A stretch of DNA of 54,458 nucleotides from positions 1 to 54,458 of the forward strand of contig JAILRO010000028.1 in assembly GCA_024698145.1 (NCBI GenBank), written 5' to 3'. Origin of the DNA: Lachnospiraceae bacterium (lineage in GTDB: Bacteria; Bacillota; Clostridia; Lachnospirales; Lachnospiraceae). Under the pieces are notes generated by a model that worked only from the letters and a program-made list of their open reading frames with translations, searched no databases and had not been told where the DNA came from. A program made the position numbers and the translations under genes. Of the stretch, positions 1 to 54,458 are shown piece by piece (the stretch's first letter is position 1; every line of letters starts with the position of its first letter).

Positions 1-1
1 G

Positions 2-448
2 GACGGTAACAGATGCATGAGTAATCAGGCAACTGGTATCTCCATTAAGTATGCATATAACTATAATAAATCATTTCAGGAAAATGCTATAAAGGTTCAG
101 AAACTCATGACGAAAAAATTGGAGGATGATCAGTCCAAAGAATTTATTCTTCCCTTCATGGCATCCTTCGAACCAACTCTGGTAGATGCTATAAATCTGG
201 AGCACGCCGGTTCCTTTAGAAGTAAGACTTCCAAGTCTCTGGCAACAATTCTGGGATATAGAAAGAAGACCAAAGATATGTCTGTTACTAATCTTACAAA
301 GCTGGATATTTCAGAAGAATATGGAGAGTATAAGCTGGATTTCTTCTCATTTATTCCGCCTGTAATATCGTACGGGAAAAACATTTTAGGCATTTCCACC
401 TTGGGAGACTGTACGGTTCTAACACTTCATAGGATTAAAAAGGTTTGA
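2..448 (+). CDS. C-terminal part of a condensation/acyltransferase-like protein (partial)
   Basis: The reading frame is open from the left edge of the window (D-G-N-R-C ahead of the first internal Met at 17) and ends at TGA 446-448, so only the last ~148 residues are present. The pattern of an N-R-C-M-S-N stretch followed by a short amphipathic helix and a C-terminal strand ending in T-V-L-T-L-H resembles the C-terminal lobe of NRPS condensation-domain/alcohol acetyltransferase-like proteins. That is a family-level impression only; the catalytic HHxxxDG motif would lie outside the window. No terminator is obvious before the next gene. It could be an unrelated hypothetical protein. Confidence 0.5.
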   Translation, partial: DGNRCMSNQATGISIKYAYNYNKSFQENAIKVQKLMTKKLEDDQSKEFILPFMASFEPTLVDAINLEHAGSFRSKTSKSLATILGYRKKTKDMSVTNLTKLDISEEYGEYKLDFFSFIPPVISYGKNILGISTLGDCTVLTLHRIKKV

Positions 449-595
449 TGTAATATCTCAGACTACTTAAGGACTTCTTAATTTTATGGGACTAGTTATT
501 GCGATAAAAGCAAAAAAAGTAATTGATGGCAGATGGCCGCACAAAATTCATTCTCATCCGTTAATCATAGTGAGAGGAGATGTGAAACGGATTCC

Positions 596-1054
596 ATGGA
601 ACTAAAACTAATTTACGATAAATTATATCGCTATGTGTGTTTTAAGCTGCGAAATCGTGAGCTTGCCGAGGACATAACGCAAGAGACGTTTCTGCGTTAT
701 ATCCGCCAAAAAGGTGGCACATACGGTTATGAGATAAAGTACCTTTACACCATAGCGAGAAATCTCTGTATTGATGAGTACAGAAAAATAAAAGAAGACA
801 GTCTTCCTGAAAGCTATGAGGTAACTATAGATTCTTTCGAAGATAAAACGATAAATCAAATGGCAATCCAGAAAGCATTGGGGGAACTGGACAAAGACAT
901 GCAGGAGCTGCTTCTATTGCGATATGTTAATGAGGAGTCCGTTTCAACAATCAGTAAGTTGTATAATTGCTCTCGTTTTGCTGTATATCGAAAGCTCAGT
1001 ATTGCTGAGAAAGAATTAAAAAGAGTTTTGGAGGGTTCGGGTAATGAACAATAA
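596..1054 (+). CDS. ECF-type RNA polymerase sigma factor
   Basis: A 152-residue sigma-70 family factor of the small extracytoplasmic-function type. Region 2 is visible as Y-R-Y-V-C-F-K-L-R followed by A-E-D-I-T-Q-E-T-F (the core-binding/-10 recognition helix). Region 4 is a helix-turn-helix near residues 95-145 (L-L-L-L-R-Y-V-N-E, then S-V-S-T-I-S-K-L). I chose ATG 596 because an AGAGGAG site lies at 573-579; the in-frame ATG at 533 has no ribosome binding site. The last codons overlap the start of the next gene (1044), so the two are translationally coupled. The context (membrane protein, ABC ATPase, permease) suggests control of a cell-envelope or antimicrobial-peptide response, by analogy with Bacillus sigY. 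Confidence 0.85.
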   Translation: MELKLIYDKLYRYVCFKLRNRELAEDITQETFLRYIRQKGGTYGYEIKYLYTIARNLCIDEYRKIKEDSLPESYEVTIDSFEDKTINQMAIQKALGELDKDMQELLLLRYVNEESVSTISKLYNCSRFAVYRKLSIAEKELKRVLEGSGNEQ

Positions 1055-1748
1055 TAGAAAGGAATTGTTGAGACAGGCATTCGCTCTTCCGAAGCCGGAG
1101 AAACGTGATACTTTTCTTGCGACTTTACGGCCAAGAAGCGTCAGCATGACGGAATTTATCTTTACACAAGCAGGATACATACGAAAATCGGTGTGGGTCA
1201 TTATGCTGATGATTCTGGGTGTTTCTGCATGGTGCGTCCTAAGAGGGAGTGAACAAATGGAGCGCATGGTGGCAGCCATCCTTCCGTTTGTTGCGGCAAT
1301 TGCTGTGTTTGAAACGCAGCGCTCATACATCTATGAGATGACGGAGATGGAAGCATCGACAAGATTCTCTCTGCGAAGCGTGGTTTTTGCAAAAATGTTG
1401 ATTATGGGTCTAGTGGCTTTCGGACTTATTGCGATCATAACTCCAATGATAGCGTTTGCCATGGAAACGTCTATACTCATGACCGGTGTGCACATTCTGC
1501 CCCCCTATCTTTTGACAATGATCGTTTGTCTGCACCTTGAGCGAATGAATGTAGGTCGTAACAACATGTACTTGTCGGTTGCGATTGCAGCAGCTGTATC
1601 TGTAAGTACATTTCTTTTAGGAGATCATGTGGCCTTTCTTTTGACAGGCGTCTCGTCACTTCTGCTCGTTATGGTCACCATTCTGCTTTTGGTGGTTACG
1701 CTACTTGAATGCAGGAGAACACTGAATTATGCGGAGGTATTCGTATGA
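1044..1748 (+). CDS. six-TM membrane protein, possible anti-sigma or ABC-permease partner
   Basis: A 234-residue protein with a ~45-residue charged N-terminus and about six hydrophobic segments (near residues 50-66, 72-90, 115-140, 145-163, 174-195 and 198-221). It starts inside the end of the sigma-factor gene and its stop overlaps the start of the ABC ATPase (ATGA at 1745-1748), so it is an integral part of this operon. I do not recognise a named family. Its place directly after an ECF sigma factor suggests it could sequester the sigma factor at the membrane, as YxlC/YxlD-E are thought to do for SigY. Equally, it could be a second transporter subunit. Function is inferred from position only. 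Confidence 0.65.
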   Translation: MNNNRKELLRQAFALPKPEKRDTFLATLRPRSVSMTEFIFTQAGYIRKSVWVIMLMILGVSAWCVLRGSEQMERMVAAILPFVAAIAVFETQRSYIYEMTEMEASTRFSLRSVVFAKMLIMGLVAFGLIAIITPMIAFAMETSILMTGVHILPPYLLTMIVCLHLERMNVGRNNMYLSVAIAAAVSVSTFLLGDHVAFLLTGVSSLLLVMVTILLLVVTLLECRRTLNYAEVFV

Positions 1749-2437
1749 AAATCAAAGTTGATAGAGTATCAAAACACTTCAAAAATAAGATCGCAGTAGA
1801 CAGAGTGAGCTTCGAGCTTCAGGAAGGTGTCACAGGATTACTTGGCGCAAATGGAGCAGGAAAAACGACGCTGCTTCGAATGATGGCTGGGATTCTTGAA
1901 CCTTCGGGTGGAGAAATCAAAGCGAATGACATCCCTGTTTTTACTGAAGAATATCGAGCTCTTTTGGGATACCTTCCACAGAATTTCGGGTATTATCCGG
2001 ATTTCAGTGCACGCAAGTTTTTGATGTATATAGCTTCACTCAAAGGAATCGAAAAGAAAGTAGCTGTAAGTAAAACAGAAGAATTGTTGGAAGTAGTAGG
2101 TCTGTCTGACGTTGCAAATAAGAAAATACGGACTTTTTCCGGAGGAATGAAGCAACGTGTAGGCATAGCACAGGCACTGCTAAATGATCCGAGAATCCTG
2201 ATTCTTGATGAACCGACAGCTGGCCTTGATCCCGGCGAACGTGCAAGATTTCGAGATCTCATCGGAGAAATTGGAAAAAACAATATTGTCTTGTTTTCAA
2301 CGCACATCGTATCCGATCTGGAGAGAGTGGCCGGAAGGGTGCTTATGATGCGTGACGGAGCATTTGTTTATGATGGCGAATGGTCGAATGCAGAAGGCGA
2401 TCTGGAAGCGCTTTATTTAAAGGAGATTAAGCGATGA
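1745..2437 (+). CDS. ABC transporter ATP-binding protein
   Basis: A 230-residue nucleotide-binding subunit that hydrolyses ATP to drive a membrane export or signalling complex. Visible motifs: Walker A G-A-N-G-A-G-K-T-T (about residues 35-43), Q-loop Q-N-F-G-Y-Y, signature F-S-G-G-M-K-Q-R, Walker B I-L-I-L-D-E-P-T with A-G-L-D-P, and switch His in F-S-T-H. The start is ATG 1745, preceded by GGAGG at 1732-1736; an upstream in-frame ATG at 1709 lies inside the previous gene without a ribosome binding site. The gene overlaps the preceding stop by ATGA and the following permease start, forming a tight four-gene operon. Confidence 0.92.
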   Translation: MKIKVDRVSKHFKNKIAVDRVSFELQEGVTGLLGANGAGKTTLLRMMAGILEPSGGEIKANDIPVFTEEYRALLGYLPQNFGYYPDFSARKFLMYIASLKGIEKKVAVSKTEELLEVVGLSDVANKKIRTFSGGMKQRVGIAQALLNDPRILILDEPTAGLDPGERARFRDLIGEIGKNNIVLFSTHIVSDLERVAGRVLMMRDGAFVYDGEWSNAEGDLEALYLKEIKR

Positions 2438-3552
2438 TGAAAAACATTAGAGGATTATATCGATTTGAAATATATAAGATTCTTAACAGTAAGCTTACGG
2501 TGTCCTTCGTTGTGGTATTGGCAGCTCTCTCCGTCATCATGGGACTGCAGCTGTCAAAAGGAGCAAGCTCCCTGATCATATATGATGAAGTCCGCACATT
2601 AAATGGTCTTGTGATCAATGATGAAATAGTTGATCGGATGAATGCGGATCTTGTTAATATCGATGGGCTGGAGAAAGAGGAGAACTATAAGTATACAGGA
2701 CTTGCTCATACGGTGAATATGGTAAATGAAGGCGATGGGTTGATTTCTGCGGAGCAGTTTTATCAAAACCGGCTTAAATTTCAGCACCTTAACATGGAGG
2801 AGCTTAGATTATCCGATGGAGAAAAGCAATGGTGGACAGAACAGGAGGCGAAAATAAAAAAGCCGTTCGTGTATGTGCCGCAGCTGAATGTCAAAACCTT
2901 TGCTGAATATATGACCAATATTTGCCTTATGGCGATCCTGCTGACGGCCATCTGTCTTTCCAGCGTGTTTGCCGGTGAGTACAGAAAAAATATGGACCAG
3001 TTAATGTTCAGCTGCAGGAACGGTCGCAGGCAAACATTTGTGGCTAAGATTGCCGCAGGGATGACGTTTTCTATAGTGTGGATACTTCTTTTTACGATTC
3101 TTCTGGCGTTAAGCATATGGCTTCGGACTGGGCTTGACGGATTGAGCGGAGTCGTTCAGTTGGAGATACCTTATTCTGCGTATAATCTCACCTTCCTGCA
3201 ATTTATAGGAATCCAGATCGTTATTGTTGTTACGGCCACCGTTCTTTTTGCAGCAATGGCCATGGCCTTATCTGCCATATTTAAAAATGGAGTCGCTGTA
3301 ATGGGAACGATGGTAGGCATATACCTGATCAGTCAGTTCGTTAATATACCGCTAAAGATCCGTCTGATTTCACAGGTCAAGGCGATGTTCCCGACAGAAC
3401 TGATCACGGTATGGTCCTTAGCAGATTTCAGGTTGATTAAAATCGCAGGAAACTACCATTCTATGTATTCTGTGGCTCCAATCATATATATCATTATTGC
3501 GATTGTGTTGGTTTTTGCAGGGCATCTTGCGTTCAAACAAAGCCAGAGATAG
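2434..3552 (+). CDS. ABC-2 type transporter permease
   Basis: A 372-residue membrane protein that overlaps the ATPase gene by 4 bp. It has an N-terminal transmembrane helix (near residues 22-40), a ~120-residue extracytoplasmic loop rich in charged residues, then about five helices from residue 160 to the C-terminus. This architecture is typical of ABC-2 permeases such as those in bacteriocin-resistance and lipid exporters. It is probably the membrane half of the transporter whose ATPase is encoded just upstream. The substrate cannot be told from sequence. Transcription probably ends at the hairpin at 3696-3725. Confidence 0.8.
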   Translation: MMKNIRGLYRFEIYKILNSKLTVSFVVVLAALSVIMGLQLSKGASSLIIYDEVRTLNGLVINDEIVDRMNADLVNIDGLEKEENYKYTGLAHTVNMVNEGDGLISAEQFYQNRLKFQHLNMEELRLSDGEKQWWTEQEAKIKKPFVYVPQLNVKTFAEYMTNICLMAILLTAICLSSVFAGEYRKNMDQLMFSCRNGRRQTFVAKIAAGMTFSIVWILLFTILLALSIWLRTGLDGLSGVVQLEIPYSAYNLTFLQFIGIQIVIVVTATVLFAAMAMALSAIFKNGVAVMGTMVGIYLISQFVNIPLKIRLISQVKAMFPTELITVWSLADFRLIKIAGNYHSMYSVAPIIYIIIAIVLVFAGHLAFKQSQR

Positions 3553-3695
3553 TTTAATGTTATGGGCGTAGTAATCCATAGTAAATCAAAAATGCAGGAT
3601 TTAAAATGGCTAAATATTCTAAAACGTATATGTAGTCATGAAAGTATTATTGGAGATGTCTTGCCACAAAGCGGAGTCCTCAAAAAATAGTTATG

Positions 3696-3730
3696 AGAGA
3701 AGTGTACAAAAAGGTATACTTCTCTTATTT
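3696..3730 (+). terminator. intrinsic terminator after the sigma/ABC operon
   Basis: A 12-bp stem (3696-3707 with 3714-3725, one G-U pair) with an A-rich loop is followed by a T-rich tail. It lies 140 bp after the permease stop and ahead of the next promoter. Confidence 0.7.
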
Positions 3731-3752
3731 ATTATTATGTGAATGGCAATAC

Positions 3753-3780
3753 TTGACGTTAATACAAAATGTTATATAAT
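3753..3780 (+). promoter_or_regulatory. sigma-A type promoter of the surface-protein gene
   Basis: TTGACG (3753-3758), a 16-bp spacer and a perfect TATAAT (3775-3780), about 58 bp upstream of the chosen start codon. Confidence 0.75.
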
Positions 3781-3837
3781 CAGTAATTGATTAGGAAAAA
3801 TTGCTGGGTTAAATTATCAGCAAGAAGGAGGAGAATG

Positions 3838-6800
3838 ATGAAAGAGTTATTACAATCTATGACAAAAAGAAAACAGTTTTTAACAAGTTTGTCTATTTTT
3901 GTTTTGATGTTTGGGATGGTGGCAGTTGTATGTGCAAATACGACAGTTAAGGCTACTTCGTCGCAGGTGGTTCTGACGAAATCAACCGGTGAAGTTACAT
4001 TGACTGACGGGCAGATATTGACAGGTTCTGGTGGGGCAAACACCCATGTCAGTATAGAAGATGGAGCTACGGTAACTTTTTCCAACGTAGATATTACAAG
4101 TATTGATGAAGAAAACTCCTGGGCAGGAATAACTTGTAAAGGCGATGCCACTATTATACTTGCTGATAGTACGATAAACAATGTCATTGGTCATTTTATA
4201 TTTCCCGGAATATTTGTTCCTGAAAATAAGACATTGAAAATTGATGGTAAAGGTTCTCTTTATGCAAAAAGTGCTGGCTGGGCAGCCGGAATAGGTGCAA
4301 TGTGTGATGAGCTGCCATGTGGAAATATTATCATATGTGGTGGAAAGATAACAGCTGAAGGTTGCAGTGAGTCTGCAGGAATTGGAGGCTCGGGTGCAGG
4401 TTCATGTGGTGACATTGAAATACGAGGAGGAGATGTAACAGCTATTGGTGGAAGTAGTGGAGGAGCCGGAATCGGAAGTTCCGGTGCCGAGCAGTCAGAT
4501 TGTGGAAATATTATTATTTCCGGTGGTAAGGTAAATGCAAAAGGTGGTTATGGAGCAGCCGGTATTGGTACAGGGTATATAGGATATTGTGAAGACATCA
4601 CTATTAGCGGAGGAGAAGTGAAGGCGTATGGAGGAAGTAGTACAAATATGGGGGGCGCTGGAATTGGTGCCGGGTCTGGTTCGAATGGACAATGTGCTTG
4701 CAGGAATATTACTATATCCGATGCCGTAGTGTATGCGGTGGGAACTACGTATTGTGCCGGCATAGGATCTGGTTATCAGTCTACATGTGGAAAAATCAAC
4801 ATAAAAAGTGGAAGAGTGAATGCAACCGGCGGAGAAAAAGCACCTGCTATAGGCGCCGGAGTCGGTCGTGGCGCTTCGTACTGGTCTAGATGTGGGGATA
4901 TTATTATGGAAGCAGGAACTGTTGAAGCCGAGAAGGGTGAAGGTTCTTCGTCTACAATAGGTCAAAGTGGAACAAGTAGTAGTTGTGGAAAAGTTAAAAT
5001 TGGAAGTTGGGTCGGTGAGGTAAAGGAAAGTCCTTACATGCTAACACTTGGCGCTACCTATACGATTAGGTTTGAAGCTAATGGCGGAAGTGGAAGTATG
5101 CCAGATCAAACTGTTAATTGTAATTTAAAATCTCCTATTGATGCGAATAGCTTTACTCGTTCCGGATATTGTTTTGTTGGATGGAGCAGTACTTCTGACG
5201 GAATGGTGGAGTATACTAATGAGCAGAAGGTAACTGATCTTGTAGAAAAGGATACAACCAAGACGCTTTATGCAAAGTGGATGTCAACAACAGGTATTCC
5301 GGAAGGAGTACAAATTGATGCTGAATACCTGGATTCACAAGTGGGCTTTTATTATATGACAATGCCTGAAAGTGGCACAAGGAGTGTAAATATTGATTCG
5401 ACGTCCTATTATCCAGTGAAAATATATGATGATGGAGGAAAAAATGGGAATTGCTCTGAATATGATAAAACTTTGACATTCACATGTCCGCAAGGAAAAA
5501 TTATTAATTTGAGTGGTTATGTGTTAGGCTCCGCAGGTGATACCTTAACATATGTAGATGTGTATGACGGTTCTGATACATCGGCCACAAATCTTGGACA
5601 AACAAAGCCTGCAACAAGATATTTTTCAGTCAAAAGCAGTGGTAATAGTTTGACTATTCGTTTTACTGTGTCAAAATCTGTTGAAGGATTGAACCTTACT
5701 GCATCGATAGAAACACCGTATTATGTTAAGTTTAATGCTAATGGCGGTGAGGGTACAATGGATACCCGAAGGTACATTTATGGTGAAGCCGGGAATATAC
5801 TTCCTGAAAACCAATTCACCAAAGATGGCTATGTTTTTGCCGGATGGAACACTTTACCTAATGGAAATGGAACATTTTATAAAGATAAGGCTTCAGTCGC
5901 AGATCTTCGTGTTGAGGAGAATGGTGTTTTTGAGCTTTATGCACAGTGGAAAAGGAGTTTGGACTCCGAAGGAATAACGGTTAAACCGATTAGTCCGATC
6001 ACATATACAGGAAGAAAATGTAACCCTGTGGTGACTATTTGTGACGGAACAGCTGATATTAGCAATTTATGTTCATTTTCCTATTCGGATAATATAAATG
6101 CAGGAAAAGCAAGGGTTGTTATAAGCCCAAAAGAGGACAATACGAAGTACTTTGGTCAGATTACTAGAGAGTTTGATATTGAAAAGGCAACCCCTGTAAT
6201 TACCCCACCATCTCCGAAAAGAAACTTGGTTTATACAGGTAAAACACAGAAGCTTATTAATGGTGGTGTGACGGATTTTGGCGAAATTACGTATAGTCTT
6301 GATGGGGTGAATTATGGAACAACAATTCCAGACGTGTCTAATGCAGGCGATTATACTGTGTATTACAAGGTCGAAGAAAATGATAATTGGAATGCAGTTG
6401 AACCCCAAACAATAGCTGTTAATATAGAAAAGGCTGAACTACAAATTAAAGAAAAACCACAGTGTACAGGAATAACCTATGGTGATGCACTTAAAAAGAG
6501 TACATTATCAGGAGGAAAAGCAAACTTGGAGGGTACGGACATTGACGGTGACTTTTCTTGGAAAGATGAAGAGGTTGTTCCTGAAGTAACAGATGTTGGA
6601 AAAACTGAATGCGATGCAGTATTTAGTCCTATAGATTCCCAGAATTTTAAAGAATGCTATTTCAAATTGGATGTCCCTGTAAGTAAGGTACAATCTCGTT
6701 TGACTAAAGCACCTGAACCGATAAAAACACTTGTTTATACAGGTAAATCGCAGGCACTTGTTGATGCTGGAGTGGCAAATGGTGGTACACTGGAATATAG

Positions 6801-7977
6801 CGATTCAGAGGATGGAATATATTCGGAGACAATCCCAAATGGTACGGAAGCCGGTAACTATAAAGTGTGGTATAAGGTTGTTGGTGATAAAAATCATTTT
6901 AATATAAATCCCGCAAGTGTTTCAGTCGTAATTAAAAATGCGGAAAATGTTAATAATGCTCCGTCTGAAGAGATGGAGGTTCCCTATAAAAATCAAAAGC
7001 TAGAAGATATAACTCTACCTCAAGGATGGGAATGGAGTTCTTCGGATAAGAATGTGACATTGGATGTCGATGTTCCGTATTTAACTAAAATTACTTATGT
7101 TGGCAATGATAAGAACAATTATAATAATACCTCTATGAATATAACTGTAATTAGAAAAGCATGCGAACATAACTACGATTCTGTGAAATATACATGGAGT
7201 GAAGATGGAAAGAAATGTTCTGCTATAGCGGTTTGTTCAAATGATGCAACGCACATAATAGCTGAGGATGCGGTTGTGAGCGCCAAGGTAAAAGCAGATT
7301 CTACAACTGTGAAAAATGGAACCACGACATATACTGCAACGTTTAAGAATTCATTGTTTACGACTCAGACAAAGGATGTTGATGATATTCCGATTAAGAA
7401 GGAAAATGCAAATGATACAATGCCCACGAATATTATCCGTGAAGATACAGAAGTTGTTGTTACTTCAAAAAACGGAGAAGAACTTGGTAAAGTGGTTATT
7501 ACTTCTAAAATAGGAGAAGAACCTGCAGCGAATTATATAGGTACGACTGGTAATACTGTAAAGAAGGTTGTAATACCTGCTACAATTACATATAACGGAA
7601 TCACCTATAAAATAACCCGGATATCAGATAATGCATTTAAGGATAATAAAACAATTGAAAGCGTTATTATAGGTGAAAATATAGAAAGCATTGGAAAAAA
7701 AGCATTTGCGGGCTGTACCTCACTCCAAACACTAACAATACCTTCAAAGGTTAAGAAAATAGGCGAGAGCGCTTTTAGTGGAACGAAAAAGTTGAAGACG
7801 CTTATTGTCAAATCTAAAAATCTTAAAAAGAAGTATGTTAGAAATGCATTGAAGGGAAGCAAGATCAAGACGATTAAGGTCAAAGTGGGTAATAAGAAGA
7901 TTAATAAGCAATATGTCAAGAAGTATAAAAAGATATTTGCTAAAAAGAATGCTGGCATAAAGGTGAAAGTTAAATAA
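3838..7977 (+). CDS. large secreted multidomain surface protein with BspA-type LRR tail
   Basis: A 1379-residue exported protein. The start is ATG 3838, six bases after AAGGAGG (3825-3831); ATG 3835 is also possible. A signal peptide (K/R-rich start, hydrophobic core, cut near V-C-A-N or V-K-A) is followed by: a Gly-rich, Cys-containing repeat region of beta-solenoid appearance (roughly residues 130-390); a Listeria-Bacteroides type repeat (F-E-A-N-G-G ... Y-A-K-W); a CUB-like domain (V-Y-D-G, residues ~515-620); a second such repeat (F-N-A-N-G-G ... L-Y-A-Q-W); several MBG/Ig-like modules (V-Y-T-G-K repeats); a C-E-H-N-Y module; and BspA-type leucine-rich repeats ending in a very Lys-rich tail. 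No LPXTG motif or C-terminal membrane helix is present, so attachment is probably non-covalent. Role in adhesion is inferred. Confidence 0.85.
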   Translation: MKELLQSMTKRKQFLTSLSIFVLMFGMVAVVCANTTVKATSSQVVLTKSTGEVTLTDGQILTGSGGANTHVSIEDGATVTFSNVDITSIDEENSWAGITCKGDATIILADSTINNVIGHFIFPGIFVPENKTLKIDGKGSLYAKSAGWAAGIGAMCDELPCGNIIICGGKITAEGCSESAGIGGSGAGSCGDIEIRGGDVTAIGGSSGGAGIGSSGAEQSDCGNIIISGGKVNAKGGYGAAGIGTGYIGYCEDITISGGEVKAYGGSSTNMGGAGIGAGSGSNGQCACRNITISDAVVYAVGTTYCAGIGSGYQSTCGKINIKSGRVNATGGEKAPAIGAGVGRGASYWSRCGDIIMEAGTVEAEKGEGSSSTIGQSGTSSSCGKVKIGSWVGEVKESPYMLTLGATYTIRFEANGGSGSMPDQTVNCNLKSPIDANSFTRSGYCFVGWSSTSDGMVEYTNEQKVTDLVEKDTTKTLYAKWMSTTGIPEGVQIDAEYLDSQVGFYYMTMPESGTRSVNIDSTSYYPVKIYDDGGKNGNCSEYDKTLTFTCPQGKIINLSGYVLGSAGDTLTYVDVYDGSDTSATNLGQTKPATRYFSVKSSGNSLTIRFTVSKSVEGLNLTASIETPYYVKFNANGGEGTMDTRRYIYGEAGNILPENQFTKDGYVFAGWNTLPNGNGTFYKDKASVADLRVEENGVFELYAQWKRSLDSEGITVKPISPITYTGRKCNPVVTICDGTADISNLCSFSYSDNINAGKARVVISPKEDNTKYFGQITREFDIEKATPVITPPSPKRNLVYTGKTQKLINGGVTDFGEITYSLDGVNYGTTIPDVSNAGDYTVYYKVEENDNWNAVEPQTIAVNIEKAELQIKEKPQCTGITYGDALKKSTLSGGKANLEGTDIDGDFSWKDEEVVPEVTDVGKTECDAVFSPIDSQNFKECYFKLDVPVSKVQSRLTKAPEPIKTLVYTGKSQALVDAGVANGGTLEYSDSEDGIYSETIPNGTEAGNYKVWYKVVGDKNHFNINPASVSVVIKNAENVNNAPSEEMEVPYKNQKLEDITLPQGWEWSSSDKNVTLDVDVPYLTKITYVGNDKNNYNNTSMNITVIRKACEHNYDSVKYTWSEDGKKCSAIAVCSNDATHIIAEDAVVSAKVKADSTTVKNGTTTYTATFKNSLFTTQTKDVDDIPIKKENANDTMPTNIIREDTEVVVTSKNGEELGKVVITSKIGEEPAANYIGTTGNTVKKVVIPATITYNGITYKITRISDNAFKDNKTIESVIIGENIESIGKKAFAGCTSLQTLTIPSKVKKIGESAFSGTKKLKTLIVKSKNLKKKYVRNALKGSKIKTIKVKVGNKKINKQYVKKYKKIFAKKNAGIKVKVK

Positions 7978-8013
7978 GCTTTAATTTATTGGGCAAAATT
8001 ATGAGGTAATATC

Positions 8014-8667
8014 ATGACAACACGAGAAGAAGCATTGGAATATGGTCTGTCATTTCCTAATACTTATATTGATACGCCGTTTCATGACCCAAACTGGCAG
8101 CTTGTAAGAGTTAAGGGGAGTAAGAAGGCATTTCTCTGGACTTACGAGAGAGAAGGGCATATCAATCTCAATCTGAAAGTTTCGAAACAGTGGCGAGATT
8201 TCTGGCGAGAGGTGTATGAAGCTGTAATCCCGGGATACCACCAGAATAAGGAGCATTGGAATACGGTAATACTTGATGGGAGTATTCCGGATGAAGAGGT
8301 TAGGAGAATGATTGCGGAGAGTTATGATTTGATAACTGATTCTCCAACGAAACGTATATATAGGGCTGTGCAAATGATTCCTGCCGGCAAGGTTGCAACA
8401 TATGCACAAGTTGCAGAACTTGCAGGTAATAAGAAAATGTGCAGAGCCGTGGGGAATGCGCTTCACAAGAATCCTGATCCGGCGTCAATACCATGTTTTC
8501 GTGTTGTTAATTCGAAAGGAGAATTATCCGGAGAGTTTGCATTTGGCGGAGACAAAGTTCAGCAGAAACTGTTGATAGAAGACGGTGTGGAAGTTGTAGA
8601 TGGTAAAGTGAATCTTGAAAAGTATGGGATTGTAGTTGCTGATGGAGAACTCGTATATAATGACTAA
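8014..8667 (+). CDS. YjbR/MmcQ - methylated-DNA cysteine methyltransferase-like fusion
   Basis: A 217-residue two-domain protein. Residues 1-108 match the MmcQ/YjbR fold (DNA-binding-like double-wing; W-Q-L-V-R-V-K-G-S-K-K and N-L-K pattern). Residues ~112-190 match the DNA-binding domain of O6-alkylguanine-DNA alkyltransferase (I-P-A-G-K-V-A-T-Y-A-Q-V-A with the G-N-A-L arginine-finger region). The canonical active site P-C-H-R-V reads P-C-F-R-V here: the acceptor Cys is kept but the activating His is Phe. It may repair alkylated bases with altered chemistry or act as a lesion sensor, as ATL proteins do (those replace the Cys). It starts 36 bp after the surface-protein gene with a GAGGT site and nearly abuts the convergent truA. 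Confidence 0.85.
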   Translation: MTTREEALEYGLSFPNTYIDTPFHDPNWQLVRVKGSKKAFLWTYEREGHINLNLKVSKQWRDFWREVYEAVIPGYHQNKEHWNTVILDGSIPDEEVRRMIAESYDLITDSPTKRIYRAVQMIPAGKVATYAQVAELAGNKKMCRAVGNALHKNPDPASIPCFRVVNSKGELSGEFAFGGDKVQQKLLIEDGVEVVDGKVNLEKYGIVVADGELVYND

Positions 8668-8677
8668 TATAAGCTTC

Positions 8678-9421
8678 TTATTCGTATAGCACGTCCATAA
8701 GAAACAATCCGTTTGGTGGTGCGGTATGCCCTGCAAGTGCACGGTCACAGCCATCTAATGCTTCGGTAATACTTTCGGCGGGTCTCTTATTAAGACCAAT
8801 TTCGATAAGAGTTCCGACCATGATTCTTACCATGTTGTATAGGAAACCGTTTCCACGAAATGTTATACTTAACAACTCTTGTTCTTTGGAGTAATCAAAT
8901 GTAACATCATAGATTGTACGAACGGATGATTTCTTCATTCTTTTGTTACTGCAAAAACTTTTGAAATCATGGGTGCCGATTAGAAGTGCGGCGCCCTTTT
9001 TCATTGCATCCATATCAAGTTTTTCAGGGACGTGGTGTGTGGTATCGCGAAGAAATGGATTGCCATAAGCGGAGGTGTCTATGCGATACTGATATATTTT
9101 TTCTGAAGCATTTAATCTTGCATGGAAGCGGTCAGAACAACTTTCACAGGAAATAATCCGGATATCCTTTGGCAGATATCCGTTTATTTCGCTTACAAAG
9201 TCATCGGTAAGAGCTTTTTTACATTTAAAACTAAACACTTGATTAAGTGCATGAACGCCGGCATCGGTTCTTCCGGAGCCTGCTATTTCCACATTTTCAT
9301 CAAGCATTCTTGATATTGTTTCTTCAAGTTTTTCTTGAATGGTATTATGGGTATTGCCCTGCTTTTGCCAGCCGTTGTATTTTGTTCCATTGTATGTGGT
9401 TATACATTTATAAGAGTACAT
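8678..9421 (-). CDS. truA: tRNA pseudouridine synthase A
   Basis: A 247-residue enzyme that converts U38-U40 of the tRNA anticodon stem to pseudouridine. The catalytic motif G-R-T-D-A-G-V-H-A is present with the nucleophilic Asp, plus the N-terminal T-Y-N-G-T-K-Y-N-G-W-Q motif and the F-L-Y-N-M-V-R motif. The start at 9421 gives the usual family length. A longer start at 9469 is open, but it falls at or before the expected transcription start of the promoter at 9477-9505 and has no ribosome binding site. It is convergent with the YjbR-MGMT gene, with only 10 bp between stops. Confidence 0.93.
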   Translation of the reverse strand: MYSYKCITTYNGTKYNGWQKQGNTHNTIQEKLEETISRMLDENVEIAGSGRTDAGVHALNQVFSFKCKKALTDDFVSEINGYLPKDIRIISCESCSDRFHARLNASEKIYQYRIDTSAYGNPFLRDTTHHVPEKLDMDAMKKGAALLIGTHDFKSFCSNKRMKKSSVRTIYDVTFDYSKEQELLSITFRGNGFLYNMVRIMVGTLIEIGLNKRPAESITEALDGCDRALAGHTAPPNGLFLMDVLYE

Positions 9422-9476
9422 GTTTTTCCCTGCCTGTTTTTCTGATGGTTTTCGGTATGCAAGATTCATAGAATAT

Positions 9477-9505
9477 ATTATATATGTCTGCTTTGGAACT
9501 GTAAA
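9477..9505 (-). promoter_or_regulatory. promoter of truA
   Basis: Read on the minus strand: TTTACA (9505-9500), 17-bp spacer, TATAAT (9482-9477). Transcription would start near 9470, which supports the shorter truA start at 9421. Confidence 0.65.
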
Positions 9506-9550
9506 TAGTAATAGAAAATAGGGTATAGAAAAAAGTTATATCTTTAAATA

Positions 9551-9579
9551 TTGAGAGCACAAAAACATGGTGGTATAAT
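9551..9579 (+). promoter_or_regulatory. promoter of the PNPOx-like gene
   Basis: TTGAGA (9551-9556), 17-bp spacer, TATAAT (9574-9579) preceded by TGG, an extended -10 element. Confidence 0.75.
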
Positions 9580-9615
9580 GTAAGCACAAAAACGCGTCAG
9601 GAGGTATATATAATT

Positions 9616-10008
9616 ATGGAAAAAGTTTTACAATTTCTTAAGGAAGCAGAAACATATTATCTTGCAACGGTAGAAGGTGATCAGCCAAGAGTAAGACCGT
9701 TTGGAACAATTAATCTCTATGATGGTAAATTATACATTCAAACAGGTAAGGTTAAGAATGTTTCAAAGCAGATACATGCCAATCCTAAGGCAGAGATATG
9801 TGCGTTTAAGGATGGTAAGTGGCTTAGAGTTGCTTGTGAGTTGGTAGAAGATGACAGGAAAGAGGCACGTGCTTCTATGCTTGATGCATATCCACACCTT
9901 CGTGGAATGTATTCAGAAGATGATGGCAATACAGAAGTATTCTATTTAAAAAATGCAATAGCAACATTTTCTTCATTTTCTGCTGCACCGGAGACTGTGG
10001 AGTTTTAA
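9616..10008 (+). CDS. pyridoxamine 5'-phosphate oxidase-family flavoprotein
   Basis: A 130-residue single-domain split-barrel protein of the PNPOx-like family. Typical features are the opening helix, Y-Y-L-A-T-V-E-G-D-Q-P-R-V-R-P-F-G and the I-Q-T-G-K-V-K-N-V-S-K-Q-I flavin-contact region, then the P-K-A-E-I-C-A strand. Such small proteins usually bind FMN or F420/heme and act as reductases; the substrate cannot be inferred. It has its own promoter and an AGGAGG site (9599-9604), and is followed by a strong terminator, so it is monocistronic. Confidence 0.85.
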   Translation: MEKVLQFLKEAETYYLATVEGDQPRVRPFGTINLYDGKLYIQTGKVKNVSKQIHANPKAEICAFKDGKWLRVACELVEDDRKEARASMLDAYPHLRGMYSEDDGNTEVFYLKNAIATFSSFSAAPETVEF

Positions 10009-10022
10009 AATGTTTTTAAGAA

Positions 10023-10050
10023 AAAGAAGACCGCTACGGCGGTCTTCTTT
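10023..10050. terminator. bidirectional terminator
   Basis: A 12-bp perfect stem (10023-10034 with 10039-10050) with loop TACG, A-rich on one side and T-rich on the other. It sits between two convergent genes and overlaps the stop codon of the minus-strand gene. Confidence 0.85.
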
Positions 10051-11959
10051 ATGCTTTGGCTTTTCTTTCTTTTTTGATTGTGTACATCTTTTCATCTGCT
10101 TCTTTAAGTGCCTGTGTCAAACTGAAATCATCATTAAGAATTGATGTTAGAACACCGCAACTTGATGATACTTTGTAGGGTTTGTTAGAAGTCTTATTAT
10201 AGATATCAAGATAATCGTTGATACGTTCCATAATATCATCCGGATTACAACTGCCGAATATCACAGCAAATAACTCGTCACCACCAAAACGTACACATAA
10301 AGCATCATCAGGTGTTGATGCGTTAAGAACACGGGCAACCGTTGAGATTGCGTTATCGCCTTCTGCATGTCCGAAGTTATCGTTAATATATTTCAATCCA
10401 TCCAAATCGGACATTATTACTGTAACAGGCAGATTCCTGTATTCCGGTTTCTTGCATAGGATTTTGAAACGACGCTGAAAACCGATACGATTATATAATC
10501 CGGTAAGTGAGTCGTGACGGTACATTTCATCCATCTTATTAATCAGAGTAAGCTGATATTGCAAGTTAATATATCCACCTATACCAATGCTTAAAGAATT
10601 AGTAATATTAACCATGTTTGCATGATTGGTTATGAAATAATCGGTGTAGTAGTAGCATATGAATCCGAAGGCTCTGTTCATGTAATCCAATGAATTGAAA
10701 ATCAACGGATAACCACTTTTTGTAAGATCCAATATCCTATCACGGTATGCCGGAGATAATACATTTTCGGAATAATTACGCGACGGAGCCGGTAATTCAA
10801 AAGAACCTTCGCTATACTTGTCTTTGTTTTCTGCATCATATATAACAACCAATTCTTTTTCTGTGCTACTATCAGCAGCGGTTGTGAAATAATTAACGTT
10901 TGCATCAAGACATTTACGATCTACAGCACATAGAAGATGTTCGGTTTTATAACAATCAATGCACGACAAAAGTTCCTCAATATTAATACTTGATTGCATT
11001 GATGAGGCAACCAGTTGCAATATTCTGTTGTCGTCATTATGTCTTATAAAACTCTCGTTAAATAAATCTCTTAATGCCTGTCTATGTTCAGAATATGTTG
11101 GACAACCGCAAGATTCGTTAGAAACAAATACAGGATCTATAGTAACATTGTGAGTCTTCTTATCCTTAACGGTAAGTAATATTGTATCTGCAACTGCTTC
11201 TGCCATATATACAATATCACAAGAGGCAGAGGTTATTCTTGGAGAAGTAAAATAAATCTCGTTATATCCGTCAAAACCTGTAATGATTGTATCTTCAGGT
11301 ATCTTATATCCTGCATCTAAGAGTAAATCAGATATTGTTATTGCCATAATATCATTTGCACAGATAATGGCATCGGGTAAGGTGTCTCTTTTAAGAAGAT
11401 TATGTACAACCTCGTGGCACGGATTAGCCCAGAAATATCCGTAACTTAACATGCTGTCATCAAATGGCATATTATTTTCCGCAAGGACTTTTCTAAAAAC
11501 TTCGATACGACGGTTAGAAAATTCGTTGTTTGGTTGTCCGGCTACCATGTGAGGATTCTTGACTTTGTGATGCTCTATTACATGTCTAACTACCTGCTCA
11601 AAGCCTTTCTCGTAATTAAAATTGACACATGAAACATTATCATAATGTCCGTCTGCAACAACAACAGGAACTTTATGATGATGGGCTTTGTCTATGATTT
11701 TGTTGGCAACTCTGTGACTCTTGATCTTTTCGTCCATTATTACAACGCAATCAACGTCCTTATAAGGAATGAGATCAAATACGTATTTCTCTGCGGCAGG
11801 TCGGTCATCTTCCCAGTAAATGTCGGAGTTAATAGCAAAAATAAGCATGGAATACCCTGCTAACTTAAGACGGTCATTTAACCTTACTATGAAGCTGTGA
11901 ATAAGTGGCTCATATACACGCGATGTGCAGAGCGCAATAAGCTTTTTTCTGGTAGCCAT
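10049..11959 (-). CDS. periplasmic-binding-like sensor with GGDEF (diguanylate cyclase) domain
   Basis: A 636-residue cytoplasmic protein with no signal peptide or membrane helix. Residues 1-285 form a LacI/ribose-binding type I fold without the DNA-binding domain (L-I-A-L-C-T-S-R-V-Y, later C-A-N-D-I-M-A, T-G-F-D-G-Y). A linker of ~180 residues with G-C-P-T-Y-S-E-H follows, then a GGDEF domain (L-T-G-L-Y-N-R-I-G-F, D-L-D-G-L-K-Y-I-N-D, A-site G-G-D-E-L near residue 558). The A-site ends in Leu rather than Phe and no RxxD inhibitory site precedes it. It probably makes or senses cyclic di-GMP in response to a small ligand such as a sugar. It is divergent from a hybrid histidine kinase. Confidence 0.85.
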   Translation of the reverse strand: MATRKKLIALCTSRVYEPLIHSFIVRLNDRLKLAGYSMLIFAINSDIYWEDDRPAAEKYVFDLIPYKDVDCVVIMDEKIKSHRVANKIIDKAHHHKVPVVVADGHYDNVSCVNFNYEKGFEQVVRHVIEHHKVKNPHMVAGQPNNEFSNRRIEVFRKVLAENNMPFDDSMLSYGYFWANPCHEVVHNLLKRDTLPDAIICANDIMAITISDLLLDAGYKIPEDTIITGFDGYNEIYFTSPRITSASCDIVYMAEAVADTILLTVKDKKTHNVTIDPVFVSNESCGCPTYSEHRQALRDLFNESFIRHNDDNRILQLVASSMQSSINIEELLSCIDCYKTEHLLCAVDRKCLDANVNYFTTAADSSTEKELVVIYDAENKDKYSEGSFELPAPSRNYSENVLSPAYRDRILDLTKSGYPLIFNSLDYMNRAFGFICYYYTDYFITNHANMVNITNSLSIGIGGYINLQYQLTLINKMDEMYRHDSLTGLYNRIGFQRRFKILCKKPEYRNLPVTVIMSDLDGLKYINDNFGHAEGDNAISTVARVLNASTPDDALCVRFGGDELFAVIFGSCNPDDIMERINDYLDIYNKTSNKPYKVSSSCGVLTSILNDDFSLTQALKEADEKMYTIKKERKAKA

Positions 11960-11994
11960 GCCACAGATTCTCCTTTGTTTGTAAGTATGCTAAT

Positions 11995-12023
11995 ATTTTA
12001 TATCTTATCAGTAACAATGTCAA
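11995..12023 (-). promoter_or_regulatory. promoter of the GGDEF gene
   Basis: Minus strand: TTGACA (12023-12018), 17-bp spacer, TAAAAT (12000-11995). AAGGAG precedes the start codon at 11959. Confidence 0.75.
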
Positions 12024-12122
12024 TTTTCTTGAGTGATTATACATACGATTTGATTGATTTATATAGATATATAAATTATACTTTAAGTATATAATTTGTG
12101 TGATAAAGAGGGGTATACACAT

Positions 12123-15100
12123 ATGATGATGCTTAATAATTCTGTTAAAAGAAATAGTAGGAAAAGTATTCTTACGGCTGTCATCGTAATTCTTTTTTTC
12201 GTGACGATTATCGTGTCGGTGTATGTGGTAATGTACGCTTCGGTCAAAGAGAATATAAGTTTGCGTGGAGAAGAGGCAGCTGTAGAGTCTGCCGAAAGGT
12301 TTGACCGGTATCTTATTACAAGTTCAAATCTTGTAAAATTAGAGAAGAGTTATATTGATGAATTGATAAGTGACGGTGCGACGGAGGAAGAGATTCAGGA
12401 CTATATTGTGTCTGAGACCTTGCGAATACAGAGGTCTATTGACGAGAGCTATACGGGACTTTACGGTTACATCATGGATGAGTTTCATGATGGAGCTAAT
12501 TGGGTGCCTGACGACGATTATGTCCCGACTGAAAGGCCTTGGTATATAGATGCTATGGCTAACAATGGCGAATTGACGGTTGTTCAGCCTTACCTCGACG
12601 CAGAGACGGGTACGATAATAACAACACTTGCCATAACACTTGACAATGACATGGGTGTACTTGCCTTAGATATCAGTTTCAATATGATTCAGACTGTCAC
12701 TGAAGAACAGGAAGAAAACAGCAAACAACCTTTACAAATAATACTGGATGATGAGGGTGGAGTTGTTGCTCATTCCTACGCCGATGAGATTGGTCACAAC
12801 TACAATGAAGAAAAAGGCACTATGGGTGCAGAGATTGTTAAGCATTTATACGGAAGCAAAGAACACAAATTTGAAATCACATATAACGGCATACGCTATA
12901 TGATATATACCACACCGATTAGTAATGGTTGGTATAGTGTTTCGATAATTGATGCTACGGAAAAATATCAACCGCTCAATTTGATGCTTTTTATCATGCT
13001 GACGGTTTTGGTAGCGGTAGTAGTAATTTTGGGCTTGTTGTTTATCAGTACGAATGACAAGAGTGCTCGGGCTGAAAGACTTAATCATCAGCTTGCAACG
13101 ACGGCCAACATTTACCTTTCGGTATATGATGTTAATGTATTAAAGGATACCTATGAGGTTATTAAGTCAACGCAAACCAAAGAAAATGAATATATAGGCA
13201 TTAAATACGATGCTCAAAAGAGTTTTATCGACATCTGCGAAAAAATGATAGACAAATCCTCAAGAGATGATATGGAAAACTTTCTTGATTTTAGTACGCT
13301 TGACGAGAGATTATCTGTTGTGGATACAATTACAACAGAGTTTAAGAATTATTGGGGCGTTTGGTGTAGAGCAAGATTTTTGGTGTCAGAGAGAACAACC
13401 GAAGGAAAAGTATCTCATGTCCTTTGGTTTATAGAGAACATTGATGCTGAAAAGCGAAGCAAAGATCGACTTATCAATATGTCAGAACGGGCAATGGCAG
13501 CCAATGAAGCGAAGTCTGCATTTCTTTCTAACATGTCGCATGAGATAAGAACGCCGATTAATGCTATGCTTGGTTTAAACGAGATGATTCTTAGAGAAGG
13601 TGAGGATGAGGATATATTATCGTATTCTACCGGAATAGATACAGCAGGTCACACGCTTCTCGGAATAGTCAATGACATACTTGATTTTTCAAAGATTGAA
13701 GCCGGGAAAATGGCAATCATTCCGGTTGAGTATAGTCTTGCCTCCATGCTTAATGACTTGGTTAATATGGTTCATACAAGAGCGGATGACAAAGGACTTG
13801 CGATTGTTGTTGAGGTTGATAGCAGTATTCCGGACGGACTTCGTGGCGATGAGATAAGAGTTAAGCAGGTAATTACTAACATACTTACCAATGCGGTCAA
13901 ATACACTGAAAAGGGTAGTGTGACATTTGCGGTTGGTTGTGAGGAAGTTGATAACAATGACGATGAAATACGTCTTAAAGTATCCATTCGTGATACCGGT
14001 ATAGGCATCAAGAAGGAAGATATGAGTAAGCTGTTTTCTGAGTTCGATCGCATAGAGGAGAAGAGGAATCGTAATATAGAAGGAACCGGTCTTGGTATGG
14101 CAATAACAAAGAGCTTGCTTGACATGATGGGAAGTTCATTGCAGGTAGAAAGTGAGTATGGTAAAGGCTCTGTGTTCTTCTTTGAGATTGTTCAACAGGT
14201 CGTTGATTGGAAAGAGATAGGAGATTACGAGAGTAGATATAAGGAAAGTGTTCGTAATAAGTCCGAGTACAGAGAGCGATTTGTTGCACCGGATGCCAAC
14301 GTACTTGTTGTTGATGATACTCCACTTAATCTTACGGTATTTAAGAGTCTTCTCAAGAAAACACAGATGAGAATTGACACTGCATCAAGTGGTGATGAAG
14401 CGATTAAAATGGCGTGTTCAAAAGCTTATGATATTATATTCCTTGATCACATGATGCCGGAGAAGGATGGTATTGAGACACGAAAAGAACTTTCCGAAAG
14501 AGATGATAACCTCAATAAGAACATACCTGTTGTATGTCTTACAGCCAATGCAATATCCGGCGCAAGAGAGAAGTACATTGCGGCCGGATTTGATGATTAT
14601 CTGACAAAACCAATCGATTCTCAAAGATTAGAAGATATGCTTATGAAATATCTTCCGGCTGAAAAAATCAAAGAGACATCAGATGCTGATTCTGAAGATA
14701 TAGAAGATGAAGCAGTTTGCCCGATTGTATATGAAATCGATGATATTGATGTTGATAGTGCCATATCGCATTGTGGCTCGGTAGCTATGTATAATGAGAT
14801 TTTACGCGCATTTGCCGGCGTGATCGGGGATTGTGTCAAGGAAGCAAAACAGTATTGGGAAAACGACGATATGGATGGTACAGCTATCAAAGTTCATGCC
14901 ATTAAGAGTCAGCTCAGAACGATAGGCGCATATAAACTTGGAGAACTGGCAGAGACATTGGAAAATGCTGCAAAAAGTAGCGACAGACAGACACTTGAAA
15001 ACGAGATTGATGTTTTGTTTGACAAATGTGCCAAACTTGAAGATAATTTTGCTTCACTTAAGAATGCGACTATAACCAATGATGAAAGCCTTCCTGAAAT

Positions 15101-15299
15101 GACTGAAGAACAAATTGTAGAAATTTATAGTCAAATTATTGAGAGTGTTGAGGAGTATGATATAGACAAGGTTGAAGAACTGATTGAGGAGCTTAAGAAA
15201 TACAATATTCCTGAAAAACATCTTGAAGAAGTTAATCAGTTGTGTCAGGCAGTAGATAATGTTGATTATGACAGAATACCGGAGATACTTGGTAGATAA
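12123..15299 (+). CDS. Cache-domain hybrid sensor histidine kinase with REC and Hpt domains
   Basis: A 1058-residue membrane signal transducer. A TM helix (about 17-40) and a second (about 285-308) bracket an extracellular Cache-like domain. A PAS-sized linker leads to HisKA (F-L-S-N-M-S-H-E-I-R-T-P, phospho-His near 472), HATPase_c (N-box near 581, D-T-G-I-G-I near 624, G-T-G-L-G-M), a receiver domain (V-V-D-D-T, phospho-Asp in F-L-D-H-M-M-P near 774, L-T-K-P) and an Hpt domain (V-H-A-I-K-S near 925). All phosphorelay residues are present. The start is ATG 12123 with AGAGGGG upstream; a TTG at 12096 is open but unlikely. It has no DNA-binding output, so it may pass phosphate to an unlinked regulator. 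Confidence 0.9.
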   Translation: MMMLNNSVKRNSRKSILTAVIVILFFVTIIVSVYVVMYASVKENISLRGEEAAVESAERFDRYLITSSNLVKLEKSYIDELISDGATEEEIQDYIVSETLRIQRSIDESYTGLYGYIMDEFHDGANWVPDDDYVPTERPWYIDAMANNGELTVVQPYLDAETGTIITTLAITLDNDMGVLALDISFNMIQTVTEEQEENSKQPLQIILDDEGGVVAHSYADEIGHNYNEEKGTMGAEIVKHLYGSKEHKFEITYNGIRYMIYTTPISNGWYSVSIIDATEKYQPLNLMLFIMLTVLVAVVVILGLLFISTNDKSARAERLNHQLATTANIYLSVYDVNVLKDTYEVIKSTQTKENEYIGIKYDAQKSFIDICEKMIDKSSRDDMENFLDFSTLDERLSVVDTITTEFKNYWGVWCRARFLVSERTTEGKVSHVLWFIENIDAEKRSKDRLINMSERAMAANEAKSAFLSNMSHEIRTPINAMLGLNEMILREGEDEDILSYSTGIDTAGHTLLGIVNDILDFSKIEAGKMAIIPVEYSLASMLNDLVNMVHTRADDKGLAIVVEVDSSIPDGLRGDEIRVKQVITNILTNAVKYTEKGSVTFAVGCEEVDNNDDEIRLKVSIRDTGIGIKKEDMSKLFSEFDRIEEKRNRNIEGTGLGMAITKSLLDMMGSSLQVESEYGKGSVFFFEIVQQVVDWKEIGDYESRYKESVRNKSEYRERFVAPDANVLVVDDTPLNLTVFKSLLKKTQMRIDTASSGDEAIKMACSKAYDIIFLDHMMPEKDGIETRKELSERDDNLNKNIPVVCLTANAISGAREKYIAAGFDDYLTKPIDSQRLEDMLMKYLPAEKIKETSDADSEDIEDEAVCPIVYEIDDIDVDSAISHCGSVAMYNEILRAFAGVIGDCVKEAKQYWENDDMDGTAIKVHAIKSQLRTIGAYKLGELAETLENAAKSSDRQTLENEIDVLFDKCAKLEDNFASLKNATITNDESLPEMTEEQIVEIYSQIIESVEEYDIDKVEELIEELKKYNIPEKHLEEVNQLCQAVDNVDYDRIPEILGR

Positions 15300-15316
15300 A
15301 TGAAAAAGAGCAAAGA

Positions 15317-15345
15317 AAAAACGCACTGCAATGCAGTGCGTTTTT
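15317..15345. terminator. bidirectional terminator
   Basis: A 13-bp perfect stem (15317-15329 with 15333-15345), loop AAT, A-tract on the left and T-tract on the right, between convergent genes. Confidence 0.88.
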
Positions 15346-15353
15346 GTATGTAA

Positions 15354-16271
15354 TTATTTTACACCGTTAACTAATTCATCAAGCATCTTAGGAAGCATCT
15401 CATCCATAGTGTCGTCAGAGAACTGACATGTACCAACGGCTTTGTGTCCACCACCGCCGTACTTAAGCATAAGACTTCCAACATCCACATTAGATGTACG
15501 ATTAAGAATACTGTAACCAACAGCAGCTGAACAACCGTGTCCACCCTTACCGTTAACAATCCATGCAGAGATATTCTGCTCAGGATACATACTATAAATC
15601 ATGAAACGGTTACCTGAATAAATAGGATCTACACCACGAAGATCTGAAATGATAACATCTTTCTCAACGCGTGTATGAGCTTTAACCATCTCTTTGAACT
15701 TCTCTGCCTGCTCAAAGTAAACATCGATTCTTTCCTTGACATCAGGAAGATTAAGAATCTCTTTTGTATTCATTGTGCGGCATGCCTGCATCAATTCCTC
15801 CATAAGCTTGTAGTTAGGAATTGTGAAGTTACGCCATCTTCCAAGACCTGTACGTGGATCCATAAGGAAGCCTATTAAAATCCAACCCGTAGGATTAAGT
15901 ACTTCATCAGCTGTAAGATTACCGGAATCTACCTTATCTACAGCAACCATCATCTCATCGAAGTGAGCGAATCTCTCATGTCCCCCATAATATTCATAAA
16001 TGATTCTTGCACATGATGGTGTGATTCGGCTTTCTCCTTTGTATTTGCCTTCAAGCTGCTGACGTTCATGCTCGCTTGAGTGATGATCAAACCAAAGACC
16101 GCAACCCTCTACAAATGGAACATTGGCAAGTACGTCATTCTCAGTTACCGGAACAAGTCCATCCTGAAGATCCTTAGGATGTGCAAATGTCCACGAATCG
16201 ATTATTCCAGCCTCTAATAACAAAGTACCACATGCAAGTCCGTCAAAATCTGAACGTGTTACTAATCTCAT
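15354..16271 (-). CDS. DHH-family phosphoesterase-like protein
   Basis: A 305-residue protein of the DHH/DHHA1 superfamily (exopolyphosphatase and nanoRNase relatives). Visible are the N-terminal T-R-S-D-F-D-G-L-A-C metal site, the D-H-H motif in W-F-D-H-H-S-S, and the C-terminal DHHA1 glycine motif G-G-G-G-H-K-A-V-G. These bind two metal ions and cleave phosphodiester or phosphoanhydride bonds; the substrate is uncertain. A GGGAGG site precedes the start. A likely promoter on the minus strand is TTGTAA (16348-16343), 17 bp, TAAAAT (16325-16320). Confidence 0.87.
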   Translation of the reverse strand: MRLVTRSDFDGLACGTLLLEAGIIDSWTFAHPKDLQDGLVPVTENDVLANVPFVEGCGLWFDHHSSEHERQQLEGKYKGESRITPSCARIIYEYYGGHERFAHFDEMMVAVDKVDSGNLTADEVLNPTGWILIGFLMDPRTGLGRWRNFTIPNYKLMEELMQACRTMNTKEILNLPDVKERIDVYFEQAEKFKEMVKAHTRVEKDVIISDLRGVDPIYSGNRFMIYSMYPEQNISAWIVNGKGGHGCSAAVGYSILNRTSNVDVGSLMLKYGGGGHKAVGTCQFSDDTMDEMLPKMLDELVNGVK

Positions 16272-16319
16272 GTATAATACCTCCCAATTATTGTTCTCGT
16301 ATAAATCATATATGCGTAT

Positions 16320-16348
16320 ATTTTAACCTATTTTTCACATAATTACAA
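16320..16348 (-). promoter_or_regulatory. promoter of the DHH gene
   Basis: Minus strand TTGTAA, 17-bp spacer, TAAAAT. Moderate match to sigma-A consensus. Confidence 0.55.
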
Positions 16349-16488
16349 GAAATTTGTGAAAAAAGATAAAAACGTGGTTTTTTATTGTTAATAGTGATAA
16401 AATGTATACGCAAAACAGAATTATCCGTATATTTTACGGTGATTTTATTAGGAAATATTATAGGTATAAATGATAACAGGTGGTAGTC

Positions 16489-17607
16489 ATGTTAAATAAT
16501 GAATGTTTTATGAGACGCGCCATAGAGCTTGCAAAACTTGGAGAGGGAAAGGTTAATCCCAATCCGCTTGTTGGTGCGGTTATAGTCAAGGATAACGAGA
16601 TAATCAGCGAAGGATATCATATGCAGTATGGTGGGCTTCATGCGGAGAGAAATGCATTTGCAAATCTTTCTGACCCGACACTTGCACAAGGTGCTGAAAT
16701 GTATGTTACATTGGAGCCATGTTGTCATCATGGAAAGCAACCACCGTGTACGGAGGCCATAATAGAGCATGGCATTTCTAAAGTTTTTGTCGGTTCAAAT
16801 GATCCCAATGAGCTTGTGGCCGGCAAAGGTATAAAGCTTTTGCGAGATGCTGGGATAGATGTGGAAACAGAGTTTTTGAAAGAAGAATGTGATGCGTTAA
16901 ATCCGGTTTTTTTTCATTATATAACGACAAAAACACCATATGTGGTTATGAAGTATGCAATGACCTTGGACGGTAAGATTGCAACAAAGACGGGACATTC
17001 GCAATGGGTTTCGGGCGAAGAATCCCGCCAAAGGGTTCAGCATACAAGAAATGCTCTGCCTGCAATTATGGTTGGAATCGGTACTGTATTAAGCGATGAC
17101 CCAAGACTTACATGCCGTCTTGAAGATGGAAGAAATCCTATTCGAATCATATGCGACTCCAAATTACGCATACCACTTACAAGCAATGTTGTAACAACTG
17201 CAAAAGACATTCCTACAATAGTTGCTACAATCAATACTCATGAGGAATACATGCGTTTTTGGAACGAACAAAAACAAGCCTTGGAAACAGAAGGTGTTGA
17301 GGTTCTTATTGTAAATGAAAAGGAAAACAGAATAGATTTAAAAGACCTAATGATAAAACTTGGAGAAAAGGGTATAGACGGATTGCTTTTAGAAGGTGGT
17401 TCAGCCCTTAATTATTCGGCTTTGGAATCAGGAATAGTCAATGAAATCCAAATCTATGTTGCACCGAAGTTTTTCGGAGGAACCGGATTCTTCACACCGG
17501 TTGGAGGCGAAGGCATAGAACTTGCAACCCAAGCAATTAATGCGACTTTCGTGTCATCTGAACGCGTGGGCAACGATATTTTATTAAGATATCTAATACG
17601 CAGTTGA
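16489..17607 (+). CDS. ribD: bifunctional riboflavin deaminase/reductase RibD
   Basis: A 372-residue enzyme for the second and third steps of riboflavin synthesis: deamination, then reduction of the pyrimidine intermediate. The N-terminal zinc deaminase domain shows H-A-E-R-N and the L-E-P-C-C-H-H-G-K-Q-P-P-C motif (zinc ligands). The C-terminal DHFR-like reductase (from ~residue 148) has V-V-M-K-Y-A-M-T-L-D-G-K-I-A and G-L-L-L-E-G-G-S-A. ATG 16489 follows AGGTGG (16478-16483). It is not next to the other rib genes at 33-36 kb, and I see no FMN riboswitch upstream; only a TGA-TAAAAT extended -10 at 16395-16403 is visible. Confidence 0.95.
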   Translation: MLNNECFMRRAIELAKLGEGKVNPNPLVGAVIVKDNEIISEGYHMQYGGLHAERNAFANLSDPTLAQGAEMYVTLEPCCHHGKQPPCTEAIIEHGISKVFVGSNDPNELVAGKGIKLLRDAGIDVETEFLKEECDALNPVFFHYITTKTPYVVMKYAMTLDGKIATKTGHSQWVSGEESRQRVQHTRNALPAIMVGIGTVLSDDPRLTCRLEDGRNPIRIICDSKLRIPLTSNVVTTAKDIPTIVATINTHEEYMRFWNEQKQALETEGVEVLIVNEKENRIDLKDLMIKLGEKGIDGLLLEGGSALNYSALESGIVNEIQIYVAPKFFGGTGFFTPVGGEGIELATQAINATFVSSERVGNDILLRYLIRS

Positions 17608-17716
17608 TGGGGTGCGCGAGGTCCAATGGACCTCATGGTTGCGCACCGACCGAGCGGCATTCCTCATGCCGCGAGAACTTGAAAACATGGGTTCACGGCA
17701 CGCATCTGCGTGCATT
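17608..17716. repeat. GC-rich cluster of tandem hairpins between ribD and tRNA-Leu
   Basis: Three hairpins follow one another. The first nests GGTGCGC/GCGCACC (17611-17617 with 17641-17647) around GAGGTCC/GGACCTC (17618-17624 with 17628-17634). The second is GCGGCAT/ATGCCGC (17654-17660 with 17666-17672). The third is GCACGCA/TGCGTGC (17698-17704 with 17707-17713). The segment is far more GC-rich than its surroundings. It may be a structured RNA, a REP-like palindromic cluster or the scar of an element inserted downstream of the tRNA gene. Confidence 0.6.
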
Positions 17717-17755
17717 AAGAAAAAAGCAGGTACAATTTGTACCCGCTTTTTTCTT
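17717..17755. terminator. bidirectional terminator between ribD and tRNA-Leu
   Basis: Stem 17717-17727 with 17745-17755, inner stem GGTACA/TGTACC (17729-17734 with 17738-17743). A-tract on one side and T-tract on the other, so it can end both ribD (+) and tRNA-Leu (-) transcripts. Confidence 0.85.
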
Positions 17756-17761
17756 AACTCA

Positions 17762-17844
17762 TGCAGTTGATGGGACTTGAACCCACACGAGTGTTACCTC
17801 ACTAGAACCTGAATCTAGCGCGTCTGCCATTCCGCCACAACTGC
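17762..17844 (-). tRNA. tRNA-Leu (anticodon CAG)
   Basis: An 83-nt cloverleaf on the minus strand: acceptor stem GCAGTTG (17844-17838) pairs with CAACTGC (17769-17763), discriminator A at 17762. The anticodon stem CTAGA/TCTAG encloses the loop TTCAGGT, giving anticodon CAG. There is a long variable arm (class II, as in Leu) and a T-arm with GGTTCAAGTCC. The 3' CCA is not encoded. A terminator lies directly downstream. Confidence 0.95.
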
Positions 17845-17924
17845 ATGCCGTTTTTGCGACTTGTATATGATATCTCATTTTATATTAAAATGCAAGCGAA
17901 ACTTTGGCATATTGCCTATAGGAT

Positions 17925-17972
17925 ATTGGCCAAAATATAATTGCCAATCATATAGAAATATGATACTATAAT
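17925..17972 (+). promoter_or_regulatory. possible promoter/operator of the aminotransferase gene
   Basis: TATAAT at 17967-17972, with only a loose -35 (TTGCCA 17941-17946, 20-bp spacer). The -35 overlaps the right half of an inverted repeat ATTGGC (17925-17930)/GCCAAT (17943-17948), which could be a regulator site. Weak evidence. Confidence 0.35.
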
Positions 17973-18003
17973 TCAAGCATTTTATCGGAAGGAGCGATAC
18001 TTA

Positions 18004-19290
18004 ATGAAGAAATATGCAGATATGTCAAAAGAAGAATTGAAGGCTGAACTTGATTCGTTATACGAGCAGTATAAGGAGTATCAGGGAATGAACCTTGCTC
18101 TTGATATGAGTAGAGGAAAACCATGTAGAGAGCAGCTTGATATCTCTATGGGTCTTATGGACGCACTTAATTCAAGTGCCGATCTTTCATGCGAGGATGG
18201 AACTGACTGCCGTAATTACGGTTTGCTTGACGGAATCCCGGAAGCAAAGGTTCTTATTGGAGCAATGATGGAGAACCAGCCTGAGAACATTATTATATAT
18301 GGAAACTCATCACTCAATGTGATGTACGATACGGTTGCACGTGCAATGACTCATGGTATTATGGGACACACACCATGGTGTAAGCTTGACAAGGTTAAGT
18401 TCTTATGCCCTGTTCCCGGTTATGACAGACATTTTGCAATCACTGAGTATTTTGATATAGAAATGATTCCTGTTCCTATGAGTGAAGATGGTCCTGACAT
18501 GGATATGGTAGAGAAGCTTGTGTCAGAAGATGCAGCTATCAAGGGTATCTGGTGTGTACCTAAGTACTCTAATCCACAGGGTTACTCATATTCAGATGAT
18601 ACAGTAAGACGTTTCGCTCATTTAAAGCCTGCAGCATCAGATTTTAGAATTTTCTGGGACAATGCTTACGGCATTCATCATTTATATGATGATAAGCAGG
18701 ATTATCTGCTTGAGATTCTTGAGGAGTGTAAGAAGGCAGGCAATCCTGATCTTGTTTACAAGTTTGCTTCAACTTCTAAGATCACATTCCCGGGAAGCGG
18801 TATCGCAGCACTTGCAACATCACTTAACAACCTTGCTGATATTAAGAAACAACTTAAGAATCAGACAATCGGTCATGACAAGGTTAACCAGCTTCGCCAT
18901 GTAAGATTCTTCAAGGATATTGAGGGAATGAAAGCTCACATGAGAAAGCATGCAGATATAATAAGACCTAAGTTTGAGGCAGTTCTTGAGATTCTCGACA
19001 GCGAGATAGGAGAACTTGAGATTGGTTCTTGGACAAGACCTAACGGTGGATATTTCATCAGTTTTGATTCATTAGAAGGTTGCGCTAAAGATATCATTTC
19101 AATGGCTAAGAAGGCCGGCGTTACAATGACAGAGGCGGCTGCAACATGGCCATATCATAATGATCCGCATGATTCAAATATTCGTATTGCACCTACACTT
19201 CCTCCAATTGAGGATCTTAAGCTTGCAACCAAGTTGTTCGCTCTTTGTGTTAAGATAACAAGTGCAGAAAAACTTTTGAAAGAGATGTAA
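18004..19290 (+). CDS. class I-like PLP-dependent aminotransferase (aspartate aminotransferase type)
   Basis: A 428-residue fold-type I aminotransferase of the 'putative aspartate aminotransferase' group (PF12897-like). Visible are the substrate-site M-S-R-G-K-P, the P-V-P-G-Y-D-R-H-F loop, W-D-N-A-Y (PLP-ring Asp), and the Schiff-base Lys in S-T-S-K-I-T-F-P-G-S-G. It probably moves an amino group between an amino acid and a 2-oxo acid; the exact amino acid is not determined. A GGAAGGAG site precedes the start. It is monocistronic and ends at a clear terminator. Confidence 0.88.
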   Translation: MKKYADMSKEELKAELDSLYEQYKEYQGMNLALDMSRGKPCREQLDISMGLMDALNSSADLSCEDGTDCRNYGLLDGIPEAKVLIGAMMENQPENIIIYGNSSLNVMYDTVARAMTHGIMGHTPWCKLDKVKFLCPVPGYDRHFAITEYFDIEMIPVPMSEDGPDMDMVEKLVSEDAAIKGIWCVPKYSNPQGYSYSDDTVRRFAHLKPAASDFRIFWDNAYGIHHLYDDKQDYLLEILEECKKAGNPDLVYKFASTSKITFPGSGIAALATSLNNLADIKKQLKNQTIGHDKVNQLRHVRFFKDIEGMKAHMRKHADIIRPKFEAVLEILDSEIGELEIGSWTRPNGGYFISFDSLEGCAKDIISMAKKAGVTMTEAAATWPYHNDPHDSNIRIAPTLPPIEDLKLATKLFALCVKITSAEKLLKEM

Positions 19291-19339
19291 TACAGACAAT
19301 CTGATATAAGAATCATCAGAACATATACTTACAGAACAA

Positions 19340-19385
19340 AACCCTTCCGGCAGACTGTAGAAGTTGCACGGAAGGGTTATTTTAT
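19340..19385. terminator. terminator between convergent aminotransferase and cls genes
   Basis: A 10-bp perfect stem (19340-19349 with 19369-19378) with a 19-nt loop, followed by ATTTTATTT. The minus-strand side also has a T-rich tail. Confidence 0.75.
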
Positions 19386-19399
19386 TTACAAATGATAAG

Positions 19400-20962
19400 C
19401 TACAAAAGAGGAGCATACAAACGAAGTAACGACAACCACAATCTATAAGGCTTGTTGAGCGCCAGACAGTTTTCGTATGTCATTTCTTGCGACACTTCTA
19501 TCGTATCCAATATATCTTCTTTAATTTCGGTTATGACCTTGCAACGATGAAGATATACAGCACATTCAAAATGAAGGTAAAGACTTCTATAGTCAAGGTT
19601 AATTGAGCCGACAACCGCATACTTATCGTCGGCAATCATCATTTTCTCATGAATGAAGCCGGGGACATATTCGTATATTTTGACGCCTGCTTTGGTAAGT
19701 GGCTCGTAGAAAGAACGAGTTACCATAAAGACTGCCTTCTTATCGGGGATTCTCGGCGTTATAATCCTTACATCCACACCGCTTTGAGCAGCCAATGTTA
19801 GCGCTGTTATCATTTCATTATCAACGATAAGATAAGGAGTTGTGATATATACGTAATTGGTGGCCCGGTTAATCATGTTAAGGTAAACATTCTCGGCAAC
19901 GACTTCGTCGTACAAAGGATTATCGGCATATGGTTGTACAAAACCGTCACCAACGATATCTTTACAAGTTCGGTGATATTTTTTGTAATCGATTTTTTGG
20001 TTAGATAAATGCTGCCAGAATTGCAAAAACATTACGGTAAAACTCCAAGTCGCGTCACCTTTTAACATGACGCCAGAATCTTTCCAATAACCGCCCAGTC
20101 TGTGACGTTGGTTGATGTATTCGTCTGCAATATTGATTCCGCCTGTAAATGAAGTTATGCCGTCAATAACCGTTATTTTTCTGTGGTCACGGTTGTTTAA
20201 TCGAAGAGACAGTGTCGGACTGAAAGGATTGAAGCAGTAGCACTCGATACCCCAGGCTCTCAATTCCTCATAATACATTGCCGGTAGTGTGCGGATACTG
20301 CCCATGTCATCGTATATAATCTTAACTTCAACACCGTTACGTGCTTTTTCTTTTAACACGTCAAGTATGCTGTTCCAGAAGATGCCATCATGAATTATGA
20401 AGTATTCCATGAAAATAAAATGCTTGGCTTTCTTAATTTCTTCAAGCATCGTAATGTACATTTCCTCACCTGAAGAAAAGTAAGAAACTTCGGTATTCTC
20501 GTAAGGCGGGTAGCCGGCGATATTATAAATGTAACGTGCTTGAGGGATTGTATGTCGACTTACCTGTTCTATGTGTTCTAAAGTATTGGTGTTATCAGAC
20601 AGGTGTTTCGTTGAATAGTTGACCGCACTTCGCACACTTTTTCTGAATTTTCTTCTTGTGGTATTAACAGATAGAATAAGATAAAAAAGTCCCCCAAAAA
20701 CCGGAATAAAGAGTATGGTAATACACCATGCCAATTTATATGCCGGATTAATCGGGCGGTTTATAATATAGACAACTACAATCATGCTTACAAAAGACAT
20801 AAATGCCTGTACGCCGATGTAATGTTCTCTGAATTTGTAATAGGCAAACAGAAGGAAAGCAAGTTGTAAAAGAACAAGAAAACCTACCCATGATATTTTA
20901 TCTGTGAAAAGAACATAATCACCACGTCTTCTCTCTTTATCTATGACTGCTTGTTTGCTCAT
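19400..20962 (-). CDS. cls: cardiolipin synthase
   Basis: A 520-residue membrane enzyme of the phospholipase D superfamily that condenses phosphatidylglycerol to cardiolipin. Two or three N-terminal TM helices (residues ~20-95; P-A-Y-K-L-A-W) are followed by two HKD motifs: H-R-K-I-T-V-I-D-G near residue 259 and H-E-K-M-M-I-A-D-D near 437, the latter followed by G-S-I-N-L-D-Y-R-S. The start at 20962 has AAGGAG upstream; the open frame continues to 21031 inside the upstream gene. It lies 19 bp after the methyltransferase gene, so the two are probably one operon. Confidence 0.93.
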   Translation of the reverse strand: MSKQAVIDKERRRGDYVLFTDKISWVGFLVLLQLAFLLFAYYKFREHYIGVQAFMSFVSMIVVVYIINRPINPAYKLAWCITILFIPVFGGLFYLILSVNTTRRKFRKSVRSAVNYSTKHLSDNTNTLEHIEQVSRHTIPQARYIYNIAGYPPYENTEVSYFSSGEEMYITMLEEIKKAKHFIFMEYFIIHDGIFWNSILDVLKEKARNGVEVKIIYDDMGSIRTLPAMYYEELRAWGIECYCFNPFSPTLSLRLNNRDHRKITVIDGITSFTGGINIADEYINQRHRLGGYWKDSGVMLKGDATWSFTVMFLQFWQHLSNQKIDYKKYHRTCKDIVGDGFVQPYADNPLYDEVVAENVYLNMINRATNYVYITTPYLIVDNEMITALTLAAQSGVDVRIITPRIPDKKAVFMVTRSFYEPLTKAGVKIYEYVPGFIHEKMMIADDKYAVVGSINLDYRSLYLHFECAVYLHRCKVITEIKEDILDTIEVSQEMTYENCLALNKPYRLWLSLLRLYAPLL

Positions 20963-20981
20963 GATAAATGACTCCTTATAA

Positions 20982-21845
20982 TTATTTGGCTTGCCAACGG
21001 CCAGCGGCACCACATGGAAGTATAAGGCCACTTTCGGTTACAGGAAGACCGACTTCGTCAGATGCGACAAAGCCACCATGTTTCTTAACTATTTCTGTTG
21101 AAATCATGTATGTAAGTACTGCCGGTGCGAGTCCTGTTGTATAGGAATTAACAAGGAAGAATAGTGGGTTATCCGACAGAAGTTGTTCACATAGTGTTAT
21201 AAAAGGATGTATTTTCTCTTCGATTTTCCATATCTCACCTTTTGGTCCTCTACCATAAGAAGGTGGGTCCATGATGATTGCATCGTAGTGATTGCCACGT
21301 CTGATTTCACGCTCTACAAACTTTACGCAGTCATCAACAATCCAACGAATGGGGGCATCTGAAAGTCCTGATGAAGCAGCATTTTCCTTGGCCCAAGTTA
21401 CCATTCCTTTTGATGCATCTACGTGTGTTACAGCAGCACCTGCTTTGGCTGCAGCACATGTTGCACCACCTGTATAGGCAAAAAGATTAAGCACCTTAAT
21501 TGGACGGTTGGCATCTTTGATGAGTTTGCTAAACCAATCCCAGTTGGCAGCTTGCTCGGGGAAAAGTCCTGTATGCTTGAAACTAAATGGCTTAAGATTA
21601 AATGTGAGATCTTTGTAGTTGATAGACCACTGCTCGGGTAAATCAAAGAACTCCCAATTGCCGCCACCCTTGGCACTTCTGTGATAGTGTGCATTTAACT
21701 TCTTCCATGCACGATTTCTTTTCTCTGTGTTCCAAAGAACCTGAGGGTCCGGTCTTAACAATATATATTTTCCCCAGCGTTCAAGTTTCTCACCACCGGA
21801 GGTATCAATTACTTCATAGTCTTTCCAATTATCTGCTGTCCACAT
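20982..21845 (-). CDS. SAM-dependent methyltransferase (RlmI/K-like)
   Basis: A 287-residue class I methyltransferase. The SAM site V-L-N-L-F-A-Y-T-G-G (motif I), the acidic V-D-A-S-K-G-M turn, and the catalytic-region D-P-P-S-Y-G-R-G-P-K-G are clear. The layout resembles 23S rRNA cytosine methyltransferases of the RlmI group (PF10672), but the N-terminal PUA domain is absent, so the target is not certain. It is first in an operon with cls, with its own promoter at 21886-21913 and a GGAAG ribosome binding site. Confidence 0.85.
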   Translation of the reverse strand: MWTADNWKDYEVIDTSGGEKLERWGKYILLRPDPQVLWNTEKRNRAWKKLNAHYHRSAKGGGNWEFFDLPEQWSINYKDLTFNLKPFSFKHTGLFPEQAANWDWFSKLIKDANRPIKVLNLFAYTGGATCAAAKAGAAVTHVDASKGMVTWAKENAASSGLSDAPIRWIVDDCVKFVEREIRRGNHYDAIIMDPPSYGRGPKGEIWKIEEKIHPFITLCEQLLSDNPLFFLVNSYTTGLAPAVLTYMISTEIVKKHGGFVASDEVGLPVTESGLILPCGAAGRWQAK

Positions 21846-21885
21846 AGTTTTCTTCCTTTACATCTATATTATACAATCATAATTA

Positions 21886-21913
21886 ATTATATATGTGTAT
21901 GTTTATTTGTCAA
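21886..21913 (-). promoter_or_regulatory. promoter of the methyltransferase-cls operon
   Basis: Minus strand TTGACA (21913-21908), 16-bp spacer, TATAAT (21891-21886). It begins right after the T-tract of the upstream gene's terminator. Confidence 0.8.
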
Positions 21914-21957
21914 ATAAAAACCCGCAGGGGGTTGCTGTTATTTTGCGCCTGCGGGTT
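21914..21957 (-). terminator. terminator whose stem overlaps the end of the upstream coding sequence
   Basis: A 10-bp perfect stem (21957-21948 with 21928-21919) followed on the minus strand by a T-tract. The 5' arm encodes the last residues of the glycosidase-like protein and the stop codon is in the loop. Confidence 0.85.
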
Positions 21958-23257
21958 GTGATTTGATTATTGTTTCTTCTGTTGATGATTTCTTTATTTT
22001 GACATCTTTTGCGGCTTTGACAAGTATTGCATTAGGCATGTAGCGTCCGCGCCCTGTAACAGAAGATGATTTTGTTATAAACTGTCCTTTGTAGTACATA
22101 ACAGAGGAACTTCCACCGTCAAGATTCATGCCTTGATAAGCTTTGTATCTCATCATAATATCTGCACAATCCTCAACTGTGCATCCTATACTGTGTGTCT
22201 GACGTCCGTCAACTACAAGCAGTAGCATTGTACCGTCTTTGGTTTGACCAACGGTGGTGCGAGGTTGTATTCCCATTCCGTAAGTACCGTCAACAACACT
22301 CTTTCCATCGATAATAAGACCGGGATAAAATTCCATTGCCCAGCGGTAATCCTCTTGCATGCCGGGAGTGTAGCCGGTTATATACATTCTTTCATTGTCT
22401 TTCTTAACACCGAAATACCGCCAAGCCGGTTCTTCGTGATGTGAGCCGTAATCAACGCCGTCTATGACAAGACAACCTTTGACTTCTGCACCGAAACTTT
22501 CACCTTTAGGATCGAAAAAACCACTTGCGTTTATTCCTAGTATCGCATCGTTGTTCTCACAAAAAGAATCAATCTCCTGGCCAAAGGAACCCAAAGATGA
22601 TGACTTTGCCATGATTACCTGTTCGGGTTGTTTGACGATAGCCATCTTTCCTTGATAACCACTTCCTTTTACACCGATGATAAGCAGGTTATTGGGAATA
22701 TCAACTACTAAGAGAGCATCATCCTCAGCGGTTTTGAGCTTTAACTTCCCTTCAAGGTCTTCTATTACAAGCTTATCATAACCATCTTTGACAAGATCTT
22801 TGTGCTTTTGGATGTAGTTAGAGAAAGAGTCACTCTTAAGCTCCCAGAATCTTTGGAAGAACTCCAAATCATCAGTGGAGTCTATGATGTCATCAACGTT
22901 GCCCCAGGAACTTGCTAGATCCTTCTGCGCTTCTTTGCCTTGGTTGTATTTAAGCATGACCTCTGCGATTATATAATCGGGGAAGAACCACGTTGCAAGC
23001 CATTGATGTGAATTGGTTGTCATTGCTGTTTCGATATAAATGGTTCTCCACTTGGCAATGAAAGGTATGCTTGAAAATACAAATGTAAGATACATAATAA
23101 AAAGAACCGAAATAGTGACGGCGGTCCTTATTAAGTGACCTCGAAGTTTCTCGCGACGGCTCTTTGTTTTCTTCTTGGTTACAAAAGGTTTGTCGTTGTG
23201 AAAATCTTCGAACGATACTATATCCGGTTCGTTATTATTATTGTTGTTGTTATTCAT
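21938..23257 (-). CDS. membrane-anchored phosphodiester glycosidase (NAGPA) family protein
   Basis: A 439-residue type II membrane protein: an Asn-rich start, a basic cytoplasmic segment (K-K-K-T-K-S-R-R), one TM helix (about residues 45-67), then an extracellular domain. The C-terminal ~220 residues match the NAGPA-type phosphodiester glycosidase domain (G-I-N-A-S-G-F-F-D, P-R-T-T-V-G-Q, M-N-L-D-G-G-S-S-S), found in exopolysaccharide/cell-wall sugar-modifying proteins. I chose 23257 because GGGAG lies 8 bases upstream; an ATG at 23272 lacks a site. Its substrate is unknown. Confidence 0.85.
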   Translation of the reverse strand: MNNNNNNNNEPDIVSFEDFHNDKPFVTKKKTKSRREKLRGHLIRTAVTISVLFIMYLTFVFSSIPFIAKWRTIYIETAMTTNSHQWLATWFFPDYIIAEVMLKYNQGKEAQKDLASSWGNVDDIIDSTDDLEFFQRFWELKSDSFSNYIQKHKDLVKDGYDKLVIEDLEGKLKLKTAEDDALLVVDIPNNLLIIGVKGSGYQGKMAIVKQPEQVIMAKSSSLGSFGQEIDSFCENNDAILGINASGFFDPKGESFGAEVKGCLVIDGVDYGSHHEEPAWRYFGVKKDNERMYITGYTPGMQEDYRWAMEFYPGLIIDGKSVVDGTYGMGIQPRTTVGQTKDGTMLLLVVDGRQTHSIGCTVEDCADIMMRYKAYQGMNLDGGSSSVMYYKGQFITKSSSVTGRGRYMPNAILVKAAKDVKIKKSSTEETIIKSQPAGAK

Positions 23258-23283
23258 AAGATTCTCCCACATTAACAGTTCAT

Positions 23284-23320
23284 CTACAACATGTAGATTG
23301 ATACTAACTATATGTTGTAG
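23284..23320. repeat. 9-bp inverted repeat upstream of the NAGPA-family gene
   Basis: CTACAACAT (23284-23292) and ATGTTGTAG (23312-23320) flank 19 bp in the leader/promoter region of the minus-strand gene. It could be an operator or an mRNA hairpin. No matching regulator is visible next to it. Confidence 0.4.
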
Positions 23321-23354
23321 TATATCAGATTATGTGGAAAAAATCCATATATTT

Positions 23355-24863
23355 TTATGCGGTGAATAAATCAGTAAATCGTTTGAAGGCGGCACGTCCT
23401 TCGTCAGTTCTTTTATAAACGCCGGCATCTTCAAGAACATGAGAGAATACATCTGCAATTTCGTTCTGAACGATTTTGTGAATATTATCTGCAGTTAAAT
23501 TATCGTATTTGCCAAGCCATTCATCTGCCCAATCTGCATGAGGAGCTGTTTGCTCGTTGGAACGAAGGTCTTTGCCGGAAAGAATGGCATCTTCAAGTTC
23601 AGCCATTTCTTTTTTGAGTCTTGCGGGAAGAACGGCAAGTCCCATGACCTCTATAAGACCAATATTCTCACGCTTGATGTGGTGATATTTCTGATGTGGG
23701 TGATATACACCGAGAGGATATTCTTCTGTGGTTATGTTATTGCGAAGTACAAGGTCAATCTCATACAAATCGCCACGCATTCTCGCAATTGGTGTGATTG
23801 TATTGTGTGGTGTGCCGTCTGTTTCTGCAAGAATAAATGCGTCCTCGTCGGTATATCCGCGCCATGCATCTAAAATGTCGCCGGCAGCATTTGCGAGACT
23901 TTCTATATTCTCAGATTGAAGTCTGATCGTTGAAAGTGGCCATTTGATTATTCCGGCGTGTATGTCTGCATAATTCTTTAACTTAAACTCGGTTTCGTAA
24001 GGAGCTCTTACCATTGCGAACTCATAACCTCCACCCTGGAAATGATCGTGTGTAAGTATTGAACCGCCTACGATTGGAAGGTCTGCGTTAGAGCCTGCAG
24101 TATAGTGTGGAAACTGTCTTACAAAATCAAGAAGCTTTGCAAAACATTCTTTATCTATTTTCATAGGTGTATGTTTCTCATTGAATATGATGCAATGCTC
24201 ATTGTAATAAACATAGGGAGAGTACTGCATATAATATGATTGTCCTGCAAGAGTAATCGGAATTATTCTGTGGTTCTGTCTTGCCGGATGTGAAAAATGA
24301 CCGGCATAGCCTTCATTTTCATGACAGAGAAGACATGCAGGATAGTTGGATTTGTCTGTGTTGACACCCTTTGCTGCAAGTGCAATATCTTTGGGGTCTT
24401 TTTCAGGTTTTGATAAATTGATTGTTATATCCATAAGACCGAATTCTGTGTCAGAGGTCCATTTCTCATCCTTGGCGATACGGTCGTTTCTTATATAATT
24501 AGTAGCTCTTGAAAAATCATAATAAAATGTTGTTGCAGCTTTTGGGGATACCTTATATTGCTCAAAGAACTTGGCACGAACAACTGAAGGAGCCGGGGTA
24601 AGCATTCCCATAATCTTTGTATCGAAAAGATCGCGATTAGTCTGTGTGTCTTCAAGTAATCTTTTCTCTACAGCGTATTTTAACATGTCTTCGAGAATAA
24701 GATGAACCTCACGTGGTTTTATTTCATTTCCGGTCGATTCAAAGGATTTCTCGTCAAACAATTCAAGCAAACGATTGGTTGCATATATTGTATCTGCCGT
24801 GTCAACAAGACCTTTGTTAATTCCATATTCGACTAATTCTTCGATAAGAGAGTTGATATTCAT
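23355..24863 (-). CDS. galT: UDP-glucose-hexose-1-phosphate uridylyltransferase (Firmicutes type)
   Basis: A 502-residue Leloir enzyme that exchanges galactose-1-phosphate with UDP-glucose. It is the long Firmicutes family (GalT II), with L-C-H-E-N-E-G-Y, I-F-N-E-K-H-T-P-M, the I-L-T-H-D-H-F-Q-G-G nucleotide/catalytic-His region, and Y-H-P-H-Q-K-Y-H. The start at 24863 is set by GGAGGT upstream; the frame is open to 24902. It lies 87 bp downstream of galK, on the same strand and probably in the same transcript. Confidence 0.95.
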   Translation of the reverse strand: MNINSLIEELVEYGINKGLVDTADTIYATNRLLELFDEKSFESTGNEIKPREVHLILEDMLKYAVEKRLLEDTQTNRDLFDTKIMGMLTPAPSVVRAKFFEQYKVSPKAATTFYYDFSRATNYIRNDRIAKDEKWTSDTEFGLMDITINLSKPEKDPKDIALAAKGVNTDKSNYPACLLCHENEGYAGHFSHPARQNHRIIPITLAGQSYYMQYSPYVYYNEHCIIFNEKHTPMKIDKECFAKLLDFVRQFPHYTAGSNADLPIVGGSILTHDHFQGGGYEFAMVRAPYETEFKLKNYADIHAGIIKWPLSTIRLQSENIESLANAAGDILDAWRGYTDEDAFILAETDGTPHNTITPIARMRGDLYEIDLVLRNNITTEEYPLGVYHPHQKYHHIKRENIGLIEVMGLAVLPARLKKEMAELEDAILSGKDLRSNEQTAPHADWADEWLGKYDNLTADNIHKIVQNEIADVFSHVLEDAGVYKRTDEGRAAFKRFTDLFTA

Positions 24864-24950
24864 TGTAGTACCTCCTTTTCTTAAATGATCACTAGTTAAC
24901 ATAATATAAATAACTTTTTCGTATTATAGTTATTACGGTAGGATACAAGT

Positions 24951-26231
24951 TTACATAACTTGGATTCCACCGTATTTTCTTACTTTAAGTACATTGCACG
25001 AACCATCACCGAACAACTCATCCATTTTGCTTTTGTATTCATCAACAAAATCATTTTTGACAAAGGCCTGTATAGTTCCGGCAAAGCCACCGCCGTGAAC
25101 ACGGGCAACACCGTTATCGCCTAATGTCATTTCACTAATCATGAGGGCGATAGACATGTTCTGTTTATCCGGTTGATGATTGGTATATACATTCTGAAGA
25201 TACTTGTAGGAAGAATTACCGGACTTGTTAACTGTGGTAAGGAATGAAGTTATATCATTGTTGGTAAGAGCAGCAACTTCGTCACGAACACGTTTGTTTT
25301 CCTCATAGAAATGAATCGCGCGAAGAAAAGCTCTGTCACCGCATTTTTCCCTGATGTAAGAGGCGTGTGAAAGTATATCTTCTTCAGGAATCTCAATAAG
25401 AACTTCTTTGTCAAAGAGCTTTGCTACGGATTTCATTTCTGCAGGTACTGCGGCATAATCAGGAGTAAGATCAGCGTGAGAACCTTTTGTGTCTGTTATG
25501 CAAAGACTGTAACCTGCACCGTCAAGATCAAAGTCCACTTTATTAACAACAGGTTTTTCAGGGTTTGCAAAATCGATGTGGCAAAGGCTACCGACAGAAC
25601 ATGCCATTTGATCCATAAGTCCGCAAGGCTTTCCGAAATACACGTTCTCTGCGTATTGTCCGATTATAGCAACCTCGACGGGTGATATGGACATATCATT
25701 GTAGAGTCCCGAAACAATAGTTGCAATCAATGTTTCAAAGGCTGCAGATGATGAAAGTCCCGAGCCTGATAAAACATTACTTGTTATATATGCATTAAAT
25801 CCACCTATATTATAACCGTTATCTTTAACCTTAGCAATTACACCGCGAATAAGTGAAATGGTTGTTCCTTCTTCTTCGTCGTTTTTTTCAAGGTTATCAA
25901 GTGTTATTGTTATCATGTCGTATCCTTTGGAAAGGACATTAACTTCGTTATTATCTGTTTTGGCTACAACAGCAATAGCATCATCATTGATAGAAGCGGC
26001 AAGAACCTCGCCATGCTGGTGGTCTGTATGGTTGCCACCGATTTCGCTTCTTCCGGGAGCAGAAAATATTCCGGAAGTCTCTGTTCCGAATATTTCTGTA
26101 AATGATTCCAATGCCTCGATATATCGGTTCTTTTGTGCTTCTAAAGAAGACTTGTCTACATAGATATCAATAAGCTTGTCATTAAGTTTACCTTCTTTGA
26201 GTATTCCAATCAGATTTTTAGTATTTTCCAT
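24951..26231 (-). CDS. galK: galactokinase
   Basis: A 426-residue GHMP-family kinase that phosphorylates galactose at C1. The galactose-binding signature A-P-G-R-S-E-I-G-G-N-H-T-D-H is near residue 55, the ATP-binding G-S-G-L-S-S-S-A-A-F near residue 145, and the C-terminal motif G-G-G-F-A-G-T is present. The 26231 start has GGAGGTTATC just upstream. It is the first gene of the galK-galT unit, divergent from a LacI-type regulator. Confidence 0.95.
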   Translation of the reverse strand: MENTKNLIGILKEGKLNDKLIDIYVDKSSLEAQKNRYIEALESFTEIFGTETSGIFSAPGRSEIGGNHTDHQHGEVLAASINDDAIAVVAKTDNNEVNVLSKGYDMITITLDNLEKNDEEEGTTISLIRGVIAKVKDNGYNIGGFNAYITSNVLSGSGLSSSAAFETLIATIVSGLYNDMSISPVEVAIIGQYAENVYFGKPCGLMDQMACSVGSLCHIDFANPEKPVVNKVDFDLDGAGYSLCITDTKGSHADLTPDYAAVPAEMKSVAKLFDKEVLIEIPEEDILSHASYIREKCGDRAFLRAIHFYEENKRVRDEVAALTNNDITSFLTTVNKSGNSSYKYLQNVYTNHQPDKQNMSIALMISEMTLGDNGVARVHGGGFAGTIQAFVKNDFVDEYKSKMDELFGDGSCNVLKVRKYGGIQVM

Positions 26232-26306
26232 GATAACCTCCATGTGCGGTCCTGCCGCGAAAAAAGTACAGCATAATCTATGCTTTTCGATATTTATTGT
26301 AATTTA

Positions 26307-26335
26307 ATAATACGATTATTTAAGTAAAAAGTCAA
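26307..26335 (-). promoter_or_regulatory. galK-galT promoter
   Basis: Minus strand TTGACT (26335-26330), 17-bp spacer, TATTAT (26312-26307). Confidence 0.7.
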
Positions 26336-26344
26336 TATGAATTT

Positions 26345-26379
26345 AGTAAAATACTGTAAAAATTAACTTGAATTTTACT
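26345..26379. promoter_or_regulatory. candidate operator between divergent gal promoters
   Basis: Inverted repeat AGTAAAAT (26345-26352)/ATTTTACT (26372-26379). The right half overlaps the lacI-side -35 and the left lies 10 bp behind the galK -35. Further AGTAAA-like copies occur at 26323 and 26403. Likely site for the adjacent LacI-type regulator (inference). Confidence 0.5.
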
Positions 26380-26396
26380 GAAGGTCGCGTTATAAT
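26368..26396 (+). promoter_or_regulatory. promoter of the lacI-type regulator and galE
   Basis: TTGAAT (26368-26373), 17-bp spacer, perfect TATAAT (26391-26396). Confidence 0.75.
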
Positions 26397-26430
26397 AAAA
26401 AACAGTAAATAATTAAGCTGTGTTTTGTGA

Positions 26431-27447
<1,017 letters not shown>

Positions 27448-27477
27448 TTATATTAGTTATGATTAGGAGGTTAAGCT

Positions 27478-28494
27478 ATGAGAATATTGGTAACAGGTGG
27501 TGCAGGCTATATCGGAAGTCATACTTGTGTCGAGTTGTTAAATGCAGGTTATGAGGTTGTAATTCTTGACAATCTGTATAATTCAAGCAAGAAGGCTGTT
27601 GATAGAATTGAGGAAATAACAGGCAAGAAAGTAACATTTTATGAGAATGATATGTTGGATACAGAGGCTATGGAAAGTATTTTCTCTAAAGAAAAGATAG
27701 ATTGCGTTATTCATTTTGCGGGTCTTAAAGCAGTTGGTGAGTCGGTTGAAAAACCACTTGAGTATTATAAGAATAATATTCAGGGAACGCTTTCGTTAGT
27801 TGAGGCAATGAGAAATCATGGTTGCAAGAATATCATTTTCTCATCATCGGCAACGGTATACGGAGATCCTGCTTTTGTTCCTATTACAGAGGAGTGCCCG
27901 AAGGGAACACCGACCAATCCATATGGTTGGACTAAGAGTATGCTTGAGCAGATTCTTTCAGACCTTCACACGGCAGATGAGGAGTGGAATATAATTCTTC
28001 TTAGATATTTCAATCCAATCGGTGCTCATAAGAGTGGCTTAATCGGAGAGGATCCGAAAGGAATCCCTAATAATCTTCTTCCTTATGTTGCACAGGTTGC
28101 AATTGGCAAACTCGAGTGCGTAGGAGTATTTGGTAATGATTACGATACACCGGATGGAACAGGCGTAAGAGATTATATCCATGTGGTTGATCTTGCACTT
28201 GGACACGTTAAGGCTATCGATAAGATAAAGGAAAATCCCGGAGTTAAGATATACAATTTGGGAACCGGTAACGGCTACAGCGTGCTTGATGTTATCAAGG
28301 CATTTTCAAAGGCATGCGGACATGATGTTCCTTATCAGATTAAGCCTCGTCGTCCCGGCGATATAGCAACCTGCTATTCCGATGCAAGTCTTGCAAAGAA
28401 GGAACTTGGCTGGGAAGCACAGTATGGCATTGAAGAAATGTGTGCTGATTCATGGAAGTGGCAGAGCATGAATCCGAACGGGTACAACGAGTAA
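27478..28494 (+). CDS. galE: UDP-glucose 4-epimerase
   Basis: A 338-residue short-chain dehydrogenase-type enzyme that interconverts UDP-galactose and UDP-glucose. The NAD-binding G-G-A-G-Y-I-G-S-H is at residues 7-15, the catalytic S-S-S-A-T-V-Y-G with Y-G-W-T-K (YxxxK) near residue 150, and the substrate region R-Y-F-N-P-I-G-A-H is present. It starts 30 bp after the regulator gene with TTAGGAGG and is probably co-transcribed with it. Confidence 0.95.
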   Translation: MRILVTGGAGYIGSHTCVELLNAGYEVVILDNLYNSSKKAVDRIEEITGKKVTFYENDMLDTEAMESIFSKEKIDCVIHFAGLKAVGESVEKPLEYYKNNIQGTLSLVEAMRNHGCKNIIFSSSATVYGDPAFVPITEECPKGTPTNPYGWTKSMLEQILSDLHTADEEWNIILLRYFNPIGAHKSGLIGEDPKGIPNNLLPYVAQVAIGKLECVGVFGNDYDTPDGTGVRDYIHVVDLALGHVKAIDKIKENPGVKIYNLGTGNGYSVLDVIKAFSKACGHDVPYQIKPRRPGDIATCYSDASLAKKELGWEAQYGIEEMCADSWKWQSMNPNGYNE

Positions 28495-28545
28495 TGATAT
28501 ATAAAGCTTACTTATAAAGACTTGTTTAGAAAGACTACAGAAGAT

Positions 28546-30678
28546 ATGAAAAGAAGAATAATTAAAAAAACACTTGCTTTTATGGTTGCAGGTATGCTTG
28601 TTTTTTCATGTGCGGCTTGTGATGATGAATTTTTAGAAGATGAGTATGAGTCAGAGAATGATGCTGCAAACAATGTTATTCCTGAGGGTGAGGTTGCCCG
28701 TGTTAATGGAATAGAAATGAATGTTGATAATTCGACAGGAAAACTAACCATTTCCAGAAAAGAGATTGGTAAGGACGAACGATCTGACGATGGTGTATGG
28801 ACTGTATTTGTATATCTATGCGGAACCGATCTTGAATCGCAAGGTGGAATGGGAACCGCCGACATGAAAGAAATGGTAGCATCTACCAAGAGTGATATGG
28901 TTAGATTTGTTGTTCAGACAGGCGGTACAGACGGTTGGAATAACGATAAAGTTGATGATTCGATGATTCAACGTTTTGTGATTCAGAACGGTAAGACGAA
29001 AAAGATTGATGAGAAAGACCTTGCCGATATGGGTTCTCCTGATACACTGTCGGATTTCCTTATATGGGGAACAACAGAATACAATTCGGAACATATGGGA
29101 CTTGTTATGTGGAATCATGGTGGAGGAAGCATTACAGGAGTATGTTTTGATGAGAAATACAATCAGGATTCCATAACGCTTATGGAGATGGACCAGGCGC
29201 TTTCACAATGTTGTGAAAGATCAGGACGCAAGTTCGATTTCGTCGGTTATGATGCGTGCCTTATGGGTACGGTTGAAACAGCTAATGTGTTGGCAACTTA
29301 TTCGGATTATATGTATGGATCTGAAGAAATGGAGCCGGGAAGCGGATGGGATTATACGGCGATAGGAGATTATCTTGCGAAAAATCCTGATGCTGATGCT
29401 GTGAATCTTGGTAAAGTGGTAAGTGACAGTTTCTATGAATCCTGCAAGAAGCAAAAAGATGATTCTATTGTTACATTTTCTGTTATAGATCTTTCGAAAC
29501 TTGACGATTTGTTGATAAGCTTTAATAGCTTTGCAAAAAATATGTATGGTGTTGGTGAAGATTCTTCGGAACTTGCCGAAATGATTAGAGGTATTGAAGA
29601 AGCTGATAATTATGGCGGTAACAACAAGACAGAGGGTTATACCAATATGGTAGACTTGGGCGGCATTTGCAATGCCTGCGCGCCTTATGTTGATGGTGCA
29701 AAAGAGGTAAATGATGCCTTAAATAAAGCAGTACTTTATAAGGTGAGCGGTTCTGTGCATAAAGCAGCTACAGGTCTTTCGATGTATTATCCGCTTGCTA
29801 TTCAGGGCTCAAATGAGCTTTCGTTATTTAGCAAAATTTCAGTTAGTCCATATTATCTTTCATTTGTAGACAGACTTAATAAGACGGGGGCGACTGATGA
29901 CGGCTTTGAAGATTATGATGATGAGCAGTGGTTTGAAGATGACGGAAGTTGGAATTTTAGTGAAGATTATGATGACGATTATTGGAACTATCTTGATGAC
30001 TATGAGCAGACGGGAGAAAGTTCCTACATTACGTTTTCGGAGGAACCAAATGTAAGAGATGACGGCACATACGGCTTCACTCTTGATGAAAACGGTATCT
30101 ACAATTCTGCAGGAGTATGTGCTTTGGTCTATGAAGTATCGGAAGACGGCAACACACTTATTGAGATAGGCGAAACTACGGATGTTTCAGGTGACTGGCA
30201 AACAGGAAGCTTTAGTGATAATTTCGATGGATACTGGCTTTCACTTCCGGATGGACAAAACCTTGCTACATATGTTGTTGAGGAAGGTGAAGACTATGTC
30301 ATTTACACCTCACCCATTCTTTTAAACGGAGAACCCACAAACCTTAGAATGATACAGTACTATTCTGATGATCATGTTGAGGTGGAAGGCACTTGGGATG
30401 GAATAAGCCAAGAAGGTGCAGCGTCACGAGATATATACAAACTTCATGACGGAGATATAATCACTCCTTCATATTTTGCTTACTCAATGGACGGAGAAGA
30501 AGAGGAAGAGTATGCGGGACAGGATTACACGGTATCCGGCAAAATTGATATTAATTATGATATGATGCCTGTGGGAGAGTACTACTATTCGTTCTGTATA
30601 GATGATATTTATGGTGATTATTATGTATCCGATCATGTAATATTTAATATTAATGAGGACGGAGAGATTTCGTTCTAA
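28546..30678 (+). CDS. clostripain-family (C11) cysteine peptidase lipoprotein
   Basis: A 710-residue secreted lipoprotein. The basic start and hydrophobic segment lead to a lipobox-like F-S-C-A-A-C near residues 20-25. The C11 peptidase domain begins at W-T-V-F-V-Y-L-C-G-T-D-L-E-S; the catalytic His is in W-N-H-G-G-G (~residue 190) and Cys in Y-D-A-C-L-M-G (~residue 235). A strongly acidic stretch (E/D/Y-rich, ~460-500) joins a C-terminal domain of unknown fold. Family members cleave after Arg or Lys. ATG 28546 is the best start although its ribosome binding site is weak; TTG 28522 is less likely. It is 51 bp after galE. Confidence 0.88.
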   Translation: MKRRIIKKTLAFMVAGMLVFSCAACDDEFLEDEYESENDAANNVIPEGEVARVNGIEMNVDNSTGKLTISRKEIGKDERSDDGVWTVFVYLCGTDLESQGGMGTADMKEMVASTKSDMVRFVVQTGGTDGWNNDKVDDSMIQRFVIQNGKTKKIDEKDLADMGSPDTLSDFLIWGTTEYNSEHMGLVMWNHGGGSITGVCFDEKYNQDSITLMEMDQALSQCCERSGRKFDFVGYDACLMGTVETANVLATYSDYMYGSEEMEPGSGWDYTAIGDYLAKNPDADAVNLGKVVSDSFYESCKKQKDDSIVTFSVIDLSKLDDLLISFNSFAKNMYGVGEDSSELAEMIRGIEEADNYGGNNKTEGYTNMVDLGGICNACAPYVDGAKEVNDALNKAVLYKVSGSVHKAATGLSMYYPLAIQGSNELSLFSKISVSPYYLSFVDRLNKTGATDDGFEDYDDEQWFEDDGSWNFSEDYDDDYWNYLDDYEQTGESSYITFSEEPNVRDDGTYGFTLDENGIYNSAGVCALVYEVSEDGNTLIEIGETTDVSGDWQTGSFSDNFDGYWLSLPDGQNLATYVVEEGEDYVIYTSPILLNGEPTNLRMIQYYSDDHVEVEGTWDGISQEGAASRDIYKLHDGDIITPSYFAYSMDGEEEEEYAGQDYTVSGKIDINYDMMPVGEYYYSFCIDDIYGDYYVSDHVIFNINEDGEISF

Positions 30679-30697
30679 ACATGCTAGGCTTCATTAA

Positions 30698-30727
30698 GAC
30701 GTATGGATTTTTCCATGCGTCTTTTTT
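30698..30727 (+). terminator. terminator after the C11 peptidase gene
   Basis: A 10-bp stem (30698-30707 with 30712-30721, one G-U pair), TTTT loop, followed by TTTTTT. Confidence 0.85.
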
Positions 30728-30737
30728 CACAATACGG

Positions 30738-30766
30738 TTGATAATCTTCTGTTTATATATTATAAT
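30738..30766 (+). promoter_or_regulatory. promoter of the DUF4143 ATPase gene
   Basis: TTGATA (30738-30743), 17-bp spacer, TATAAT (30761-30766). Confidence 0.75.
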
Positions 30767-30769
30767 TAT

Positions 30770-30847
30770 ACATAATGTTGATTGATGAACAAAATGTATG
30801 TCGAAAATGTTTATGAATCAACATTATGTGTGTTCAAAATGTTGATT
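30770..30847. repeat. 14-bp inverted repeat plus third half-site in the leader of the ATPase gene
   Basis: The arms 30770-30783 and 30816-30829 are perfect inverted copies (core ATGTTGATT) separated by 32 bp. A third direct half-copy (ATGTTGATT) is at 30839-30847, just before the AGGAGG site. They sit exactly at the expected transcription start, as an operator or a leader-RNA stem would. Confidence 0.65.
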
Positions 30848-30862
30848 CGTTAGGAGGTGCCT

Positions 30863-32167
30863 ATGCTTAATCGTAAAATATATAGTGAATTAGTTGAATG
30901 GAAAAATCAAAAGAATAAGAAATGTTTGATTATTAAAGGCGCACGTCAGGTGGGTAAGACATACGCAATAAGATCTTTTGGAGAGAAAAATTATTCAGAA
31001 GTTGTTGAGATAAACTTTAAAGAAACACCGAGTATGATGGAGATTTTTTCGGGAGATTTGGATGTGGATACACTTGTATTGGCATTACGTTTTCGTTTCC
31101 CTGAAAAGAAAATCAATCCAGAGTCAACTCTGATTTTTCTTGATGAAATCCAGGAATGTCCGGAAGCGATTACTTCGCTTAAGTTTTGGACGGATGATTC
31201 TAGATATGATTTAATTGCTTCCGGTTCTATGCTTGGAATAGATTACAACCGTCCATCATCATATCCTGTCGGGTATGTAGATTATAAAAAAATGTATGGA
31301 CTTGATTTTGAAGAGTTTTTGTGGGCACTCGGAGTTTCACCGGAAATGATAACCGGGTTAGAAGAAATGTTTTTGAACCGTAAGGCAGTACCGGATGCAA
31401 TCCATTTACAAATGATGAAATACTTAAGATTGTATGCATCTTTGGGTGGTATGCCGGAGGTGGTTGAAAAATATATAGAAACCAATGATTTTCGAGAAGT
31501 TGATAAAATACAGAAGCAGTTGTTAGAAGGATATATATATGATATTGCTCATTATGCAACCGCCGAGGAAAAATTAAAAGCTGAAAAATGTTTTTCTTCA
31601 CTTTCCAGACAACTATTGGACAAAGAAAACCACAAGTTCCAGTATAAAGAAATTGAGAAGGGCGCACGAGCCCAGAAATACTATTCCAGCATTGAATGGT
31701 TGTTAAAAGCGGATATAATTCATTTATGCAAAACGGTTACAGATGTAAAATATGATTTGGATGATTATGCTAGGCATGATTTTTTCAGAGCTTATACAAA
31801 TGATTTATCATTGCTTATTCCTATGAAGGATTTTTCTATAAAACAGCATATTATTGAAAATACTTTGTCGGGAAATACAAAAGGCGGATTATACGAATGC
31901 GTGATTGCAGATATTCTAATAAAAAAAGGGTATAAGTTGTATTTCTATAAGAATGAAACAACGAGAAAAGAGTTGGATTTTATAATTCAAAAGGATGGTG
32001 AAGTTATTCCCATTGAAGTAAAGAGTGGTAATACGCAGTCAAGATCACTAAACCAATTCATGAAAAAAGGTACAGTTAGCAAAGCATACAAACTAATAGA
32101 TGGAAATATTGGCGATAACGAGGATGGTATAGTAAGTATGCCACTATATATGGCGATGTTTCTATAA
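30863..32167 (+). CDS. AAA ATPase with DUF4143-type C-terminal domain
   Basis: A 434-residue ATPase. The N-terminal half has Walker A K-G-A-R-Q-V-G-K-T-Y and Walker B L-I-F-L-D-E-I-Q-E with sensor A-S-G-S-M-L-G. The C-terminal half carries the DUF4143-like region, including an R-K-E-L-D-F-I and I-P-I-E-V-K-S-G pattern that resembles a PD-(D/E)XK nuclease core (D, then E-V-K). These ATPases are common in multiple copies in Lachnospiraceae; their role is unsettled. ATG 30863 follows AGGAGG. It has its own promoter, operator-like repeats and terminator, so it is an independent cassette. Confidence 0.87.
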   Translation: MLNRKIYSELVEWKNQKNKKCLIIKGARQVGKTYAIRSFGEKNYSEVVEINFKETPSMMEIFSGDLDVDTLVLALRFRFPEKKINPESTLIFLDEIQECPEAITSLKFWTDDSRYDLIASGSMLGIDYNRPSSYPVGYVDYKKMYGLDFEEFLWALGVSPEMITGLEEMFLNRKAVPDAIHLQMMKYLRLYASLGGMPEVVEKYIETNDFREVDKIQKQLLEGYIYDIAHYATAEEKLKAEKCFSSLSRQLLDKENHKFQYKEIEKGARAQKYYSSIEWLLKADIIHLCKTVTDVKYDLDDYARHDFFRAYTNDLSLLIPMKDFSIKQHIIENTLSGNTKGGLYECVIADILIKKGYKLYFYKNETTRKELDFIIQKDGEVIPIEVKSGNTQSRSLNQFMKKGTVSKAYKLIDGNIGDNEDGIVSMPLYMAMFL

Positions 32168-32203
32168 AGAATAATAAGAACTTTAATATGCTTGGCTATT
32201 ACC

Positions 32204-32245
32204 ATAAGTCCATTATCAACAAATAATTGATAGTGGGCTTATTTT
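32204..32245 (+). terminator. terminator after the DUF4143 ATPase gene
   Basis: A 16-bp stem (32204-32219 with 32227-32242) with two G-U pairs and a TTTT tail. Confidence 0.82.
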
Positions 32246-32254
32246 AGCCTATAG

Positions 32255-32734
32255 CAAAGAGGAGTACATATATTAATATCGCACCCTTGCGATTATTTGT
32301 TTAAAACAGGAGATATACTGACATTTACAATTAATATGGACAATTACTTATATAGTGAAAATGATACGATTAAATTGTGGTATGCTAATTGTATTATTAA
32401 TTCTATAAAATCTACAACATATTACGATGTTATGCCTCCTGAATCATACGTTTATGATAACAATACAAATTCTTATAAATTGGAAATGCATTTAGCCGAA
32501 GATGATAATAAAAGACCGTCTGCTATATATGGAATAATAATTTATAATTCAGCAACTAATTTATCAATTCAATATGTTACAAATGTTGGTGACCAGCTAG
32601 GTTATAATTTCTATATTAATGATGATTGTGCAGATGGTAATCATACAATTAAATCTGATACGTCGTTTGAAACAATAAATGAGCCCACCTGTACTGAAAA
32701 AGGTAAAAAGGCAAAACGTATTATATTAGAATAA
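32255..32734 (+). pseudogene. decayed fragment of a secreted/surface protein
   Basis: The frame is open from 32255 to TAA 32732-32734, but the only usable start is a TTG at 32297 without a ribosome binding site; an AAGAGGAG stretch at 32256-32263 is followed by no ATG, GTG or TTG at proper spacing. The product (~145 residues) has beta-rich, Asn/Tyr-rich extracellular character and ends in H-T-I-K-S-D ... P-T-C-T-E-K-G-K-K, the beginning of the C-T-E-K-G-type module common in Lachnospiraceae surface proteins, cut short before its second Cys pair. Just downstream another frame (32746-32802) could encode a Lys/Ile-rich tail. I read this as a remnant without signal peptide; a short expressed protein is not excluded. 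Confidence 0.45.
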
Positions 32735-32958
32735 AACCATATAATGAAAAAAATCCAAGTAATAGTGAGTGGAGCAAGATTAAAAAGATCAAGATTAAGA
32801 AATGATATTTGAAACATGCGAATCTGAAATACAAGTATGGAAATAGGCAATTGCAGGCTTAAAATATTTAAAGCCTATAATCACTATAATGATTATAAAA
32901 AAGAATCCTTTGTTGTTAACAGTATAAACAACGTTGTAAAAACAAGAAGAACCGGGAG

Positions 32959-32986
32959 TTGACATTTTAACATTTTTGCATATAAT
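32959..32986 (+). promoter_or_regulatory. promoter of the riboflavin operon
   Basis: Perfect TTGACA (32959-32964), 16-bp spacer, perfect TATAAT (32981-32986), about 25 bp ahead of the FMN aptamer. Confidence 0.85.
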
Positions 32987-33009
32987 TTAATAATACGACA
33001 ACCAAATAT

Positions 33010-33130
33010 TTCTTCGGGGCGGAGTGAAAGTCTCCACCGGCGGTATTTGAATTATTCATAAGCCCGCGAGCCGTAAGGCATGAATCGGTGTGAATCCGAT
33101 GCCGACAGTACAGTCTGGATGAGAGAAGAT
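33010..33130 (+). ncRNA. FMN riboswitch (RFN element)
   Basis: The conserved RFN blocks appear in order: TTCGGGGC then GAAAGTCTCCACCGGCGGT, AGCCCGCGAGC, GGTGTGAATCCGATGCCGAC, AGTACAGTCTGGATG and the closing GAGAAGA. The P1 stem pairs TCTTC (33011-33015) with GAAGA (33125-33129). FMN binding to this aptamer is known to repress riboflavin genes; here a terminator follows at 33180-33213 before ribE, so control is most likely by premature termination. Confidence 0.95.
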
Positions 33131-33179
33131 GAGTTGATATTTGTGCGTGTTTTTTCACGACGTATATTGATGTGATTTT

Positions 33180-33213
33180 AAGCCTTGAAGAATGTATCTT
33201 TGAGGCTTTTTTG
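33180..33213 (+). terminator. riboswitch expression-platform terminator
   Basis: A 12-bp stem (33180-33191 with 33197-33208, two G-U pairs) followed by TTTTTT, between the FMN aptamer and ribE. Confidence 0.85.
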
Positions 33214-33285
33214 TTATATTAATACAAGTTTTATGTAAACCAATAGAGCTTAAGCAAACAAGCTAAACAGCAAAGGAGGTGGCAA

Positions 33286-33957
33286 ATGTTTACCGGAATT
33301 ATAGAAGAGATAGGAAAGATTGTATCGATTAAGAATGGTGCCAAGTCATCGATGCTTACCATAAATGGCAAGCTCATATTTGAAGATATGCATATTGGTG
33401 ATTCGATTGCAGTTAATGGAGTGTGTCTTACTGTAACAAGCAAGACAAATGATACTTTTACCGCAGATGTAATGGCGGAAACGCTTAGAAGATCATCGCT
33501 TGGAAGTTTGAAAGTTGGGAGTTATGTAAACCTTGAACGCGCGATGGCTGCAAATGGTCGTTTCGGAGGTCACATAGTAAGCGGTCATATTGACGGAACA
33601 GGAGAGATAGAAAGTTTCGTCAAAGAGGACAATGCCGTATGGGTCACAATCAAAACACCTGATAAACTTCTAAAATATATAATAGAAAAAGGCTCGATTG
33701 CCATAGACGGCATATCTTTAACCGTTGCATATGTAGATGACAGGTGCTTTAAAGTATCACTTATACCGCATACAGGAGCTAATACAACACTACTTGATAA
33801 AAAGCCCGGCGACATCGTCAATCTTGAAAACGACGTAGTCGGCAAATACGTAGAGAAACTGCTCCGATACGGCGACTCCCCCACACCCGCCTCACCGTCG
33901 CGGGCATCGGAATCTCCTCTCACTGAGGACTTTCTTATGCAACATGGATTTATGTAG
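33286..33957 (+). CDS. ribE: riboflavin synthase, alpha subunit
   Basis: A 223-residue trimeric enzyme that dismutates two 6,7-dimethyl-8-ribityllumazines to riboflavin. Two lumazine-binding barrels are visible: M-F-T-G-I-I-E-E-I-G ... V-N-G-V-C-L-T-V, and H-I-V-S-G-H-I-D-G-T-G ... I-D-G-I-S-L-T-V. The C-terminal ~25 residues (after K-Y-V-E-K-L-L) form a Pro/Ser-rich extension encoded by unusually GC-rich codons, possibly altered by nearby insertion of the structured element at 33986. An AAAGGAGGT site precedes the start. It is first in the riboswitch-controlled operon. Confidence 0.95.
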   Translation: MFTGIIEEIGKIVSIKNGAKSSMLTINGKLIFEDMHIGDSIAVNGVCLTVTSKTNDTFTADVMAETLRRSSLGSLKVGSYVNLERAMAANGRFGGHIVSGHIDGTGEIESFVKEDNAVWVTIKTPDKLLKYIIEKGSIAIDGISLTVAYVDDRCFKVSLIPHTGANTTLLDKKPGDIVNLENDVVGKYVEKLLRYGDSPTPASPSRASESPLTEDFLMQHGFM

Positions 33958-33985
33958 GAGATATCGATTGTTATGAAGTACGTTG

Positions 33986-34127
33986 AGTTGTGTATGTCAC
34001 ATAGTTTCCATAAGCAGACCCTTTTTGACCGCCGGTACTTAATGAGCATGAAATGCGAATTTAGTACCGTTGCGCTCAAAGTGGAGCGAAAGCGTGTCTG
34101 TGTTGGAACTGTGTGACATACACAACT
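33986..34127 (+). repeat. structured repeat element, copy A (142 nt), inside the rib operon
   Basis: A long closing helix (33986-34009 with 34105-34127; one bulge, one G-U pair) encloses a conserved core: GCAGAC/GTCTGT, the CGGTACT/AGTACCG stem (34033-34039 with 34063-34069) capped by GCAT-GAA-ATGC, and a GC-GAAA-GC tetraloop hairpin at 34086-34093. The core is nearly identical to copies B and D while the helices covary. It lies between ribE and ribBA, so it is carried in the operon mRNA. No protein is encoded in it. Confidence 0.8.
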
Positions 34128-34173
34128 TAGGAAAAATATATATGAAAAAGAAAATACACAGGAGGAAATATAG

Positions 34174-35373
34174 ATGCCAGAATTTAATACACCGGAAGAA
34201 CTTGCAGCAGAACTTAAAGCGGGCAAGTGCATAGTTGTACTTGATGATGAAGACAGAGAAAATGAAGGAGATGTAATTTGTGCAGCAGAGTTTGCCACAA
34301 CAGAGAATGTGAACTTTATGGCAAGCTACGCAAAAGGTTTGATCTGTATGCCGATGGATCCAAGCTACACGGACAAGCTTCATTTACCGCAGATGTGCAT
34401 AACAAATACGGATAACCATTGTACTGCATTTTCTGTATCTGTTGACCATGTAAGCACAACAACAGGAATATCAGCGTTTGAGCGTGGAGTAACCGCAAGA
34501 AAGTTTGTTGAGGATGACGCAAAACCTGAAGATTTCAGAAGACCGGGTCACATGTTCCCGTTAGAAGCACGTCCGGGAGGAGTAATCGAGCGAAGAGGTC
34601 ACACGGAAGCAACAGTTGATTTCATGAAGCTTGCAGGACTTAAGCCAGTTGGACTTTGTTGTGAAATAATGAAGGACGACGGAAGCATGGCAAGACGAGA
34701 TGACTTGTTCGAGTTTGCGGCAAAACATGGACTTAAAATTGGAACTATCAAAGATCTTATCCAGTATCGTAAGGAACATGAGGTTTTCGTTGAGTGCGTT
34801 GCTAAGGCTAAGATGCCTACCCGTTATGGTGAGTTCACTATATACGGTTATGTCAATAAGTTAAATGGTGAACATCACGTGGCGCTTGTCAAAGGAGATA
34901 TAACGGACGGCGAGCCTGTGCTTTGCAGAGTGCATTCAGAGTGCCTTACCGGAGACGCACTTGGTTCTGCAAGGTGTGATTGCGGACAGCAGTATGATGC
35001 GGCGATGAAGATGATTGCAAAAGAAGGCAGAGGAGTGCTATTATATCTTAGACAGGAAGGTCGAGGTATTGGACTTATTAATAAGATTCGTGCCTATGAA
35101 CTTCAGGATCAGGGACGTGACACAGTAGAGGCTAATCTCGAGCTGGGCTTCCCTGAAGATGCAAGAGATTATACAATCGGAACACAAATCCTTGTTGATT
35201 TGGGCATCAAAGAGCTTCGCCTTATGACCAATAATCCACTTAAAGTATATGGACTTGAAGGTTATGGGCTCTCGATTGTAGAACGAGTTCCAATCATCAT
35301 GGAACCGGGAAAATACGATGCGTTCTACCTCAAAACAAAACAAGAAAGAATGGGACACATACTCAACCTATAA
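34174..35373 (+). CDS. ribBA: bifunctional DHBP synthase / GTP cyclohydrolase II
   Basis: A 399-residue fusion supplying both precursors of riboflavin. The N-terminal half (RibB) makes 3,4-dihydroxy-2-butanone 4-phosphate: [13 protein letters not shown] motif near residue 20 and G-H-T-E-A-T-V-D. The C-terminal half (RibA) opens [21 protein letters not shown] zinc site (three Cys) and [10 protein letters not shown]. An ACAGGAGGAA site precedes the start. It is separated from ribE by structured element A and followed by remnant C. Confidence 0.96.
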
Positions 35374-35378
35374 TTTTT

Positions 35379-35420
35379 ATGACGAGAGCGTGTCTGCGTT
35401 GAAACTATATAAATCGCATG
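35379..35420 (+). repeat. truncated remnant of the structured repeat element (copy C)
   Basis: About 31 nt after the ribBA stop (35379-35410) match the 3' part of element B, including the C-GAGA-G tetraloop region, GTGTCTGC and GAAAC-ATAT. The rest of the element is missing. Confidence 0.6.
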
Positions 35421-35446
35421 TTATGAATAATTAGGAGGAAATAAAA

Positions 35447-35908
35447 ATGAACACTTTAGAAGGAAAATTAGTTGCAAAAGATATGAAGGTCGGTGTTGTT
35501 GCCGCACGTTTTAACGAGTTTATCGTTTCAAAATTAATAAGTGGTGCTGTTGACGGTCTTACACGTCATGATGTTGATGAGGACAATATAACTCTTGCGT
35601 GGGTTCCGGGTGCATTTGAAATCCCTGTGGCTGCTAAGAAGATGGCAGAATCAGGCAAATATGATGCAGTTATATGTCTTGGTACAGTAATTCGTGGTGC
35701 TACAAGTCATTATGATTATGTATGTAACGAAGTATCAAAGGGTATTGCACAGGTATCGCTTAACACAGGCGTTCCTGTAATGTTTGGTATTGTTACAACA
35801 GAGAATATTGAGCAGGCAATTGAGCGTGCCGGAACAAAAGCAGGTAATAAGGGTTACGACTGTGCACTTGGTGCGATCGAGATGGTTAATCTTATGAAAC
35901 AGATGTAA
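35447..35908 (+). CDS. ribH: 6,7-dimethyl-8-ribityllumazine synthase
   Basis: A 153-residue subunit of the lumazine synthase capsid, which condenses the RibB and RibD products. Visible are V-A-A-R-F-N-E-F, the substrate loop [19 protein letters not shown] and the catalytic-His region, and [16 protein letters not shown] precedes the start. It is the last recognised biosynthetic gene of the operon, followed after 23 bp by a membrane protein gene. Confidence 0.96.
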
Positions 35909-35931
35909 TAATAAGGGTTCGGTGATATATA

Positions 35932-37782
35932 ATGTTGAGACTTGAAGACGAACAATTGCATACTTTGCTTGGGATTCTTTGTGGGGTTACATTGTTGCTT
36001 GCTGTGTTGTTCGGCGTGACCGATAAGAGCAGACAACTGATAAACGGTCATATATCAAAGATGAGCACGATATCGGAAGGTTGGGTTGTAACTTACGAAA
36101 CGTCTGACGAAGATAAAATAAAGGCTCGTGGAGAATGGCTGAGTGAAGAAAAAACTCAGACTATATCGGAAGTGGTTAATCTTCCTAATGATTTCAAATC
36201 GGTACCGGGAAAGGTTGTTACTTTGACCAATGTACTTCCGGATATGACGGAAGATGATATTTATCTTGTTGTAAAAACCGGCAAGGGACATGTTAAGATT
36301 TCCGTTAACAAGGAAATGATATATGACGATTCGGCGGAATATTATGTGTTCCCATATCATGTAATTAAGTTGGATTCGAAGTATAACAAGGGTGATATTT
36401 CGGTTTATGTCAAAAACAATGGTGGAGGTGCATCTGCCGAAGCTGTTAAAATAGGAACATTTACAGAACTTATAGGTGAGGCAATAAACGAAAACGGAAT
36501 ATTTGTTGTGTTTGCACTTTTTCTGTTTGTATCGGGAATATTCCTAATAATTAACTGCCTGCTGATTAAATCAGCCTTTAATAGGAAAAAGTTACTGGTC
36601 TATTCAGGACTTGAAACATTATCGGCCGGAGCAATGTTTTTGCTTCAAAGTAAGTTATTCCATACTATTCTTAATTGGGAAATGTTTGCATACTTTTTGC
36701 AATGCAGTATGGTTGTTATAGCGGCAGTGCTTCATTTGTTGGTTCAAAGAAGTCTTATACTGAGAAAGAAGTTTTTAACCGTAGTTGATTTTGGTATAAT
36801 CTTCTATTGCATAGTATATGTAAGTGTTATGGTTCTGAAATGGTTCAGACTTGTAACTTTTGATAAGGCGTACCTGATAGAACTTATACTTTTTGCCGTT
36901 GGAGTTATCATTTATACGCTTCTTATGGGAAGTGCATCTTACGACTACAAACAAAAAGAAGGTCGACCTTTGTTCGTTGCCAATCTTGTACTTATTGTGT
37001 CTGCGGTAATTGAACTGTTGTTATACCTTAGCAAATATGGACATGGCATAAACGGTAAGCCTATTATTGTGGGTTGCACCATTTACTTTGTGGTTATGTG
37101 GATGTATGGACTTAAACGTGCACATTACGTCGAAAAGGTAAAAGAGTCTGCCGGTGATGATATGGCAATCAAGGAGCAGGTTATTGAGCGCATTAATCCG
37201 AATCTGTTGTTTGCATCATTCCAGACCTTGCAGAACCTGATAAAAAAGGGTTCAAATCTCAGTGTGAAAATGATATACTATATATCCGTATATGTTCGTG
37301 ATAACATGTTATCGCTTACCGAACAGGGCGAAATGATTCCTTTCGGTGATGAACTTGAGCATATGCTTGCGTATTTACAGCTTCAAAAGATAAGGAATCG
37401 TAGTTTCGAATTTGCAATCGAGTGTAAGCATAAGGACTTTTATGTGCCACGTAATACTATTGAACCGATGGTTGAAAATGCTGTTAAGTATGGTATTGGT
37501 GGCAATAATAACACGGGTAATGTCGTTGTCCGCGTGTATGAGCGTGAAGAAGGATACGCAATTCAGGTTATTGATGACGGAATAGGTTTTGATGCCGGCA
37601 AACTTAAGAATACAAGTGCAACCAGCTTAAGAAACTTATTTGAAATATTAGAAAGCAAGTGTGAGGCAAAGACAGAAATTATTTCAAAAGAAGGAAAGGG
37701 TACGGTTATTACCATAATAATTCCTGCACTTGAGAATGAACTTGCGACTGAAGAAATCGAGGATTTTGATGATGAATTATAA
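35932..37782 (+). CDS. LytS/YehU-like membrane histidine kinase homologue lacking the phospho-His
   Basis: A 616-residue membrane protein. One N-terminal TM helix (~residues 12-30), an extracellular domain (~35-185), seven TM helices (~190-400; 7TMR-DISM-like order), then a cytoplasmic kinase-like module. The module has I-N-P-N-L-L-F-A-S-F where this family normally reads I-N-P-H-F-L-F-N-S: the phospho-accepting His is Asn. The ATPase part keeps its N-box (I-E-P-M-V-E-N-A-V-K-Y-G) and G-box (D-D-G-I-G-F-D). It may be a pseudokinase sensor or scaffold. It follows ribH by 23 bp and overlaps the next gene. Confidence 0.83.
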   Translation: MLRLEDEQLHTLLGILCGVTLLLAVLFGVTDKSRQLINGHISKMSTISEGWVVTYETSDEDKIKARGEWLSEEKTQTISEVVNLPNDFKSVPGKVVTLTNVLPDMTEDDIYLVVKTGKGHVKISVNKEMIYDDSAEYYVFPYHVIKLDSKYNKGDISVYVKNNGGGASAEAVKIGTFTELIGEAINENGIFVVFALFLFVSGIFLIINCLLIKSAFNRKKLLVYSGLETLSAGAMFLLQSKLFHTILNWEMFAYFLQCSMVVIAAVLHLLVQRSLILRKKFLTVVDFGIIFYCIVYVSVMVLKWFRLVTFDKAYLIELILFAVGVIIYTLLMGSASYDYKQKEGRPLFVANLVLIVSAVIELLLYLSKYGHGINGKPIIVGCTIYFVVMWMYGLKRAHYVEKVKESAGDDMAIKEQVIERINPNLLFASFQTLQNLIKKGSNLSVKMIYYISVYVRDNMLSLTEQGEMIPFGDELEHMLAYLQLQKIRNRSFEFAIECKHKDFYVPRNTIEPMVENAVKYGIGGNNNTGNVVVRVYEREEGYAIQVIDDGIGFDAGKLKNTSATSLRNLFEILESKCEAKTEIISKEGKGTVITIIIPALENELATEEIEDFDDEL

Positions 37783-38620
37783 TGCCCCGGAGGGCCCTAC
37801 AAACAAACAAATTAACAGTGACGAAAAAATGAGTATGGCAGACAGATTTATAAAGGCTATGTTTTTGCCGGGAGATTATCCGCAACTTATGAAGCTTAGC
37901 TTTGCCAAAGTTGTTACCTTTTTGTGTCTGCTTATATTTTTAGTGAGTTTTGTGCAATATGCAATTCCTGTGCTGGCAAGACTTGCCGGATACGGTGGCG
38001 TGAAAGATTATGTAATAGATGTACTTCCGGATTTCTCATTGAAAGATGGCGAGTTTTTTCTTTCGGAAAAGTATGAGAGAAATGATGAGGCGGTTAATTC
38101 ATATTATCTTATTGATACTAGCAAGGAAAGTTTTACGGCTGATGATGTAGATAGAGATAAGATGCAGGTTGTATTGGTGAGTCGTACAAACATACTCGTA
38201 TACAACAACGTAACAGGTCTTGGTGGATCAATTGAGGAAGAAAAGTTTTCGGACTTTTCCAGATTGATTATTGACAATGAAAGTGTGGCTTCGTTGGCAC
38301 CATTTATATATTTAGGGCTTTTTGGTATGTACATTCTCATGTACATTATGTGTTTTGTGAGATATTTGTTGTCAGCACTTTTCTATGCGTTTTTGATGTA
38401 TATATTAACAAGAGTCATGATGAGCAAATTGTCTTTTGGAATAATATACAAGATAGCACTTTTTGCGCAGACAATCGGAGCTTTGGTATCGGCAGTTGCA
38501 GTACTTGTCGGAACTCCATTATTCATTATGGCGGGAAGCACATTTGCAATGGTTGTAACCGTTATAATTATGAACAGAGCATTCTTTAAGATAGTTCCTC
38601 CACCTACAGTGCGAAGATAA
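37769..38620 (+). CDS. DUF1189-like multi-pass membrane protein
   Basis: A 283-residue membrane protein: cytoplasmic start, TM helix (~residues 40-60), a ~110-residue extracytoplasmic domain, then three or four TM helices up to the P-P-P-T-V-R-R end. The order fits DUF1189-type proteins (D-V-L-P-D-F-S-L-K-D-G-E-F region). The start ATG 37769 overlaps the kinase-like gene by 14 bp, with GAGG at 37759-37762, implying translational coupling and a joint role at the membrane. Function unknown. Confidence 0.75.
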   Translation: MMNYNAPEGPTNKQINSDEKMSMADRFIKAMFLPGDYPQLMKLSFAKVVTFLCLLIFLVSFVQYAIPVLARLAGYGGVKDYVIDVLPDFSLKDGEFFLSEKYERNDEAVNSYYLIDTSKESFTADDVDRDKMQVVLVSRTNILVYNNVTGLGGSIEEEKFSDFSRLIIDNESVASLAPFIYLGLFGMYILMYIMCFVRYLLSALFYAFLMYILTRVMMSKLSFGIIYKIALFAQTIGALVSAVAVLVGTPLFIMAGSTFAMVVTVIIMNRAFFKIVPPPTVRR

Positions 38621-38622
38621 CA

Positions 38623-38655
38623 AAAGTCGTCGGTTAATATACCGACGACTTTGTT
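38623..38655. terminator. bidirectional terminator
   Basis: A 12-bp perfect stem (38623-38634 with 38641-38652), loop TAATAT, A-tract left and TTTG-TTTTTT right. Shared by the convergent DUF1189-like and CYTH genes. Confidence 0.85.
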
Positions 38656-39134
38656 TTTTCTACAAGCTCATATGCTTCTTTGTCTGTTAGTTTGCTGAGT
38701 GTTGAATTGTGATAGGTACCTTCATCGGTAACATCACGTCCAAACCAATCCGGTGCGACGTAACTGTTGGCACTTTCTTCATTTTCAAACTCGACCTCTG
38801 CAAGATACAATCCGTTAAGTTCTCCGTGAAAAACATCCAACTCGATAGTGAGATTGTTCTTTTCTGGGATTAAGTATCTTGTCTTACTTATAACCATACC
38901 ATCAGCCTTGCCAAGCAAAGTTTTGTATGCTTCTTCGTTAAGCGGAAACTCGTGCTCTTCTCTTTTCATAAAACCCTCGCCCTTGTACGTGAGAATATAC
39001 TTATCATCTTTCTTCCTAACCCTAAGCACCGGGTTGGTGATTATATACGCCTGCTCGAGTTCATGTGAATCGTAACTTTCAAGGTCGACGGGTAAATCCT
39101 TCTCACTTACAAGATACTTTCTTTCTATTTCCAT
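38634..39134 (-). CDS. CYTH-domain protein (triphosphatase-like)
   Basis: A 166-residue CYTH-fold protein. The signature E-I-E-R-K-Y-L-V (ExExK) begins at residue 2, followed by tunnel-lining basic and acidic residues (R-V-R-K-K-D-D-K-Y, T-I-E-L-D-V-F, L-A-E-V-E-F). Bacterial members hydrolyse inorganic tripolyphosphate or related triphosphates; a few are class IV adenylate cyclases, which is less likely here. A GGAAT/AAAGGAA-type site precedes the start. Confidence 0.88.
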   Translation of the reverse strand: MEIERKYLVSEKDLPVDLESYDSHELEQAYIITNPVLRVRKKDDKYILTYKGEGFMKREEHEFPLNEEAYKTLLGKADGMVISKTRYLIPEKNNLTIELDVFHGELNGLYLAEVEFENEESANSYVAPDWFGRDVTDEGTYHNSTLSKLTDKEAYELVEKTKSSVY

Positions 39135-39284
39135 AACATTTCAATTCCTTTCTTTTTTCTTTTCTCGTCGCTTTCTTTATGTCTATGCCCTTATCTCTCT
39201 TTTATGTACATAGTTGAACAAATTGTCAATATGATTAAATCAAGCAAGGGGTCAATGATTGGCATCTTTATTGAATGTGTATAT

Positions 39285-39426
39285 GTTGCATGTCTGTCAT
39301 ATGATTTTATAAGCAGACCCTTTTTAGCCGCCGGTACTTAGTGAGCAGTAATGCGAACTTAGTACCGTTGCGCGTAAAACGGAACGAGAGTGTGTCTGCG
39401 ATGAAACCATATGACAGACATGCAAC
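39285..39426 (+). repeat. structured repeat element, copy B (142 nt)
   Basis: A 19-bp perfect closing helix (39285-39303 with 39408-39426) of a different sequence from copy A encloses the same core: GCAGAC/GTCTGC, CGGTACT/AGTACCG (39332-39338 with 39361-39367) capped by GCA-GTAA-TGC, and an AC-GAGA-GT hairpin (39384-39391). It lies alone in the 395-bp gap between the divergent CYTH and DJ-1 genes, upstream of the DJ-1 promoter. Apart from this element and the promoter I see nothing else in the gap. Confidence 0.8.
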
Positions 39427-39452
39427 TGTAATTCGTTTAATTATATCACACA

Positions 39453-39481
39453 TTGAACCCATTGTGTATTTGTGCTATATT
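39453..39481 (+). promoter_or_regulatory. promoter of the DJ-1 family gene
   Basis: TTGAAC (39453-39458), 17-bp spacer, TATATT (39476-39481) preceded by TGC (extended -10). Confidence 0.65.
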
Positions 39482-39529
39482 TAATGTATTGTTTAACGGT
39501 AAATTAAAAGAAAATCAGGAGGGTTAGAC

Positions 39530-40078
39530 ATGAAGAAAGCATATTTATTTTTTGCTGAAGGCTTTGAAGAAGTGGAAGCACTTACTGTTGTTGATTTATT
39601 AAGGCGTGGAAAGGTGGATTGCGTAACAGTATCAATAACAGGTGATTATGATGTGACAGGTTCACATGGAATAGTAATAAGAGCAGACAGACTTTTTGAA
39701 GAAGGTGATTTGTCTGATGCAGATATGATAATACTTCCGGGTGGAATGCCGGGAACAAATTATCTTAAGGCACACGCAGGTCTTGATAAGCTCATACACA
39801 GTTATGTGGATGCAGGCAAGTATCTTGCAGCAGTATGTGCAGCGCCAACTGTATTTGGTGAAAAAGGACTTTTGAAAGGTAAAAATGCAACTTGTTATCC
39901 GGGTATGGAAGCAGGCCTTGTTGGTGCAACACCTAAAAAGGATTCCGTAGTTCATGACGGTCAGTTTATTACAAGTCGTGGTATGGGTACTTGTATTGAT
40001 TTTGGATTGAAACTTTTGGAACTTTTAGAGGGCAAAGAGATATCCGATAACATAGGTAAAGCTGTAGTTTATCTGTAA
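39530..40078 (+). CDS. DJ-1/PfpI family protein
   Basis: A 182-residue DJ-1 superfamily protein. The acid residue in F-A-E-G-F-E-E-V-E-A and the nucleophilic elbow A-A-V-C-A-A-P-T (Cys near residue 103) match the DJ-1/YajL clade rather than plain proteases. Members act as glyoxalase/deglycase-type or oxidative-stress proteins; the exact activity is disputed in the literature. AGGAGG precedes the start. Confidence 0.9.
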   Translation: MKKAYLFFAEGFEEVEALTVVDLLRRGKVDCVTVSITGDYDVTGSHGIVIRADRLFEEGDLSDADMIILPGGMPGTNYLKAHAGLDKLIHSYVDAGKYLAAVCAAPTVFGEKGLLKGKNATCYPGMEAGLVGATPKKDSVVHDGQFITSRGMGTCIDFGLKLLELLEGKEISDNIGKAVVYL

Positions 40079-40135
40079 TTATAAGAACGTGATTACACAT
40101 CAGATTGTAAATCAATTGAAATAACGAGGATTAAC

Positions 40136-42493
40136 ATGTACGAAATAAGCACGTCCGTAAGAGGACTCGTCGAGTTTATTTTTAGAAGTGGTGATATTGC
40201 ACCGGGTGACGGTACATCTTCCAAGGAAGCCATGCTTGCAGGAGGACGCATTCACAGGAAAATTCAAGGCAAGATGGGCCTTGATTACGAGGCAGAAGTT
40301 CCACTTCGAATCGAAATAGAAAAAACTGATTATGTTCTCACAATAGAAGGTCGTGCTGATGGAATAATAACAAATGATAAGGGCGTAACTATTGATGAGA
40401 TAAAAGGTGTTTACAAAAAGCTGGACAATATGGAGCAACCTATATATGTCCACAAGGCACAGGCAATGTGTTACGCCTACATTTATGCCCGAAAAAATGA
40501 ACTGGAAAGTATAAATGTCCGAATGACATATTGCAATCTTGACACAGAGGAAATCAAACTCTTTGAAGAAGCATTTACTTACGAGACTTTGGAGAAATGG
40601 TTTGATGACCTTGTAGAAGAGTATTGTAAATGGATGCAGTTTGATGTGGACAACAGAAAACTTCGTAATGAGTCTGTAGTAAATCTTGCGTTTCCGTATG
40701 ACTACAGACCTGGGCAGAAGGATATGGCGGCTACGGTATATCTTTCGATAAAGAATAAAAAGAATCTTTTTGTTCAGGCACCGACCGGAATCGGTAAAAC
40801 GATGGCTGCTCTTTTTCCGGCAATACAGGCAATGGGTAATGGTTATGGGGAGAAACTTTTTTATCTGACAGCCAAGACGATTGCAAGAAGTGTTGCACTT
40901 GATGGATTAGAGGTATTAAGAGCGAAGGGGTTGCATTTTCGAAGTGTGCTTATAACTGCCAAGGAAAAAATATGCCCGATGGAGGAGACAAACTGCGATC
41001 CGGAATATTGTCCCTATGCCAAGGGACATTATGACAGAATCAATAAAGCAATGTATGATGTTCTTGAACATGAGGATAATATAACGAGAGATGTTATTCT
41101 TGATTATGCCAACAAACATATGGTGTGTCCTTTTGAAATGGGACTTGATGTGAGTTTGTTTGTAGATGGAATAATATGTGACTACAACTATGTTTTTGAT
41201 CCGAGAGTAAAACTTAGAAGGTACTTTGGTGAGGGCGCAAAAGGTGGGTTTATATTTCTGACAGACGAGGCACACAACCTTGTTGATCGTGCATCATCAA
41301 TGTATAGTGCGGAAATATACAAAGAAGATTTTCTTAACATGAGAAAACTTCTAAAGCCGTATAACGCCAAAATTGCAAAACTGCTTGGTGATTGCAACAA
41401 GGAATTGTTGGAAATGAAAAAGCTTTGTGACAATCAAAAAGGTTATGTGCTTGTTGCGGAAATTGATTCTTTGTATGTTAAGCTTATGAGACTTCATGCA
41501 CACATGGAATCATTTATGGAAGAAAGCAAAGAGATTAATTCTTTGAAGTCGCATAAAGATGAGATACTTGATTTTTATTTTTCAATAAATCAGTTTTTGA
41601 ATATCTATGATCTTGTTGATGACAGTTATGAGATATACGCAGAACAGGTAAGTCCAACTTCGTTTATGCTAAAACTTTATTGCATTCATCCTGCGAAGAA
41701 TCTTTCGGATTGTGTTGATAAGGGGAATGCAACGATATTCTTTTCCGCAACGATGCTTCCGATAACTTACTATAAGGAGCTTCTTAATAACAATGAATCG
41801 GATGGAGCAATATATATTCCTTCACCGTTTCCGAAAGAGAATCGTGCGCTGCTTATAGGAACGGATGTCAGTAGCAGATACACTTTGCGTGGACCGGCTA
41901 TGTATGAGAAAATTGCCCGGTATGTCGATATACTAGTGCATGGTAAAAAAGGAAATTATATGATATTCTTTCCTTCCTATAAGATGCTAAATGATGTTTA
42001 TGAGGTGGTTGTCGCACTTGATCTCATTTCTGATGTGGAGATTATAAGACAGGAACAACATTTTAACGAAGAGGACAGGGAACATTTTATAGAACGGTTT
42101 AAGGATAATGACAATGCTGTCGTTGGGTTCTGTATCTTGGGTGGAATATTCTCGGAAGGAATTGACCTTGCGGGTGAGCATTTGATTGGTGCGGCGATTG
42201 TCGGAACAGGACTTCCTATGGTATGTAATGAGAATGAAATAAAGCTTGATTATTTTGCTGAAAGAAAAGGAAACGGATTTTGTTATGCATATTTGTATCC
42301 CGGAATGAATAAAGTACAACAGGCGGCGGGACGAGTTATAAGAACGATGGAGGATAGAGGAATAATATTGCTGTTAGACGAACGATTTGTGACCGGACAG
42401 GTGGTTGATACATTCCCTGCAGAGTGGGCGGATTATAGGACTGTAACACTTGATAATGTGGCACAGTGTGTAGATGCGTTTTGGCAAAATTAA
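40136..42493 (+). CDS. PD-(D/E)XK nuclease - XPD/DinG-like Fe-S helicase fusion
   Basis: A 785-residue protein joining two activities. Residues ~1-170 have a Cas4/RecB-like nuclease core: G-R-A-D-G-I, then D-E-I-K-G, then Q-A-M-C-Y-A-Y. From residue ~190 a superfamily 2 helicase shows Walker A A-P-T-G-I-G-K-T, four Cys spaced for an Fe-S cluster (C-P-M-E-E-T-N-C-D-P-E-Y-C plus V-C-P-F near residue 331), D-E-A-H box, F-F-S-A-T-M motif and motif VI Q-A-A-G-R-V-I-R. It probably unwinds and trims DNA in repair. The start is ATG 40136 with AACGAGG upstream. Confidence 0.9.
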   Translation: MYEISTSVRGLVEFIFRSGDIAPGDGTSSKEAMLAGGRIHRKIQGKMGLDYEAEVPLRIEIEKTDYVLTIEGRADGIITNDKGVTIDEIKGVYKKLDNMEQPIYVHKAQAMCYAYIYARKNELESINVRMTYCNLDTEEIKLFEEAFTYETLEKWFDDLVEEYCKWMQFDVDNRKLRNESVVNLAFPYDYRPGQKDMAATVYLSIKNKKNLFVQAPTGIGKTMAALFPAIQAMGNGYGEKLFYLTAKTIARSVALDGLEVLRAKGLHFRSVLITAKEKICPMEETNCDPEYCPYAKGHYDRINKAMYDVLEHEDNITRDVILDYANKHMVCPFEMGLDVSLFVDGIICDYNYVFDPRVKLRRYFGEGAKGGFIFLTDEAHNLVDRASSMYSAEIYKEDFLNMRKLLKPYNAKIAKLLGDCNKELLEMKKLCDNQKGYVLVAEIDSLYVKLMRLHAHMESFMEESKEINSLKSHKDEILDFYFSINQFLNIYDLVDDSYEIYAEQVSPTSFMLKLYCIHPAKNLSDCVDKGNATIFFSATMLPITYYKELLNNNESDGAIYIPSPFPKENRALLIGTDVSSRYTLRGPAMYEKIARYVDILVHGKKGNYMIFFPSYKMLNDVYEVVVALDLISDVEIIRQEQHFNEEDREHFIERFKDNDNAVVGFCILGGIFSEGIDLAGEHLIGAAIVGTGLPMVCNENEIKLDYFAERKGNGFCYAYLYPGMNKVQQAAGRVIRTMEDRGIILLLDERFVTGQVVDTFPAEWADYRTVTLDNVAQCVDAFWQN

Positions 42494-42511
42494 CTTGTAT
42501 TTAAAAAATGC

Positions 42512-42539
42512 TTGTGGTACACTTCAAGCGGGGTATAAT
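42512..42539 (+). promoter_or_regulatory. promoter of the HAD-murF unit
   Basis: TTGTGG (42512-42517), 16-bp spacer, perfect TATAAT (42534-42539). Confidence 0.65.
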
Positions 42540-42562
42540 GAGGCGATTACAAAGGAGAAATC

Positions 42563-43399
42563 ATGAAGAGATTATTTGTAAGCGATTTGGATGGGACGTT
42601 ACTTAACAAGGCGGCACAACTTAATGAGGAGACCGTAAGAATAGTTAATGAATGCATTGATAAGGGAATGGATTTTACAGTATCAACTGCAAGAACTCCG
42701 GCAACTGCTCTTAAGATTTTAAAACCGCTTAATCTAAAACTACCGATTACAATGATGAACGGTGCGGTTGTATATGATATGGCAACAGGTCGTTTTATCA
42801 AAGAATCATATATGGAAGAAACTGTGGTAATGGTACTTTTGGGTTTGATTAAAACAAAGGGTCTTTCCTGCTTCTTGTATGGAGTAGAGGACGGACAGTT
42901 TGTTGCATATTATGATAGTGTTAATTCTACATCACTTAATTATTTTCGTAATGAAAGAATAATGAAATACGACAAGAAGTTCATAGAGGTTGCAGATTTG
43001 AGTCTTGTGGCAAGTGAACGTATTTTGTATGTTGTACTTCGTGAGCCAAAAGAAAAACTTACCGATTTACACAGGGAGCTTTCAGTTGTTAAGGGTGTTA
43101 AATATGCTTTTTATCCCGATGTTTACAATGAAGAATATTATATGTTGGAAATATATAGTGAAGATGCATCGAAAAAAACAACAATCGATGAACTTCGCAA
43201 GATGGGCAGATATGACAGCGTGACAGGTTTTGGCGATAATTTAAACGATACACCGCTTGTTGAGGCATGCGATTATTTTTATGCTGTAAGCAATGCACAT
43301 CCGGAGATTCAGAACATGGCAACAACGGTAATACCTTCAAATGAAGAGAACGGAGTTGCAATGTACCTTCAGCAGATTATGAGTGAATTAGGAGAGTAA
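42563..43399 (+). CDS. Cof-type HAD-family hydrolase
   Basis: A 278-residue sugar-phosphatase-like HAD protein. Motif I D-L-D-G-T-L-L-N is at residues 8-15, motif II is in S-T-A-R-T-P, and motif IV G-F-G-D-N-L-N-D near residue 220. A Cof-type (C2B) cap sits between. It dephosphorylates a small metabolite; the substrate is not determined. AAAGGAG precedes the start. It is 8 bp upstream of murF and likely co-transcribed. Confidence 0.9.
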   Translation: MKRLFVSDLDGTLLNKAAQLNEETVRIVNECIDKGMDFTVSTARTPATALKILKPLNLKLPITMMNGAVVYDMATGRFIKESYMEETVVMVLLGLIKTKGLSCFLYGVEDGQFVAYYDSVNSTSLNYFRNERIMKYDKKFIEVADLSLVASERILYVVLREPKEKLTDLHRELSVVKGVKYAFYPDVYNEEYYMLEIYSEDASKKTTIDELRKMGRYDSVTGFGDNLNDTPLVEACDYFYAVSNAHPEIQNMATTVIPSNEENGVAMYLQQIMSELGE

Positions 43400-43407
43400 T
43401 AACGAAA

Positions 43408-44787
43408 ATGGAAAACATTTTAGTCAAAGATATCGTTGAGATGACAGGTGGAGTTTTACTTTGTGGAGATGAGAATACACCTGTTACCGATATCTGTATT
43501 AACTCAAAAGAAATTAAAGAGGGCGATTTGTTCGTACCAATCATTGGAGAAAATGTTGACGCACACAGATTTATAGAGTCTGCACTTGAAACGGGTGCGG
43601 CAACTCTTACATCGGAACATGACGGTATTGTTGTAGCGGAAAAACCATATATCAGAGTTGACAATACACAGGTGGCACTTCAAAGAATCGGAGCGGGAAT
43701 CAGAAAAAGACTTATCAATATTCCGATTGTTGCGGTGACAGGTAGTGTGGGTAAGACAACTACAAGAACGATGATTGCTCATGCTCTTGCAGCGGGACTT
43801 AAGACATACCAGACAGAGAAAAACTTTAATTCACAAATAGGAGTTCCTATTACACTCTCACGTATGAATGCATCCTATGAAATTGCTGTTTTGGAATTGG
43901 GAATCAGTGAAGACGGACAGATGGATATTCTTTCGGAAATGGTACAACCTGATAATGCGGTTGTAACAACTATCGGTGTTGCTCACATTGAGTTTATGAA
44001 AACAAGAGAGAATATACGAAAGCAGAAACTTAGCATAATTCATTCCATGAAAGAGGGCGGTACACTCTTCTTAAATGGTGATGATGATATGTTGCAGGAC
44101 GCTGCCAAAACAGAGAATTTAAATTGCAAGATTATATACTATGGTACAGAAGACTGGTGCGATTATTACGCAAAGGATATTGTGTACCATGAAGACCATA
44201 CAACATTTACATTGGTTCACGGAGTGCAACAGGTGGAGATTGTTCTTAAAGCTTTTGGAAAACACAATGTTGGTAATTGTGTTGCGGCTTTGGCGGTTGC
44301 GTATGAGAATGGAGTACCACTTGAAACAGCTGCTGCCGGATTTGCATCGTATGAAGGACCAAGACAAAAAGTTATCAGAATGGACGGTAAGTTCACAATA
44401 ATAGATGATACGTATAATGCCAGTCCGGATTCGATGAAGGCGAGTATCAATGTACTTTGTGATATGCCTTGCGACGGAAAAAGAGTTGCTGTGTTGGGAG
44501 ACATGTTAGAACTTGGAGATGGTTCGGAAGAGTATCATAGAGAGATTGGAAGATACCTTCTTAGCAAACCTGTTGATGAGGTTTATGTTATCGGTGAACT
44601 TGCAGATTTTATCAAAGATGAAATGAAAAAAAGTGAATCGGAAAATGTAAGGGTATTTTCGTTCTCTGACAGAGAAGAAGCAGCCATGAGCCTTATGGCT
44701 ATATTGCAGCCGGAGGATGTTTTGCTTGTAAAAGCTTCTAACGGAATGAAGCTTACAGAGCTTGTTGATATCCTTAAAACATCATAA
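43408..44787 (+). CDS. murF: UDP-N-acetylmuramoyl-tripeptide-D-alanyl-D-alanine ligase
   Basis: A 459-residue Mur ligase that adds D-Ala-D-Ala to the peptidoglycan precursor in the cytoplasm. The ATP-binding loop V-T-G-S-V-G-K-T-T-T is near residue 112, A-V-L-E-L-G-I-S-E in the central domain, and D-D-T-Y-N-A-S-P-D-S-M-K in the C-terminal domain, typical for MurF. It is separated from other cell-wall genes in this window and paired with a HAD phosphatase. AGGAGA at 43389-43394 is the likely ribosome binding site. Confidence 0.95.
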   Translation: MENILVKDIVEMTGGVLLCGDENTPVTDICINSKEIKEGDLFVPIIGENVDAHRFIESALETGAATLTSEHDGIVVAEKPYIRVDNTQVALQRIGAGIRKRLINIPIVAVTGSVGKTTTRTMIAHALAAGLKTYQTEKNFNSQIGVPITLSRMNASYEIAVLELGISEDGQMDILSEMVQPDNAVVTTIGVAHIEFMKTRENIRKQKLSIIHSMKEGGTLFLNGDDDMLQDAAKTENLNCKIIYYGTEDWCDYYAKDIVYHEDHTTFTLVHGVQQVEIVLKAFGKHNVGNCVAALAVAYENGVPLETAAAGFASYEGPRQKVIRMDGKFTIIDDTYNASPDSMKASINVLCDMPCDGKRVAVLGDMLELGDGSEEYHREIGRYLLSKPVDEVYVIGELADFIKDEMKKSESENVRVFSFSDREEAAMSLMAILQPEDVLLVKASNGMKLTELVDILKTS

Positions 44788-44806
44788 GGATGAACGGCGC
44801 ATTTCC

Positions 44807-44835
44807 TTGACTTTGATTGGGTAAAATGTTATCAT
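44807..44835 (+). promoter_or_regulatory. promoter of the reverse rubrerythrin gene
   Basis: TTGACT (44807-44812), 17-bp spacer, TATCAT (44830-44835). Confidence 0.65.
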
Positions 44836-44871
44836 ATTTTTACGATTTTAATGAAAAAGGAGGTACGTATT

Positions 44872-45411
44872 ATGAAGTATGTATGTAGTGTATGTGGCTA
44901 TGTTCATGAGGGTGATTCAGCACCTGATGAGTGTCCGGTATGTCATGCACCGGCTGAAAAGTTCAAAGAGATGAGTGGAGATCTTACATGGGCTTCAGAG
45001 CATGTTGTGGGGGTTGCTCAAGGAGTAAGTGAAGATATCATTGCTGATCTTCGTTCTAATTTTGAAGGTGAGTGTACTGAAGTTGGTATGTATCTTGCTA
45101 TGGCAAGAGTTGCTTACAGAGAAGGATATCCTGAGATTGGTTCTTACTATGAGAAAGCTGCTTTTGAAGAGGCAGAACATGCAGCGAAGTTTGCAGAACT
45201 TCTTGGCGAAGTTGTTACCGATTCTACAAAGAAGAATCTTGAACTTCGAGTAGAGGCTGAGAACGGAGCAACTGCAGGTAAGACTGATCTTGCAAAGCGT
45301 GCTAAAGCAGCTAATCTTGATGCGATTCATGATACCGTTCATGAGATGGCAAGAGATGAGGCAAGACATGGAAAAGCATTTAAGGGTCTTCTTGATAGAT
45401 ATTTCGGATAA
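44872..45411 (+). CDS. reverse rubrerythrin (NADH peroxidase type)
   Basis: A 179-residue oxygen-defence protein that reduces hydrogen peroxide. The rubredoxin domain is at the N-terminus (C-S-V-C-G, C-P-V-C-H Fe(SCys)4 site) and the ferritin-like di-iron domain follows (E-G-E-C-T-E, E-E-A-E-H, D-E-A-R-H), the reverse of classic rubrerythrin. This order is typical of clostridial reverse rubrerythrins. ATG 44872 follows AAGGAGGT; an upstream in-frame start at 44851 has no site. Monocistronic. Confidence 0.93.
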
Positions 45412-45437
45412 GCAAATTTATCTACGGTTAATAAGTT

Positions 45438-45467
45438 GAGAGTGGTTTATGGCCGCTCTCTTTTTTT
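45438..45467 (+). terminator. terminator after the reverse rubrerythrin gene
   Basis: An 8-bp stem (45438-45445 with 45453-45460, one G-U pair) followed by TTTTTTT. Confidence 0.82.
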
Positions 45468-45538
45468 GTGCATTTTGTCGTGAAAGTTCAGATTTTTTTT
45501 TCTTTGCTTGTCGATACTAGAGAAAATTTTATAAAAAG

Positions 45539-45567
45539 TTGCAAATTGTTATTTTTTGGAGTAGTAT
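45539..45567 (+). promoter_or_regulatory. promoter of the Lys/Ala-rich protein gene
   Basis: TTGCAA (45539-45544), 17-bp spacer, TAGTAT (45562-45567). A ~70-nt leader follows. Confidence 0.5.
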
Positions 45568-45637
45568 GAACATTGAAGTTAGGCAACTTGAGTTTTTATT
45601 CATAAATATTTTTTTATTGAAAATGGAGGAGTAAGAA

Positions 45638-46078
45638 ATGGCAACTAAGAAAGAAGAGCAGGTTAAGGCAGCTATGGCTAAGGTTGAGGCAGCTAAGAAG
45701 GCTGAGGCTACAAAGGCAGCAGCAGAGAAGGTTACAGAAGAGAAGAAAGCACCTGCTAAGGTAGCAGCAAAGAAGACAACAGCAGCAAAGAAGACAACAG
45801 CAGCAAAGAAGACAACAACAGCAGCAAAGAAGACAACAGCAGCAAAGAAGCCGGCAACAAAGAAGGCTACAACAGCTAAGAAGACAACAGCAACTAAGGC
45901 TAAAGAGACTGTATATGTTCAGTGCTTTGGTTATGAAATCACAACAGATGATATCAAGAAGAAAGTTGCAGCTGCAGTAGGTAAGAAGGCTGTTAAGGAA
46001 CTTAATATCTACGTTAAGCCTGAAGAGGGAATGATTTACTTCACAGCTGACGGAGAGCAGGGAAGCGTTAATTTATAA
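45638..46078 (+). CDS. histone H1-like Lys/Ala/Thr-rich protein with a DUF6465-like C-terminal domain
   Basis: A 146-residue protein in two parts. Residues ~1-90 are low-complexity Lys/Ala/Thr, including AAKKTT repeats, strongly basic and resembling eukaryotic H1 tails and bacterial histone-like proteins. Residues ~92-146 form a compact domain (V-Y-V-Q-C-F-G-Y-E-I, D-D-I-K-K-K-V, Y-V-K-P-E-E-G-M-I-Y-F) of the kind annotated DUF6465 in Lachnospiraceae. DNA binding is plausible from charge but not shown. Codon use is highly biased (GCA, AAG, ACA), as in strongly expressed genes. GGAGGAG precedes the start. Confidence 0.8.
   Translation: MATKKEEQVKAAMAKVEAAKKAEATKAAAEKVTEEKKAPAKVAAKKTTAAKKTTAAKKTTTAAKKTTAAKKPATKKATTAKKTTATKAKETVYVQCFGYEITTDDIKKKVAAAVGKKAVKELNIYVKPEEGMIYFTADGEQGSVNL
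45764..45850 (+). repeat. 18-bp tandem coding repeats (AAKKTT units)
   Basis: Four full units and one partial unit of GCAGCAAAGAAGACAACA encode AAKKTT; one unit has an extra ACA. Such near-identical DNA repeats can change in number by slippage. Confidence 0.85.
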
Positions 46079-46096
46079 TTTATAAGTTGAACAAAC

Positions 46097-46130
46097 AAGG
46101 ACATCGGAATTATCCGGTGTCCTTTTCTTT
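46097..46130 (+). terminator. terminator after the Lys/Ala-rich protein gene
   Basis: A 12-bp stem (46097-46108 with 46113-46124, one G-U pair), ATTA loop, TTTTCTTT tail. Confidence 0.85.
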
Positions 46131-46156
46131 ACTTATTTCTTGTTTTCTATTATAAT
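46128..46156 (+). promoter_or_regulatory. promoter of proC
   Basis: TTTACT (46128-46133), 17-bp spacer, TATAAT (46151-46156), directly after the preceding terminator. Confidence 0.6.
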
Positions 46157-46225
46157 CATTTTATGTGGAAACTTGTTTTCACTATTGATGACAATGCGGA
46201 TTTTTGACACGAGGAGAGATTGACG

Positions 46226-47020
46226 ATGCAATTAGGATTTATCGGTTGTGGTAATATGGCAACTGCCATGATGAAAGGAATTATTTCCAATAATATAGTA
46301 GAAGCAAAAAGTGTTTTTGGATATGATGTTTTGGACGTTTGCAGAGACAAGGCGAAAAATGAGCTTGGAATAAATGTTGCGTTCGGCAACAAAGAGGTGG
46401 TTGAAAAGGCAGATATAATTGTTCTTGCTGTTAAGCCACAATATTATGAAGAAGTAATAAAAGAGATCAAAGATAGTGTAAGTGATGATAAGATAATTGT
46501 AACTATTGCACCGGGTAAAACTTTGGCTTGGCTTGAAGAGACATTTGGAAAGAATATAAAAATAGTCAGAACCATGCCTAATACCCCGGCACTTGTCGGT
46601 GAAGGAATAACTGCAGCATGTTACAATGAGAAAGTGACAGAAGAAGATCTTAACACGGTTGTTGACGTGCTTAAGGGCTTTGGTAAATGCGAGGTTATTT
46701 CGGAGTCACTTATGGATGTTGTTGTGTCTGTTGCAAGTAGCTCACCTGCTTATGTATTTATGTTTATAGAGGCTATGGCGGATGCAGCGGTAGCAGACGG
46801 AATGCCAAGAGCTCAGGCATATGAGTTCGCTGCACAAGCAGTTCTTGGAAGTGCCAAGATGGTTCTTGAAACAGGAAAACATCCGGGTGAACTTAAGGAT
46901 ATGGTATGTTCACCGGCCGGAACAACTATCGAAGCGGTTCGTGTTTTGGAAGATAAGGGAATGCGAAGCGCAGTAATTGAAGCCATGAAAGCATGCACAC
47001 GCAAGGCTCGTGGAATGTAA
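46226..47020 (+). CDS. proC: pyrroline-5-carboxylate reductase
   Basis: A 264-residue enzyme that reduces pyrroline-5-carboxylate to proline with NAD(P)H. The nucleotide-binding G-F-I-G-C-G-N-M-A is at residues 4-12, with V-R-T-M-P-N-T-P-A, and the C-terminal signature P-G-x-L-K-D-M-V-C-S-P-A-G-T-T-I near residue 230. ATG 46226 follows GAGGAGAG by 7 bases; the in-frame TTG at 46220 is less likely. Confidence 0.95.
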   Translation: MQLGFIGCGNMATAMMKGIISNNIVEAKSVFGYDVLDVCRDKAKNELGINVAFGNKEVVEKADIIVLAVKPQYYEEVIKEIKDSVSDDKIIVTIAPGKTLAWLEETFGKNIKIVRTMPNTPALVGEGITAACYNEKVTEEDLNTVVDVLKGFGKCEVISESLMDVVVSVASSSPAYVFMFIEAMADAAVADGMPRAQAYEFAAQAVLGSAKMVLETGKHPGELKDMVCSPAGTTIEAVRVLEDKGMRSAVIEAMKACTRKARGM

Positions 47021-47052
47021 AAATATTATAACATTATAGGAGGTTTCATACT

Positions 47053-47733
47053 ATGAAGTACGAAGTTATTGGCAACACAGTACCTGCTGTAGAGGTAACT
47101 CTTGACAACGGAGAGGGAATGTACACACAAAGTGGCGGTATGGTATGGCAGACAGAAGGCATCGAAATGGCAACTAACACTAAGGGTGGTCTCATGAAGG
47201 GTCTTGGAAGAATGCTTGCCGGCGAGTCACTCTTTATGGCAACGTATACATCGCACAAAGATGGAGCCAAAATTGCATTTGGTGCTACAGTTCCGGGAGA
47301 TGTTATTCCTGTTAATCTTTCAGGTACTCCAGGTATTATCGCACAGAAGAAGGCATTCCTTTGCGCACAGGAGGGTGTTAATGTAAGCATTACTCTCACA
47401 AAGAAGTTTGGTGCAGGCTTATTCGGTGGTGAAGGATTTATCTTACAGGATATTTCCGGTGATGGATATGCTTTCCTTGAGGTGGATGGTGATCAGGTTG
47501 TCAAAGAGCTTGCTGCAGGTGAGGTTATCAAGGTTGATACAGGTAATGTAGTAGCATTTGATAAGACAGTATCTTATGAAGTTGAGACTGTTAAAGGAAT
47601 TGGTAATATCTTCTTTGGTGGTGAGGGATTATTCCTTACTAAGCTTACAGGTCCTGGTCGTGTAATATTACAGACACAGAACTTCAACGATTTTGCAAGT
47701 CGTATTATTGCAATGATGCCAAGCAAGGGTTGA
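47053..47733 (+). CDS. AIM24/TIGR00266-family protein
   Basis: A 226-residue beta-rich protein of the AIM24 family (TIGR00266). It shows the usual glycine-turn pattern: M-Y-T-Q-S-G-G-M-V-W, G-L-G-R-M-L-A-G-E-S, and L-F-F-x-G-E-G-like repeats near the C-terminus (F-G-G-E-G-L-F-L). Biochemical function is unknown. TAGGAGG precedes the start. It begins 32 bp after proC and is probably co-transcribed with it. Confidence 0.88.
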   Translation: MKYEVIGNTVPAVEVTLDNGEGMYTQSGGMVWQTEGIEMATNTKGGLMKGLGRMLAGESLFMATYTSHKDGAKIAFGATVPGDVIPVNLSGTPGIIAQKKAFLCAQEGVNVSITLTKKFGAGLFGGEGFILQDISGDGYAFLEVDGDQVVKELAAGEVIKVDTGNVVAFDKTVSYEVETVKGIGNIFFGGEGLFLTKLTGPGRVILQTQNFNDFASRIIAMMPSKG

Positions 47734-47813
47734 AGTGCGGCGGAATCAGTTATTGATATATTCAGTTAGTGATTCCCGGCTCTGCGGAGCACAGATTATA
47801 ATAAGAACTTACG

Positions 47814-47842
47814 TTGTGCAGGCTTTTGAAAGGTCTGCACAA
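47814..47842 (+). terminator. possible weak terminator or leader hairpin
   Basis: An 8-bp perfect stem TTGTGCAG/CTGCACAA (47814-47821 with 47835-47842) followed by CAATTTTATC, in the 150-bp gap before the K+ channel gene. It lacks a long T-run, so its role is unclear. Confidence 0.4.
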
Positions 47843-47884
47843 CAATTTTATCTACGGTTAATTTCTTTTGATGAGGTATTGAAA

Positions 47885-49075
47885 GTGACTGATAATAAGA
47901 ATAATTGGAATCGAATTAAGAAAAGATTGTTTTCAATGGTGTCTGTGGGAGTTGTAGATGAACCCATTAATCAGGCTTACGATGTTATAAGTACGGGTGC
48001 ACTTATAATTAATCTTGTTGCTGCAATTATGAACACCTATGATAATTTAGCTATCAAATATGATGGAACTTTTGCAATTGTAGAGAAAATTACTGTAGCT
48101 TTTTTTGCTATAGATTTTATATTAAGAATGATTACGGCTACGGAGTTGTATCCGGGAGTTAAAACGGTAAAGGCTGTTGGTAAGTATGTGTTTTCTTTTT
48201 CAGGAATAGTTGACTGGTTATCATTTATTCCGTATTATCTTCCGGTCTTTTTCCCGAGCGGTGCAGCGGTATTTCGTATGTTCCGAGTGGTAAGGATATT
48301 AAGATTATTCAGAATAAATGCCTATTATGATTCGTTGAATGTTATTACGGAAGTATTGTCTTCAAAAAAGCAACAGTTGATGTCTTCTGTATTCATTATA
48401 GTAATACTTATGATTGCCTCAAGTTTGTGCATGTATAGTGTTGAGCATGTGGCACAGCCGGATGTATTTCAGAATGCGTTTTCAGGAATATGGTGGGCTG
48501 CGTCAACATTGCTTACTGTCGGTTACGGCGACATTTATCCTGTTACAACGCTTGGAAAGTTTTTTGGAATACTGATTGCATTTTTAGGAGTCGGAATGGT
48601 TGCTATTCCAACAGGTATTATTTCCGCCGGATTTGTCGAGCAATACACACGACTTAAAGAACTGGGTGATTTCGCTGCGGAACATAGCATCAATTTTATC
48701 GAGATATTGCTTGATAAAAAGGATAAATGGGTAGGTTCCTTTATCAAAGAGCTAAATCTTCCTGATAATACAATTATTGCCATGGTCAAAAGAGGCGAAG
48801 AGATTTTATTCCCTAAAGGAGATACCAAACTTCAAGCGGGTGATATTGTGGTGCTTGGCTCAGATGTAATTGATGGTGTGGCGCCGCTTCAACTTACTGA
48901 GGTGAATGTTGGAAGTGAACATCCGTGGAAGAATCAGTTAATAAGGGATTTGGATATTTCACGAAAAATGCTCATTGTTGTGGTAAAAAGAAAGAATAAA
49001 TCATTGGTTCCTGACGGCGATACCATGATTAAGGAAGGCGATGTGGTTGTAATAAGCGATTTTCGCAAACACTAA
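47885..49075 (+). CDS. voltage-gated-type potassium channel with two C-terminal TrkA-C-like domains
   Basis: A 396-residue membrane protein. Six TM helices with an S4-like basic helix (F-R-M-F-R-V-V-R-I-L-R-L-F-R-I), a pore loop with the selectivity filter T-V-G-Y-G-D, and a cytoplasmic tail. The tail holds two related ~60-residue modules of TrkA-C/RCK-C type (L-F-P-K-G-D-T-K-L-Q-A-G-D-I-V-V and L-V-P-D-G-D-T-M-I-K-E-G-D-V-V-V), which in relatives bind regulatory ligands such as cyclic dinucleotides. I chose GTG 47885 because GAGGT is at 47874-47878; the frame is open to 47735 but has no site there. Confidence 0.88.
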   Translation: MTDNKNNWNRIKKRLFSMVSVGVVDEPINQAYDVISTGALIINLVAAIMNTYDNLAIKYDGTFAIVEKITVAFFAIDFILRMITATELYPGVKTVKAVGKYVFSFSGIVDWLSFIPYYLPVFFPSGAAVFRMFRVVRILRLFRINAYYDSLNVITEVLSSKKQQLMSSVFIIVILMIASSLCMYSVEHVAQPDVFQNAFSGIWWAASTLLTVGYGDIYPVTTLGKFFGILIAFLGVGMVAIPTGIISAGFVEQYTRLKELGDFAAEHSINFIEILLDKKDKWVGSFIKELNLPDNTIIAMVKRGEEILFPKGDTKLQAGDIVVLGSDVIDGVAPLQLTEVNVGSEHPWKNQLIRDLDISRKMLIVVVKRKNKSLVPDGDTMIKEGDVVVISDFRKH

Positions 49076-49115
49076 CTTCCTATATTAGCCAATAGAATTT
49101 TGCAAAAAAGAGTGA

Positions 49116-49121
49116 TATAAT
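49116..49121 (+). promoter_or_regulatory. extended -10 promoter of the ClpX-like gene
   Basis: TATAAT (49116-49121) preceded by TGA; the -35 region (TAGAAT at 49093-49098) is poor. Confidence 0.5.
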
Positions 49122-49168
49122 CGGTTGTACGAAATATAAGGATTCATATATGATTATGGAGGATGAAT

Positions 49169-50548
49169 ATGGATAATAATGATAACATAGATAATAAGGA
49201 TGACAATTACGAAAAGTATTGTTATTTGTGCAGAAGACCTGAATCGAAAGTGGGCAAGCTTATATACATGCCAAATAACATTAACATTTGTCAGGATTGT
49301 ATGCAGAAAACTTTTGACAGTTTTTCGGGCGGCGGAATGCAGTTCATGGATCTTTCGAACATGCCGAATCTTAACATGAACCAGTTTACGCCGGTTAATG
49401 ATATTCCAAATAGTCAGAAGGTTAAGAAGAAAAAAGAGAAGAAAAAAGAAGCTGAAGAACCGGAGATGACGCTTTCGACAATTCCTGCGCCTCATGAGAT
49501 GAAGGCGAAACTTGATGAATATGTAATAGGACAGGAACATGCGAAAAAGGTTATTTCGGTTGCGGTTTATAATCATTACAAACGTGTGCTTACCGACACT
49601 ATGGATGATATCGAAATAGAGAAGTCTAACATGCTTATGGTTGGACCTACCGGTTCAGGTAAGACATATCTTGTTAAGACTATTGCCAGAATATTAAATG
49701 TTCCCCTTGCCATCACGGATGCAACGACTCTTACGGAGGCAGGATACATAGGCGATGATGTAGAGAGTGTGCTTTCTAAGTTGTTGGCTGCTGCTGATAA
49801 TGATGTGGAAAAGGCAGAACGCGGAATTGTATTTATTGATGAGATTGATAAAATTGCGAAAAAGAGAAACACTAATTCAAGAGATGTAAGTGGTGAGGCG
49901 GTTCAGCAAGGACTCTTAAAACTTCTCGAAGGAGCGGAGGTTGAAGTTCCTGTAGGTTCCGGAAGTAAGAATGCCATGGTGCCGCTTACTACAATTAATA
50001 CAAGAAATATTTTATTTATATGCGGTGGCGCATTTCCGGATATTGAGGACGTTATCAAAGCAAGGTTAAATGAGCAATCTTCGATAGGCTTTAGAGCAGA
50101 CCTTAAGGATAAGTATGATGAGGATAGGAATCTTCTTCAAAAAGTAACGGTAGAAGATCTTAGGGAGTTTGGTATGATACCGGAGTTTCTTGGACGTCTT
50201 CCTGTGTTGTATGCGCTTGAAGGTTTGGATGAGGATATGCTTGTTAAGATTCTCAAAGAGCCGAAGAATGCAATACTTAAGCAGTATCAGAAACTTTTAT
50301 CACTTGATGGGGTTGATCTTCGTTTTGATGATGGTGCATATCATGCAATAGCTAAGAAAGCTATGGAAAAGAAGACCGGTGCAAGAGCACTTCGTGCGAT
50401 TATTGAAGAGTTTATGCTGGATATTATGTATCAGATTCCAAGAGATGATAATATCGGTCGTGTTACAATTACTCAAGAGTACATTGAAGGAACGGGCGGG
50501 CCTTTGTTAGAGATGAGGGGTGTGCTTGCTCTGGAAAATGATGAATAA
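49169..50548 (+). CDS. clpX: ClpX-like AAA+ unfoldase
   Basis: A 459-residue ATPase. An N-terminal C4 zinc site (C-Y-L-C ... I-C-Q-D-C) and a Gly/Met/Asn-rich linker precede the AAA+ module: Walker A G-P-T-G-S-G-K-T-Y, pore loop G-Y-I-G-D-D-V-E-S (GYVG-type), Walker B I-V-F-I-D-E-I-D-K, I-G-F loop for ClpP docking (S-S-I-G-F), and sensor-2 T-G-A-R-A-L-R. All ClpX hallmarks are present, but linker and several blocks differ from the housekeeping ClpX and neither tig nor clpP is adjacent, so it may be a second paralogue. ATG 49169 fits the GGAGG spacing better than ATG 49163. Confidence 0.88.
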   Translation: MDNNDNIDNKDDNYEKYCYLCRRPESKVGKLIYMPNNINICQDCMQKTFDSFSGGGMQFMDLSNMPNLNMNQFTPVNDIPNSQKVKKKKEKKKEAEEPEMTLSTIPAPHEMKAKLDEYVIGQEHAKKVISVAVYNHYKRVLTDTMDDIEIEKSNMLMVGPTGSGKTYLVKTIARILNVPLAITDATTLTEAGYIGDDVESVLSKLLAAADNDVEKAERGIVFIDEIDKIAKKRNTNSRDVSGEAVQQGLLKLLEGAEVEVPVGSGSKNAMVPLTTINTRNILFICGGAFPDIEDVIKARLNEQSSIGFRADLKDKYDEDRNLLQKVTVEDLREFGMIPEFLGRLPVLYALEGLDEDMLVKILKEPKNAILKQYQKLLSLDGVDLRFDDGAYHAIAKKAMEKKTGARALRAIIEEFMLDIMYQIPRDDNIGRVTITQEYIEGTGGPLLEMRGVLALENDE

Positions 50549-50592
50549 GATTTAGATTATAAAAGATAGATATAAGGAGGAACAAAGAGGGT

Positions 50593-51972
50593 ATGGAACG
50601 TAGAAATGCATGGAAAGATTACGACAAAAAAGACATTAAAGAACTTGAGCAGTTGTGCAAGGGCTATCGTAAGTTCTTGGATAACGGTAAGACTGAAAGA
50701 GAGTGTGTAAAAGAGCTTGTCAAGATGGCGGAAGGTGCCGGCTATGTTGACGTTGAAGAGTTTAGAAAGTCTAAGAAGAAGCCTAAAAAGGGTGATAAAA
50801 TATATGCGGTTAATATGAAAAAAGCAATTGCTTTGTTCAATATAGGTTCAGAACCGCTTGTAAACGGAATGAACATTCTTGGTGCACATATTGATTCACC
50901 ACGTATGGATGTAAAGCAGAATCCTTTATATGAGGACACTGACCTTGCTTACCTTGACACCCACTATTACGGCGGAATTAAGAAGTATCAGTGGGTAACA
51001 CTTCCCCTTGCAATTCACGGTGTTGTAGCCAAGAAGGATGGAGAGGTTGTAGATGTAGTTGTCGGTGAGGATGAAAAGGACCCTGTTTTCTGTGTGTCTG
51101 ACTTGCTTATACATCTTGCACAGGATCAGATGGATAAGAAAGGTGCTAAGGTTGTTGAAGGAGAACAGTTAGATATTCTTGTTGGAAGTAAACCACTTCC
51201 AAAAGAGGAGAAGGACGCTGTTAAGAAGACGGTTCTTGAAGTATTTAAGAAGAAATATGACATCGAGGAAGAAGATTTCCTTTCGGCAGAACTTGAAATT
51301 GTGCCTGCCGGAAAGGCAAGAAACATGGGATTTGATGAATCCATGATAATCGGTTACGGACAAGATGACAGAGTATGTTCTTATACATCGGCTGTCGCAA
51401 TGTTTGATATGATAAATGTAAAACGTACAGCATGCTGCTTGCTTGTGGATAAAGAAGAAATCGGTTCTGTGGGTGCTACGGGAATGCAGTCTAAGTTCTT
51501 TGAAAATACGGTTGCGGAACTTATGGATATGATGGGCGACTATTCAGAACTTAAGCTTAAGAGAACTCTTGCTAATTCGTTTATGCTTTCATCTGATGTT
51601 TCGGCAGCGTTTGATCCAAACTATGCGGATGCTTTTGAGAAGAAGAATTGTGCATACTTTGGACGTGGCGTTGTGTTTAATAAGTTCACCGGTGCACGTG
51701 GTAAGTCTGGTTCAAATGATGCCAATGCTGAATACATCGGAAAACTTCGCAAGATTATGGATGACAATAACGTTGCTTTCCAGACTGCGGAACTTGGTAA
51801 GGTTGATAAGGGAGGCGGAGGAACAATCGCCTATATTCTTTCACTGTATGATATGAATGTTATTGATAGTGGTGTTGCTGTTCTTAACATGCATGCACCA
51901 TGGGAGATAACAAGTAAGGCTGATATATACGAAGCTTATAAGTCATACAAAGCTTTTCTTAAAGATGCGTAA
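50593..51972 (+). CDS. M18-family aminopeptidase
   Basis: A 459-residue cytosolic metallo-aminopeptidase of the aspartyl aminopeptidase (M18) family. Metal and catalytic regions visible: G-A-H-I-D-S-P-R near residue 98, the central D-D-R-V-C-S-Y and D-K-E-E-I-G-S motif (bridging metal and general base), and the C-terminal L-N-M-H-A-P-W-E metal His. It removes N-terminal residues from peptides. It lies 44 bp downstream of the ClpX-like gene on the same strand and may share its transcript, which would link unfolding and peptide breakdown. AAGGAGG at 50574-50580. Confidence 0.92.
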   Translation: MERRNAWKDYDKKDIKELEQLCKGYRKFLDNGKTERECVKELVKMAEGAGYVDVEEFRKSKKKPKKGDKIYAVNMKKAIALFNIGSEPLVNGMNILGAHIDSPRMDVKQNPLYEDTDLAYLDTHYYGGIKKYQWVTLPLAIHGVVAKKDGEVVDVVVGEDEKDPVFCVSDLLIHLAQDQMDKKGAKVVEGEQLDILVGSKPLPKEEKDAVKKTVLEVFKKKYDIEEEDFLSAELEIVPAGKARNMGFDESMIIGYGQDDRVCSYTSAVAMFDMINVKRTACCLLVDKEEIGSVGATGMQSKFFENTVAELMDMMGDYSELKLKRTLANSFMLSSDVSAAFDPNYADAFEKKNCAYFGRGVVFNKFTGARGKSGSNDANAEYIGKLRKIMDDNNVAFQTAELGKVDKGGGGTIAYILSLYDMNVIDSGVAVLNMHAPWEITSKADIYEAYKSYKAFLKDA

Positions 51973-52001
51973 GTTTAAATATATTATTATAGTGTAAATG
52001 C

Positions 52002-52038
52002 AAGTCGGTAGATAATCAAATTATCTGCCGACTTTTTG
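52002..52038 (+). terminator. terminator after the M18 aminopeptidase gene
   Basis: A 15-bp stem (52002-52016 with 52020-52034, one G-U pair), CAA loop, TTTTT run. Confidence 0.88.
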
Positions 52039-52207
52039 GTTGTATTAAATTGACCCTGTTTGTGATGTTATGCAAACAAGAATATCTATGATTAGTGGAT
52101 GCTTATATAGATAATGAATAGGAAATTATGTAAACTGACGCAAATGTATGTATCTACTTTGTTATTACAGAATATATTGATAGTAATATATAGTTTGGGA
52201 TGTAATC

Positions 52208-53956
52208 ATGGATTGCGAAGAAATGATATATAGTAATGAATATGCGGATTATGTGATTAACTCTTTTGATTTGATAATTGATGGAGATGAAAGTGATTGT
52301 TGTACCAATCCGATAATGGAAAAAATAGCAATACAGCATTGTCCGCAAAAGGAACAAAGACTGACGAATCTTGAGTCGGTTCCGTATTCATTTATTCCAA
52401 AGTTATATGGCCTGATGGATTCCGGGAATATGGAGGTTACCGGTGTTAAGAAGGTGCAAGAAACAGGTAATCTAGGTCTTTCCGGCAGGGGAGTAGTTGT
52501 AGGGATTATTGATACGGGCATAGATTTCAAGAACAACCTGTTTCGTGATGAAAAAGGAGATAGCAGGATTAGTATACTATGGGACCAGACAATACCTCGT
52601 AACGATACAATTGAAGGAAGTGTGAATGTGGGTATGCCATTGCCGGTATACGGAACGGTATTTGATAATAATAAAATCAACAATGCATTAAGAAGCGATA
52701 ATCCGTTTGATATTGTTCCTTCAAGGGATGACGAGGGACATGGAACATATATGGCAGGAATAATAGCCGGTGGTGCGGATGTTGATAACGATTTTTTGGG
52801 GATTGCTTATGAGTCAGAGATTGCAGTTGTCAAAATCAAGGAATGTAAGCCGTATCTAAAGGAGTATTTTGGCGTGCGTCAGGATGCAAAGGCATATCAG
52901 GAGACGGATATTATATATGCGATTTCGTATTTGATTCAATATGCAAGGTACAGACGTATGCCGATTTCGATATATATTGGGATGGGAAGTAGCAACGGTG
53001 GACATTTGGGGTACACATTTTTGGAAAGATATTTAGATAACGTATTGGAAGATAGGGCGATTATGGTAAGTGTGCCTGCAGGCAATGAAGGTAATGAAAG
53101 GCTGCATTACTCCGGCGAAATACCGGAAACAGCGGAGTATGATATTGTTGAGTTAAATGTTGCCGAAGGACAGAATACATTGACATTAGAACTTTGGGGA
53201 AATGCGCCAACGACCTTTGCAATTGGAATAGATGCTCCGGGAGGGGAGAGGATAGAAAGAATAGTGCCTCGTTTTGGGAGTGAAGAACTGGTGGGCTTTC
53301 CAATAACAAGGACATCAGTATATGTCGCATATCAGTTGGTAGAAGTATATTCCGGCGATGAACTTATATTCATACGGCTTAATGCACCGACACCGGGAAT
53401 ATGGCGCTTTCGTGTGTATGCAGATGAAGGACGTCAAAGAACGTATAATATGTGGATGCCCCTAAGACAATTCTTGCAGTCGGAAACATATTTCTTGCGA
53501 CCGGAACCGGAAAACACTGTGACGAATCCGGGCAACGCAAGACTTGTGATGACAATGACAGCTTACAATCATGTAAATGAAAGTCTGTATGCAAGAGCGG
53601 GGCGAGGATATACGGCAAGAAATGTTGTAAAGCCTTCGCTTGCAGCACCAGGTGTTAATGTATTTGGACCGGGGCAAAGCCGTGGGTATGTCACGAGAAC
53701 CGGTACTTCGGTTGCTGCGGCGCATAGTGCAGGAATGCTTGCGCTCTTTTTGCAATGGAATCTTAATAATATGGAGTTTGGATTCTTTTTTGCGGAGCAA
53801 ATAGAGAGTTTCTTTTTCAGAAGTGCGACAAGAGAATTAGAATATGATTATCCAAACATAGTGTGGGGATATGGAATAATGAATATATGGAACGTTTTTG
53901 AAACCTTTCGGATTGTAGATATATCGAAACTGAACCGAGTGAACGAAAGAATTTAA
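52208..53956 (+). CDS. Csp-like S8 family serine protease
   Basis: A 582-residue subtilisin-like protease of the CspA/B/C-like group known from clostridia. The catalytic triad is intact: Asp in I-I-D-T-G-I-D-F (near residue 102), His in D-E-G-H-G-T-Y-M-A-G (near 178) and Ser in R-T-G-T-S-V-A-A-A-H (near 498). The ~180-residue insert between His and Ser regions is the jellyroll domain typical of Csp proteins. No signal peptide is visible. In spore formers Csp proteases act in germination; outside that setting their role is unclear. Confidence 0.9.
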   Translation: MDCEEMIYSNEYADYVINSFDLIIDGDESDCCTNPIMEKIAIQHCPQKEQRLTNLESVPYSFIPKLYGLMDSGNMEVTGVKKVQETGNLGLSGRGVVVGIIDTGIDFKNNLFRDEKGDSRISILWDQTIPRNDTIEGSVNVGMPLPVYGTVFDNNKINNALRSDNPFDIVPSRDDEGHGTYMAGIIAGGADVDNDFLGIAYESEIAVVKIKECKPYLKEYFGVRQDAKAYQETDIIYAISYLIQYARYRRMPISIYIGMGSSNGGHLGYTFLERYLDNVLEDRAIMVSVPAGNEGNERLHYSGEIPETAEYDIVELNVAEGQNTLTLELWGNAPTTFAIGIDAPGGERIERIVPRFGSEELVGFPITRTSVYVAYQLVEVYSGDELIFIRLNAPTPGIWRFRVYADEGRQRTYNMWMPLRQFLQSETYFLRPEPENTVTNPGNARLVMTMTAYNHVNESLYARAGRGYTARNVVKPSLAAPGVNVFGPGQSRGYVTRTGTSVAAAHSAGMLALFLQWNLNNMEFGFFFAEQIESFFFRSATRELEYDYPNIVWGYGIMNIWNVFETFRIVDISKLNRVNERI

Positions 53957-54002
53957 ATTGCTGTTTAGTTACATTTTACGAGCGAAACTTCTAATTGTTT
54001 TA

Positions 54003-54147
54003 AGGCGTCTCTTATGATTGCAGTTCCTACGCAGGCAAGCTTTCGCCCGTTTTGAGCGCAACGGTACTAAGTTCGTACTACGTACTCACTAAGTACCGGC
54101 GGTCAAAGAGGACCTGCTTATGGATACTGCAACATAATTCGACGCCT
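54003..54147 (-). repeat. structured repeat element, copy D (145 nt, minus strand)
   Basis: The reverse complement carries the same core as copies A and B: CCGCCGGTACTTAGTGAG, GAACTTAGTACCGTTGCGC, and the GC-GAAA-GC hairpin (54046-54039). The closing helix AGGCGTC/GACGCCT (54003-54009 with 54141-54147) plus an inner TTGCAGT/ACTGCAA stem differs from the other copies but pairs. The cap hairpin reads TAC-GTA-GTA, a compensatory change from GCA/TGC. It lies antisense downstream of the S8 protease gene. Confidence 0.8.
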
Positions 54148-54171
54148 GATATACGTTTCGAATTTTCACAA

Positions 54172-54280
54172 AAAAATGTCCCTAAACGGACGTGGTGCGT
54201 GACTCGCCTACGGCTCGCATCAGCCGGTTTGATGCACTTTCATACATGAAGTAACAGCGTGAGATTATCTGTGTATGAAA
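54172..54280. repeat. intergenic hairpins between elements D and E
   Basis: Stems visible: TTTCATACA (54238-54246) with TGTATGAAA (54272-54280), 9 bp perfect, and GC-rich palindromic sequence at 54190-54235 (GTGCGTGA ... GATGCAC). No gene is convincing here. Confidence 0.45.
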
Positions 54281-54294
54281 TATCCTGTGACATC

Positions 54295-54454
54295 TGAAAG
54301 GCACTTAGAGGTTGTTAGTATGCCGTGAGTACATAAGCGAATGCCTGACATGGATGTCAGGCAAGGCATGTTGAGACAGGATGTCGAATCCATAGCCGGT
54401 CGCGTATTATAAGAAAGTGTAGTCGGCATACCTACAACCTCTTAGTGCGTTTCA
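54295..54454. repeat. second type of structured element (E) with long closing helix
   Basis: Arms 54301-54325 and 54424-54448 (25 nt each) are inverted copies with about three mismatches, extended by TGAAA/TTTCA outside a single mismatch. Inside is a perfect 9-bp hairpin (54343-54351 with 54354-54362) and a GACA-TGTC hairpin. The core sequence shares nothing obvious with elements A-D. It reaches almost to the window end. Confidence 0.6.
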
Positions 54455-54458
54455 CCTG

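Follow-up and report, generated by a model that had tools for sequence, protein, structure and literature searches.

The DNA analyzed here, referred to throughout as the window, is a 54,458-nucleotide contig of a Lachnospiraceae bacterium carrying three copies (A, B, and D) of a repeat family best explained as non-autonomous, MITE-like DNA transposons of Lachnospiraceae that enclose a conserved, folded RNA. On sequence evidence, we place the probability of this reading at roughly three in four. An earlier note on the same DNA had proposed either a structured RNA family or a structured non-autonomous mobile element, and for the family as a whole the results support both halves of that proposal at once. 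A covariance model, R1, found 54 matches in this genome, and the family was detected in 68 of 150 sampled Lachnospiraceae genomes, with similar cores carried by units that have three different inverted ends. These observations add an abundant family that is both structured RNA and mobile element, and for which a name was not found, to a major bacterial family of the gut and rumen.

The folded core and its copies in the window

The core is approximately 100 nt long and comprises a long closing helix (P1), a second helix (P2), a P3/P4 arm, and a GNRA hairpin, with the P3/P4 arm containing a U.U mismatch, three base pairs, tandem G.A pairs, and a cap. An extra hairpin of 50-60 nt and of the same design may sit in the GNRA hairpin or in P4. 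The suggestion that a second repeat cuts some copies at TCCCCTCTCTC proved wrong, as what lies there is an extra hairpin of ~58 nt, after which the core continues.

Copies A, B, and D exist at the positions originally assigned to them (Table 1), and the lengths of A and B were confirmed. The folds described were borne out by z-scores of -10.7, -11.3, and -8.5 for A, B, and D, respectively, relative to dinucleotide shuffles, with 0 of 200 shuffles as stable in each case. When run on the window with E up to 10, R1 returned these three copies and, within A and D, two faint antisense echoes (E 0.96 and 0.66); the "remnant C" also mentioned in the earlier note, for which coordinates were never given, was not recovered. 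D-type relatives of copy D are found elsewhere.

Table 1. Features of the repeat family in the window. The R1 scores of copies A, B, and D are partly by construction, as the seeds of the model include A, B, and a D-type copy.
Feature	Positions	Strand	Remarks
Copy A: closing helix P1 and core	33986..34127	+	142 nt
Copy A core	34004..34110	+	covariance model R1, 107.6 bits
Copy B: closing helix and core	39285..39426	+	142 nt
Copy B core	39303..39408	+	R1, 105.2 bits
Inverted end (TTGCTGTTTA) of copy D's composite repeat	53958..53967	+	other end would fall past the contig end
Copy D: hairpin within a larger composite repeat	54003..54147	-	145 nt
Copy D core	54022..54127	-	R1, 95.4 bits
TwoAYGGAY RNA (RF01731)	54293..54456	+	83.7 bits; same composite repeat as copy D, strand opposite to the core

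The shared core blocks and compensating changes reported for the three copies are visible in a three-way alignment and hold in 50 diverse copies. In the alignment of these 50 sequences (A2, the basis of R1, hand-chosen for spread from 84 diverse seeds, with extension-bearing copies excluded), which are related to one another, both sides had changed in 14 of 21 pairs, and the covariation score was 0.397, compared with 0.191 shuffled (0/500) and 0.045-0.127 for slid structures. Covariation, the loss of which in a larger alignment had been named as a possible refutation, thus persists. That the tandem G.A pairs and the U.U mismatch are invariant among the 50 seeds is in part a product of the search patterns, which fixed most of these letters and allowed up to 2 substitutions. 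Among 117 model matches, drawn from 100 chosen loci, with nearly all 50 seeds included and the alignment fitted to the model's own structure, the tandem G.A motif was present in 111 (5' side) and 112 (3' side), the GNRA loop was present in 112, and G.U pairs numbered 54 against 12 A.C. As to the other refutation that had been anticipated, a match to a known family, none came from Rfam: at gathering score, Rfam 15 left the core unmatched in the window and in six loci, and permissive scans of copy A, of a single 576-bp unit, and of a single copy bearing the extension returned only matches far under the cut-off, leading us to reject a known RNA family.

By Pfam assignment, copy A lies between the genes for riboflavin synthase (33286-33957) and RibBA (34174-35373), all in the same orientation, and copy B between a CYTH-domain gene (38634-39134, minus strand) and a DJ-1/PfpI gene (39530-40078, plus strand). 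The region of copy A contains no promoter-like sites (0.7 expected) and a single terminator-like site (0.1 expected), which precedes the copy at 33915-33929, and the region of copy B contains four promoter-like sites (2.0 expected, sd 1.4), one of which overlaps the first 3 bases of B while the others fall outside it. Searches with copy A (one weak phage match at E=5, plasmid match not found) and with an exact core pattern (no viral contig) also led us to set aside a phage or plasmid element.

Inverted ends, target duplications, and empty sites

The evidence for mobility is clearest in G015, a genome of the same genus that harbors a burst of near-identical copies. There, 119 ends match TAGGYANTTGCGAAACTC with up to 2 mismatches, compared with 0 for the reversed control, and 20 of the 22 paired-end units (205-577 bp) are flanked by a target duplication of 9-13 bp, compared with 1 of 462 in a mismatched control, when at most 1 mismatch and 0-2 nt of slack at the ends are permitted. 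The 187-bp CAJTEN units likewise have shared inverted ends, and 7 of 11 copies are flanked by direct duplications of 10-12 bp, with a control rate (46/380) that is high because the flanks are repeats. The composite repeat around copy D represents a further kind of unit, with five distinct complete copies bearing both ends elsewhere in the genome (L025, L033, L034, L044, and L316; 427-629 bp) and a target duplication in none of the five. Shared inverted ends are thus present in the G015, CAJTEN, and composite units and missing from window copies A and B, as scans for terminal inverted repeats recognized none in copy A and found no inverted ends in copy B.

Comparison of orthologous loci points in the same direction. 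The element is absent from the nearest relative, G002, at 10 of 21 compared loci; at one locus, L002, the relative retains letters of the stem and core, which indicates that a palindromic site that looks "empty" is in some cases the scar of a deletion. The site of copy A is without the element in G002 and G006 and is occupied by an extension-bearing element in G013. Copy B is nearly identical in G002, and inspection by eye of the 10 other readable loci showed no core upstream of the gene. Copies like A and B have lost recognizable ends and retained the fold, and their presumed mobility is read from relatives and empty sites, as their own inverted ends are absent. We consider it highly improbable that the family is instead a set of host RNA genes, riboswitch-like or trans-acting, that merely lie near repeats. 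Such genes would fit the conservation of the core across the bacterial family and its compact form with a GNRA loop, but not the presence and absence at orthologous sites, the target duplications, the burst of near-identical copies in G015, or the occurrence of copies in both orientations to neighboring genes.

A candidate partner insertion sequence from the same genus, L310 (1,770 bp), has ends of the same kind as the units and an 11-bp duplication. Its transposase (491 aa; DUF772, with a DDE_Tnp_1 match just below cut-off) scores 70.8 bits (1e-19) against the IS1182 model, far under the curated NCBIfam cut-off of 270, and L310 is therefore only a distant relative of the IS1182 family. L310 is without the RNA core. 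Conversely, the longest reading frames in three units of 260-577 bp are 35-78 aa, with none exceeding 78 aa, and a gene inside the units was ruled out, with none found in those examined. Matches to a DDE_Tnp_1 transposase numbered 0 in each of G000, G002, and G015, and 5 in G007. Shared inverted repeats, target duplications, and the lack of an internal transposase, together with a related autonomous element, are the features of MITEs, and the L310 transposase may move the units in trans.

Insertion only into pre-existing hairpins was also entertained, prompted by short palindromes at the copy-A site in G002 and G004 and by palindromic repeats around the CAJTEN copies. Flank complementarity was strong (14-16 of 16) in 4 of the 11 CAJTEN copies (L092, L098, L099, and L111) and 5-8 in the other 7, with means of 9.5 for a copy's own flanks, 9.2 across copies, and 6.9 for shuffled flanks, each copy being counted on both strands. 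Given that the own mean is barely above the cross-copy mean and that 7 of the 11 have direct duplications instead, this idea was rejected.

Strand asymmetry and the role of the fold

The pairing of the closing helices had been taken as a signature of selection on RNA (or single-stranded DNA) structure, and this stands only for the inner ~20 bp of P1; farther out, G.U and A.C are about equally frequent. Among 160 of 178 folded copies, the G.U:A.C counts were 110:33 in the inner 20 bp and 111:144 in the outer arms; with one copy per arm cluster (74 representatives), they were 58:14 and 44:66 (Fisher p 6e-8), and a version without any folding step (163 copies) gave 83:26 for inner P1. Counts of this type separate RNA-like from DNA-like parts within one palindrome, and they imply that long covarying closing helices alone are no proof of RNA function. 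Template-switch correction of quasipalindromes during replication can maintain pairing, and the entire element could be such a DNA palindrome, its apparent covariation being mutational and unselected. The outer arms fit this explanation, as they pair over tens of bases without a G.U excess, and in some genomes arms of 46 bp or more are near perfect and differ from copy to copy, and palindrome correction may well account for them. For the whole element, however, it is quite improbable, as G.U outnumbers A.C three- to fourfold in both the core and inner P1, and as the conservation of the unpaired GNRA loop and tandem G.A pairs is not what it predicts. As judged from these pair counts, the plus strand of the core and of the inner ~20 bp of P1 is selected to fold as a single strand, which may be RNA or single-stranded DNA, as the latter also tolerates G.T pairs and the strand test does not separate the two.

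The orientation of copies relative to genes bears on what the fold does. Among 168 copies, 11 lay within long frames, 12 were too far from genes, and 2 had a gene on one side only, leaving 143 classified. The 104 co-directional sites comprised 57 sense and 47 antisense copies, and the sense:antisense counts were 8:8 in G015, 26:25 in named contigs, and 6:10 in other genomes. Sense copies made up 11 of 14 in G000 and 6 of 7 in G002, a bias that is limited to these two genomes, small, and post hoc, with some of the loci there being orthologues. The G.U:A.C ratio was similar for sense copies (36:9), antisense copies (21:8; p 0.02), and copies between divergent or convergent genes (14:5; p 0.06). 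The similar ratios in the latter two groups are not predicted by a purely cis-acting role in mRNA, although part of the excess may be inherited from master copies. The plus-strand fold could serve propagation instead, with a transcript or exposed single-stranded DNA bound by a transposase or host factor and selection acting at master copies. The G.U excess irrespective of orientation, the near balance of orientations overall and in the young burst, and the similar cores that ride units with different inverted ends are all in keeping with this. However, an ordinary DDE transposon has ends and duplications of just this kind, and the core-less L310 seems not to need a core for its own movement, and we regard a role in propagation as somewhat unlikely.

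Within the MITE-like reading, units landing between operon genes would be transcribed through, the self-contained fold would insulate itself from the flanking mRNA, and it would probably alter the processing or decay of that mRNA, much as other MITE-like repeats located between genes may do. Folding of the RNA in read-through transcripts, making insertions tolerable or tuning mRNA, is a tentative proposal, to which we give somewhat less than even odds. The family raises the question of why a mobile DNA element retains an RNA shape, and it offers a natural test of RNA-level selection on bacterial MITEs.

Comparison with known repeats and RNAs

By description, the closest known kind would appear to be the bcr repeats (bcr1-bcr3) of the Bacillus cereus group, for which Okstad 2004, Klevan 2007, and Kristoffersen 2011 are reportedly the primary papers. 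These are short, intergenic, MITE-like repeats present in tens of copies per genome (PMC6542083), often located in UTRs or between operon genes, with 50.9% and 40.0% of the intergenic repeats in two strains lying within an mRNA and bcr3 correlating with mRNA decay (PMC3446304). Whereas bcr1 is described as confined to one species group, with mobility linked to a TTTAT motif (PMC6542083), similar cores here span a bacterial family on units with differing inverted ends, and one unit type has IS1182-like ends and duplications of 9-13 bp. The ERIC, REP, and BIME palindromes of enterobacteria are likewise intergenic, hairpin-forming, and high in copy number; the family reported here differs in its target duplications and in its core, which has several helices and conserved motifs that are unpaired.

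TwoAYGGAY is tabulated as a candidate structured RNA for human gut, gamma-Proteobacteria, and Clostridiales (PMC2864571), and in this genome, where RF01731 has 21 matches (18 above cut-off), it shares a composite repeat with a copy of the core, which places an Rfam motif within a repeat unit. The core itself matches neither RF01731 nor another Rfam family. Finally, the persisting unit may be a selfish RNA core rather than the DNA ends, taken up by several MITE types across Lachnospiraceae, with a plus strand that must fold for spread or tolerance. This is unlikely in our estimation; were it true, the family would be a bacterial analogue of SINEs, which have conserved RNA heads, here carried on a DNA transposon.

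Covariation and strandedness of the core

Copies A, B and D, the structured elements of the window, were found where the earlier note had placed them, and all are far more stable than dinucleotide shuffles, with none of 200 shuffles equally stable and the plus strand of the element folding better than the minus strand in each case. The same note's "remnant C" returned no match in a search with R1, a covariance model built from 50 diverse copies. The covariation that it had claimed is borne out in an alignment of 50 diverse copies, in which RNAalifold gave 21 pairs, 14 of them changed on both sides. Paired cells amounted to 96.1%, versus 85.3% with partners shuffled and 21-40% with the structure slid, and the covariation score was 0.397 versus 0.191 and at most 0.127, respectively, although the shuffle figures are not probabilities because the sequences are kin. 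Among the unpaired motifs, a U.U and a tandem G.A are present in 50/50 seeds, a count that is partly built in since the search patterns fixed most of these letters; among 117 model matches, 111 retain the G.A on the 5' side and 112 that on the 3' side. The GNRA loop, which was absent from the search patterns, occurs in 112 of the 117. By reading rather than computation, two optional extra hairpins can be seen as repeating the design of the core (stem, U.U, three pairs, G.A/G.A, stem, loop).

A palindrome maintained as DNA is expected to carry equal numbers of G.U and A.C mismatches, whereas a selected single strand tolerates G.U. In alignments scoring every mismatch equally, the G.U:A.C ratio was 110:33 for the inner 20 bp of the closing helix and 111:144 for its outer arms, and with one copy per arm cluster it was 58:14 versus 44:66 (Fisher p 6e-8). 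The inner helix gave 83:26 without a folding step, and the core pairs gave 27:9 for the seeds and 54:12 for the full set of model matches. With the excess inside but not outside, the core together with the inner helix acts like one single strand under selection, and the outer arms act like DNA. That strand is likelier to be RNA; the other reading is single-stranded DNA, which tolerates G.T as well. At five loci (L080, L114, L123, L138, and L167), the closing arms are long, near-perfect and different from copy to copy even inside one genome, for which template-switch correction and insertion into hairpins are candidate origins.

Coordinates and folding of the features discussed (energies in kcal/mol)
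Feature	Locus	Position	Strand	Fold z	Energy
FMN riboswitch	Window	33006-33134	+		
Copy A	Window	33986-34127	+	-10.7	-71.7 (element plus) vs -62.8 (minus)
Copy B	Window	39285-39426	+	-11.3	-70.7 (element plus) vs -66.0 (minus)
Copy D	Window	54003-54147	-	-8.5	-67.6 (element plus) vs -65.8 (minus)
TwoAYGGAY (RF01731)	Window	54293-54456			
Long unit	L305 (G015)	1501-2076			-259 (one strand)
Long unit	L289 (G015)	942-1518			-256 (one strand)
Insertion sequence, 1,770 bp	L310 (G007)	592-2361			

Mobile units carrying the core

No terminal ends were recognisable in a scan of copies A and B. In G015, which like G007 belongs to the same genus as the window, there are many near-identical copies and the unit boundaries are plain: TAGGCAATTGCGAAACTC stands at the start, its inverted repeat at the end and a direct duplication on both flanks. 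Ends with at most 2 mismatches numbered 119 in this genome, versus 0 for a reversed control pattern. From 30 end loci examined, 22 resolved into units with both ends, 205-577 bp long, and the other 8 gave no such unit; the core was found by pattern in 19 of the 22, and the other three (L289, L290, and L305) contain a variant identified visually. Duplications of 9-13 bp flank 20 of the 22 (all but L284 and L299), versus 1 of 462 mismatched flank pairs. The 576-577 bp versions at L305 and L289 fold nearly end to end as a single giant hairpin with the core variant as its head.

Ends of the same kind bound an insertion sequence in G007, which has an 11-bp duplication (TCATTTTAACC) and lacks the hairpin core. 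Its 491-aa transposase contains a DUF772 domain, matches DDE_Tnp_1 slightly under cut-off and by NCBIfam is nearest to IS1182, far under the curated cut-off. As the ends are common to both, we infer that this insertion sequence may mobilise the units.

The core also has other carriers. The CAJTEN genome holds 11 copies in 187-bp units with the ends AATGTCATTAAGTTAAG, distinct from the TAGG type; a direct duplication of 10-12 bp occurs in 7 of the 11, and mismatched flanks equal that in 46 of 380 pairs, a control that is high because the flanks are repeats themselves. In G000, the window's own genome, D-type copies lie within a composite unit that measures 427-629 bp and has the ends TTGCTGTTTA, and 0 of 5 distinct complete composite copies show a duplication; 4 of the 5 include the Rfam motif TwoAYGGAY on the strand opposite to the core. 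Further candidate end sequences were seen by inspection in Agathobacter, JAJQAC and other groups. TwoAYGGAY, a candidate RNA of no known function, has 21 matches in G000 (18 above cut-off), and both in the window and in this genome generally it is a component of the transposon-like composite repeat; the motif may therefore itself be a mobile-element RNA.

Distribution and turnover

With the core of copy A as BLAST query, G000 gave 40 matches, and R1 gave 54, including some that are incomplete because the contig stops there. Among 150 sampled genomes of the same family, each representing a separate genus, 68 gave a match at E <= 0.001, and several gave at least 26. A pattern scan of named contigs found at least 113 stretches with the core pattern; among the 80 listed, most titles name Lachnospiraceae, Agathobacter, Butyrivibrio or other Clostridia, with metagenome assemblies as the main source, and one contig is titled Bacteroides sp. 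Copy A had no relative in phage and plasmid collections except one hit at E=5, and 0 of the viral contigs scanned contained the pattern.

When A, B and 20 further G000 loci (22 in all) were compared with G002, a near relative, an orthologous place was found for all but L026. The element is missing from G002 at 10 of these 21 loci (A, L002, L003, L019, L023, L024, L027, L029, L031, and L040) and present at 8 (B, L004, L009, L010, L017, L018, L028, and L032); three, all composite (L013, L025, and L034), were counted as neither. Because G002 still has the closing stem plus some letters of the core at L002, the difference there is a deletion in G002; L031 is best read as an insertion in G000, since the G002 genes overlap by 1 base and leave no room between them. 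At most of the other loci lacking the element, either gain or loss may account for the difference. Even shared loci may not reflect common inheritance: L004 differs in subtype and L018 and L032 have unlike closing arms, so that independent insertions may be responsible. The G000 and G002 copies at L028 and L032 differ by an entire extra hairpin, and those at L010 and L017 by a cap hairpin swapped as a block with pairing preserved, a swap that resembles conversion among copies.

Orientation and putative function

An FMN riboswitch lies upstream of the riboflavin genes enclosing copy A, which follows it by ~0.9 kb on the same strand. Across 143 classified copies, 57 are sense and 47 antisense to co-directional genes, and 39 lie between divergent or convergent genes. 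The sense share at co-directional sites is 11/14 in G000 and 6/7 in G002, and 8/16 in G015, 26/51 in named contigs and 6/16 in other genomes. The preference in G000 and G002 would fit a gradual disappearance of antisense copies from the lineage of the window, in a comparison that is small and post hoc. Among 100 loci, all 8 pairs of cores less than 300 nt apart (L322, L335, L093, L167, L028, L340, L341, and L128) are divergent, with the minus-strand core first and the plus-strand core second, and same-strand pairs stand ~440-510 nt apart (L119 and L141).

The G.U:A.C ratio is similar in sense copies (36:9), antisense copies (21:8) and those elsewhere (14:5), a pattern that favours master copies, or the element itself, as the target of selection. 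A rival, less likely reading is that the fold would be needed for propagation of the element, and it draws on this independence of orientation. Reading frames within the copies reach at most 48 codons between stops, and two longer antisense frames in a mechanical frame list cross copy A. Searches of an open-access literature collection brought no description of such a family to light, and with most subscription papers and ISfinder outside their scope this is no proof of unpublished status.

We nevertheless favour a putative cis role for the core in read-through transcripts, because A and other copies lie between close co-directional genes such as the riboflavin genes, because a signal scan of both regions called 0 terminator-like sites inside A or B, and because in Bacillus cereus comparable elements, the bcr repeats, occur in mRNA. 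In two strains, 50.9% and 40.0% of these repeats are contained in an mRNA (PMC3446304), and one bcr type is linked to mRNA decay (PMC3446304; cf. PMC6542083).
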